Below are positions 1-64,000 of a DNA stretch of 64,000 nucleotides, piece after piece. Positions within the stretch are counted from its first letter, which is position 1, and every line of letters begins with the position of its first letter. Below the pieces are notes generated by a model. That model saw only the letters and a program-made list of their open reading frames with translations, ran no database searches and had not been told where the DNA came from. The DNA lies in contig NC_087377.1 in the NCBI RefSeq assembly GCF_963675165.1, forward strand, positions 6,837,122-6,901,121, given 5' to 3'. The stretch is from Halichondria panicea (Eukaryota > Porifera > Demospongiae > Suberitida > Halichondriidae). A program made the translations under genes and the position numbers.

Positions 1-79
1 GGTTGGTGGGAAATGGGGTCTTTATTAGCTCGATGTCCTAAAATATTTTGTGAATGATTGGTGTATGAAATCCTTACAG

Positions 80-3000
80 CTTCCTTGGAGTCTGTTGCCA
101 CAAACTGGAGTCTCGTGTCAGACTTAAACATCACTAGGGTGCTGGCAGGAGTGGTCTTTGAGGGGCTGGATGGGAATAATCCTTCGATCAGGATACGTAT
201 GAACGAGAGTGACGTCATTGACACCTCTACACTGACGGACAAGTGAGTGCATGCGTTCTTTTAGCTGTGTATACAATTAGAGCAGTAACCCCAAAACTGT
301 GGTTTTTAAAAATTCCCTTCTTTGTTCAAATTGTTTCTTCACTTACTAGAACTTGGATCCCTGGTCCGAAGTCGTTCAGAAGTGGATCCTACCACAGGGA
401 GTCGTTCCTGTTCATCCAAGACATGTTAGAGCGAGCTATGTCAGAAGAGATGTTGGGACACTCCATATTAGCACCCGGCCTCTACATGCAGCAAATGCCC
501 TATCCGTGCTTCCAGTATGACACGTACGTTGCACTAGCTACTGTAATATACATGTCAGAGGAGATCCGACACGAGCACTTCGATTAAGCTAAAATTGAGT
601 TAATTATAGTTCTATGCAACAATGACTTTAACGTTGAATTTTGCACGTAATCAAGCCTCATCGAGGTACTTGTGTCGTACCTCCTTTGAGTACATGTACG
701 TAGGTCGTAACTACTGAGTTACTAGCAGCAAGAAGCATGAGCTTTTTTTTTGCATGTCTCAGGCTAGTATAGCCTCTAAGACTATACTAGCCTGTATAAA
801 GCCATTTCCGTTTGTGATACATTTATGTAGAGTGTGTGTTTTACTTTTCTACTTATTATGTCTGTATTGTAGTCACCCTACGTATACAGTTTGTATAAAC
901 AGTTCACACGCAATAATATATTCTATACTACCACTGTGACCCCAAAGTTTCCATAGCATGTGTTGCACTCGTAGACCAGACCACCTCTTAATTACAGCCA
1001 CTGTTGGTGTGCCCAAGGCAGGGGTGATTAGGTTTCACTGTACTGGTACTACCGTTTGAAAAAATAACCATACATGCAATTCATTTACCTTTGGAGAGCA
1101 TGCATGAACACTTTCCATCAAAATTAGTGTTGGTTGTCTCCATCCAGGTTTGGATACTCATTGGAATTTGTGTTCCCTCTGGCCATGCTTTTTGTGTGGT
1201 TGTTCCCGGTTGCCATGACGGTACGTGGGGTGGTCCTTGAGAAGGAAAGTCGGCTCAAGGAGTACATCAAGATGATGGGTGTGTCTGACACACAACTCCA
1301 CCTCTCAAAAATAATCGTATCAGGTGACCTTCGTAGCTACTAGGTTTAAGGTTTAAATTTTATGCTGGAGAGACTAGCACACAGTTGAAACAGTACTTAG
1401 ATTGGTTGATTTAATTGTAGTTTGTATCCAAAGTTACCCTGTTTTCCCCCTGGCCTCTAGGTTCTGTACTTCTCCTGTCAGTGGTTCTAATCACCATCAT
1501 GCTCAAGGGGGGCGGAGTCTTGCCGTTCACGGATTGGTCGATTCTCTTCCTCTTCCTCAGTGTGTATGGCCTCGTCATGTTAGCTCACAGCTTCCTCATA
1601 GCCAGCCTCTTCAACAATGCCAACCTTGCAGCCTGTGTCTCATCTCTGGTCTACTTCATGGTGCTTTTCTTGCACACTGCACTCGTGTTTGTCAGTAGCC
1701 TGTCATCCTCCGCCGTGACACTGAGTGTGAGTTAGGAACCGGGGTAGGCATACGGAGAAACCTCTAAATGTGGACTGTTTTTGGGACCTATGAAAGTGTT
1801 ATCTTTACATGTATATAGGTGTTCTGCTTACAGAGATAACTATAATTATGTCCTTCTATTTTGCTAATTGTGTGCATACATGTACAATGTAAACGGTATC
1901 GGTGAGTCCCACGTTTTCCTGTCGTTTAACTGGTATTATTAATACATATGCACTGTATTTCATTATCAAAAAGATTGCTCTCTGTTAATTCTTGACTTCC
2001 ACTATTTAACCAAGAGTTTTCCTCTGGGTCTGCCACCCCCATGTACATCCACAAATAGCCGTTTCAAAGATTATTCCATTCCCCTCTCCCGTCCTGCAGT
2101 GTCTTTGGGCCCCCCTAGGGTTTGCGTTTGGCTCCCAGCTGCTCATGACGAGGGAGCTACAACAAGTGGGCGTGACTTGGGCCAACATCAGCGAGTCCCC
2201 CGGGGCAGATAGTGAGATCTCCCTCGCCACCATCCTCATCATGCTCTCAGTAGACACTCTCCTTTATTTCCTGGCTGCTTGGTACATCGAAGGTGTGGCT
2301 CCCGGTCGCTATGGTGTTGCCAAGCCACTATACTTTCCGTTCACACCCTCCTACTGGCTTGGGCAAAAGGGACGCGATTGTAAGAAGGATAGTCCGAGAC
2401 GCCATAGACTTTTAGACGAAGGAGACTCTTCAGACTTGGCGTGTGAGGAGAACCGTTGTGAGGAAGAACCTGCTAATTTGCCGTTAGGAATCTCTATAGA
2501 GAACCTGACAAAGATATATCGTAGTAATTGTCGGCGTAAGAAAGTGACAGCTATCAAAGATCTCTCTCTCAACTTCTTCGAGGGTCAGATCACAGCTCTG
2601 CTCGGGCACAACGGAGCAGGAAAAACCACCACCTTGTGAGTACTTTAACTATTAAACCTTATGAGTACTTTAACCTATACTCTCTCAACTTCTCTCACAG
2701 ATCGATTCTGGCTGGACTGTTTGAGCCAACTAATGGAACTGCCAATATCTATGGCAATGACATACGTCAACACATGGACCTGATCCGACAAGGTCTGGGA
2801 ATTTGTCCTCAACATAACATCCTAATCAGCGAGTAAGTTTTTCATGTCCTGTACAGCTAGTATCATGTGATAATCATGTGATCATACACTTGCAGACTAA
2901 CTGTGGAGGAGCACTTGCTCTTCTTTGGACTACTGAAGGGACTCTCTTGGAAAGAGTCGAAGAAACAGACACCAGAGTGAGTTGCATGCCCTCAGGCACT

Positions 3001-6000
3001 GTACTTTATCAGTGAACCTTAATTAGCTATAATGTTTACTGCTACTTGCCTTAAGATACGTCTACACAATGATTACTTTATTCCTCCACACACACACAGA
3101 TGGCTGTCGAAGGTTGGCCTTCTCTCCCACGCCACCAAACTGGCCAAGCACCTCTCTGGAGGCATGAAGAGGAAGCTCTCCATCCTTCTAGCATTTGTGG
3201 GCGGGTCTCGCACCATTATCCTGGATGAGCCGACTGCAGGAGTGGATACGTTTGCACGACGTCAGATCTGGGACTTCCTGTTGAGGAACAGAGACGGGCG
3301 GACTATCATCATGTCCACCCATCACATGGACGAGGCAGAGATACTGGGTAAGAGACGGTTAGTTACATGTAGTGCTATTGAATCTTATGGCTATTTTCAT
3401 GAACAGTTTGAGTAGTTATTCAACCGTACACATTTTGCATACATTTACAGTTTAGTAAAAAGTTTAGAATATGTAACACTTTAAGTACAGTTTCGTCATG
3501 TCACAGCCTCTCCCCTCAGTATATAAGAGTTATTCAGCTGTACATATACAGTATCTACAATCATGTAGAATAAAGATATTTGAGCAGCAATATTTACTCT
3601 CTCTCTCCCCTGGTTGTTGTAGGTGACCGTATTGCCGTAGTATCCAAAGGTTCTCTCATCTGCTGTGGTAGCTTTGAGTTCCTCAAACAACGATTTGGAA
3701 GGGGACACAAACTAACACTAGTCACAGCATCACAATCCACCACCCCCTGTGAGGGTGAGGATCCCCAGTGTGATCGTGTGGAGGCTGTAACAGAGTTTCT
3801 GGAGAGTTTTGTGACGAGTGTGACCCTTGATGAAGTGTGTGGGCGTGAGCTACGTTATCTTCTGCCATTTAGTGGAGCTAGAGCGAGTGTGCTGACTCAG
3901 CTGTTTCGAGAGCTGGAGGGAGCCAAGGAGCATCTGGGTGTGGTCTCATATGGACTAACGGCATGCTCCATGGAAGAGGTGGGTGGTTTATGTGGGCATA
4001 GATCAGTGTACAATATTGATTGTATCAGCCATAGTAGTGCATGTATAGCCTCTTGTACGTTTTTGTACAGAACTTTGTTTTTTGATTCGGATGCTTCATG
4101 CTGTACCCTATGTTTTTTTCTTTCACTCTCTGTTTCATTCTAAGCTCAATAGAGGTCGCCTTGGGCAGACAAAAAATGGCTGTAAGGTTGAAACACATAC
4201 ATGCTATATAGGAGATTTGAGCCTTACTAGCCTGACTGTAGTGTACACATGGTGGTGACTTTGTACACTTTAAGAAATTCTATATTGTGATGCACGTTCA
4301 CGTTGTTTTCTCATACAGATCTTTATAGAATTGACAGAAAAAGATGATAAAGTTGCAGAGGACCAAGATACTTCTAATAGTGAAGCCAGTGTTGACCCAG
4401 AGACTGTGTCCATCGACCAGCTTGAAGAACCTCTAGTGGAAGAGTCTGTAGTTAATGTGGCTACCAAAGGTGAGTCAGACGTACAGTGTACATGTGTATA
4501 ATTATTTAGGACTGGCTTTAGTAAAACATGTGATTGATTGCATGGTTATGTTTTGTTTATATAGCTTTAGGTAATTGACCGTAATAAAAGATTGTTCTAT
4601 ACGTGTACAAAATGTATTATTTGATTGCGATACGTTGAGTGTAAGATACTTTGTTGCCTTTTCGAAACAACACTAATCTCTATGCTTTATATGCTTTATG
4701 TTGTCTGTTTTGTGACAACCCTTCGCTATAATAGTGCTTCAGTTTGTATAACGCTTTCTTGTAATCTGCTCCAGGATTTGCGAGGCTCTCGTGGCTGGCT
4801 CTGTGGTGGACCCAGTTTGTGGCCCTCATGGTCAAGAGGTTTCACTACACCAAGAGGAGGGTCCTGGCTCTGCTCATTCAAAATGTCCTCCCTGCTGTTG
4901 TAATTGCCATCACTCTGCTCGTAGCCAGAAGTTTGCAGACTGTCAACGACCCTCCACCACTTGAACTCTCCCCTGAACAATGGTTCACTGTCAACAGAGA
5001 CAATTACATGTTCGTGGCGGGTTACAACACTAATGAAACCAGCCAGTACATCGACACCTTTTCCCGACCGTGTGGCGTGGGTGGACACCGTACATCTGAC
5101 GATCCCTCGGGCTGTTTCCAAGGCAACGGTCCGTATACAACTAACCACTCCTATACCTGTGACGGCAACCCACCTCTCCAGTATTCTTGCACTTGTGGTA
5201 ACGGAACCAATCTCGCCTGCAATGACCCGGGTTCATTCCCAGATCAGACTCCACTATGTTATAATGGAACTGGAACCGGATCTAGAGTACAGGACATGAC
5301 TCAAGCGTTCGATTCCAATAACCCTCGAGTGGCAGATGAGAATCTCGCCACATACCTACTGCACAGCAAACAGTCCTTTGTACAACGTCGATATGGAGGC
5401 TTGTCGTTTGGTTACGAGAGAGAGGAGTTTGACGCTTCGTTGGATGCAGGGGGTGGTCCATTCCTGGCTACCAGAGCAGCTGCGAAAGTGTGGTTCTCTC
5501 TGAAAGGTTATCATGCCTCACCCACGTACATCAATGTGGCGAACAATGCTCTGTTGAAAGGCCACCTGGAACCAAGCAAACAGTCGCAGTATGGTGGGCT
5601 GACTATAAGTATATACATGTACAGTACATGTTCGTGTACATGCTGTAATTGGGTGATTTTGTGCACAACATGTTGAGGAGAGGCCATGGCACAGTAGTTT
5701 GGTGCTGCAGTGCTCTGCCTGCCTTGTCTAAGATATTGATTGGTTATTGGGCAATGGCTTCTTGGTACACATGCTTGTATGATAACTTTTGCTCATGCAA
5801 TTACTTCAGTATACATTCATGCATGTACATCGAATTTTAATAGAATCTTGCTGTTTTGTAAAAGTTTAACCTTATTATTGTGTATTTATTCTTCTACAGG
5901 CTTCAAAACGTTTTCCCATCCTTTTCCCACCTCTGATTTTGATAAACAGTTGAGAGCAATATGGTGAGTTATATAAATAGAGTTATACATGTATATAAAT

Positions 6001-9000
6001 AGAGACATTGAAGCAAAGATTGTCCGTGTGTAAAAACAGCTGCCTGTAGTTAGTAGACCAGCTGTTACATAAGTACACTAGCTCTAGCTCATTCTTCGTC
6101 TCTCCACAGGTCAGGGGGTCCGTGGTACTTGCTGCAAATATGTGGAGTTACGTTTTCTCTTGGTTTTGTCGTGGCTGGTTTTGTGCTACTCCTAATTGAG
6201 GAGAGATCCAGTAATGTGAAACACCTTCAACTGGTGTGTGGAATGAAAAAGGCAGTGTATTGGCTGGCTAACATCTCTTGGGACTTTCTGTGGTACATTG
6301 GCTTCACAATCATCACGGTAGCCATCTTCCTGGCGTTCCAAGATCCCTACTACACCCGGCCGGATACTCTCCCTCTGTTTGTAATCAGTCTCTTATCCTT
6401 TGGCCTCGCAATCACACCATGGGTCTACATTATCTCGTTCCTGTTCCAGTCACCGGCCACAGCCTACGTTGTGATATTCTGCATGAATTTTATGGGAGGA
6501 TTTGGACTTGTTATCGTTGATCTCGTGTTTTTCTACCAGGATTTTTGGAGTGAATATCCTGTACCCCTCTACTATCTAGCGGCCATTCCCATCCCTGCAC
6601 ACAATCTGGCTCGTTGCTTGATGTACATTGGATTTGACTTCCCAATGAACAATTTGTTACACGATTGGGACCCTAGATTAGGTGATGTTCCGGATCCATA
6701 TACAAGAATGGCTCCGTATTTTTATTCTCTCCTGGCTCAAGCTGTCTTTTTCACTCTGATTCTGATGTTGATTGAAGTGTGGCCGTACCTGAGGGGAGTC
6801 ATGTGAGTCTTGTTTAATGATATGCATCAGTGAATATACATCGCGGGCGTACAGTAGAGAAACTACCTTTTTAGTCCTATACAGTACGTGCATGTGTCTC
6901 ATATTCAAACCTGATTTCATGATTTAGTCTCATTTTGGTCCGCTAATTCTCTGCACTAAAATGTTGCTGCTAGGTACACTTTTTCATTCAGCCTATCTGA
7001 GAATGTACGAAGCATAATTATTTGTATTCGTACGAAGCTTGCACAACACAATTAACATTGTATAGGTGTCGAGTGCGTTCGTCCACGGCGTCTCTTCCGC
7101 TTCCACTTGACACAGACGATGAGGTCTGCAGCGAGAGATCAAAAGTCAAAGAGGGGGAGGGAGGGAGTGACATACTGACGATAGAAGACTTGTCTCGAGT
7201 GTACCACACTAACCTGCATCGGAACAGGAAGGTGGCGGTTAATCAGCTGTGTCTTGGGGTCAAAAAGGGAGAGGTGGGTCAACATAATTATTTTTAGCCA
7301 CATGTGTACATTGTATTTACGTACATGTACATGCATGTAATTATTGTTAACTAATTGGTTTTGGCTCTATTCAGCAACCAACAGAAGAACTTGACATTAT
7401 TGTAATTATGTATGTACATGTACATACATAATTATAATTATGTCATTGCACACACGTCTTTATCCCTTCTCTCAGTGTTTTGGTCTGCTTGGTGTAAATG
7501 GAGCCGGCAAGACCACTACCTTCAAGATGCTCACTGGAGACATTCGACCCTCCGCTGGGGACGCAATGGTAGCCGGTCACAAACTGTCCAAATCTCGTGG
7601 CCGTGTACAGCAATCAATGGGTTATTGTCCTCAAGTGGACGCTCTCATCGATCAGCTGACGGGTCGCCAACATCTAACTCTGTTCTCTCGGCTGAGGGGA
7701 GTGTGTGGGCGTGATATGAAGGGTGTGGTGCAGGGGACATTGGATAAGCTTGGACTGAGTGAGTATGCAGACAGACCAGTGGGAGCGTACTCTGGAGGTA
7801 ATCGGAGGAAGTTGTCAACGGCCATAGCACTGCTCGCCCAACCTCCTGTAGTGCTACTCGATGAACCAACCTCAGGTGGGCCAGGGCAGGTGTTTGTATG
7901 ACTTATAGTTATGTGTAACTATCAACTTTTTGTTCATGCATGTGAATACCTATATTGTGCAGAGAATTATATGTATTCCTAAGCCCTGTGTTTAGATCAA
8001 GGTTGTTTGCTGTTTTTCTGTAGTTGATTTAAAATTGTGCATTAATTTTGTTTAACTCCTATTACCCTCCTCTTTCTTTCAGGAGTTGACCCTCGTGCCC
8101 GTCACTTCCTGTGGTCACTGATCCGAGGGCTGGTGAGAGAGTCGACCCAGTCGGTGGTCCTCACCACACACAGCATGGCCGAGTGTGAGGCTCTCTGCTC
8201 ACGAGTGGCCATCATGGTCAATGGAGAGTTCCACTGTCTTGGTTCTCCTCAGCAACTCAAGTCCACTTACGGCAATGGCTACAAACTAAAGCTGAGGGTG
8301 GCTGGAGAAGTTCAGCCTGTCAAAGAGTTTGTATCTCAGGCTTTTTCTGGAGCAATGCTCAAGGTATAGTTGTGTGCACAACATGCAGCTAGCTAGGTAG
8401 TGCAGAGCATATACTTGACATTGCGTTTGGGCCAATAATTATTATGGTGTAATTTTATGCGATTAATACTTTTCCGATTAAGCTATAGTGATTATTGTGT
8501 AATAGGAATTTATGCGTGTCGGCCAAAGGATACTTTATAGCTAAGCACTACAGTACCTGTATAATTTTATTATGTCATTGCCAAGCCTTTTTCTTGGTAA
8601 TTATGGTCATGTGTTTTTAAACAAAATTTAATTTGTTAACTAGCATACCCAAAATTGATATAATGTACAGGTATAAGTAAGCACTATATGTACTCTGCCG
8701 TACTTGTGTAATTCAGTTGCAGTGAGAAAAAGTAATAGCTTTCACCCATTAATTTGGTAAATAAGTTCAATGCACTAGTAATAACATACTCACCTTTGTA
8801 CGAGTCATGTGACTACCATCCCCTTGGCAGGAGGAACACTACACAACCCTACTGTACCAGCTTCCCACGTCAGAGGCTCTTTTACTGCACACTGTGTTTG
8901 AGACCATGGAGGGAGCCAAAGATACTCTCGGCATACTGGTGAGTGCATGGGGGGGATTCATGCATGGTCATGTGACCCTGAGGAGTGCCATTAGCTTTGA

Positions 9001-9530
9001 CCCCAAATGACTATAGTGCGCTAAACTTGTAGTGATTCGTGCATACATGTCGGACACTGGCGAGTGGAGCTTCATATGGCCGGTCATGTGACCTTGAGGA
9101 GTGCCAGTACCACCACCTCGCAATCAATTTCATAATGTTGTCTGTGCTTGTATAAAACATTAATTAAAATATACAAGCACGTTGTGTACAGTGACTCTTT
9201 TAATTGGGAAATAATTCATGTTTGGTAACAATTAATTGTTTTGCAGCATTGTTTTTTAAAACGCAAAACCGGGTCTTTTCTCAGCTACTAAATAAAGTAT
9301 TATTATGTGTATCTAGTAGACAATGAGTATTACATGTCCATAATATTGCTATAATATCATGTGACCTTACCCCCCCCCTCCCCATGCAGGACTATAATGT
9401 GAGTCAGACGACTCTGGACGATGTGTTCATCCACTTTGCTAACAGACGAAGTGAGGGGGCGGGGCTTGAATGTGGAGTGGAACTGCCTGACATCATTCCA
9501 AGTGACGTGAATGAGACTACAACACTGTAA
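80..9530 (+). CDS. ABCA-subfamily full ABC transporter, 5'-truncated by window edge
   Basis: Exports or flips lipids across plasma or lysosome-related membranes (family knowledge). Exons: 80-242, 350-523, 1148-1323, 1461-1726, 2100-2635, 2701-2832, 2896-2976, 3100-3347, 3623-3978, 4319-4469, 4775-5593, 5900-5963, 6110-6802, 7066-7273, 7476-7875, 8083-8363, 8831-8938, 9390-9530; all phases join, giving about 1664 residues with TAA at 9528. Order: end of first extracellular loop, TM block 1, NBD1 (Walker [12 protein letters not shown]-loop CPQHNIL, signature [10 protein letters not shown], Walker [12 protein letters not shown], switch STHHMDE), TM helix, a large loop coded by exon 4775-5593, TM block 2, NBD2 ([39 protein letters not shown]), and a short tail with [10 protein letters not shown]. 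Both NBDs look catalytically intact. The first membrane helix and start codon lie left of base 1. It looks closest to the ABCA3-like group, but the exact member cannot be named. It is convergent with receptor copy A. Confidence 0.95.
558..685. repeat. Hairpin MITE, GAGGTC-GACACGAG family
   Basis: Imperfect inverted repeat in an ABCA intron. The left arm (gatccgacacgagcacttcg) pairs with the right arm ending gtcgtacctcctt. The interior contains the stretch caacaatgactttaacgttg, which recurs in the element at 13068-13202, so both belong to one family. Confidence 0.75.
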
Positions 9531-10028
9531 AACTATTTTATTGCATAATCATCATCATTATAATTATTTATTATTACAGAATCCTCTGTATATAATTATA
9601 TCTGTTCATTTGTTTGTTTGTTAACAATTATGACATAATTAATTTTATAAGTTTTGTGTGAGAACTTAATATTATTTTATTTCTCTATTTTGGGGGGTGG
9701 TGAGAAAACTTGCATGCAGCGGCGGAATTAATGTGTCTTCGATCTAGTCTTGTATACCTGAATCATCATGATCATGCATAATTATATATAATTGCATCAT
9801 GGTATAGGTATGGTACGTTAGCGAATGTCTCCTAGTAATCATGTATAGGCTGCAGTATAATTATAATAATACGTTGTACCAAAACAGCTAATTTAAAAAT
9901 TATTTGTTATTCTATTTGAGCAAGTACACAATTATATAGCAGGTATAATTATAATACATGCATATTAATTTTGGCAAAACAAGGCATGCAATATTAAACT
10001 GTACATGTGTATATACTTAATAATTATT

Positions 10029-10318
10029 ACCGTATATATTATAATGGGAAATTTCCGTGAGGTGCAAAATTTCGCGTTTTTGAGGGCAGAGCATATGCAA
10101 TTAAAAAATATTAAAACTAGGAGAAACTCCCACATACCGGTATTTCACATGCATGCTAGCTCTTGGTGGGTGTGGTTTCCTGGCATTGAAATCAAGGGTA
10201 ACTTTCGTGGGCAAGCTGACCATGAAGTCAAATGAAATTTTTTACTCCCGAAAAAATCGCCGTCTTCGAGTTGAGCGAATTTTTTACTCCACAAAAGTCA
10301 CCCGCTATATACGTATAA
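10029..10318. repeat. MITE, 'CCGTATAGCGGG' TIR family, diverged copy
   Basis: The left end taccgtatatattataatgg, followed by gaaatttccgtgaggtgc, matches the start of the copy at 18028. The right end reads cacccgctatatacgta in inverse orientation. The interior shares aaaatttcgcgttttt with 18028-18259. Confidence 0.7.
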
Positions 10319-10334
10319 TAATTATACCCTCCCA

Positions 10335-10402
10335 GAGGTACGTCTACGACACGCGTGCTTCGATTTAGCAATTAAATCGAGGCACGCGTGTCGTACCACC
10401 TC
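10335..10402. repeat. Short hairpin, minimal GACACG-family MITE
   Basis: Near-perfect palindrome: gaggtacgtctacgacacgc on the left faces gcgtgtcgtaccacctc on the right around an AT-rich loop. It is a shortened relative of the 558 and 13068 elements. Confidence 0.75.
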
Positions 10403-10929
10403 ATCACCAAATTTCCTATTACGTACATGTAGCTAGTAATATTCTGTGTCTCAACTGCATATTACATGAAAGTCAGAATTAGAATGAGCAGGATTGCTTG
10501 CATTATTGTATTATTACAACTAGTATGCTCACGACTGCGAGACTTATATATAAGCGCAAGAGATCATCTGCCTCATGAAAGCGGTCACAAATTGAGCATA
10601 AAAAGGAGAGACATTGGCCAGATATAATTATAATAGGCCTTTAATCCATCCCCATGCATAATTATATGCACTCTTTTCTCGTAATATAATTTATGGTGGA
10701 ATGTGAACTGGTAGAGATGTCTACATGTCCAGGTCCACCACTCATGCAGATTGGACCACCAGACCAATGGACCTGGTCCGGTGGTCCAATGAAACAGGCT
10801 ATCGAATAGTATACAACTACCATTAAAACGTAAAAATTTCAATCGAAAGCTCGAGCTATATAAACAATCATGTGTACCTCTCTAACAAGAACAGTAATTT
10901 AATTATTATAGGACGGTTGCACATCTACC

Positions 10930-13900
10930 TCATTTGCTAACTAAGTGACTGTATGTGTTCTTTTTACTGCATCCACTCAGACACGGTTGAAACGTGAACA
11001 AAAACCCATCCTACAGTGGACAAATGTGGAAGAGCATCAATGTAGGACGGAAATATATTATCATAATTATGCATGCACATCACATTCTAGTACCAAAAGG
11101 CCAACTTGTTAACAAGAGGATAAGGAAAGTGGTTCATCATGCATACAGTGAATGCTAGAACCTGAGATCAAAGTGTACAAAACTCATTATACCTTGATAA
11201 GAAAGGGAAGATCTTTCCAGAAGGAGTAGTTGGGAACCACCTCAATTCCACGTGCACCCTTGACTTGGAACATGACGATTGAACCAATAATGAAGTACAG
11301 TATCACTGCTCCTAATACCCTACAGAGCATATACAGTCATGGGTGATCATGACTGACTTAGCAATTACGATTGTGAGATTTTATTAACTACAGAGATAGG
11401 GCAATCAACTCACACACATATTAAGACAATCCCAACAATTCCAGGAGATACTCCACCAGGTGGGATCTTGGCCGCGAAGACCTGTTTTGTATTAATCTCA
11501 TGTTGTGAAATAACACTTACGTGGAATTATCCTAGTAAACTCGTATCTGATAGTAATACGGTCACTATATAGTGTACTACCAGCACTACAAATTAAGGCA
11601 AGAGAGATGACTGTACTGAGTATTGAAGTTCTTATGCAGTTCATAAACTATGCTCGAGTTCCCCATTATTAGAGAGAGAGGAGGGCAAGAAGACAGTACC
11701 ATGGCATACCTTTGCATAGTACTATAAACCAGTACTTACATAGTCAAGTTCATTGTCGTTCACAGGATTCTCTCCAATGAACACAAAGGAAGGATTACCT
11801 TGTGCTGTTACTGTCACTGATATAACCCCTTTCCTGGCAAAGCATGCAGATAAAGATTATGACAATGCAATACACGTACGTACCTTTTATATGACGCAAC
11901 AATCATTACGCTACGAAGCCTAGTCGCAGAGATATACGTTTGTACATTACGGTTATGCTTTTATATATGTATGTGTGTGCCTGTCTGTCAGTGTGTGTGT
12001 ATAAGGTGCATGGCTACAATTCAGAAGTGGTCGCGGCTAATTCACGGTCCTGCCTCGAATCCAATGGCTACTTTAGTGGTTCTGTCTCGAGGAGAACGAA
12101 TCATCATGCTCTCTTATTCCAAGTTAGAGTGGAATCAAACTTTCATTTGCCAAACAACATCCAAAACCTCATATCTGACCGTATTTTCATGTAAAAACCC
12201 ATTAAAATTGTGTGGGGCTGTCATAACTGACCAGTATACAGGATAGTGCGGTTCCCACATTTCAAGGCGAGTATTGATCTAGCTAGCAATCCGGAGTGAA
12301 ATGGCCGGTATACCAAAGTGACATAAATAATAAATAATAATCAGAGAGCCGCATAGAAAAACTATCGATAGCAAAAACGATTTTCCCAGTAACATGACTC
12401 GCATGTGATGAAGTAATCGTAAAATTGACTAGTAATCTGCTTATAAATGTTAACCTTGACATTTCTAGGGGTGGGGTAAGGGAATTGATAGTTGCAAACA
12501 ATATGCGATCATGTGATACTAGCTAGTCGTTTGTGTTCAGCGTTTAGAGCTGCTCACTAACACTGATACGGAACGTTACTTCAATCTCTTCACAAAAATC
12601 ATATAAAATAGAGGTTAATCCTCTTCACTTGCACTCGTTACTCACGAAATTATGTGTGTTGCGTAATGGACCCGCATGCAAGCTTGCGTGCAAGTCATCA
12701 ATTATGAGCTATACTCACGTGTTTTTACTTTCATTTAATACATGCAAACGTTTGCAAAAATATTTCGGCAGTAGACAATCCACCCATGCATGGAACATTA
12801 GTTTATTCTGTACATACCTTGTTTTTTCATCATACGTATTATCTCCATCTCTGTACGTCACTGTGAATTGGTTTGTGTCAGATTCACTCGCAAAAGTCCA
12901 AACAACACTACTAGAAGCTCCAACCACAACATTTGCCTGGCTAGTACGGTTACTTTGGCAAATCTGTATAATTATTAATTTTAGTGGAAATGGAAGTGTG
13001 ATCTCTAGCTATAATAATTTATGATTGTGAAAAACGTCCTTCTTGGATGTTAAGCAATTAAGCAATAGAGGAGGTCTGACACGAGTATACCTCGATTAGG
13101 CTAAAATTGAGTTAATTAGTCACATGCAACAATGACTTTAACGTTGGATTTTGCACCTGACCAGGCCTAATCTTAATCGAGATACTCGTGTCGTACCTCC
13201 TCTGGGTTTCAACTCACCACAACAGGCTTGCTTGTATTCCCACAGTCTATTTTGGCACCACATGGAGAGAACACGTAATCATACGTCATGCCACTGTCTT
13301 CCCCAGAAAAATAAAAACTGCATTTCGAAAAAATATTAGCCTTATATACAGTACATAAAACGCTAAAACGCTGAGAATGGAATCGCTGACATTAAAGAAT
13401 TTGCAAGCTGCATGCGCTGTGCTAATGCCACTCAGCTTCGTTCAAGAGTATATTACATTGTTAATTTGTAACTTCCGCAGTAACCATAACTTCCGCTTTC
13501 TAATACTTAACCTGTGTCTTAGACCACTTCAAACTGATTACCATATACAGTAAGAGCAGGAGAGATACGGAAACTTTGTGGACTTCGGACAAACGTTTCA
13601 TGGTGCTGCCACTACTTCACTGCATTATGACTAGGAAATAATTATGCTTTGTTCAATGCTGTTATAAACATACTTTAATTCTTCTAAATAATTATCGTAT
13701 TGGATAGATAGACGTGGGCGTTCTCCAAAAATGTTGCACTGTACATGTTGGAACCCCCTTTTCTTTTTCCTGGATCTGTCACTGTGATGGAATTCAATCG
13801 CACGGTACAGAAACTTACAATTTGGTGTTTTTTCACACAAATCAAGCTTTTAATGTTCTACTACATGTACGTAGACTAATTTTCCTAGCCCAAGATTCAC

Positions 13901-14048
13901 AATTTGATTCTTAATAAACTTACGGATAAGTGAACTTTCCCTCCCAGCTTACACCATTGCAATTGCAGGGATGTGTACAATTAGCCTTAAATTCAGCATT
14001 AACACTGGCTAGAGCTAGGACCACCACAGACAGAATCTCAAACATCAT
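10930..14048 (-). CDS. CD-MPR/ATG27-like receptor, copy A
   Basis: Predicted type I membrane receptor of the cation-dependent mannose-6-phosphate-receptor/ATG27 superfamily, expected in Golgi-endosome-lysosome sorting. Exons (descending): 14048-13924, 13317-13218, 12963-12818, 11833-11740, 11481-11414, 11319-11193, 11010-10930; they sum to 741 nt, 246 aa. A signal peptide (MMFEILSVVVLALASVNA) precedes a short Cys-containing segment. The MRH-like ectodomain has FSPCGAKIDCGN, an ICQ motif, VVWTFASESD and FTVTYRDGD. A TM segment follows (GIVGIVLICVVLGAVILYFI), then a juxtamembrane block IEVVPNYSFWKDLPFLIKDG, which is the family hallmark, and a tail with PCLSGC. The usual MRH Cys after the R-containing strand is replaced (VTVTAQG), so sugar binding is not assured. 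The first of two tandem Met codons was taken as start. First of three tandem paralogues. Confidence 0.85.
13068..13202. repeat. Hairpin MITE, GACACGAG family
   Basis: Lies in intron 2 of receptor copy A. The left arm gaggtctgacacgagtatac pairs with the right arm atactcgtgtcgtacctcc. Nearly the same sequence as 558-685 in the ABCA intron. Confidence 0.85.
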
Positions 14049-14112
14049 TTGGACGACTTGTCACTTCTCACTTGCACTGAACTCCTGGCCTTTCTTGCTT
14101 TTTTGGGGGGTG

Positions 14113-15900
14113 GCTCCCAGCTAGCTGCTCATTTTCTGGCCGCTTGGGCTTAGGGTTTTGCCATAGACTGAGATAAGGTGTTGCCACTCTAGTTTCACTT
14201 TCCGTCCACGCCCCTCCTTTGCCAGTGGTTCAAGACTCATAGACAAAGGAGACTCTTCAGACTTCAGACTTGGCGTTTAAGGAGGACAATTGTGACAGTA
14301 CAGGTGAGGAGGTGAGGAGGAACCTACTAAGACTGATCTAAATCTAATTTGAAACCTAACAAAATGTGGACTACCACAGACAGGCACATGCACAGTAGAC
14401 TCTAATTGTTGGTGTAAGAACTAGAAAGTGACGGCTATTAAAGATCTCTCTCTCAACTTTTTCGAGGGTCAGATCACAACTCTGCGCGGAGTAGGCAAAA
14501 TCACCATCTTGTGAGTACTTTCCTACACGTATGACTCAACCGTAAGCATAGCTAGATATGCTGTAAGTAGACCTACACATGGTTTTTTCAGTTATGCATA
14601 ATTTTGATGACGTGAGAAACAAGGAATCTACAGTGGAACCTCTGTGAACAACCACCTCCGAATAAAGGCCAGCTGCTATATAACGGCCAGGCACCCAGGT
14701 CCCAAATGAACAGTTTGTGTACAAAACAACCTCTCAACAAAGGCCACCTCTGTATAAAGGCCAAAACATTGTTCCCCAAAGGTGTCTGTTATACGTAGAG
14801 GGGTTCCACTGTACTTTGTGCCTGGTGGTATAGTAAGATCATTACAATTGAGATTTCTCAACCCGATAGACGCTTAGGCCATTGCTAGTGTTTAGTCTAT
14901 TAGTCTATCACAATATGACCTTCAACTTGAACCCATCTCTCTAACTTCTCTCACATGTTACAGCCGGAACTGCCAATATCTATGGCAACGCATAGACCTG
15001 ATCCGACAAGGTCTGGGGATTTGTCCTCAATATAACATCCTAATCAGCGAGTAAGTTTTTCATGTGCTGTGATAAGGAGCACTTGCTCTTCTTTGGACTC
15101 TACTGAAGGTACTCCCTTGGAAGGAGTCTAAGGAACAGACACCGGAGTAAGTCGCATGCCCCCAGGCACTGTACTTTATCAGTGAACCTTATTACAGCTA
15201 TATACAAGGTTTACTGCTCTTGACTGTGTACATTTTAATTACCTTAAGGTGACATAATTATTTTCACAGGTAGATTTGTTTACGTTATTACACATTTTGC
15301 TGGTATAATTTTTTGTAAAATGTCGATCTGGATACATTAAACAAGAGGGCGGCCAATTATTTTGCGAGTACTAATTTTTGCGGTTTTACTCTCATTCGCA
15401 GAAACAGCAAAAATTAATACATGCAAAAATATGTCACCTTAAGGTACATGCATGTAGATAATTATAATTATAGAAGTGGGATTAAGTTTTGGGGGCAATA
15501 GTAAATTGATATCAGCACAATCAATACGTACTTAGGTACAGTAGTCTTGCTCTTGCATGTGTAATTATTTCCTCCACACACACAGATGGTGGCAGGAGCA
15601 CATGTGCTCTTGATGGCGGCATGTTGAAGGTTAGCCTTCTCTCCCATGCAACCAATTAATGGCCAAGCATGAAAAGGAAGCTATCCAGATCTGTGTTGTC
15701 CAGAATATTGCTGTAATCATGTGATACTGCCCCCCCCCCCACCCATGACTATAGTGTGTGAGTCAGACGACTCTGGACGATGTGTTCACCCACTTTGCCA
15801 ACAGACAAAGCGAGGGGGCGGGGCTTGAATTTGAAGTGCATGGAACTGCCTGCATGACATCATTCCAAGTGACGTGAATGAGAATTACCTGAGAATACAC
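14113..15900 (+). pseudogene. Collapsed ABCA pseudogene
   Basis: Pieces of the ABCA gene recur here in order and orientation. 14236-14280 matches the linker near 2400. 14420-14515 matches the NBD1 Walker A exon near 2540-2640, with the motif damaged to LRGVGKITIL. 14964-15055 matches the exon at 2735-2835. 15075-15150 matches 2905-2980. 15585-15690 matches the NBD1 signature exon, broken. 15719-15890 matches the last exon, including its C-rich intron end and SQTTLDDVF. Everything from the second half of NBD1 to the last exon is missing, and stops and indels interrupt the rest. It sits upstream of receptor copy B as intact ABCA sits beside copy A, so it is a relic of a block duplication. Confidence 0.88.
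14631..14811. mobile_element. Pogo/Tigger-like MITE
   Basis: A 181-bp element inside the ABCA pseudogene. TA flanks both ends (14629-14630, 14812-14813). Termini are cagtggaacctc on the left and ggggttccactg on the right, typical of pogo/Tigger elements. No transposase. A diverged relative is visible at 61126-61255. Confidence 0.8.
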
Positions 15901-16950
15901 GTGAGACTATAATTATACAACACGTACTGTAAATTTTGTTTTACATTGCTTGTTTTGTTTTTGTATTATAAATTATTATGTCATCATAGAATCAATCCCT
16001 AATGTGATACTATAATTAGGTTGTGTGAGGACGTAATCATTTTACTTCTCTATTTTTGAGGTGGTAAGAAAACGTGCATACACATGCATGCAGTGGATCT
16101 TCTGGTCTTACACCTATACCCGATAATAACCTGAATCATGGATATGGTGCTTGCATCATGGTTTCCAGACAGCTCCAGCTTGGATAAAATGTCAAAACAT
16201 TATTTTGTGAAAGTAGATACTAATAACTATAATTCGTCGCCACATTTAATTTACCACTAACTCAAGCTCCTAACAGGTTGCCTGAGAAACTGAATTGTCT
16301 GCTCACCACCTGTACTGCATGGGTGAGGTCATACCTCTGCAGTGGATAAATACACATTTCACTACCGCTGTATATATAATTATATAGATACACCAGACAC
16401 AATCTATCCCAGGCCTATAGCTGGCACTTTCAAAAGATTAGGGTATTCAAAACAATACGGAGAGAATTCCTCGAGCATAAAAGAATAGTAACTGGTAAAA
16501 AAAGCATGAAGTACTCACCCCATGGACGCATTGCACTGTATGGTAAGCCTACTGTTCTGGATCCGATACATTCCCATGCACTCGTTTCACTTCATGAGGG
16601 CCCATACAGTGACTCTCTCACTAGTACTAAGTTTTTATAATACATGAAAACGAGAATTAGAATGAGCAGGTTTGCATAATCAGTATATAATTATCAGTAG
16701 GTCAATAATTGCCTTGCTAGCCAGAGAGGTCATGCATGATCGTAAAAGCAGTCGCAAATCTGAGACATTGGCCAGTAAGCCTTAATTCCAATCCCATGCA
16801 TACTCCTTTTTGTTTATATTATTTATGGTGGAAAGCGAAATGGTACAGAAAAAATTTCATTAGAATTAAACTCAAATAAACAATCGTAGGCAGGCAACTA
16901 CCACAGAACAGCAGTATAAAAATACAAGTAATACACCTCACTTTCTCTAA
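15901..16950. other. Spacer between ABCA pseudogene and receptor copy B
   Basis: No gene seen. The left part (to about 16150) parallels the sequence after the ABCA stop. The right part (16600-16950) parallels the 3' flank of receptor copy A, for example gagacattggccagtaagcc compared with 10608-10650. Confidence 0.65.
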
Positions 16951-19900
16951 CTAAAGTGAACTGTACGTGTTCTTTTTACTGCGACACGGTTGAAACATGA
17001 ACAAAACCCCATCCTGCAGTGGTGTGGAAGGGCATTAATGTATATAGGACGGAAATCAATTAATTATACACATCACATTCACCAAAAGACTAACTCAATG
17101 AAAGCACCGCAGGTGCTGATGCCTTGGTGAAGATGCCAGTTATGTAGCTACTAATAGCTTTGATAATTTTGCTGCATGCAAAAACTCACAGAGTGGGTAA
17201 TGATCGACCATTATTATTGTTAAAAACGATCGATGCCAAAAGTTCAAGTCTAAGATTAATGGCTGCATTAGCAGAGCCTTGCAGCTCTCTTCTCACTCTT
17301 GCAGCTACCAATAGCTAGCGTTTTAGTGCAGAGCTAACTACTAAGTAGAGTAGCAACACTCGGTAAACAAGTTTGGCTACGTGCTCTTCTGAAAAGGCTG
17401 CAATGGCATTCCAAGTAGGCATAACTCGAGAACAAAGCATTATTTTGCAAATCCACGAATTAAAATCCAAGTAAACATGACTAGAAGCCTATAGAAACTC
17501 TTACTTGCACTTGATTCATCCTTGAGCAGCTGTAGCAGTCTACACACACAGACAGACAGACAGACACACACACAGACACACTACCGTATACCTCGCTTGC
17601 GCATGCGCACCGAGGCATAACAAGGGGATAAGGAAAGTGGTTCATCATGCATACAGTGAATGCTAGAACCTGAGATCAAAGCGTACAAAACTCATTATAC
17701 CTTGATAAGAAAGGGGAGATCTTTCCAGAAGGAGTAGTTGGGAACCACCTCAATTCCACGTGCACCCTTGACTTGGAACATGACGATTGAACCAATAATA
17801 AAGTACAGTATCACTGCTCCTAACACCCTACAGAGCATACAGTCATCATATATCAATGGGTGACTTAACATTTACAATTGTGAGGTTTTATTAACTACAG
17901 AGATAGGGCATCGACTCACAAACATATTAAGACAATCCCAACAGTTCCAAGAGGTACGCCAGTATCACCAGATGGGATGTTAGCATTGAATTCCTGCATG
18001 TGTTTGTTGACAATCTTCTCATGAAGTACAGTATAGCGGGAAATTTTCGTGAGGTGCAAAATTTCGCGTTTTTCGAGGGCAGAGCAGTGCGAAAATTAAA
18101 ACTAGGATAAACTCCCACGCACTGGTATATTTCACATGCAAAGCTATTAGTGGGTGTGGTTTCCTGACACTGAACCGCGAATAATTATTAGAACCCACGA
18201 ACATGTCTGCTGAAGGCTCTAGAGCCAAATAGCAAAAAATGTCCCACGGTATACGGTAACACTAATGTGGATATTATAATAATTATCCTAATAAACTGGC
18301 TAGTCTGCATATTTTACTTCCAGCACTACAAAACAAAATTTACGTATGTTATGTTTTTGGCTTATGACGACTGTATGAATCAAAGTTGCATACTATAAAC
18401 CATTACTTACATATTCAAGTGCAGTGGTCAGGGTAGTCTCTTTACTGAACACAAAGGAAGAATCTTGTGATGTCACTGTCACTGATACAACCCCTTTCCT
18501 GGTATAAAAAGCATGCAGATCAAAATTATGATAATAATTATGTATGAATAATTATTGTACAGAGCGAATTTTTGCGGCATTTAAATTTCGTGGAATGGCC
18601 TTTAAGGTTAGGATATAGTGTTTCGCCCACGCAAGAAAGTGGGCGTTCCCGCTCAGCATCTGTACAGCAATTTTGGTAAAGCTAGCTACAAAACTTCTGC
18701 GTCAGTTTTCTACCTTCTTAGCTGATGATCATGTCCTATTTAAGCATGATCTAATTAAACAAAGTGTGGGGCAGGGCCAGATGTGTAGAGAATCAAGACT
18801 CTGCAGCTGCAGTGCTCACTTTACTATTTATTTTTGGTTCATTTTTGCGTATTGATAGTACAAAAGAGCAGATATGACAGAACAAGTATCACAATAAAGC
18901 ATTCTCGTTGAATAGATTTCATGTGTTGACTGCTTACCCAGAGGAGGTCTGACGTGTGCACAAATCACTATAAAATCAGTGCATTGATGTCATTGCGGTC
19001 ACGTGAAAACATCCAGGACAATTACACTAGCACTTGTAGTGATTCGTGCACGCATGTCGGACCTCCTCAGCTGTTTACCGGAAGCAGCTATAGTCGCAGA
19101 AGTACTATACAGTTAAGGTTTATGTGCTTGTGCGTGTGCCTGTGTGTGAATGGCCCTGAAGGTTCTGTGGTCAAATTATGACTTCATTAATGCTTTATGT
19201 GATTAACTGGTATGCCAATATGTCTTACACTTCTACACGTATAATCATAGTTGGTAGGAGATTTATCGCTTCTAAAGCATAATTATAATTATAGCTTTTA
19301 TGCCGATGTATGGCGCTATAAATTATTAATGCCATAATTCAAGAAGGGGGGTATACTTTTCATTGGGGTACGTATACTTTTTTCATTAGAGGGTATATAC
19401 TTTTTATTATAAGAGAGTATACTTTTTAGGGGGAACATTTTTTAATAGGGCTATATATATCTTCTAAGACTGTGCATTGACCTCGAGAACAAGTCGCTCA
19501 CGATATCAAGGCTAGTACAAGAGCACTGACTTCTGACTGTGTCTGCTTTTGAGCAGAAATGGTGAATAAAATTTGACTCCCTTCCCTGCAAAAAACGTTT
19601 TAAAATTTGCAGACACTCTCTTTTTTAAAACTAGGCCTGAAATCCTATTAGTGACCTTAGTTAAATAAGGTCCAACTTCCTCTGGATTTCTCCTGTGTAC
19701 AGGTCAATAGTCAAAGGTCTTCTGGAAATGGTCATTGATTTTATCCTTAAAAAAGTAGTGTTGACACTTGGTTCTACCTTTGATTGATGGCCATTGCTGA
19801 ATTCTTTTAATTTATGTACTGTGACTGGCCATTGCTGAATTCTTTTAATTTATGTACTGTGACTAAGTCACTCTGACCATTGATTTTGATAAAAGTACAC

Positions 19901-22900
19901 CCCTACTGAAATATTTTCCCTCTAATAAAAGCACACCTTTAATTAAGAAAGTATACCCCCTTGAGATAAAAAGTATACCCCTATTGAATAATGTTCCCAA
20001 GTATACTCCCTTAAGAAGAGTACCCTCGTGATAAAAATATACCCCTCTTGAATATGGCACTAATAATCATAGCGCCATACTCGGTGCGCACACGCAAACG
20101 AGGTATACAGTAGTTTGTTTGGGTGTGTGTGTCTGTGTAGACTGCTACAGCTGCTCAATGATCAATGAAGTGCAAGCAAGAGTCTCTGTAGGCTTCTAGT
20201 CACGTTTTCTTGGAATGGATTGCAAAATAATCTTCGTTCTTGATATACCTAAGTTTTGCTTACTTGGAATCCCATCATATCGCAGCATTTTCAGAAGAGT
20301 ATATATAGCGAATTTGCCCATAATTATATCTGGGTTGATCCTGGGATGGTAGCATGGTACTTAGTACTCCCGGGATACTTGGATAAGCACGTGGCTATAC
20401 GCCTGGTCATCCAGGGTTGATCCTGGGATCCCTATATAGTGTCTATCCTTACTATGTGTTGATACTTACGGCTGTGGTACACTTGTGGAGAAGCATAATT
20501 ATAATGCTGGGACATCATAGAATGATTCAATAATTATTGTACATACTCTGGGCAATTTGCAACTTCGATTATACATGGACAGTGTCTTATGGCGTCTTTG
20601 GACATGGGTGCAAAGCTGCACTGTTTCTGATAATAAACAGCCATTAATTGTGTTTTTCTTCGAATTTTGAGCATTTTTAGTAACCATTATGGTCAATCGC
20701 TTCCCACTCTTTCGCACCATTACATTCCCTGCACACACAATAGTGTATGGGTAGGTAAACTTTAAATGGGCTTCATTTGGGTGATTGCTAGTCTGTTTGA
20801 GTATTATACAGAAAAACCTCGATTATTTGGCATGGCAATATTCTCTGAAAATGGATGTGTCCCTGAATGTGCATGCGCAATTAACAGCTGTTACCATGGA
20901 CACAGGCGTGTGTAGATGCCCATGTGCAATAATAGCTGTTACCATGGACACAGGCATGCACAGATATGCGAACCTCAACGAATTTTATTCGTTGAGGTCC
21001 TGGTATAGGAAAACCCCAAACCAAACTTGTCTGATAACTCTTTTTAGACTGCTTGTTATAGATACTTCTTTTTGTGATTGAATTCTGTCTTCAATACTTA
21101 TCTCACAGACTACTGACTATGGTCTATGACAAAGGTTTGCTCCCACTGGGCCATTTAAGACGATCAGTATGCACTTTTAACTGTAGACACCCCTTTCTTG
21201 TGAAACAATCAAAGCAACACTCTAATACTTTTGAGCGAAAGCAAAAACATGGTGAGAGGCATTAGCACAGCGCACGCTTGCAACACTCGCTAATAATTAT
21301 AATAGCTAGCTAGCAACTTCATGTCGTAAAGGTTTGGCGTCTCCACCGAGGCATCAACACCATTAACACGGAATGCATTCATAATAATTGTGAAATGTTG
21401 AAATTGAGTAAACTATGTATGACAATGTTATAGCAACATTAAGAGGGCCATTCTAGAGACTTTGTAACGTCTTCTAAAAAGTTATACATACGTATTGATC
21501 TAGCTAGCAATCTGTGTCAAGCGAAATGGCCGTTACATCGAGGTGACCGTAATTCAAAGGAGCCGTATAGTTAGCAAAGATCGAGTAGATAAGAGAAGAG
21601 TGTCGAAGTGTATCGATACTAAGCTGTGCACAACGTAACATGACTCGTACGTGATGAAGTATCGTAAATTACTAGTAATCTCCTAGTAAATGTTAACCGT
21701 GACATTTTTAGAGGCGTGGAATTAATAGTTGCAAACAATACGACATCATTATAATTCCTTCCAGCCAGTTGTTTGCGTTTAAGAGGTCAGAGCTGCTCAC
21801 TGGACGCTATCATTTCATATACTTAACTCACAGTTACAAATTATGTGCATTGCGTACAGATGCGTGAACGTTATCGATTGCAAGTTGCTCACATGCAATT
21901 GACAGGGTATCACATTACTACATGTATGTGGGGACAATTTCCGCGAGCGCACATTAATTTTAGCAAACATAATACTAATACATGTAAAATGCTTGCAAAA
22001 TTATTTTGTGCACCTGGCAATAGACAATCACCCATTCATGGAACATTAGTTTATTCTGATGTTTACACATACCTTGGTATTGGCCCTACTAGGGTAACGT
22101 CAACTGTTTCATCTCCATGTCCGTACGTCACTGTGAAGTGGTTTGTGTCAGATTCATTCGCAAAAGCCCACACTACACTACTGGAAGCTCCAACCACAAC
22201 ATATGAGCCGGTAGAGTGGTCAATTTGGCAAATCTGTATGTTAATGAAAGTGTGATCTCTAGTACAATTTACTATTTAAAAGCTCGATCAACACAAAATA
22301 ATAATAATAGTTTGTGACGAAGAAAAAACGTCCTTCTTGAATGTTAAACAACTACCGTATATCTTCTAATTTATCGGACACTTCTAATTACCCCAGACAC
22401 TCTTTTGGGCAATTTTCGTTGTTCTAATACAACGGACACTACAGTACTTTAATATTACATCTGTTCTAAATATCCGGACAATACCTTGAAAAGTTGAGTT
22501 ACCATTCATATAGACGGCAAGTAAGACTTAGAGTGCTGCAGTTAGATAGCTTTGAGTAGCTAGTTTTAGATAGCTAGTGCAACTATTCAGTCGTACCCTG
22601 TTCTATTAAACTTAGCTAGCTCGCATGCAGCTGCTTGCTTGTTCTAATTATTCCGGACACTTCGCATGCTCTATAAAAATCTGTTCCAATTATACCCGAA
22701 CAATTTCCAATTTGCTGTCCGATAAATTAGAAGATATACGGTAATACCCATGCAGGTTTCAACTTACCACAACAGGCTTTTTTGTATTTCCACACTCTAT
22801 TTTGGCACCACATGGAGAGAACACGTATTCATATGTTTGCTTGTTGGTGTCCTGCGACGAGAAGTTGAAACTGCATTAAGAAAGAATATGTAGCACAGCC

Positions 22901-25863
22901 ATACATTAGCTAATACACACTGGACAGATTGGTCATAATTACTATTAGTTTAACATCCGACAGAAGACTTAATTGGATTTTGCCTCAAATCGCTGAGATT
23001 TAATGAAAGCACCGCGGGTGCTGATGCCTCGGTGGAGGTGTCAAAGCTACATAACATAAAGCTACTATAGCTACCGTATAGCGGGTAATTTTCGGGGGAC
23101 AAAATATTCGTGGTTCAGCAATATTGAAGCATTTCATGGGTAATATTTTGCAGTTGGAGCTTGGACTGCCGGTAAAGGTAGGCAAGGTCGCTTTATTCGT
23201 GGCGTGGGTAAAATATTCGTGGTTAGACCTTCAACCATGAAAATCACGCCCCACGAAAATTACCCTCTATACGGTATATTAGCTTTTATACACACATTAT
23301 TTTTTGCAAATTGATACTGTGCATGCAGAGAAGAGGAACTTAAGGAGTGGGTAATGAACGACTATGATATTGTTACTAGAACGCTAGCTATTGGTAGCTA
23401 TAGTGCAGAGCTACATAAGTACTAAGTAGAGTAGCAACACTCTATATGGACAAGTTTTGCTACACACTCTTCTGTAATTATAGTATTCTAAGTAAGCAAA
23501 ATAGGTAAACTCGAGAACGAAGCATTATTTTTCAAATCTACGAATTAAAAACATGACTAGAAGCCTATAGAAACAGAGCAGCTGTAGTAGTCTACACAGA
23601 CAGACAGACATGCAGACAGACACATATACACGTATACCTCGCTTGCGCATGCACACCTAGAAGCTGTAGAGTTATCAGTGAAAGAGAATGGTATAGATTG
23701 ATGCACGTAGATATATAGGCGTGTTCTATGTACAAAAAAATAATATTTATATTTATGGTACTTGAGAATAGTTCTCCCATAATAATATTCCCCACTTGGG
23801 GTCTGTATCATAGCAACTGGGTGGGGTTTAACTACCATAAACTCCCGCATTCCTCATAAACTCCCTTGCCTTGAGGGCGCACTGATTTTTTACTAGATCT
23901 ACACAGCCAAAAAGAAGCTAGACACTTGTTGACAAGGGCAGGACAGAATGATGGGTGGGGCTCGCTAAACACCATGAAGGCTGGAGGAAGGGTGGAACTC
24001 ACTGCTTGGACATTGAAAAGTTAGTGCGTAGAACTAGAAGCTCAACTCCTCCCTAGTACAAGTCCAGCACACTTCCCAAGAAACGAGCCGCTCGTACTAC
24101 TCTCACAAAGCGAAAGGAAGACATCTAAGCTATAATTTGCAGCAAAAGCCCAGCAAACAAGCGGCTCCTATACTACTCTTAACAAAGCGAAAGGAACTTT
24201 AGGAAGAAGCCAAAGCTAGAATCCCAGCACTTCCATACATCCAGCTCCTCCCCCATGCAGCCTTGCAGCAAAAGCACAGCACACGGCCCAAAAAACGAGC
24301 GTCTCCTACTACTCTCGAACAAAGCCAAAAAAAGAAACTAGAGCTTCTCTCTTCCATTCTAGTTCTGTTATTATGTTACTAGACAAAGCATCTATAGCTA
24401 CAATAATTGTTATGTTATTACATGTGTATCTTCTTGTAAATCATAATACAATGTACAATGTTGTAGTTTGTAGCCCAGAGCAATCTATAGTACCAGTACT
24501 ATAGCTCATAGTTCCCTGCTAAATACACTCAAATGGGATCTAATTCAAATATAACTACTCGCACATTTGTGGATTCTACCCTCCAGACCAGCTGCACTGT
24601 ACCTTATGATTGTGGTTACATGTAGTAGAGTTACCACCAATGTTATGATATGTCATGTAGTAACGTGACGACATGTCAACAACATTTTGGGGGTTTACTG
24701 ACGTAAAGGTAAGGCTGTGTTTGGGGGGTTTACTGACGTAAACGTATACACAGAGTGCTTTTTCATGCTTATGTTCCTATAGATAAGTATAGCTAAGGCT
24801 GTGTATCTAAGTAGTGTGCTGTGTCCCAAATGGTCACAAATATGAGGTGAGTGGATGTTTAGCAGCAAAACTACTCGTAGAGACAGCAAAAAAACAATTC
24901 TCATGAATTATTCATGGGTTTCCACGTTAGAAGTAAACCTTCTCAGGTAACCAAGGACGGAAAGGAACGTTTAGGCAACTGCATTTAGAGCCAAAAAAGA
25001 CAAGTAGCCAAACTGAATTTTTACACATTAAAAATCGTGTGCCGTTCATTGCTGGTCCCAGTCCTTAGGTTACCTGAGTTGGCTAAAACCGCATGGAAAC
25101 ACGGATGGCACCTCGACAGTGCTGCATTGCCAATCCCTCTATGCTCCAACAACCAAACGGTGCTTTTTTCCAACCACAGATAAAAAGTATGTGGTTACTA
25201 CAGTTGTAGATCCTAGTCTTTGGTATTTACCCAAGCCAGCCGTGGGCACGGGTTATAGTGTAAGGCAACGTGTTTAAGTACTATGCACCTATCAATGATA
25301 TGCCCCCTCCCCCCACCTGCATGGGGAGCGCCTGGGGGAAATGTAGTGGAATGGTCAACATCTTGATCCCCCATTGGGTGGGGATTGGTGGGGCCGGAAT
25401 TGATCTCTTCAACGAGGGCAGCTATTGTGTACAAGTAGCTGTCATGAGTACTGTACAGGTAGCTGTCACGAGTACTGTACATGCGCGCACTTGAGACAGA
25501 ACCAGACAGTTTTTATTGTTCTCTTTGAGGAATTTCTTGTCAACAAATAAAATTGCGGCCTACTCAACATGGGACCGGGGGATGGGGGTAACATATAGGG
25601 AAAGTACAGTTGATACGGCCCACAAAGGTTACTGATAATGTCACTTTTCCTACATCGCTCCAGGTGGGGAATATCATTGATACATGTAGGTGCATGCACT
25701 ATAGATCTACAGCAATTTGCTAGCCAAGATTTACTTACGGATAAGTGAACTGTCCCTTCCAGCTTACACCATTGCAAGTGCAGGGATCTGTACAATCAGG
25801 CTTATATTCAGCATTGACACTGGCTAGAGCTAGGACCACCAGAGACAGAATCTGAAACATCAT
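16951..25863 (-). CDS. CD-MPR/ATG27-like receptor, copy B
   Basis: Second tandem paralogue with identical exon structure and phases. Exons (descending): 25863-25739, 22870-22768, 22233-22073, 18498-18411, 17993-17920, 17827-17701, 17013-16951; 741 nt, 246 aa. Signal peptide MMFQILSLVVLALASVNA; ectodomain motifs FSPCGAKIECGN, ICQ, VVWAFANESD, FTVTYGHGD; TM region; IEVVPNYSFWKDLPFLIKDG identical to copy A. The cytosolic tail is shorter: the second Cys of the PCxxxC pair is deleted (PCRSKKNTYSSL). Introns 1 and 3 have swollen to about 2.9 and 3.6 kb with repeats. No stops or splice losses were seen, so it is probably functional. TM exon 6 differs from copy A by only a few bases, which suggests a recent duplication or conversion. 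Confidence 0.84.
17101..17616. repeat. Dispersed repeat with cagacagaca tract and 'tatacctcgcttgcgcatg' end
   Basis: Intron 6 of copy B. It starts tgaaagcaccgcaggtgctg and ends with a CAGA-type simple tract and cgtatacctcgcttgcgcat. The same start and end flank 22995-23660. Inverted or partial relatives occur at 20085-20290, 21320-21360, 26095-26130 and 35175-35330. Confidence 0.7.
18028..18259. repeat. MITE, 'CCGTATAGCGGG' TIR family
   Basis: Left end acagtatagcgggaaatttt, right end cccacggtatacggta. It lies in intron 4 of copy B, immediately beside exon 5. A truncated sister sits at the equivalent place in copy C (27568-27600), so this insertion predates the B/C split. Confidence 0.75.
18941..19069. 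repeat. Hairpin MITE, related GAGGAGGTC family
   Basis: Ends gaggaggtctgacgtgtgca and gcacgcatgtcggacctcct are inverted copies. An internal segment (ttgtagtgattcgtgca) also occurs at 9030-9045. Confidence 0.7.
19309..20080. repeat. Foldback element built of 'gtatactttt' repeats
   Basis: About 770 bp. The outer ends tatggcgctataaattatta and taataatcatagcgccata are inverted. Inside, the left arm holds several ggtatacttttt units and the right arm several aaagtatacccc units, so the whole element can fold on itself. A 38-bp unit (ccattgctgaattcttttaa...) is tandemly doubled at 19791-19866. The long minus-strand reading frame here is only the repeat read through. Intron 3 of copy B. Confidence 0.8.
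20869..20962. repeat. Tandem duplication
   Basis: The unit agctgttaccatggacacag occurs twice, with flanking gcatgcgcaat/gcatgcacag context, about 60 bp apart within intron 3 of copy B. Confidence 0.6.
22353..22743. mobile_element. 391-bp TIR element, 'ACCGTATATCTTCTAATTTATC' family
   Basis: Perfect terminal inverted repeats of about 24 bp: taccgtatatcttctaattt on the left, aaattagaagatatacggta on the right. Sub-terminal copies of ctaatt..cggaca repeat several times within. No reading frame. Sits in intron 2 of copy B. Confidence 0.88.
22995..23660. repeat. Dispersed repeat (same family as 17101) with nested MITE
   Basis: Begins tgaaagcaccgcgggtgctg and ends with cagacagacatgcagacaga and cgtatacctcgcttgcgcat. 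An intact MITE (23072-23277) is inserted within it. Confidence 0.7.
23072..23277. mobile_element. MITE, 'CCGTATAGCGGG' TIR family
   Basis: TIRs taccgtatagcgggtaattt and aaattaccctctatacggta; 206 bp, non-coding. Interior has ttcgtggttcagc and related motifs shared with 28434-28597. Confidence 0.85.
24045..24330. repeat. Degenerate tandem repeat, about 100-bp unit
   Basis: Three diverged units in intron 1 of copy B. Each contains agcaaaagc-cagca-ac and gcg-ctcctactactct followed by acaaagc-aaagga. Non-coding in all frames checked. Confidence 0.6.
24916..25101. repeat. Inverted-repeat element
   Basis: The arm gtttccacgttagaagtaaa with tctcaggtaaccaaggac on the left faces gtccttaggttacctgag and gcatggaaac on the right. 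Small hairpin MITE candidate in intron 1 of copy B. Confidence 0.55.
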
Positions 25864-27033
25864 TTTGGACAACTTGTCACTTCAGTCACTTGTCACATGT
25901 GGACCGGATGCCAATAATCATTTTTTAGAGGAAGCTCAATTTCCTGTTTTGTCTTGCACTTTGGTTATCACTTGCCAGACAGTTGGACACGTGTCATAAT
26001 TGGATTCTGGCAAAATTAATGTTCATCATGATAATTAAAATCAATGTGTGTATAAAAGCTAGCTATTACATGTAGTAGCTTTATGTTATGTAGCTTTGGC
26101 ACCTCCACCGAGGCATCCGCAGCGCTTTCATTATAAGATTGTGTTACCCCAAATTGCTATAAGGTGCCACACAAATTTTTAATGTACGAGGGACATTGGC
26201 CAGTATAGGCCTTTCACTGGAATAGTTCTTGTGCTTTTGAAGTCATTATTCGAAGGTGTTCTCTACGGGAGGTATCAGGTTGTTTTACCCCAAAATGTGT
26301 TTAATAAGGTCAACTCTTGATAAGGTACAGAGGATTTTAAGTTGGTTGGCAGAAGCTAAAAGTTGAAGTGCACTCAACCATGACTACACACTGTGTGTTT
26401 CTTCCTACTAATGCAATTAGTGGTCATGGTTGACTGCACTTCAACTTCTAACTTCTGCCAACCAATTAACCTGAAATCCTCTGTATACAGAGACAGTAAA
26501 CTGGTACTAACAAACTATAATAATTAATGGTAAAATGTCATGAGAATATATAAAACTACAGCTAAACAATCATGTATGCTACTATTTACTGCTCGCGGTA
26601 TTGCCATATTTAGTAGTGGCATAAGAGGGCGGCAAGCGAAAGCGAGTGACCCCTATGGGCAGTATCGGCCACACATTTTTAATGTACGAGGGACATTGGC
26701 CAGTAGGCCTTCCACTGGAATAGTAATTCAGTTCTTGTGTTTTTGATCATTATTTGGAGGTGTCCTTTACTGGGAGTTATCATAGGTTGTGTTACACCAA
26801 AATGTGTTTAATAGGGTATTATAGAGACAATAAATAAAAGTAAACTGGTACTAACAAAACTTTTCACAACGTATATTAGCAAGTAAATACTTCCTTAAGG
26901 TAAATGAACTGGTACTAACAAATGTAAAAATGTCATGAGAATAAAACTACTCCAGCTACGTAACAATCATGTATGCTACTATATACACGCCTCTAACAAG
27001 AACAGCAGTATTATAATGGTTGCACCCCACTTG
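25864..27033. other. Spacer between receptor copies B and C, with repeats
   Basis: No gene. Two direct copies of a block derived from the receptor 3' flank (26180-26300 and 26665-26825; shared taatgtacgagggacattgg). A foldback hairpin (26328-26485) lies between them. Confidence 0.65.
26328..26485. repeat. Foldback hairpin
   Basis: About 60-bp arms: acagaggattttaagttggt ... gcactcaaccatgac against gtcatggttgactgcac ... cctgaaatcctctgta. Loop about 35 bp. Confidence 0.8.
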
Positions 27034-30000
27034 CTAACTAAGTGAACTGTATGTGTTCTTTTTAATGCATCCACCCGTACACGGTTGAAACGTGAACAAA
27101 AACCCATCCTGCAGTGGTGTGGAAGAGCATCAATTTAATTATGCACATCATTCACCATAAAGCCAACTTGTTAACTAAGGGGACAGTTCATCATGCACAT
27201 GCTAGATTCTGAAATCAAAGCGTACTTATACCTTGATAAGAAAGGGGAGATCTTTCCAGAAGGTGTAGTTGGGAACCACCTCAATTCCACGTGCACCCTT
27301 GACTTGGAACATGACGATTGAACCAATAATGAAGTACGCTATCACTGCTCCTAACACCCTACAGAGCATACAGTCATCATATATCAATGGGTGACTTAAC
27401 ATTTACAATTGTGAGGTTTTATTAACTACAGAGATAGGGCATCGACTCACAAACATATTAAGACAATCCCAACAGGTCCAAGAGGTATGCTGGCAGGAGC
27501 AGTATCACCAGGTGGGATGTTAGCATTGAATTCCTGCATGTGTTTGTTGACAATCTTCTCATGAAGTACAGTATAGTGGGAAATTTTTTTTTTTGAAATT
27601 GGGCGTGCGTAAATGCGCCACAAAATGTTTGACCACACCCCTATTACATGCTAGTGCATCACAGTAGGTCTAGTTACATATTGCACATCATAATTATAGA
27701 CAGTACTAATGTGATGATGTCATTATTCTATAAAATTTGAGGGGGGGGAGGTTCACCCCAGCCCCCCCCATTAGATGAAACCCTGACGTTCATTACAGCA
27801 GTTCAACACTCTTACTCTTATCTACTCTTGCATATATTCATACTCAAAGCAATGAGCCAGAAACTTGAGTCTCAAACTTCGAGTGGTTGCTACACTTTCC
27901 TTGGTTTTTTTATTATGAGATAAACGATCAGGAATACAAGAATGAACTAAAGTGCTGACTCAGCGGGTTGAAGAAGGTTGAAGGCGAATTCGAGGCCAAC
28001 ACTGTTTGCATAGCATATGTTCAGCCGCGGTTTAAATCGTGACCAACCTCCTCTGCATGGGTTACTATAAAAATAATAGTACTTCCAGCACTACAAAGGC
28101 AAGAGACAAAGGTAAAAGATGACTGTATGAATTGAAGTGTACTGAGTATTGAAGTTCATAATAATTAGTGCCATATAATTATACTATAAATACTTACATA
28201 GTCAAGTTCTTCAGGCATGGAATTCTCTCCAGAGAATACAAAGGACGGACCAAATTGTGTTGTCAGTGTCACTGATATAACCCCTTTCCTGGCAAAGCAT
28301 GCATTATGATAATGGAATACTGTATAATTATATGTATGCTTGATCAGAGGCCGCGGCTACTAAATGGCTGGCAGAGGAGACCACTGTTTAAGAGAGGCGT
28401 TTATTAACTTCAGCAAATTTAACAACCTTTAGTTACCGTATAGCGGGTATATTTCGAGGGTATAAATGTTTGTGGTTTTCGCAGATTAGGCATGAACCGC
28501 AACATTTATAGCCGCGAATTTAATAAATCCACGAAAACCTTTCTAAAGGCATTTCCGCGAAAATTTATACCCTCAAAATATACCCGCTATACGGTACACT
28601 GTCATCAGAAGTTATTTTTACCAAAAACTCGAACTCTGCTTTTCAAAAGCACTAACAAGCTGCTACCGTAGATACCAGTATTAATATGGCTGCCACGTAC
28701 AGAGACATAGCCTAAAAGTTCCACCGAGGCTATTATTTGAGTGCACACTCAAATAGTAGCCTCGGTGGAACTTTTAGGCTGCACAGCTTTTATACAAGAG
28801 CAGTCTCTAATCAAGCATATACGGTATATGTACAAATGTTTTATTCATCTATATGCCTCAGAGCCTAGTTGCAGAAGTACGTATATACGGTCAAGCTTTT
28901 GTGTTTGTGCGTGTGCCTGCCTGTCTGCATGCACGTAAATGCCTGCAAAATTGATTTAGGCGCCTTAAGGTGTTGTATAGGGAATAGACAACCACTCATG
29001 TAGTAGGAACATAATTATGAAGGATTATGGTGTTTACACATACCTTGGTTTCGGTGGGGTATCAAACGTATTATCTCCACCTCCGTACGTCACTGTGTAG
29101 TGGCTTGTGTCGGATTCATTCGCAAATTTCCAGGCAACATTACCACTACCGGAAGCTCCAATCACAACGTATGCACTCTCAGTAGTATCAGTTGGGTCCA
29201 TTTGGCAAAGCTATATACTTGTAGTAATTTTAGAGGATATGAAAGTGCTATGTACAATTTACGAAAGCTGGACAAAAAACAATGGGAAAGATGTTCTTGA
29301 AAGTCAAGCAAGCAATACCCATGCAGGTTTCCACTCACCACAACAGACTTGTTTGTATTCCCACAGTCTATTTTGGCACCACATGGAGAGAACGTGTACG
29401 TATACTTCTTGCCGTCGTTGTCTTCCGACGAAAATATAAAACTGCATTTAGAAAGTAGAGTCATAATTAAGTTAATATAAAGTTTTCTGTTCTGTTTACG
29501 TAGTACGTTTTTGGTTTGTTAAAGTGTTACAATTTACCGTTGCCCCGGTACAAGTACATTTTGCAGATAAGTGTTGTAAAACAGTAAAACGAGCACGAGT
29601 ATTGTGGCTAAACTGCATGGTTATGTCTAGCTGTATGTTTAGCTCTAGATCTACAACAAAGACATAAAACATTATCATTCGCTAGGTTCTTCAACTTTTG
29701 GACAATTGCAGTCGCTATGAATCCTATCTCTGCTCTGCAAGGTTAGAAAACGCTAGTTTAATAGCTAACAGCTAGCTGCATGCGGCCAGAGTACAGAGTA
29801 TAGTCTAATCTGGCACTCTGAAGTTTGTTCACCTCTATATACCAGTCGTTTGGTTTGGCATAAATTGCTAGCTTGATCTTTACTGTACAAGACTCGCCCT
29901 GAAATATGGCCACTCGCTATACAGGTCAGTTTTGGCTGCCCCAAACTAGGTTTTTAATGCCTTTATTATGGGCAGATACGACGTTTTGGGTGTGGTTTGG

Positions 30001-32390
30001 TAGATAAAATTGTGGACTACACTTAAATAGAAAGCACAATGATCCATTATTCGAGAGAGAGAGAGAGAACCGAAAAATTAGTCATTAGATTCAAGGTAGA
30101 GTCGTTTTTTAGCCGCGGCTATTTTCTGAAATGCATGCAGCCACCTCACTATTCCGGCCAAACTGCACTGTCCCAAGGGTATGGAGCATGGCCCTGAGGT
30201 ACACGCATAGTAGGTTCGAAGTTGTGAGTGATTCAACTGAGGTTACGCTATGTCAATTCCAATTCGCTAAGTTAATTCCATTTCGCTACAATGTACTTCA
30301 ATTCGAGGGTACGGCAATTCAACTGAGGCTCGTCAGATCGCGGGTACGGCAGTTCGTTTTAGGCTATCACACTCAACATTTTTCGCCATTGACAATGGCA
30401 TTGTTTACATTATAATAATACACAATGTAGGCCTACATTCATTGTTCCTGGTTGTCAATGTCAATCTATAGACTATTCTATTGACAATCAGCTTGCTCTG
30501 GGCATATACTATGAACATTGTAACTGTGTGATTTGACTGTCTGAAAACTAAGAAAAGTGGCTCTGTTTGCCAGACTCTCTCCCCTGGGAGGAGTCTGGCA
30601 TCAAAACTAGATCTCTCTAGGGTTTAAAATGGATTTTCTCACACGTGGGGATGAGCGCGCATGCATGCGCATACATACACAGAAATAAGGGGTGTGTCTG
30701 TAAAAGGTCAAGTTCACAAAATAATGGCTACTACAGCTTAGCTAGCTTTACAGCTCTTTTCTGACTCATAGTAGCTAAACTAACAAAAGCATGAAAAATC
30801 GCTCTGTGTTACACTAGCTACTTGACAAAAATCAAGATTATATTTTCTTCGTTTCCAAATGAAATAATATACATAGGGAACCTGAAGAGGAAGTATGAAA
30901 TGCTAGACAAAGATAGGAGTGGTCCTTTAAAGTAAAGACCAAGGAGAAACAAATCAGTAGAGGAGTAGATCTACATAGATAAATCTGTGCTAAGCTAAGT
31001 ATTAGCATTGTTCAATGTCACAATGATGGATTGTTTTGTATGATTGCAGTGATCATGAATGGTGTGTTCTATCCATGGTGTGTTTATCGTAGAAATCAAA
31101 GCTCCAGAAGACTCCCAGAAGCTTACAGACCATCTCTCTGGCAGTCAACTTCTTCTTCAAAATGAAATACAAACTCTTCTAATTGCAGCGCCACTCCAAT
31201 AGAAGCACCAATTTTACAAAATAATTTTTATTTTACTCCAATTTTGCCGCCGGTTAGGTAATTAGAAAATAAATTATTAGCCTTAAATCGAGGCTACTTG
31301 TACAACTGATTACTGTTTTAGCCTCGTGGAAACCTACTATTTTTGTTAATTTTATTGCTAGACATATCACTATATAAGTGCCAAACTGGAAGTTTTTCCC
31401 TTGTTCTATTTGTGCACCACGAAAATCACACAATTATTTTTAGTGGCACTGTAATTAGAAGAATCTCTAGCAGTATTAGCTGTAGTCAAGCGAAGGCAAC
31501 AAAGATTGAAAAGAGGGCAAGGCACAGATAATTCTCAAATTTACCAATCCGTTTCCTTTTCTATCATAATACCGTAAAGCGGGTTATTTTCGAGGCACTA
31601 AATTTTCGCAGATTGCCCAAACTAAAGTATTTCGAGGATAGCGGTTCAAATGACCACACCCCTACAGTAAACCAAGTTTTCGAGCCACTAAATTTTCATG
31701 TTTCTGGGTCATCCTCGAAAATAACCAGTTTTACGGTACCATATACGTATACAAAATATCCTTAAAACTGCATCACAAACGATTAACAATCAATAGTACT
31801 CGTGGAATAAGGGATTATCATAACAAGCACTGGCAAGGTTAACCGCACGTTCGAATACGCCTCGTGCAATTAGTATCCTTGCCATTGCTTGTTACTCGTG
31901 CTATTAATCCCATATTGCACTCTTAGCCATACTATTAATTATACTAACTATACACTTTGGCGAATGAGTCATTTGAACTGACTTGGCGGTTTTTAATTTG
32001 GCATCTCAGGCATGGCTACTACAGCAATGATGTTGTATCCAACGGTTATAAATTTGGCGATCATAAATTTTCAAACTCCAAAAGTAGCGATCTCTGACTT
32101 CGTTAAAAGTGTCGCCTTAAAATAATACTCTTTTTTACGGGAGGCCTTCAAATTGGTCAGTTTAAAATTTGAATTAACGAAATTGTCCGCTAGATCAATA
32201 TGGTAGTAAACATGTACGATCTATAGCAATTTGCTTCACCATTGATCAACTCAACTTACGGATATTTTAACTTGCCCTCCCAGCTTAGGCCATTGGCCAT
32301 GCAATAGCAGGGATTTGTACAATCAGCCTTAAATTCAGCATTAACACTGGCTAGAGCTAGGACCACCACAGACAGAATCTCAAACATCAT
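27034..32390 (-). CDS. CD-MPR/ATG27-like receptor, copy C
   Basis: Third tandem paralogue, same seven exons and phases. Exons (descending): 32390-32260, 29441-29339, 29210-29044, 28288-28198, 27533-27451, 27358-27232, 27108-27034; 777 nt, 258 aa. Signal peptide identical to copy A (MMFEILSVVVLALASVNA). The N-terminal Cys segment is longer (CTNPCYCMANGLSWEGK). MRH-like motifs FSPCGAKIDCGN, LCQMD, VAWKFANESD, YTVTYGGGD. TM segment, then the shared IEVVPNYSFWKDLPFLIKDG block and a tail with PCTGGC. The juxtamembrane ectodomain has an extra Ala/Pro segment (PPGDTAPASIPLGP). The ectodomain exons differ most among copies while the TM/tail exon is nearly invariant. All splice sites are canonical, so it looks intact. 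Confidence 0.84.
28434..28597. mobile_element. MITE, 'CCGTATAGCGGG' TIR family, compact copy
   Basis: 164-bp near-palindrome: taccgtatagcgggtatatt and aatatacccgctatacggta at the tips, ggtataaatgtttgtgg inside. Intron 3 of copy C. Confidence 0.9.
28709..28780. repeat. Perfect 72-bp palindrome
   Basis: The arm agcctaaaagttccaccgag is mirrored by ctcggtggaacttttaggct around tgagtgcacactca. It will form a strong hairpin in single-stranded DNA or RNA. Confidence 0.85.
29838..30185. repeat. Diverged pogo-like element, end-truncated
   Basis: Shares long stretches with 32939-33362: ttttgggtgtggttt, acacttaaatagaaagcaca, tagccgcggctattt, cactattccggccaa. It lacks clean termini. Confidence 0.7.
31570..31739. 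mobile_element. MITE, 'CCGTAAAGCGGG' TIR variant
   Basis: Tips taccgtaaagcgggttattt and aaataaccagttttacggta; interior cactaaattttcgcagattg, which is also found in the 50658 copy. Intron 1 of copy C. Confidence 0.85.
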
Positions 32391-32938
32391 TTGGACGACT
32401 TGTCACTTCTCGCTTGCACTACTATAGCTCTTTACTATACTCTTAAGTCTTAAACCGCTATCTAAATCTCTGGTTTCATGTCAGGCCAGATAGACCACAG
32501 ACTGATCATGTGATTGATTAGTCTCGTTCCCGGTCAGGTGGTAAACCATTGGTAAAACCATAATGGTAATGACACCTTTACCAATCATAACTTAACTGTG
32601 GCAAACCATGCAAACTTACTGATGAGCAAACGAATAATATTATGTGTACATGTACGTGGAAGTGAAGCTCAAGTGGCTGGTCTCTGTCTGCGTGTGCTGC
32701 TTGTCCTGATCGAGGGCACACCTGTCCACAGATGTGGTCCATGTGGAACATCTGAACATACTCCATGAATCGAATGGGAGGAAGATTCATGAGATTCAAG
32801 GTAGTGTATGGTGTGTATGGTGTGTAGCAAAGGCGGTCCAACAGGCGCAGTGCAGCTCAAACAATTAAGCTTTTGATTAAGCAATAACTAGCCACTTACG
32901 CCCCCCTCCCCCCCCCATGTCATACCATATAGCAGGTA

Positions 32939-33362
32939 CAGTAGACTCTCGCTATTCCGGCTCCCTGAAGTACGGCCACCTCGATATACCGGCCATTTGG
33001 CTTGGCACGGAATGCTAGCTATATGTTTACTGCACAAAACTCACCCTGAAGTACAGCCACTCGCTATTCCGTTTACCGGCCGCAGTGCTGGCTGTCCCAA
33101 ACAGGGTTCTCAATGTAATTTTATACGTGTATTACGGCCGCGTTTTGGGTGTGGTTTAGCAAATAAAATTGAATTACACTTAAATAGAGAACAAAATGAT
33201 TCATTATCCTACATTATCCTCGAGACAAGAACCGCAAAAGTAGTCATTAGATTTGAGGTAAGGTCGTTTTTAAGCCGCGGCTATTTCCTGAGATACAGCC
33301 ACCTCGCTATTCCGGCCAAGCTGCATGGTCCCAAGGGTGACCGGATTAACGAGAGTCTACTG
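32939..33362. mobile_element. Pogo/Tigger-like non-autonomous element
   Basis: 424 bp. TA target site on both sides (32937-32938, 33363-33364). Termini cagtagactctcgctattcc and cgagagtctactg. No transposase reading frame. Confidence 0.85.
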
Positions 33363-33530
33363 TATATTTCGAGGGTATAAATGTTTGTGGTTTTCGCGGA
33401 TTAGGCTAGGCATGAACTGCGAATTTAATATTGCATGCATGCATGCTGCAAAAAGGTGATATTTCACGAAAATTTAATCAGCGAAAACCTTTCTAAAGGG
33501 ATTTCCGCAAAAGTTTATACCCGCTATGTA
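33363..33530. repeat. Degraded 'GCGGGT' MITE
   Basis: Contains tatatttcgagggtataaat and, inverted, aaaagtttatacccgctat. It abuts the pogo-like element, and its outer left end was lost. Confidence 0.65.
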
Positions 33531-33533
33531 CCA

Positions 33534-33741
33534 TAATGCGTATTACTAGAATGTTTTACGAGCATCAAACATATATATGCAAACTTGTCGAGGGATATGA
33601 TCAATTCGCAACAATCAAAATTGCAAAATCTAGTAAAAATACACACAATCTTTGCCAGAACGCTATAGTTAGATTGCAAAGGTCTACCATGATTGGGCAC
33701 ATTCGCAAAGGTTTTTCACCTGCAAAATTCTAGTAATACGG
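33534..33741. repeat. MITE, 'CGTATTACTAGAA' family
   Basis: Ends gcgtattactagaatgtttt and attctagtaatacggta are inverted. Interior attcgcaacaatcaaaat is shared with 40871-41093. Confidence 0.75.
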
Positions 33742-34492
33742 TATACGGTATGTTTTTGCTTAAGCTACTGTGTAGTCGATTTAATTAATTAGAAATTTGT
33801 GTTTTTCTCGATTAATTTGACATCTTCAACTACACATAATTTATGCGCATGCGCACATTAATTAATCACACATGGCGTCATTTGAGTGGCAAGGATCAGC
33901 AATAATCAAGAGGTGGCATCATGCAGAGGAGGGAGGGGGACGAGAAACTAATAATTGAGTTTATATGGCCTTACTCATGTGTAAAAACGTCTCATTTGCT
34001 TCACTTTTGCAGTGTATACAGTGTATGTACTGTTGTTGCCATTGTTAGCAATGTACACTCTATCTAGGTGCATGTCTGTTTTCTGTGTCACAGTTACTAG
34101 CAAAGAGTGTGCAGACAAAATATTCATTTTGTTTTGTTTACACTCAGTGAGTTAAGACGATGAGGCCGGAGCAGTCTGAATCAAACCGACTATAACTGGC
34201 CATGCAGAATAGAGGTGAGTACGTGCACACAGTTGCCGCCTGCAGTCTATACAGTATACAGGCCGGGGTAGACACTGCAATAAGGCAATAATTGTATACC
34301 TACCCTTGGGTTCACACTGTTGCAAATTTTATGTATGCTAGCTATAACTGATACCCGTCAAAAAATAAAATAAAGCCGTATCCCTGCATCAAGAAAAAGG
34401 CGTGAGAAACAATTAGGCCTTGGCAAGTTATAAGTTATGCTCCCTATTATTGGAAATATTGAAATTATCTGACCTCCCCCCCCCCCCCTCTA

Positions 34493-34735
34493 GGACTATA
34501 GTGTGATTCAGACGACTCTGGACGATGTGTTCATCCACTTTTGCCAAGGCAACAGAAAGAGTGAGGAGTGAGGCTTGAAAGTCAGTGGAACCATAGATAA
34601 TTAAGGCAACAGATCTCAGGTTCACATACAAGTGTGATTCAAACGACTCTAGACAATGTGTTCATCCAAGGCAACAAAAAGAGCGAGTAGTGAGGCGTGA
34701 AAGTCGGAATCTTAGTGGAACCATAAATGGATTAG
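34493..34735 (+). pseudogene. Two tandem relics of the ABCA last exon
   Basis: 34493-34600 repeats the C-rich intron end and exon start at 9370-9470: gactatagtgtgattcagac then gactctggacgatgtgttca, coding [11 protein letters not shown] before breaking. A second diverged copy starts near 34633. The gagactacaacactgtaa that ends the true gene recurs at 35004-35022. No other ABCA exons were found nearby. Confidence 0.83.
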
Positions 34736-35896
34736 CAACAGATCCACATAATTATATATACATGTAAGCTGCACATAAAATGCATTAACTGAGGTAGCTA
34801 GGAGCCGTGTTTTACTGGAGCCCTAACCCCAGGGGAAACACAACTTTTATGGCTGTTTTGGCAAATTCGGATACCCCCAAAACTTATATTCCATGCCCCA
34901 TGATCATTTGGAAATGACAAAAATTTCTATTTTGATGATGATGCTATGGTGGAACTGATGGTTGACGTCATACCATGTGACATGACTGAGATTGTTCACA
35001 ATTGAGACTACAACACTGTAACTGTAAATTTGTATAATAATAAAAAAAGTGTATTACAGTATCTGTTTCTGTGTATTATGTTCTTGCAGAAGCACATAAG
35101 CACATTAATGTGCTTCTGGTTCTTGTTTATTCCAAGTCTGGTTTTTCTCCTACATATCAAATGATATTATTATGCCTCGAGGCGTAGCCACACGAGGGAT
35201 ACGGTAAAGCTGACTGTGTGTGTCTGTTCCCGCTGTAACTGCTCGACGGTTGCAATGCGACGAAAACTAACAGCTTCTACATGTATAGGCTTCTAGCCAC
35301 GTTCTCTTGGATTTTGTTTCATGGATTTGCAGACTAAAGCTTCTTTCTCAAGTTATTGGTCAAAATTATGTGATTTGTTTAACGCCTGCTAACGCACTGC
35401 CAATCCTATGTAAAACCTACCTGTTTCACTTGAATGAACCTCTCCCACAAAAAGCCTTGCTTACAAATTGTCCTTTACAATGGTTTTAGTTAGACCAATC
35501 TTATCACACATTAATTATGACTCTTTTGGCTAGACACACTGTGTGTAACGGGTAATTTTTGTTTGAACACAGTGATTTTCATGACTAAAAATTTAGCGTT
35601 TCGGTAAATCAAATTTACACCATCATTTATAATCTATAGACCAAGTTAACCGTGCATGTGCTATCAGAATGGGATTATGGGACTATAATTAGATTAATTA
35701 TTCAATGATTCGTTCTTGGCACACATGTCCACCATTTATTGCTATTTGAATGTTGATTATTCATTAACACTAGCTAGCTGCATGAACATCATTTTAGGTT
35801 ATTGTTGTGTAATGTGCCAACGTACAAAAGTACGTTAAATGGTCATTGATATAGAATAAAATCAACAATTGTCAAAAATTAAAATCATGGTCCAGA
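34736..35896. other. Spacer upstream of the NLR 3' end
   Basis: No gene seen. It contains the relic ABCA 3' flank (to about 35050), a hairpin at 35090-35122 (gcagaagcacataagcaca/tgtgcttctg), and a copy of the dispersed repeat at 35175-35330. Confidence 0.55.
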
Positions 35897-38800
35897 TTAG
35901 ATTGCAATCTCAGGTAGTCCATTTCTCTTCCTCTCTTTGTTAGTGTCCCTGAATACTGTCTTGATACTGGATTTTAGGTGGCCGGGTATGTACAATCGTG
36001 TCAGTTCAGAGCAGTGGATGGTTAGATGTCTGGCAAGCGTCTTCATTCCATCTTCTGTTATTGAGTAATTACCGTTGATGTATAGTGTTTCAATTTTGCT
36101 GGTCAGTCCAGTTGATAGCTCCTTGATACTCGCGTCAGTCAGTTTACAGCGACTCAGATCCAGTGTTTTCAGATTCTTATTGACAGCAAGCCCAGCAGCA
36201 ATGTGGTAACAGCTAGTCACTGTGTTTATAGACAAATAAACACGTTCGAGGGAATTGTTTGTAAAAAGTTGATAGAGGGCAGCTCCATTGTCGTCTGAAA
36301 TAGTCAGTGAGCAATTTTTCAGGTCCAGTCTCTTTAATGATGTGCTAGTTGACAAGGCCTCACAAATACTCTTCAGTTCAGTGTTACCAATAACATTGCC
36401 TGACAAATGGAGGTGTTCAAGAGTATTGTTTGTGCTCAGTAGTCGAGGGATTGCTCCGTGATCGTCGAGAGATAGTGAGCATTCAGAGAGATCGAGATAC
36501 TTTAATGAGTTGCTTTTAGTTGATAAGGCCTCACAGAGTGTGCTAAGTCCACTGTTGCCAATGGCATTATTAGACAAATACAATTTAGATATAGAACTAG
36601 TGTTCTCAATCACCTCAGCGATGTGGTGTATCCCTTCATGAATATCATTACTAGAAAGATTAAGACTAATTTCGGAGTGAGAGTGTAAACACTTGGAGAA
36701 TCCTCGGGCCAGAAATTTGCAGCCTTGGTCACCAATAGAGCAATTTCTGAAGCTAAGTGTGAATCCATTACTGGTGTTGGAACAAACTGATGCGAAATAT
36801 CCAACAGAGAGGCAGTCTATAGGATTCATTGTAGTGTAACCAAGATGTAGATTGTGATTAAGAAGATTAGCCACAAACACACACAGTGACAAGTCTTCAG
36901 CTTCGTACAAACAATTGATGAGCGACAACAACAGGATCTTCGGCTCATTATACTTATCTTTCTCATTTTTGACAAACTTTCTGACCAGATCAAAAACAGT
37001 GGCTGGAACTGGACACAAGAATCGAGGTAGCAAGCTGAGAATTGGTCTACTAGTTCTCAGTTTGGTGATGCCAGCATAAAACTGGAAGACTGCACTGAAT
37101 CGAGGATTACCAAACAGCTTCTGGAAGACAGCAATTTGTTGCTTGGAAGACATGAGAGAGATGTGGATTGCTGCTAGTAGCTCTTGAATAGACAGGTGGA
37201 GAAAGCAGTAGTAAACCAGAAGACCATCGCTAATGATACTGGGAACAGTTTGTAATAATCCAACGTTTGAAATGTCCTTCGGAATTAATAGAGCGGCCAA
37301 ATCACTATCAGTAAATGTCGCTTTGTTTTGTTCAATGCCGTGATATGCAAGTTGACATATATGTACAGACTGTGTTCTGATATCTGAGGGCAGTGAGTCT
37401 GGGGATGTGATGTCTCCCACTGGAGTGGTCTTCCCCAATCTATCCTGGAGGTATCTCTTGAGAGAGCTCTGAACAACTGATGTGAATATCCCGTGGTTGG
37501 ATGTTGGGAGGGAGTGGTTATCAGAAAGAAAGCAATTAACGATAATGGAAGCATTGAGGGGGATGTAGCAGCTACCTTCTACCACTGGGTTCTCTCGAAT
37601 TCTCTCCAGTAGAGTCTGCACAGCTTGTGAGTCACCTTCCAGACACTCGGCGAGGTACTTTTCTAGTTCATATGGAGTGAACCCCAACACCTCCACCCTG
37701 GATGAGACTAGTGGGTGGAGCTCAGCCGAAGATGACGGTCGAGATGTTATAATCGCAGCTGATTCGTGTAGGGCTCCTTTTTGTGACATGTCTGGTCGGA
37801 TTAGTTTGTTGATGATCGATTCTCTAGGGAGGTCAGAAGGAAGTTCATCCCATCCGTCTAGCACCCACAGTACACCTTTGCCGTACAGTGATTGTATTAC
37901 TGCCTCTGTCTCATTAGCCACGGCCGTATTGATGCAGGGAAGTATGTCAGCAATTTTCTTTGCTTCTCTAACGAGGGGATCTCTCAGTCTTACGAGGATT
38001 GCAATATAGAACTCTTGGAACAGTTTTCCCTCTGCCCACTCCTGACAGATGTGTAGAGCAAGGGTGCTCTTGCCAGAGCCAGGAGCTCCTTCAATCAACA
38101 CAAAGTTTCGTTTATTTCCAATCTCAGAGAAAATGTTTATCAAGTCCACTGGAGTCTTTTGAACTAAAATATCGTCGATTTTTCCTGTGATTGATAGTCT
38201 AAAAAATTCATCATCGATTCTTCCTCTCTGTATTTTCTCCTTCTGAATCATGGCCAGTTTGAAAACTTTGTTTGTTGGGACAGGAGGCCATTGTGTGGCT
38301 GATGTAGATACTTGTGCTCTGTAGCGACTTTGTAGGTAGTCCCTGTACGATGACAGCTTGTGGTTCAGCAGGACCCTCTCTCGGGAGGGGGGACACGAGG
38401 TGGAGCCTGGGGAAACAAAACAATAGGTGATTACCGTTCCTAGTGATAGTATTATCTTAACGCAGAATTGCATGTGTACGTGTAACAATAGCGAGTTGAT
38501 AGTCCCTTATTTAGTTTCAATCAGTCCCACAACGTATGGTATCACAATGGCCACACTACTCACATTTGTCAAGTACAATAGAAAAGTACAATGTACGTGT
38601 GTACAGTAGCGAGTTGAAGAGCGGTCGCAACTTAATTCCATGACGTAACACTCAGTGCACACAACAATTCAGACTCACACTTGTCAGACAAGTACTTGCA
38701 CACTTGAACAGCAACGTCTCCTTTGAGCAGGGAGAGTAAGATGAGTAGCAGAGCTTTGAAGGTGGCTTGTAGTTGGTTCTTGTTCTGCCAGTATTCTAGG

Positions 38801-39304
38801 GCAAGTCTCATTCCGGCTTGAGTGCGGTTTAGACGTGTTTTAGCCTTCACTTCGCTGACGTCAGTTTTCTGTCCAGGTGACAGCTCCAGCTTTTCAAGAT
38901 AGTCATCAGTGTTATCGAAACATGCTGACACATCTGGTAGATCTGGTTCCTTTATTGCTGTATTGAGCTGCTCATCAGTCAGTTTCATTTCTGTCTTCAG
39001 ATCATCAATAGTGAGCTCTGAGGGAATTCACCATTTATTTTAGCAGTGAGTCAGTAGACTATATCCAATATTTATGTATGTACAATCAAAGTGGTAGCTA
39101 CTTACGTACATGGTGTAGACATAGATACTATAGTATCTATGGTGTAGAACCCACATGGGCCACAGTGCTATAGATAATAAGATATAGATCGCGAGCGCGC
39201 GAGCTAGGGCATATAATAATAATGTGTCATGATGTGTGTTAGAATCTATATGGAATCATGCTCTCATCCAAGGCCTTACCTTGAGTTTGCTCTTTAGCGG
39301 CCAT
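35897..39304 (-). CDS. NLR: DEATH-NACHT-LRR innate immune receptor
   Basis: Cytosolic pattern-recognition/signalling ATPase. Exons (descending): 39304-39280, 39017-38679, 38406-35897; 2874 nt, 957 aa. Residues about 20-110 form a DEATH-fold (LTIDDLKTEMKLTDEQL, then helices ending LLKGDVAVQVCKYL). NACHT begins near residue 225 with Walker A IEGAPGSGKSTLALHICQEW and Walker B VLWVLDGWDELP, followed by sensor Arg TSRPSS. The C-terminal third has RI-type LRRs (LYLSNNAIGNSGLSTLCEAL, LDLSECSLS, LHLSGNVIGNTELKSICEAL, LDLSRCKLTDASIKELSTG). One exon codes NACHT plus all LRRs. The short first exon (MAAKEQTQ) was chosen because its donor joins in frame to the DEATH exon. DEATH-NACHT-LRR is a recognised sponge/animal layout. 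It shares a 182-bp divergent promoter region with the sulfotransferase. Confidence 0.93.
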
Positions 39305-39486
39305 TCCAACATCTAGGGTTTACTTCAGGCTAGCTAGCAAAAAAGGGGTGTATCTTGTTTTGCATCAGACAGGGAGGATCGTCAGGGTCAAAAGGTCTAA
39401 TTGGTCAAAAGGTCTAATTAGTCATAAAGCTGCTTCCACGATCAGACTATGAACAGACGTAGACAGTCAAGCTGAAGTGTTAGGCG
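39305..39486. promoter_or_regulatory. Divergent promoter region, NLR / sulfotransferase
   Basis: Only 182 bp separate the two start codons, which face away from each other. It contains the direct repeat ggtcaaaaggtctaatt/ggtcaaaaggtctaattagt (39387-39421). No TATA box was seen. Confidence 0.6.
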
Positions 39487-41983
39487 ATGGCTGGTCCAGT
39501 GAGACACATTGTGCTATTTGTAGGGCTGCTCTCTGTCTGCGTGTGTCTGCTTGTCCTGAGGGTACACCTGTCCACAGATCTAGATGTGATCCATGTGGAA
39601 CATGCAGTATTAATGAATGAGAGGAAGATTCAAGGCAGTGCGTTTATCAATATGTCAGTGTGTGTAGCAGTCTTGACAGTTGATTGAAATAAGCTGCTTA
39701 GACCAAAACCTGACAGGCTGTTGTGTGTGAATGCCCGAATTTTTCTATGCTAATCCATCCAGTATAATTATTATTGGAGCGAGCGAAGGGAGTCGGTCCC
39801 TACCTAGTCTTCAACGTTGTATGTATGTTTGGAATCATAGATCAATAACCCAGATACACAATTCGCGCACGCTCGCCCCCCCACAATGTTGTACATTCTC
39901 CTAGTTAATTAAAATGAGTTTGGCTACGTACTATATACATCACAGTACGTCTACAATTATACTGTACATTAAGACTCGTTCTCTCAAGTGTGTGTAGCAA
40001 ATGAGTGAATGTGCAGACAATACTATTTTTTTGGTTTACCTCAGTGAATGAAGACGTTTACGAGCAGTCTGAATCAAACCGACTAAAGGCCAGAATAGAG
40101 GTGTGTGCACACATATTTGCTACCTGCAGTCTATACAGTATACGGGGTAGACACTGCAAATAATTATTACTGAAGCAGAGAAGAGAATGATGGCTATATG
40201 TGGTGTCTTTAAATGCTCACAGTAATTGTGTGCTCTCCATAACATATGAGCTATTGTTCGTTGGTAGTGCAGCACTTGTTGCGATTATACGATTTGTAAA
40301 ATTGAAGGTTGTGTACAACTCTGCACCTGTATATTCATACCAGGTCCAACGTAAGCTGGTGGATGAGTACTGTGCCCGCCACCCTACCCTGGGCTCAAGG
40401 CTCCACCTACCCAGCGACCAGGAGCAGAGGGAGCTGCTGTATCGACACTTGTTGTACGACGACCTCAGAGATATCATGTTCTGTTTCGTGGAGAAAATTG
40501 GTGAGAGGGATGGTAGTGTGTTAATGACTGTTAATGCTGTTACTGAATCTTGGCCCAGCCTGCATGTCCTTGGAATAATTATTTGCATTGTTTTAAGACT
40601 ACTTACCGCTACTCATCCGTACCGTGAGCTGAGCTCCTATCGTTCCTGTACACTGACCTACAGTTACGTGCAACGTACACTCCTCTGTATAGGATGCACG
40701 GACATGAAGCGATTCATGTTCATTGCTGCTGGAGTGTTACCTGAAAAAACAGCCAGTCATGAGTGGGTGGATCTTAAGTATCTGGAGAAGGGTGAGTGAT
40801 AGAACGGGGGAACTTTCATGAGTCAATAATAAGAATGCCTACATATATATAATTATATATAATTATATATCGTACGTATTACTACAAATGTTTACTGATT
40901 GCGATCAGTAAACATTTGCGAACTTTGCGATGGTTGATTAATTCGCAACAATATAAAATCCTAAAATTAATTATTACTAGTAAATACACACGATATTTGC
41001 TGGAATGCAGATCGCTAAGGGTCAATATTTCTGCTGATTTGGCTGATTCGCAAAAGTTTTTCACCTGTAAAATAACATTCTAGTAATACGGTATGCACTG
41101 TAAGTTGCATGCAGTGCGTATAGGTGTGATGATTAATTGGCTATACCCTCCCATCCTACTGTGTGCATGTGTTTACTTCATACCCTAGCTACGTCTCTGT
41201 GAAGGGGATCATATTAATTTTGTTCAATTAGTGTCAAGACTTCAAGTTTCGTGATGTTCATTGTACATGTACATTGTTATAGTAAGAACACTATAATTAT
41301 AAGTGATTTGTGCACTGTACACCTATACTGCATGTGCTTGTTCCATTCTCACAGGAATAAAGAGAGCCTCTCTACTTAACAAAAACCTCACCGATTTCAA
41401 AAGAATTGAGAAGGTACGAGAATACTTCAAGTTCACTATTCTACGCCACCCTTTGGAACGATTAGTGTCTGGATTCAGAAACAAGCTGGAGCCTCCGCTA
41501 GTCGGACAGTCAGGGAAGTTCAATCTAATTAAGCAAGACATCCTCCAGAAACATCGAAATAAGGAATATCAGGAATGGCTCAAAAGTGATGACAGCTATC
41601 ATATAGCGGTTCAATTCTCTGAGTTTATTGACTATTTTATAGAAATCAACAAAAACACTGTAAACCCACATTTCAAACCATACATCAATACTTGTCATCC
41701 CTGTACAATACGCTACGATTTCTATGGCAACTTTCGTAACTTTGGATCCGATATTCAATCTATAGCCGAAATGTTTGGACTGAGTTTCACCTGGTATAGA
41801 AATAAGAGTCTACACAGCACATCACAAGAAACGAGGGCATTATCAAAAACTTATTTTGATCAGCTCAGTCGAGATCCGAAATTGAAATTGTTAGAAGTTC
41901 TCAAGGACGACCTAGACTTTTACTATCATCTATACCCTGACGAGAGGCATGTTCAAGAAGAGTTCTTAAATCTACAGGTATGA
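39487..41983 (+). CDS. HNK-1-type carbohydrate sulfotransferase
   Basis: Golgi type II enzyme moving sulfate from PAPS to glycans (Sulfotransfer_2 family, CHST8-14-like; acceptor not predictable). Exons: 39487-39634, 40045-40100, 40344-40500, 40693-40791, 41355-41983; 1089 nt, 362 aa. N-terminal signal anchor HIVLFVGLLSVCVCLLVL; stem; 5'-PAPS loop made by joining exons 3 and 4 (FCFVEKIGCTDMKRFMFIAA); 3'-PAPS region FTILRHPLERLVSGFRNKL; conserved C-terminal TCHPCTIRYDFYGNFRNF. The length is normal for the family. Intron 1 appears to use a GC donor (CAAG|GCAGTG): the frame then continues VNEDVYEQSE. The duplicated exon at 32.8 kb has GT at the same point. Termination at the TGA at 41981-41983 is assumed. 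Confidence 0.88.
40871..41093. repeat. MITE, 'CGTATTACTA' family
   Basis: Intron 4 of the sulfotransferase. Ends cgtattactac and ctagtaatacggtat; contains an extra small hairpin caaatgtttactgattgcga/tcagtaaacatttg at 40885-40918. Related to 33534-33741. Confidence 0.72.
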
Positions 41984-42432
41984 CTTGAATGTTTTTATTT
42001 CATGTTTCTCCGTCTCAATGTTAATTATTATTTGACTCTATTCTATAGCTTGCTTTGATAGTGAATGGTAGGTATAGGTCGATCTCTATTACACACATGA
42101 ATCAGGTTTCAGGTTTCACACTGTTATAAAAATAAAAATAATTACTGTTACATACATGTACATAATCATACACAATGCATCGTGTATACAGAACTTAGCA
42201 CTCAATTGTCAGTAATAATGGATAACAAAGGTACAAACTGGTGATAATATAAGAGCTGCATGAGGTATAGCCTAAAATGGTGCTTACCGGTATAATTATA
42301 GGTGAAGGATACAATGGTGCGGTGCATACATACTTCAATATAAATTCTAGAATTTGTGCACTGAGGAATAAATAACTGAGTTGTGATAGATGATTGACGC
42401 ATTCAGGAGCTTTACATGTAATTTATAGTTGT
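41984..42432. other. Spacer between convergent sulfotransferase and WAPL ends
   Basis: Holds both 3' UTRs. An AATAAA at 42131-42136 could serve the sulfotransferase. Nothing else recognised. Confidence 0.5.
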
Positions 42433-45400
42433 TTAATTTAGTGCATCAAGATATCGAATTATGTGACGAATGGATTCCAATCCAGTTGTCGAGCCCTGCA
42501 TGTGATAATAATACATGTACAACGTATAATTATATACAGTCATATGGAGGTAATTATCATGACTCGTGCAGGCTGCAGTATATACAATACATGACTGTAC
42601 ATGTATGCTAATTGCTGGCCACGTACTACGCATGCTATTGTACACTGTACTGTACAAGTGTTTTAATAGCTCACCGTCATATTCATAAAAGAGACGAACT
42701 TCCTCAGCATCCCAATCATCTCAGCGAAGCTGCCCGAGGGCAGAGTACCCTTCACAAACCCCTCAAGGTCACTGTTGCTCTTGACGAGGATGCCTACTAG
42801 CAGTGCCGTGTACGAGGCCAGCACCGAGTCTTCAAGATGGCGACCGGCTTGATGGAGCGCTGTGTGTGTGTGTGTGTGTGTGTGGGGGGGGGGGTAGGTT
42901 GAGATTTTATATACATGTATATAGTAGAATTACTGGCATAATTATAACTAAATAACCGTTAGAAGCACCACCTGCAAAACAACCATGTAAGGTCCAATGT
43001 GCATAATAACTAGCCTCGATTCCAGGCTGATTAAAATACTTTAATCAGCCTTGAATCGAGGCTAGGGTATAACTAGCCTCCCTCTAATGAAGAAAAGGAG
43101 AAGTGCGGTATAGGGCATAATCACAGCCACATAATTTAGGGCACCACCCATGAAGTCCAATGCATGCTCAAAGATTGCTATTACACTATACACCTGCTAC
43201 ATAGAAACCTTTACAATACTTACTTGCGTGTAAAATTTATGTTTGACCACTAACCTGTGTCAAACTCCTCCCTACTATATACCATTGGGTCGGTGGGAAT
43301 GCTCTCATATGCCTCCTCCTCTGATTCATCAGAGTCTGTGGGCGGGAGGGTGGAGCCTTGGGAGCTCTGACTGTCCTGACTCTCCCTCAACACTGCTCCA
43401 CCTTTCTGCGGCGATCTATTTATAAGAGAAAATGCAAATTAAATACAATTTCCGAAAAAAAGTATTTTTTTACTTTGCAGTTTTGAGTCTGTTGGCAAAA
43501 GTAGAACCGAGGTCCCTCCGGGCGGAGCTTGACCCTTGCCCTCGGTTGGGGACATACGGAGAGGAATGTGGGGAAGAGGCGAGCTGAGAGAGACGCTGGG
43601 GACTGGGGACCTGGGAGAGGGAAGGGAGTTATATGTCACTGTCTGCTTGATGTTGATTTACGTAAAAAGTACATAAACGATAAAATACATGTATACGATA
43701 AGCTCATTACATTACACATGTACAGCAATGAATGGAAGTAAAATTGACGTACTGCAATCGAGGCCGCTTCAGCCATCCTGTGATGCTTCAAGAACATGTC
43801 CATGAGAGCTTTCAATGCCGAGTCGTCTCCGTGGAAACCAATATTTTTTTGTACCCTCAGCAATTCATCATCTTTATCTTGCCCATGACCTTTGATCTTT
43901 GTCAACTCCAGCTGCCGTCGGTTCCGTCCGCTATGCTCAGTCAGGTTAATCAGTACACCAAGAGCCTGGCGAAAAACATATGAGTGATCACATGATAGAT
44001 GTACACGTAAAAACTTACTGGCGCCATAATGTCAAACTGCTTTCCCTGGGGAAGGGAACTCGGAAGCTGCACGTGAAAATATAATTATTGCATAGCACGT
44101 ACACACTATAAACATACACTATTAATAGTGCATCCACACACACACACCCTCACCACAAGCACACACACACACACACACCCTCACCACAAGCACACTCCCA
44201 CACCCTCACCATGAGCACACACACACGCCCTCACCATGAGCACACACACACACCCTCACCACAAGCACACACACACGCCCTCACCATGAGCACACACTGG
44301 AGCAGAGCGTCTATGGCCCCCTCCTCACAGCCCACGCGATCACATCCTAACTCGTTCTCGTGAGTTAGATTCAGAAGTACTTTGAACACTGCGATGAGTG
44401 TTTGACACAGGACCTGACTAAGAGACTCTACAGATGACATCATGTTGAAACAAGCACTGATCAACCTGTAGTAGTGACAGTCAAAGCATTAATTGCTACT
44501 GTACATTTAGCAAGTAACAGGAAACTCTGAGGCTTGAACAACGTTTCAGAACGCATTGAAAAGTGGAATTGTCATTCACTGCATATAACAAGAGAAACTT
44601 TTTGATGGTACAATGTAGTTCAAAAGCTACAGTCAAACATTGTGGGTCGTCAGGGTGGTCTTAGGATGAATTTTGAGGTTGCCTTTGCATATACTCAGTC
44701 ATACAGTACAACTAGTGCCTGAATGCAAATTTTAGGGGGAGAGGGGGATATCCCCCTTGTATGACACCCTGGTCGTTCATTTCGAGCACAATTAAGTCAT
44801 ACAGTTCGTACATGTACATGTAGCTTTTTATCAACAAGTCACAAGCTAAGGGCTATTGTGTATTGTAAAGCAGTTGTCAATGATCGTACCAGTAGAGGGA
44901 GAGCATGCACACTCACTTTACGAGTCTGGTGATAAAGACGGATCCATCAAACACCACCAGGTAGTTCTGGTTGTCACTGCTCATCAGAGTGCACTATGGA
45001 AGACAGGTACACAATGTACATTTTTGGACTAATACACCGTAAAGTAGTACGATAATTTATGTGTCCACTATAAACTCACATTTTCTATGAGTTTTAGATA
45101 TCTTTCAAGAGTGATCAATTTCTGACTGAGATGGTCATCCTGACTACACCCATTGGACGAGGTATTCGAGCGAACACCAGGTACTTCTTTAGAGCAGTCA
45201 ATAGCTGTGGAATTATCATAGCACTGTCTGAGTGAGTAGCAGGAACATAGTTAATCCAGCGTTAGTGTTTTCATTGTATAATGGTGGGCACAAGCTGATC
45301 TCCCAAGCTCACACTATTCACCCAGGTAGCATTGTATTGTACACGCACGGGTATAATTTAATGTTGAGAGGTTTACATGCGTACTGTTGTTGGCTAGCTT

Positions 45401-48400
45401 GTCGAGGGCTCCTGAAGTTCGTAGATGGTTCCTCAGTGTCTGGGGATTGTGCTGTGGTGCGATGAGACTCGTGAGAGTCTCCCGGGCAAGCTCATTGATC
45501 TGCACATTGATACAGTAGTTACTTATAGAAGAAAATAAGTTACATCATTAAGATGTACACTTTGTACATACATTATGCATGCACAGTTAAATCGTATAAA
45601 AACTACAAGTATACATGCATGACTGTAATAAAAATCCCACTTACTGTGAAACTCTCAGCATCGACTTTGTACTCTGGTGGTTCCGAGTTTTGGACATTGT
45701 CTTCTTTTTCTTCTTGACTCCCTTCAGACTCTTCGGAGGGTTGCTCAGCAACAACCTTCTCCAGAATGGTTACGCATTTCTGTTTCATCTTAAGCATTTC
45801 TTGCTCGAGTTTGGGGTCGGAGTTTGAATTCCAAGAGTTGATCGAGAGCATTGACACTAGAGTTTCTAAAAATGAGGGAGAAAATAATAGGCTACATGTG
45901 TGTACATCTATTATAATACTGTGCTCGAGCAGGCAAGTATTAAGCTTCGATAAAAAGGCTACATAAAGTGAATGCCACAGGTACAGGTAAATGCAATGAA
46001 CATACTAATTCCGCCTTTGGTCCAGTCAGAATTCAGCTTGTCTCTGGTTATCGTGTAGAAGAGTACAGCCGTGCACAGGCACAAGGTCTGCAGTGAGAAG
46101 TATCAAAAAGAAAATTAATGAACTGTTGATCGTTGGTACAAAATGATTATGATTTGCATCACACACTTATAAACTGTATGGTGGTGAGACAGCTACATGT
46201 ACGTACATGTACTGTGTATACACGACTGAAGTATGCACTGTACTGTACGTGTTATAGTAATTACCCCACTGCCACCATACAAGCACAAAGGACAGTGCCC
46301 CCGACTCACAGGGTGCTCTAAACAGTCACTGAGCAGCGCCATGATCTTGCTAGTGAACCCTTGTGACCTCAACTGCTGGCTGAAGTCATTGTCCAGGAAC
46401 TGATCGGCCAGATTCAGCGTGCTACATGTACATGCATGTACATAAAAGATGAGAGACAAATAATTTTAACACCCTACAAAAACTACTAGTCATAATTAGT
46501 TGGACAAACTGTACTATACAAGCAATATAAAGTGCACAAATGTTTTATTGATCCACGTATATACAATGGACACACACAGTGGTACATGTATATACTGCAT
46601 ACCCTTACCCGAGGCATCTTGACTTGAGGGGTGCTGCTGGTTTGATGCTCCCCAAGAGGTAGCGGACCTCATCAAAGAACTCCTGGCTCTCACCAATCTC
46701 CAGACACTCGCGGGCCTGGCGCACATTACGGACTATCGTGGGCTGTGGGGAGTGGTCGATGGGACAAGTGAAGCATTGTGTCGGTACTGTAGCTACAATG
46801 TACATACAAGTATATTGTACAGAACACACAGTGTGACAGAACACAAAGAAGTGCATGCTACATACATGGATTTGTTAATGTACAATTCTAATGTAGTAAC
46901 TTGAATACTAATGCATGCAGTATGTGTGTAACATTTGACTTATACATGTAGCTACATTTTGTCATACTCATGAATAATTATGTTATCGTATAATTATAAT
47001 TACATATAAGCTCTATGCATGCACACACCTCTTTGCTCTTATTACTGAGTGCTCGCTTGCTACCACCGGCAGCAGCCCCGGTCTCCTCTGCCATGTTCCT
47101 CACTTTGTACGAATATACCTGTTGAGATCGGCCATCCCCATCCGGCTCTTTGCTACCTTCAGGCTGATTGAATAACGAGTATTTGCGAGGTGCCTTGTTG
47201 GAAGTGGGTGCAGTAGGATTGTACGAATATACCCGTTGAGATCGGCCATCCTCATCCGGCTTTTTGCTACCTCCAGGCTGATTGAATAACGAGTATTTGC
47301 GAGGTGCCTTGTTAGAAGTGGGTGCAGTAGGATTGTACGAATATACCCGTTGAGATCGACCATCCTCATCCGGCTCTTTGCTACCTCCAGGCTGATTGAA
47401 TAACGAGTATTTGCGAGATGCCTTGTTGGAAGTGGGTGCAATAGATCCTAAAGTGAGGAATAATACATTGCATGTATGAGAATCCTGTTTTATATACACG
47501 ATGAACATTTTTGCATTAATTAATTTTGCTGCATGCAAACTCAAAGAGTGGGCACTACCACTGGTGACATCAATGCCACAAAGAGCTCCAAAACCTTCGT
47601 CCATGTACATACATGTGTACTCTCAAATAGACAGGGTGAGGATAAAAGTACACTCTTACCATTTCATTCCCCAAGTACATGGGGAACAAAGAGTGTAGGG
47701 GTACGCTATTAATATTTGGTCCCAATGTGTATGGGGACCAAATAGTGTAGACTCTACACAAAAAGCTGAAAATTTAGAGTGTTTAAAAGTGTAGAATTGT
47801 ACCATCACAAATTAACACGCATGTACCTTATGTATGATACAAGTAAATGACCTTCTAGAACACAAATTGGTATTCCATTTTTGCTCAGCTACAGAGATAG
47901 AGTCGTTAACAAAGTGAGGCTCAAAGTGAACACTAATACTTGCACATTAACACACACACACGCAAACTTACGCTGCTGCGTAGATTGAGGTCGTGAGGTG
48001 GTGCGGTGAGATGAAAAGAGAGGGTGTTGTCGAGGCCAGGAGGCGGTTCGAGTGAGAGCGGAGACAGTCGGGGCGGAGGGGACGGAGGATGACTTCTTGA
48101 GTGGTGGCTGTGTGTGGAGTGAAGGGTATACAACGGTACATGTCTTACCCCGATGGAGTGACTAAACCGTGCATGGTGCAAATTGTCGGACAACAGAATC
48201 ATTACAATTATATGCAGCACAAAGCACACCACCATAATGTATATTGAGGCACAGAGCTGTTACTTACAATTTCCGGCTCAGAATCAGAATCAGAATCAGA
48301 ATCAGAATAGTCCCAGTTGGACTTAGATTTTGTCTTGCTTATAGGGCTTCTTGCTGCTGGGTGAGAAGATTTGATTGGAGAAGTTACATGTACTTTGACG

Positions 48401-50081
48401 TCAGAGCATAGTAGTGAAGGCTGAGACAAAGAGCTCTTAGAGTCTGTGTGCATGCAGTGTGTGTAGGTAGAGTGCACGATCAGTCTGTACAAGCACCACT
48501 GTTAGAGAAGGTAAAATATCGTACTCAGTACAATTCTTTATCTTATGTAATGCAATAGTACAGTGTGCAGAGACATAGATTTGTCGGCTACTGATCACTT
48601 CTGTCCACACAAACACTATAGTGCAGTAAGTACATGTACATGCACCTTTTGCAGGTAGAAGAGGGACGTTTGATTTCATTGTATTGTCGGCAGGGGAGAT
48701 ACAGAGCTGTGAGGGTGAATTGAATACACATTCAACAACATTGTATACTGTACAAAAAAAACATAATATATAAATGCACATTGATACAGAATTACACATT
48801 ATTATGCATAAACTGGACCTTTTTCACAGGAGATTCCAGCAGCTCATCCAGAGGAGACTTGATAACCTCCCCAGTATTACAGCTAGACCTTGTCTCACTC
48901 GTCACTAACTGTGGATTCGAATCTTTGAGTTTTGGTATGATATTGGCCTCCACTCTCGGTCTCTTGGCCGAGTTGGACGTATATTTTGTGGAGTCTAAAC
49001 GTTTAGCTCGCCGTGTGTTCGTGGTGCGTGTTGTACTGGTGTGAGTTGTGAGTGTGTGTGATGTTGAGTTTTGAGGGTTGCAGTCTTCAACCACTACCAT
49101 GGGACTCTCAGTTTTGTCAGCCACCGAAGAGCCACCCCGGAAGTTTTGCCCGGAAGTTTCTTGCAAGTTAGTAGCTGCAGTTTTCTTCTCTGGAACGTCT
49201 GTCACTGGTGTGTCTGATCTCTCTATGGATGCTAGTCTTCTCACTCGCGAAGTCTTTGGTTGCTCTTTAGATTCTGCACTGACAGTATTCTTCTTTCGTG
49301 GTCGGTTAAGTTGCTCATTGCTCATTGATTTCGTTTTATTTTGTGATTTCACAGTTGTTTTGCCATTTTTCATACCAGGAGGCGGTTTACTGAATGGTAC
49401 CCTTGGTTTCTGCACCTTGACCTTTGGGATGATATTGGTCTCATTCTCTCCATCACAGTCGTCAAAATCAAACACTTGAGTTTTACGACTGGCTGTTGCT
49501 TTTGGTGCTGCTGGCTTTCTGGTATACTTTTTTGTAGGCTTTGATCTATAATGGAAAGAAAGAATTACAAGTAAGCGTGCTCTTAAAGCAGACACACATA
49601 TACACTGTGTTACTTTAAAATACGAACACATGTTTATATACATGTATACACCCGTACCCCACGGCTGTGGGTTGTTGTCCAGGAAGGAGTTTACAATGCT
49701 TTATCAGGTACCAACCTACTTGCATATTGGGCTGGTAAAAGGTGCTATAGTTCCTGTGTAGATACACTGAAGACCTAAATTAACTCACCTAGGAGAAAAT
49801 GAGTATTCGTATCGTCTTTTTGACCAACTGGAGGTTTCTTTCTCTGTGGTTGCTTCCTCTACAGTTGATGCTTGAGGGGTAGAGCACTCTTCTGGAGCAT
49901 GAGGTAAGCTGCAAGCTTTGGTTAGTATTCTTGATCTGACTTTAGGTTCAGGAAGGGAAATCTGACTAGCTGCAGGGGTGGATTCTTTGCTTGAAATCAA
50001 CTCGTCAAAAAGTTCACTTGCGGTGGTGTCTCTGCTCGTTCTTGTACTACGCTTGGAATAGGAGGACCTGTAGGACGCCAT
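42433..50081 (-). CDS. WAPL: WAPL, cohesin release factor
   Basis: Nuclear protein that opens cohesin with PDS5. Twenty exons (descending): 50081-49789, 49545-48819, 48706-48646, 48443-48268, 48107-47972, 47447-47029, 46742-46609, 46421-46310, 46087-46006, 45865-45645, 45499-45385, 45204-45080, 44993-44917, 44465-44285, 44066-44019, 43965-43753, 43610-43474, 43415-43255, 42859-42675, 42495-42433; 3666 nt, about 1221 aa. The N-terminus carries a PDS5-binding-like SSYSKRSTR followed by FDELISS. Disordered basic/serine region with VFDFDDCDGENE. A 3x38-residue repeat (exon 6). The WAPL helical domain starts with ECLEIGESQEFFDEVRYLL and includes LCLCTAVLFYTITRDKLN, KVLLNLTHENELG, GVLINLTEHSGRNR, EDSVLASYTALLVGIL and TTGLESIRHIIRYL at the C-terminus. 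The exon 8 acceptor (46422) has a weak pyrimidine tract. Divergent from CFAP96. Confidence 0.95.
43010..43065. repeat. Short palindrome
   Basis: ctagcctcgattccaggctg mirrors cagccttgaatcgaggctag around an AT-rich loop; WAPL intron 18. Confidence 0.75.
44125..44284. repeat. CA-rich minisatellite
   Basis: Repeated units of accctcaccacaagcacaca / gccctcaccatgagcacaca in WAPL intron 14. The tract begins immediately after the exon 14 donor: the repeated caccatgagcac includes the donor sequence itself. Confidence 0.8.
47094..47447. repeat. Coding 114-bp tandem repeat in WAPL exon 6
   Basis: Three near-identical 114-bp units (38 aa) coding APTSNKAPRKYSLFNQPGGS then a KEPDEDGRSQRVYSYN segment. gattgaataacgagtatttg occurs exactly 114 bp apart (47166, 47280, 47394). 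Length is a multiple of three, so copy number can vary without frameshift. Confidence 0.92.
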
Positions 50082-50286
50082 TTATCTCTTTACAGACTAC
50101 GCGCTAGACTAGACACTGGGATCTTACATTTCATTGTCATTTTGATTTGACATTACAATGTTATATTGGAGCACACCATGGACTGACCTTTCACCCGAAC
50201 TCCACCTCTCCGAAGATTACCATGGTTACGTACATAGGAAATCACAGAGTCCAATTATTTTCCAGAGATTATCTTCATCTATAAAA
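50082..50286. promoter_or_regulatory. Divergent promoter region, WAPL / CFAP96
   Basis: 205 bp between the two start codons. A reading frame extends upstream of the CFAP96 Met, but the protein family begins at MAKTDMERVGLF, so this part was left untranslated. No TATA box. Confidence 0.6.
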
Positions 50287-52974
50287 ATGGCCAAGACAGA
50301 CATGGAGCGGGTCGGCCTGTTCTCTGAACAGACCTATACGACTATTGGAGATCCTTATGTACCTCCAGGAAAGAGTGAGCTTGTAAATGTCTAGCACATG
50401 AACTATGTGTACCAGTAGTAAAGTCTCAACCATATAATTTGTAACACTCCCTGGCCACAGAGGCGAATGCTGAAAGTGCCAGCAAGGGGAAACAAATGAT
50501 GACTGCCAGTACAAAAGTGAAGTCCGCTGCTCAAGACGGCTACTTTGGCAAAAACTATGATAGGATCATGACGGTATGTCTTTCATGATGTGTCATGCAT
50601 TAGAGGGTACGGTGATATAAGTACTGGCATTTCAACCACTACGTATTACCTGTATTGTACCGTATAGCGGGTTATATTTTCGAGACACTACATTTTCGCG
50701 GATTGCTCAAACTAAACATTTCGTGGATTTTATTTTCAAGGATCAAATGACCGCACGTCACCCCTACAGTAGAGAAGCTTCAATACCGGATGTAAACCAT
50801 TACTTTCGAGGCTCAAAATTTTCGTTTTTCTGGGTCTATCCTTGAAAACCTTGAAAATAACCAGCTATACGGTATACAGTATGATATGTTAAATTGTACC
50901 GTGTAAGTACATGTAGATTTATAGTACATGTATCTACATCATTATTATAGGGTGAGGCATATTCTGATCCTGTCAAGAAGAGGAGAAAGGACCGAATAGA
51001 AGAAACTAAAAAGAATATCGGCAAGGCCTTCATTCCTTCCAGTGGAACCAAGAAGTCGTAAGCATTATTTTGACCTTGGTGATTGATCATACTGATCATG
51101 CAAACATGATGTTTGTGTCGAGGATCTCAAGAAATTTATTACCTTAGCTCAATCATAATTATGTTGTTGTATTATACGTCTGTGAGTCTGTGATTCATCA
51201 CCCTGCACTCTCCCTCAGTTGCGGTGTGGGCAACCATCATGGCACACTGGGTGGTCCCGTTCAAGCATTCAGTGCAGCCAAAAAACCCAAACCCAAGCAT
51301 CAGTCACCTGGTAAGAACTTCCTCACCAACCCGGGCAAGATGGGAACTGGCTATGGGTGAGTGCAGTGTGCTGTATGTACGTAAGTACTCATGTAAACAA
51401 ACAACAATACAAGGCATTCTGAATGTGTAATAATTATATGTTTTTCATTCTCATAAAGGTATATTGGAGTGACTATTGGCCCTACCCTCAAGTATCAGTC
51501 TGAACCCATAGACAGAGCTCAGGACCTCCTAAGGGTAAGCCAATGTTACTTCCAGTATCACCGATGAGCTGCTACAAACAGTATGAATGCATAAAATTAA
51601 TGTCACTACCCGTATGGGCCCCACCCACTCACCCTGCAGAGAGAGCGCAAAGAGGCCAGCAAGAAGATGAAGGGTAGTCCATTCAAACTGAATTCTCACC
51701 CTAAGGATACGTTTGAAGACAACCCGTACAAGACTGACAATCCACAGCCTATATACAGGGAGCCCAAAAGAGGTGGCGAGAAGCTCAAACCATTTAGACC
51801 GAGCAACCCTGCAAAACTGGTGAGAAATGCACATGCCATGCATGTATGTAGGGAGAAGTCACTGGTGATGAAAAACTGTGCAGCTTTATAGTAGTGACTA
51901 TAGTCTAGTTTACAGCATGCTACTAGCAGGCATAGAGGTTCAGCCACTTCTCAACTGTTTGTAGAGTAAAACCGTGAATATGCACACAGGTTTTAACAAT
52001 GGGTCCTTGTACTGAGAATATTTAGCTACACCAACAACTTTTCCGGGTTTAACCGTACTGGCAAGTGCTAGAAATAATGCATTTTGACATTGTGCGATAA
52101 TTATAATAATTATACTCATTAAACCACTGTATTTTCAATGGGAGTGTACCTTGTGCAATAATTACGCAACATGATAGTCACCGCTTGCTGCATTAGTTTG
52201 TTTCACACACATTTCTAGGACTATTTTGAATTGCATGTGCAAGCCTGATTGTGTTCTACTTGCACGTGCATGTTTTTCATTAGGAGCCTTTAGTTTGCGA
52301 CTTGTGCCTGAAAACTCGCAATTTGTAATCAAAGACTCTCACTGGTATTGTGGTCCCATTAGTCCATATACATACAGTGTGCTGCATCTATGCATTATGC
52401 TGAATTCCGTCCTTCCTACAGTCTGCTGGGTGCCATGCTGGTACGTTCGATCCTTATCCTAAGCACTCTGATGATCTGTACACTCGCTCCAAGTTAAAAA
52501 AATCAGACAAAGCAAAGTTCAAGGGTGGTGAGTTCAAACCCTCTCCTGGACCAAAGACTACACCCACTACATCAGTGCTCCAACAGAACGTATTGAGGTG
52601 AATAATTAAAATTAAGATCACCATCTCCAAATGCATGTGTGTGTGAGAGCTGAAGCTACTATCCTACACACTGTACTATAATAATTATAATGTTGTACGT
52701 AAGGTGTCCAGTGAAATTTCTCATTGTATGACTATACAGAATGAATAAGTTTCACAGTGTCACATAATAGTTTCCTCGTAGTGTGTTTGGTAGTGTACGT
52801 ACTATTTGCCTCTCCATGGCATCTCCTGCAATTTAATACCATACAGCTACAGCTACGTACGTAATATTGATGGTATTATTATAATGGCTACAATCTGTGC
52901 AGCAATAAAACTGGTATTTTCTCTGCAGGAGAATGAACACAACAAACTACTCGTCGACAGTTCCAGTGCTTTAG
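50287..52974 (+). CDS. CFAP96: CFAP96 (C4orf47/UPF0602), ciliary protein
   Basis: Cilia- and flagella-associated protein of the C4orf47 family; axoneme/centrosome role from family knowledge. Exons: 50287-50374, 50461-50573, 50951-51057, 51219-51356, 51459-51534, 51640-51819, 52422-52597, 52929-52974. Start MAKTDMERVGLFSE fits the family N-terminus. Diagnostic motifs in order: GYFGKNYDRIMTGEAY, ETKKNIGKAFIPSSGTKKSC, HGTLGGPVQAFSA, PGKNFLTNPGKMGTGYGYIG, GSPFKLNSHPKDTFEDNPY, AGTFDPYPKHSDD, and the end QNVLRRMNTTNYSSTVPVL. Length about 307 aa matches the family. Small introns, one with a MITE. Fits an animal with motile cilia. Confidence 0.95.
50658..50873. mobile_element. MITE, 'CCGTATAGCGGG' TIR family, in CFAP96 intron 2
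   Basis: Tips taccgtatagcgggttatat and aataaccagctatacggta; interior cactacattttcgcggattg. Confidence 0.85.
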
Positions 52975-52994
52975 TTAGCACACACTCAGTGACT

Positions 52995-53047
<53 letters not shown>

Positions 53048-53544
53048 GACAGAGAACGTATTAGCTTTACAATTATGTGGCTCTTTTGCTTTTTAAACCA
53101 TGAATATATCACAATACACATTCTCGACGGAAAAGGTTCCCTCTACTGTCTAGTTTAGCAATAATTGATATTGTGGTATATCTATAAAATAAACAGTGTA
53201 CTGCCCTTTGCAGCTCACTAGGAAGTTTAGGGAAAATAGTAAATTGCAAAAAACCACTTGAGATAAGTGTAACAGTTTACATGAGTCAACAAAAACGAAA
53301 AGCAATTTGGCCTGGAATGTCATTAATTAAAAGGTCATAATTAGTGAAAGTTCAAGTGATGTCTGACCTCCTCTGCCGCCGTGGCTAAAGTGAAGGTTAC
53401 ACCCACGTACAAATAAATTCTAGATCGGGCATTCCTCGACTCATTCCTGATCATCAATCATCAGAAGAAAAGTGTAGCCAGTAGTTGAAGACAGACTATA
53501 CAACGTACAGCTTCCTGGATCAAAGCTATCAGTACTGCCTCTCC
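52975..53544. other. Spacer and 5' UTR between CFAP96 and DAPP1-like gene
   Basis: Begins with a (GT)n tract; the rest shows no gene. The last 150 bp should hold the promoter/5' UTR of the DAPP1-like gene. Confidence 0.5.
52994..53046. repeat. (GT)n microsatellite
   Basis: About 25 GT units beginning 20 bp after the CFAP96 stop codon, inside its 3' UTR. Confidence 0.95.
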
Positions 53545-56500
53545 ATGGCATCTCCTGCAGTTGTAGATCACCCTAACAGCACCAGTAAGTTTAATATGTA
53601 AATCGTAAATAGTGTTTAGTTGTTCAGCACACTAGATTCTATGTCTGATTATGTTAGCCAGATGCCAGATTCAGGTCACTCTGCAATCTCCAGGATGGCA
53701 TGCAATCCTAATTATTATTATTATCACATGTACATGTACATGTATACCTATAGCAATTAGATTCCCACGTACTAGGTACTATAGTACGTACCTCTGATTT
53801 GATTGCGCGTTATAATCCCTCTCCCTCCCTCTCAGGTGCCCCACTCTCCCCGTCACACCTGTTGGACAACGAGGACGACTATTTCACCATTGACGAGTGC
53901 TCCACCGTAGACGGGACAGGGACATCTTCACAACACAGCCACTCACATCATAGTACCCCAGAAAATGATAGCAGGAATGAACGAAATTCCAATACAGATC
54001 AAAACCGTGAAAAACCCCAAAGGCTTCCATCAGTATATGACAGTGATTACGAGAACACGTCATCGGATGGGCAAATACTTGCTGACAGCAGCGATGAAGA
54101 GAGTGAGTCCATTGGAAGAAAGAGGATTGTTCTGGTTCAGCAGGTTCAGCAGGAGCAGGATTACGTCAATAGCAGCGACCTAGATCGTGAGATGGAAATA
54201 GTGACGAAAGGTAGTGTACGTCACCTTGTAAGCACTCGTAGTGATGCATTACGAGGAACTGAGATTTCAGAACCTGACTATGTCAACACTGATGATGATA
54301 ACACTGCTTTATCTAGTACACAAGAGCCTGATTATATGAACACTGACGATCTCATCAATGCCCAGTTGTTTTCGGACAATATCAAACTGAGAGAGGACAT
54401 TGTGTTATCAACAAGTTTTGGTGAGTCTATGCACCCGTTGAGGGACACAGGGGAAACCCCTGGTGAGGTGTCATGTGATCCGCTCCCGCCCGGGATGGTT
54501 CAGAGGAGGTTTGCACCAATACGAAAGTGCTCCACTTTGCATAGAGAGTCTGAGATCAAAATTGAAGCTGTTGAGAAGGTGGGTGTAGTATATGCACACA
54601 AACATGCATTACATAACTATCGAGGACCCATTATCCTATAGTGCTTTCAGCTTCATAGATATGATCCCCCTTGACCTATTAACCAATAATTTGTGACTTC
54701 CTGAGCATTGTCAAATTAAGATCCCAAAGACTAATGCATAGGTATGGTGTAAGTGCATACATAGATACTTCTGTGAATATCTGAACTCCTGAGTGGTATT
54801 TTAAGCTGTGTCGTCATATTTTAGACGTACAGTCCTTGTATGTGTGTTTAGTTTAGTTTGTATTCACGCAGGACGCCCGGTCGGAATACTTAGAAGGAGG
54901 TGACCTTGACCCCACGGTACTCAATGTACATGCTGTCCCTAGAGACTCAGAGCTGGCCATCTCATCTGGTAACATGCTGCTCACTGAGAGAGTCAAGTCG
55001 AGCATGTAAGTGGGTCAGTTGTAGGTACAGTGTACAGTTAACCTTATGGTACCAGGTGTACTAACAGCTAAATGAAATTGAAGGTTACTGGTGCATATAA
55101 AATTATGTACATGCATGCACATTTTGGTATTCAGTGTTGTAGTCTGAGACTTAATGTTTTGTTTGCATTCTCTAATTCTTGAATGCGCGTGTAGCATGAC
55201 ACGTACATGTACCATGTATAAATATGTACTGTTAATAGTCACAAGCACTTCTATGCATGTATTTACACCATACCATACTGCACATGTACACATGTACACA
55301 GCGCGCCATTCACTACGACGCCGAATTACCGTGGTGTTCGTCCTAACACTGGCCCTGATCTCTCTGGACTGGGCACGTTTGAACGAACCCTACTCCAAAC
55401 CACCAGTCCCACCTCAATGCCCAATGTTTTGCAAATACCGTAAGTGGTTTTTGCTCTGCATGAATACGAACTGAAACTGTTTTTCTCAACATAATATACA
55501 TTATACGTATACATGCAGTGTACGTGCATTCAATACCTTGAATGTTGTTGTCCCTGTCATGCAGTCTCACTGAAACAGCTAGTAATGTATACTGGAGTTG
55601 AAATGAGAGTTTTTTTAGAGCAATGGTTGGTTTACCTAACCCATTACTCAAGTTACAATAGCTAGAGAAGCACTTTCCTCTTAATGTAGGATTTGCCCAC
55701 TTGTATCCTTCACGTTACCGTTCACACTGTCCGGTGTAGAATTTAGAGCAATGGTTGGTTTACCTAACCCTTTAAGCACACGGATTACTCAAGTTACGAT
55801 AGAAAAGCTTTTCTCTTAATTTAGGATTTGCCCACTTGTATACCTTCACGTTACCGTTCACACTATCGGATTATAATAGTGTAGAATAAAGTTACATTGG
55901 CAGTAATAGGATATATTTTGATCCTCACCCTGCAATGTAGTTGTGACGAAATCTAGTGTGGAAAATGAGTGCATTCTTGCAGTAATGATATGCCCACGTA
56001 CATTATTGCTTGTGTATTTGGCATGATCGTTATGGTCAGCTAGTGTGTGAGTGTGTGGGTTTGGTTGCTATATTAGACTAGTGCTTAATCTACCATTTGA
56101 CAACATCCAGTATTATAAAAATGTGAATACGAGCACGTTAGTCTGTTAAGTCTCATCTTAAGATGCATCCAAGTGTGTGATTATATTAAACCCTGTACTG
56201 TACTTGTCACTGTCATTGCGTGGGTTAGCTTCCTATCTGAATAAGGCACCTGCATGTGTGTAAGTAGCTACATGTAATCCAATACTGAGCTCAAGTATGA
56301 GAGCATCGTGTTCATAATGTACATATAGCCTGTGTGTGTATCTATAGACAGATGGGCATGCAGGTAACTATTGCATATAGCCATATTTTATGCCCTATAG
56401 CAACAGTATGTTGTCTTGAATGGGATTAAATTACAAGTTTAATTTTGTCCCAATATTTTGACTATTTGGTAAAGTTTTAACAGTTCAGTGCCTGCATGGC

Positions 56501-59500
56501 CTCCTTAATTAGCCGAGTTCTGCATTATACATGTAGGTTGGCATTATAGCATAGCTAGTATTACATATTATGTACACAGGAATACCAACCATCACAATGC
56601 AAGACTATCTTTCTAAAATGTTCACCCCCCCCCCCCTTCTTCAGGTGGTATCACGAGGGGATCACAAGACACGTTGCTGAATCACTGCTCACTGCCAAGT
56701 CTGTACCTGATGGCACTTACCTCCTTAGAGACAGTCTCCAAGGGGGCAACGAGTCCCTAACACTCTCTGTGAGGTGAGTCACGTATCTCTCCTCGGTTGG
56801 AAGAGCTGAATTCATTGCGCTGTAGGCTTACAATGTACAACGTGCATGTGTGTGTGTGATGCTAGGTTAAAAGTGTCACTCAGAATGTCATTCCAGTCAT
56901 TCCTTAAAGGGAAGGTACCATGAAAAAATAAAGTTTTATTTTTTTGCCTTAAAATGTTCTTTGTGGGGTATAAAATAGCCCTGAGACAAAAAAATATTTT
57001 TCTGAAAATTAACTTTTCAGAGAAACAGGACTGTAGAAACACAATTTCTGGCTTAAAATTTTGCTTCCTGTTGTGGTCAAATGTGGGCGCGGTCAAACGT
57101 GACGTCAGAGTAGGCATTTGTGCTGCATGTAAAATGTATTCTGTGTGTGTTGAGTGTGTTGCAGCTGGTTGCTCCTTTACATCTAGCAGTCATACAGTTC
57201 TCTCAGTTGAAATATGAGTGGGAAAAACAAGTCCTATGTACCAGAGCTCACTGAAAAGCAACAGAATCCTGTTTTTGTGTACAGTGAAAACTCACAGATA
57301 TGACCTCCCTTGCTGCTCAGTTTGGGATCCAAAAGAGGAAGAAGCTGAGATCTGAGGTCTGGAGCCATTCTAACTGTTTTCTATAAGGCAGTTATTCAGA
57401 AATAAACTGCCATATCGTCCTGTAAAAAGAGAGGCCCTGAGATCAGAGTCATGGAATGGAGAGATAGCCCTATAGAGAAGTGCCCGGTCGGCCGCTGTAT
57501 ACGGAAAAGCGAGAACGGAGACAGGTTAATAGCTTCTGTTTTTGTTCAATCATGTATAATTATAATACCTCGCTGTAGTTGATACTTGATGCTTTACAAG
57601 AGACAACCTCTCTATACCGTGACTCCTGCATGTAGACCCGGCATGCAACTGAGACTCCTGATCAGACTACATATGCATGCAGTACCTCTCTTCCTATTTT
57701 CATGTTGGAAACAACTTCAGCAAGGGTCTCATTGTCATGCAAAGACAAGTGAAACCAAAACTTGACGTGTTAATAATGTAAAGATTACCGATAGTAACTC
57801 AAACCCCATCTAAATTATAAATTATAACTACCAAGGATGTCGATATTTAGTGTGAAGTGCTTGGACTCATGCATGGTGACTCTCCCCCTGTTGTCAAATC
57901 CCATACAACCTAATTTTGAGCCCAGCATCTTCTTCTCCTAAACGTTTGTCGCGACATTGACAAAAACGTAACTTTTAAATTGTCTCAAGAGTAATACACG
58001 TAATACAGGTTGAGTCAATAATCCTGCATGTGAAGAAGAAGGAAATTTGTTACGAATCGCAGCTATACTGCATGCACAGCTTGGTAGAACAACTCGTATA
58101 ATTATATGTCTTCCAAGCCAGCCCCAGCACAACCGACTAGTTAAGAAAGTTATACCTTTCACACTGATAAACTTACTGGTGTATACTTCATTCTCATCTG
58201 CCTCACCATATCTGTGTTTGTGGGCAGTGTACACCATCTGTAGCACCCACATATCAAGGATCAAATCCATCACACTGATTCTCTATTGGTATAATACATT
58301 TCTACACAACGTACTACCGCATGCATTCACACCTGACACACTCAATTGCATGACTGTATACTTATACATATAGACCTAGTCTATATACTAATTAGTCAAT
58401 TAACATTTCCTATCCTGCCTTCATTGTCACCATCATCATCACCACTCGAACTAGCATGGGAAGGCTTTCTCGCTCATACAGATATGGCTCCACAGCGCTT
58501 GTTTTATCTTCACTGCAGCTTTTTTCATGCTCAACAGATGAGAAGGAGTAGGAAAAACTCAACTGGCTTGAAAATCATAGCTAAAATCACATGTGTCTGT
58601 CAGTCAGACTCATGCAGCCACCAGTATGCATCAATTCAATGTTTACTAGTACCTACTCTGACGTCACGTTTGACCGCGCCCACATTTGACCTCAACAGGA
58701 AGTAAAATTTTAAGCCTTTCTTAACAATCCTGTTCCTCAGAAACTTTAATTTTTAAAAAAAATTTTTTGCATCAAGGTTATTTTATATCTCACAAAGAAC
58801 ATTTTAAGGCAAAAAAATAATACTTTATTTTTTCATGGTACCTTCCCTTTAATGGTAAATGCACAGTTTATAATGGACATAATTTTACGTAATGAATAAA
58901 TATGTGCATTAATTGTTATGGCCCTTCCGTTAATAATAATACACTACATGTATGTGTACGTAAGCATTGTCTTGACGGATTGTTTCCCTCCCAATGCTCA
59001 GGTGTCAGAGGACAGTGAAGCACTACCGCATTCTGTGGGACGGAAATCAATTCACTTTTGGGTTAGGGAAGTTCTCTGATATCCAAACACTGAGAGATCA
59101 CTTTGACAATCAGCCAATCATCAGCGGAGAGTCAGGTACGCGTATAATGAAATTGATACTTATAGGTTCAATTACCCTTTACCACATTCCCTTAGCACAC
59201 CTAATTGGGGCTTGTGAATGAGACAATCTTTTCCAAATTCAAATTCCCAACTCTAGCTCCCACAGTTTATTATTGTTTTCATTATATAAACTAGAATTAC
59301 TGTCACCATTATGTCCCTCTCCTTAATTCAGGTGTGCTTGTCCAACTCACTCACCCGTACCCCAGATCAGTGGCCGAGCCCGCCATCTACTTTGACCCTG
59401 ATATAGTGCCCCAAGAAGGTGAACAAGCTGCATGATGTGTATACCTACATGTACATTGTAATATCAAGTTACAGTATTTGCTAAATACATACAGTTAATA

Positions 59501-61313
59501 TACTGACACTTTGCCTGGTTTACGTATGTTATATATGTACACATGTAACATTAGCCTCAACACACCAGGAAGATTTCTTGACCTCGCGTTACATACACGA
59601 GGCTAACATAACATTTATGTGTGTATCCCGGTCATGGTCATTTATATACCGTACACAGTTATGGAATCATTGTGATGCTGCATGAGTACACGTATAGTAT
59701 CATTCCCAACTTTGTGTTTCCTCAGAAGTTCCTGCAGCTACATCTACCACTAATGGTGAGCGACCAGTGGCCAAGAAATGGGCCAAGAAGGAGAAAAACA
59801 TTAAGAGTGTTGGACAGTCGACACCTGAGCTTTCTGTGAGTGTGGGGGTGGGGGTGGGGGTGTGGTGCTTACGTAGGGTAGTCCCTTTATGTAATTACAC
59901 TCGGGCGCTGGATAGCTGTCTTCCTTGTTATGTGCTTGACTGCATATTGTACTTGCTAAAATTGTCCCTGGCTGTATATCGACTATTATAATTATATTCA
60001 CTGTGCTGCTCTAGTTAATATTCATGTCTCCCCATGCTCCACAGGTAAACTCAAAGGAAGGGTTCTTGACAAAACTAGGCTATCATGTCAAGGTATGTGC
60101 ATGTAAGAGTCTGATCAAGTGTTTGGTTGGTTTGCCTGCATGTATTACTGTTTTGTATTCTAGTAATACATACTCGAAAATGGGTTGGTCTATGTGATCT
60201 GAGTATCATTATATACAGTACTCTATTGCCTAGTGCCTATAGCCATCCTTTCATTCAATTATACACTAATATACCCACTCCCTCAGAATTGGAAGAAGCG
60301 ATGGTTTGTGCTCTATCGTAACGAGCTCAAGTACTTTTCGAGTCAGGGCAGCAAGGAGCCCCTGAAGGTGATTGACCTTAATGATGTCACTGCTGCGGAG
60401 AGGGACGAATCACTAGGCAAGAACTACTGCTTCAAGTGAGCTAGTAGCCATCAAATGATTGCTGTATAACTTATGGTAACTATAGTGCAATGATGTCTGT
60501 CAGAATAGTAGTCTCTATAAGAATAGACTTTTAAGCACGTTCTTTGTCAATTAACGTAAAAAACACGCATTTCTTCAAATTAGTTTGTACCCTCTATTGT
60601 CATTGTCATTATCTCAAAATTATTTCGATCCTATAACCCCCTCCCTCCCCCCCCCCCACACACACAGGCTTGTGACCTCAAGTCGTACCTTCTTCATGTT
60701 TGGGGCGTCTGATGCTGAGGCTAATGAGTGGGTGGAGATACTCAGCTGGAAACTGGTCAGTGAGGGAGGGTGGTTGCTGTACACAATGTACAGTGATAGG
60801 CAGGTCTAGCATTGTTACCTCTGGTACATGTGCATTGCGGTATATAACTATAACATTTGCAATAGTAAGTTTGTGTGCATTTCTCAATTCCCTGTGCCTA
60901 ATAAGTGTGACCAAAGGTGCATTGTTTCTGGTTGAGTTGTCTCATTAGTGGCTCTGTTAATTATGATAGTTACCGAACACACTCATTCTCCGAGTAGTTG
61001 CCCTGAGTGAGTGTCTTGTCATCAGTAATTGATTCGGTGCCAACATTCTTCTTGGGTTTGTGTTTACTCTTACATGTAGCTCATGTAGATTGAAATGTGC
61101 GAGTCTAAAACTGTTCGTAATGGCCTGTCAGGAAAGGCCAACTGCATTGGCCGGGCACCCAGGTCCCAATTGTGTACATAACACAAGACAACCCCTCATT
61201 ATTATAACGACCAAAATTTTGTTCCCCATTGTCTAAGAATTATGTCTGTTAAAACTTATTTTCTGCCTCTGCAGGGGCAACGATCAAGATCAAATACAAG
61301 TACCAGAGATTGA
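53545..61313 (+). CDS. DAPP1-like SH2-PH adaptor with long YxN-rich N-terminus
   Basis: Phosphotyrosine/3-phosphoinositide adaptor acting at the plasma membrane after PI3K activation (DAPP1 family). Exons: 53545-53584, 53836-54578, 54872-55005, 55302-55439, 56645-56773, 59002-59135, 59332-59418, 59726-59835, 60045-60092, 60287-60435, 60668-60755, 61275-61313; 1839 nt, 612 aa. Residues 1-350 are acidic and disordered with four YxN sites (DYENT, DYVNS, DYVNT, DYMNT), fitting GRB2-type SH2 docking. SH2 about 352-455: WYHEGITRHVAESLL, FLVR-type Arg in TYLLRDS, VKHYRI, HPYPRSVAEPAIY. PH about 500-600: KEGFLTKLGYHVK, NWKKRWFVLYRNELKYF with the basic PIP3-binding pattern, EWVEILSWKL. The last exon (GQRSRSNTSTRD) resembles the Ser/Arg DAPP1 tail. 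Vertebrate DAPP1 is about 280 aa, so the extension is unusual. A 1.9-kb transposon sits between the SH2 exons. Confidence 0.92.
56908..58848. mobile_element. TTAA-flanked TIR transposon (piggyBac/Kolobok-like target site)
   Basis: 1941 bp in the intron that splits the SH2 domain. TTAA lies at both edges (56904-56907, 58849-58852). Long terminal inverted repeats of about 200 bp start agggaaggtaccatgaaaaa and, on the right, end in the inverse (ggtaccttccct). Both arms contain gtcaaacgtgacgtcagagt or its complement. The target site fits piggyBac or Kolobok superfamilies; no transposase was seen. Confidence 0.85.
57940..58560 (-). pseudogene. Decayed P2X7-ballast-like domain gene inside the transposon
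   Basis: Minus-strand fragments in order: AVEPYLYERE followed in another frame by SSSGDDDGDNEG (58530-58400); RCEC (about 58335); MWVLQMVYTAHKHRYGEADE (58250-58190); and CWGWLGR...RVVLPSCA...AIRNKFPSS (58145-58040). This order matches the zinc-binding, IR..FP-ending 'P2X7 C-terminal-like' domain found in many stand-alone animal proteins. Frames shift and stops occur, so it is broken. It has no P2X channel part. Assignment rests on motif recall. Confidence 0.55.
61126..61255. repeat. Diverged pogo-like fragment
   Basis: ggccgggcacccaggtccca and aaaattttgttccccattgt match the interior of the element at 14631-14811. No ends preserved. Lies just before the last DAPP1-like exon. Confidence 0.6.
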
Positions 61314-61516
61314 ACTCATTAATTACCTTTCGTCCAACGTTCAATAGTTTTCAACAGTTTTTTATCTTCATTCTTCTTGTGAATTCTCCATCCAAATACA
61401 CATGATGAATTTTAATTTGCATTGGTATTTTAGGGCGGCTTTTAAGCGAGTCAATTACATACAGGAAGTGATAGTGCAGTTTGCTTCCTGTTGAGATAAG
61501 AAAACACCCCCCAGGC

Positions 61517-61526
61517 TATATATAAA
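61517..61526 (+). promoter_or_regulatory. TATA box of the PDZ gene
   Basis: TATATATAAA, 204 bp after the DAPP1-like stop and 242 bp before the PDZ exon. A plausible non-coding first exon follows and ends at acaaaa|gtgagg (about 61634). This supports a separate promoter for the PDZ gene. Confidence 0.5.
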
Positions 61527-61767
61527 CTCTATGTACGTGAGCTAGCTTCTGTTCATAGCTACAGTGCAGTGCAGTGCAGCACAGAGCAAGGCATTTCCAT
61601 CCAGATCAACTTGGCAAAAGCAAGAATTACAAAAGTGAGGTCTAGATCATTGGATGTGTTGCTTGTAGCTAGCTTGTAGATCTACTAGTACCAGTCATGC
61701 CTATGTACACACACAATGCACGGTGAGTCATACTGATGGTTTGCTCTCCCTCTAGCCATACAGAGTC

Positions 61768-63292
61768 ATGGAGGAGGATTCCTATTTGGTGGTGATCGAG
61801 GGTGGTAGTCCGTGGGGCTTTGGGATTCAGGGAGGTCTCGACTTCAGGTCTCCACTCCGAGTGAAAATGGTGAGACATTTGATAGCGAACCCACCCCCTT
61901 CACACACACTTATTACACAATAATTATGAGGCTATTCCTCTTTTGATCATGTACACATGTTCTAATGCCCCTCGGCTATGGGTATTAAACCAGCAGTGTC
62001 CGCAGTGTGTGTTCACGATCATATAATTATGGTTAGTGCGGTAAATGGAACATGCAGTGTATTAGTCCTGGTTCTGTACAGTCAGTCCAGGTGATGAGTA
62101 CTGCATGATAGTTACGTACCGTCCTGTGTGTCCAGAGGCCACTTTGATTCAATGTACCTATAATAGTCAAAACTCTTCGCCCTGCCCGGTTTTCTAGCTA
62201 TAGCCAACTATGGTGCATGCGCTATTATATCAATGTAAATAACTTATAGTGTAGGTTCCTCATATTTTACCGACTATGTTAGCCATTCCTATTAGCTTGC
62301 AGCACTCATGCATTTAGCTCATTAGGCCTCGTTATGTGGAACTGTTAGTCAACTGTCAGTTAATTTACTAGGTTACCATTTTTCATAGCTAAAAAGTCAA
62401 GTGTGTTTGCGGTATGGTCAAACAACCAATCAAATTGCAATCACTAGCAGCCCACCAGATCTGCAGTAGTGAAGCCTTGCCCGAAATGTGCTTGAGTTTC
62501 ACAGTGGCACCGTTGTACGTATGATTCATTGTACGAATAATATAATTATAATGAGGACAAATAAGGTCACCTGATGGCATGAACAGACACATTCTTTAGG
62601 CTCCAAGTTGTAAACGTTCCACTGCTTGTAGCCGTTTGACCATGTATGTTTCTGTACTATTTTTTTTACTTTTTGATGATTTCGATTACATTCCAGAAAT
62701 TAACAGCTGATGAATAACAGTTCTAGTCGTGTGTGTGTTTTGTGGATGCGAGTTTGTTTTGTCAGTTGCTATAAATACTTTTCATATCAGCAATGAAAAC
62801 ACATTATTTTCTCTACTGAAATCCTGTTGCCACATTACTATTATTTTGAAATCAGGGTTCTCTATTAATCCTGTTGCCACGTTTCTGTTTATCCCCAAAT
62901 GAAAACACTTTATTTTCCCTACTGAAATCCTGTTGCCATGCACATTTCTGTTCGTCCCCAAATCTAATGTTATCGCACCCTGTACATGCACTCACAAGAA
63001 CAATAAGGTGTATTTGTAAGTCGTGGGAAACGTTTTGCATTTGCTGTATAATTTCCGTGAAAGTATAATTATAATTATACCATAATCACCATGGGGTGTA
63101 CTCACAGATGAATTCACAAGTAATTATTTTCATAATGCACTTGCAGGTTACCCCAGGAGGGCGGGCACATAAGAGCGGGCTGGTTACCGGGGACTACATT
63201 ACAGCCATTAACGGCCAAGAGACAAAGCCCCTGAAGCACATGCAAGCAATGCAGCTCATCAAGAAATCAACACAGAAAGTGGAGCTAACTTG
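61768..63292 (+). CDS. ALP/Enigma-type PDZ gene, 3'-truncated by window edge
   Basis: Coding exons 61768-61869 (exon begins 61756) and 63147-63292, open to the right. ATG gives MEEDSYLVVIEGGSPWGFGI, then QGGLDFRSPLRVKM and VTPGGRAHKSGLVTGDYITA, INGQETKPLKHMQAMQLIKK. A PDZ with PWGFxxQGGxDFxxPL at the extreme N-terminus is the mark of the PDLIM/ZASP (actin/alpha-actinin-linked) group, in which LIM domains follow. Those would lie beyond base 64000. The family start position supports this ATG and argues against fusion to the DAPP1-like gene upstream. The exon ends in phase 2. Confidence 0.75.
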
Positions 63293-64000
63293 GTGAGTAT
63301 ACATAACAGTCATCAAAATCGGTGCAAGTGATGCCCTAGCTATAGTAAAAAAATCAGTGAAACCCGGAGCACATACACATGCATAATTTTATGTGTAATT
63401 TTACATGTCGATCTGCATAGTGTGCTACATTAATTTTTGTGAACAAGATTTTTGGTGGGAGAGTAGTTAAATGTATGTGCACTTATTCTTACTGCCCACT
63501 TATTCTTGGCTCCCGGCGTAAGAGCAGATTGCTTCCTTATCGTGATGTATTGTGATCAGACATTTTGGAACTCTGCAACATTCAATTTCCCTGTTACTCG
63601 ACGAGACTCTGTTTGGACTGTGATAGGTTTTGTTGACAATTCCTGTGGTTTAGTGTGTATAGGTGACTTGTTATATCATTACTCGTTGGAATGTCCTAAT
63701 GCTAGCTTCTGTGTATAGTCTGGTGGTGGGTGGTGTTTTGATGCAGGCTTCAACCTAACTATAGGGCTTGCTTAAAGTGCCTTGTTGAAATAGCCATAAT
63801 TATTGCATTATGCTAATATAAATTAAGTCACGTGCATGCATGGGTGAGCACTATTAACATTACAGTCATTGTTCATGGCGTATGATTTTAACCTTGTTAC
63901 GTCGTAATTAGCAATTAATTGTTTCCAAATTGGTGGTTAGATTCTAAGAATTTATCAGTATACCATTATCAATGTGCTTATGTTTGGCTTGTTAATAGTC
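63293..64000. other. Intron of the PDZ gene running off the window
   Basis: After the gtgagt donor at 63293 no further exon was recognised. AT-rich sequence without a clear repeat. Confidence 0.5.

Follow-up and report, generated by a model that had tools for sequence, protein, structure and literature searches.

A receptor gene like that of the cation-dependent mannose-6-phosphate receptor (CD-MPR; mannose-6-phosphate, M6P) appears to have multiplied in tandem next to an ABCA transporter gene in the window, a stretch of 64,000 nucleotides from the sponge Halichondria panicea. Our best explanation, with a probability of roughly 0.7, is an ordinary tandem amplification of the receptor, in which at least one event took along half of the adjacent ABCA gene as a passenger that was probably broken from the start.

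Three intact receptor genes stand in tandem

The window carries three intact receptor paralogues on the minus strand, as an earlier note on this DNA had claimed. Receptor A lies at 10930-14048 (exons 14048-13924, 13317-13218, 12963-12818, 11833-11740, 11481-11414, 11319-11193 and 11010-10930), receptor B at 16951-25863 (25863-25739, 22870-22768, 22233-22073, 18498-18411, 17993-17920, 17827-17701 and 17013-16951), and receptor C at 27034-32390 (32390-32260, 29441-29339, 29210-29044, 28288-28198, 27533-27451, 27358-27232 and 27108-27034). The models were built from aligned exon boundaries, on the basis of homology and splice sites. Each gene has 7 exons with consensus splice sites and no internal stop, the products being 246, 246 and 258 residues long; B and C share 74-75% protein identity with A, and the length differences from copy to copy preserve the joined reading frame. 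In the Pfam search of the whole proteins, A, B and C matched PF02157 at 56.8, 54.3 and 45.7 bits (E 2.3e-15, 1.4e-14 and 5.8e-12), all above the curated cut-off of 25.4 bits. An intronic block of receptor A (12389-12558) is 76% identical to one of receptor B (21635-21801) and was not found in C. It was rejected as an extra exon, because the copies have no common intact frame with splice sites, C has no match, and leaving it out still gives models with joined frames.

The intact ABCA gene at the left edge

The left edge of the window (1-9530, plus strand) is occupied by the 3' part of an intact ABCA1/ABCA4/ABCA7-like transporter gene, recognised by collinearity with a paralogue on contig C6 and by Pfam and PDB matches. 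In tblastx the two genes are collinear from about -2114 to 9476 in some 30 blocks. Its start lies outside the window, further upstream by about 2.1 kb or more, and position 80, which had been taken as its start, is internal. Pfam matches to ABC2_membrane_3 and ABC_tran were obtained, and the best PDB match of the first nucleotide-binding domain (NBD1) was human ABCA1 (E 1e-94). Like the full transporters of the ABCA1/ABCA4/ABCA7 type, the gene contains two ABCA-type TMD-NBD halves, and nothing unusual for that type was seen in it; the relic described below is a fragment. Between the ABCA genes of C1 and C6, dS was about 1.2 and dN/dS 0.11, and therefore both genes are constrained. The C6 gene, which looks intact, is the one close ABCA copy outside the window; when the genome was searched with the last exon, no copies came up beyond the gene and relics of the window and the C6 gene. 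Receptor pieces were searched for beside the C6 gene, and none were found.

A probable joint duplication of an ABCA fragment and a receptor

A collapsed ABCA pseudogene, relic 1, lies between receptors A and B (14128-15883, plus strand). It starts at the equivalent of about ABCA 2237, runs through the NBD1 exons to about 3182 and continues with the last exon (equivalent to 9335-9516), with a large internal deletion of about 6 kb and frame-breaking deletions in several exons. Its best ABCA match scored 216 bits, compared with 21-28 bits for eight shuffled sequences. Together with the C6 collinearity, this score bears out the description of an intact ABCA gene before A and a pseudogene between A and B.

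Beyond relic 1, a non-coding flank at 16021-16849 is collinear with 9654-10717 in three blocks (pairs starting at 9654/16021, 10459/16637 and 10634/16776) and leads from the relic into the 3' end of receptor B. The interval from relic 1 to B thus repeats that from the ABCA gene to A in four collinear exon and flank matches, with order, strand and flanks retained. These matches argue for a single joint tandem duplication of ABCA and receptor sequence, which is a well-supported origin for the unit of relic 1 and receptor B. A further match, between 557-691 and 13067-13207 (both plus strand, the latter in an intron of receptor A), was discarded as duplicated flank: it is a dispersed, MITE-like repeat of 135 bp outside the block duplication, with at least 40 copies in the genome and, in the copy at 13067, inverted ends of 22 nt. 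The same repeat also occurs at C3:7676270-7676402, about 0.7 kb from an exon matching CD-MPR.

The left edge of relic 1 lies about 50 bp from the point (about 14078) where the homology of the receptor A 5' region with B and C ends. Since the relic starts in the middle of ABCA and so close to the 5' end of receptor A, it was most simply incomplete from birth, with the duplication breakpoint inside ABCA, and was probably never a complete gene; a later deletion could have removed its 5' part instead. Under the reading of truncation at birth, the event would have copied about 12 kb, from mid-ABCA through the ABCA 3' end and the receptor to a point just 5' of the receptor start codon. The receptor would have been copied whole and have remained functional. 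The ABCA copy, as it lacked the 5' half and the promoter, was most likely never a gene, and it would later have shed most of its body, leaving the NBD1 and last-exon fragments.

Relic 1 and the ABCA gene have diverged by 0.098 (CI 0.075-0.125), of the same order as the dS of 0.23 between receptors A and B and somewhat less than a rough expectation of 0.15-0.17 for the age of the A/B ectodomain split. The shortfall may mean that relic 1 arose after the split, or that conversion has acted on it.

Receptor C and the distal relics

Two relics of the ABCA last exon are present beyond receptor C, as had been noted, both on the plus strand. Relic 4a occupies 34464-34591 and is probably older than relic 1. 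Relic 4b (34615-35021) consists of a local duplicate of 4a at 34615-34744, a dispersed repeat, and an exon tail at 34958-34991 and 35003-35021, so that the relic probably continues through 34958-35021. The repeat within it (34765-34871) is different from the 135-bp element and has at least 12 copies in the genome. In the last-exon tree, which is weak at about 110-160 aligned bases, 4a and 4b group together outside the ABCA gene and relic 1. This branching points to an older or separate event as the source of the distal relics.

Neither nucleotide nor translated search gave any convincing ABCA sequence between B and C (25.9-27.0 kb). The distal relics have no receptor and no flank in common with the other units, and searches for ABCA or receptor sequence upstream of the window (beyond the ABCA gene itself) and in 36-64 kb found none. 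The self comparison that the earlier note had proposed therefore gives a divided answer: collinear flanks, including the three non-coding blocks, are shared by the ABCA-A and relic-B intervals, and none were found at receptor C or at the two relics beyond it. A block duplication that includes both genes is supported for relic 1 and receptor B and is not supported for the rest.

Weighing the origin of the locus

The fuller version of that claim, in which repeated duplication of a whole block of ABCA and receptor was followed by decay of all the ABCA copies and selection on dosage or diversity kept the receptors, is in our judgement unlikely. It would account for the collinearity of relic 1 and receptor B with ABCA and receptor A, for the alternation of ABCA relics with receptors, and for the constraint on the receptor reading frames. 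However, relic 1 starts in mid-gene beside the 5' end of receptor A, no ABCA sequence was found before C, and the distal relics come without receptor or flank. The constrained C6 gene further indicates that ABCA duplicates are not always lost, and an identity of 74-75% to A speaks against dosage. The contrast of surviving receptors and dead ABCA copies is weakened accordingly and says little about selection, because the ABCA copy was probably truncated at birth; selection inferred from differential survival is not supported.

At the other extreme, receptor and ABCA fragments could have been duplicated independently, with the A/B collinearity arising by chance or from separate local events in the same neighbourhood. 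The lack of any link between C or the distal relics and the ABCA/receptor flanks fits this idea, as does the divergence of relic 1, which is lower than that of the synonymous sites of receptors A and B. Against it, four separate blocks follow one another from the ABCA end to the receptor end in both units with order and orientation unchanged, and we regard it as improbable. Tandem receptor amplification with a truncated passenger resembles what is known from birth-and-death families, where a complete gene and part of its neighbour are duplicated, with later decay and gene conversion; the locus is no different in kind. It provides a clean small case of a complete gene amplified along with a broken neighbour, and a warning that differential survival does not amount to selection where one partner was never duplicated whole.

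Sequence evolution of the receptors

In pairwise Nei-Gojobori comparisons of the ectodomains of A, B and C, dS was 0.25-0.34 and dN about 0.24. The dN/dS among the three receptors, a comparison that had been suggested before, was 0.80 for A and B, 0.98 for A and C, and 0.70 for B and C, with bootstrap intervals that all include 1. In neutral simulation, the receptor ORFs all stayed free of stops with a probability of 0.0003-0.005. This low probability and the frame-keeping length differences suggested that A, B and C are probably functional, with constrained reading frames. Of the two forms of selection put forward in the earlier note, dosage is not supported and unlikely, because the receptor proteins are about 25% diverged; diversification of the ectodomains is possible and unproven. 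That the outer part of these receptors changes unusually fast is the only mildly interesting feature here.

The transmembrane exons and the intron between them are far more alike than the ectodomains. The longest run between B and C comprised 15 shared variable sites, a length reached in none of 10000 permutations, which indicates gene conversion homogenising the membrane exons of B and C. The core of the tract covers a transmembrane exon and the adjoining intron (17824-17944, minus strand; partner 27355-27475). After the duplications, the ectodomains would thus have diverged fast with their frames kept open, and conversion between B and C would have evened out the transmembrane exons.

Likely nature of the receptor products

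By their architecture, the products of A, B and C would be type-I membrane lectin-like sorting receptors. They share with CD-MPR a signal peptide, a lectin-like ectodomain, one transmembrane segment and a short tail, and the tails are alike in an FW-D-L motif and cysteines. In the sequence alignment, Q78, R124, E145 and Y155 of receptor A align with the Q, R, E and Y lining the M6P pocket in bovine CD-MPR, and are invariant in all three receptors; the chance of four such columns being invariant is about 0.09. In contrast to CD-MPR, with its six ectodomain cysteines in three disulfides, A, B and C match just one of five bovine cysteines that fall within the aligned region and lack the four later ones, and extra cysteines occur near the N terminus. 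The acidic-cluster dileucine signal (GGA/AP-1) of the CD-MPR C terminus is likewise missing: no tail contains DxxLL, and the tails end in YSHL or YSSL (YxxPhi). Because of the four lost cysteines and these endings, we call the receptors CD-MPR-like and not CD-MPR. All three also exceeded the curated cut-off for ATG27 (PF09451, an MRH-type membrane protein), mainly over the transmembrane segment and tail; for A and B this match was weaker than the one to PF02157, and for C the two were about equal. A PDB profile search with A, B and C did not find CD-MPR, whereas the canonical gene on contig C3 did match it. CD-MPR binds mannose-6-phosphate and sorts hydrolases; a sugar ligand and a sorting route for A, B and C would be suggested by these likenesses.

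The array might represent lineage-specific M6P-receptor-like lectins, with selection diversifying the ectodomains around a preserved sugar pocket and gene conversion holding the membrane and sorting half alike. A lysosomal sorting receptor would then have given rise to a small family of recognition receptors; we consider this reading distinctly unlikely.

Related receptors and other features

Members of the receptor family were seen in this genome both as single genes, namely the canonical CD-MPR on C3 and a related gene on C7, and as two tandem arrays, that of the window and one of three CD-MPR/ATG27-like genes at C16:1795-1803 kb. The C16 genes differ in cysteine pattern and adjoin a kinase-like gene. 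No ABCA sequence was detected beside the C16 receptors, so amplification in this superfamily needs no ABCA. A literature search found nothing on CD-MPR or ABCA duplication in sponges. A tandem-expanding family of sorting receptors may be of interest, the array in the window having lost disulfide cysteines with the sugar-pocket residues apparently kept.

To the right of the distal relics, a single long ORF of 869 aa (35897-38506, minus strand) encodes NACHT and leucine-rich repeats, as in an NLR-like immune receptor, and a sulfotransferase lies at 41303-41983 (plus strand; PF03567, E 1.7e-24). In a further ORF at 46978-47622 (minus strand), a unit of about 35 aa (SNKAPRKYSLFNQPGGSKEPDEDGRSQRVYSYNPTAPT) is repeated three times in nearly identical form.
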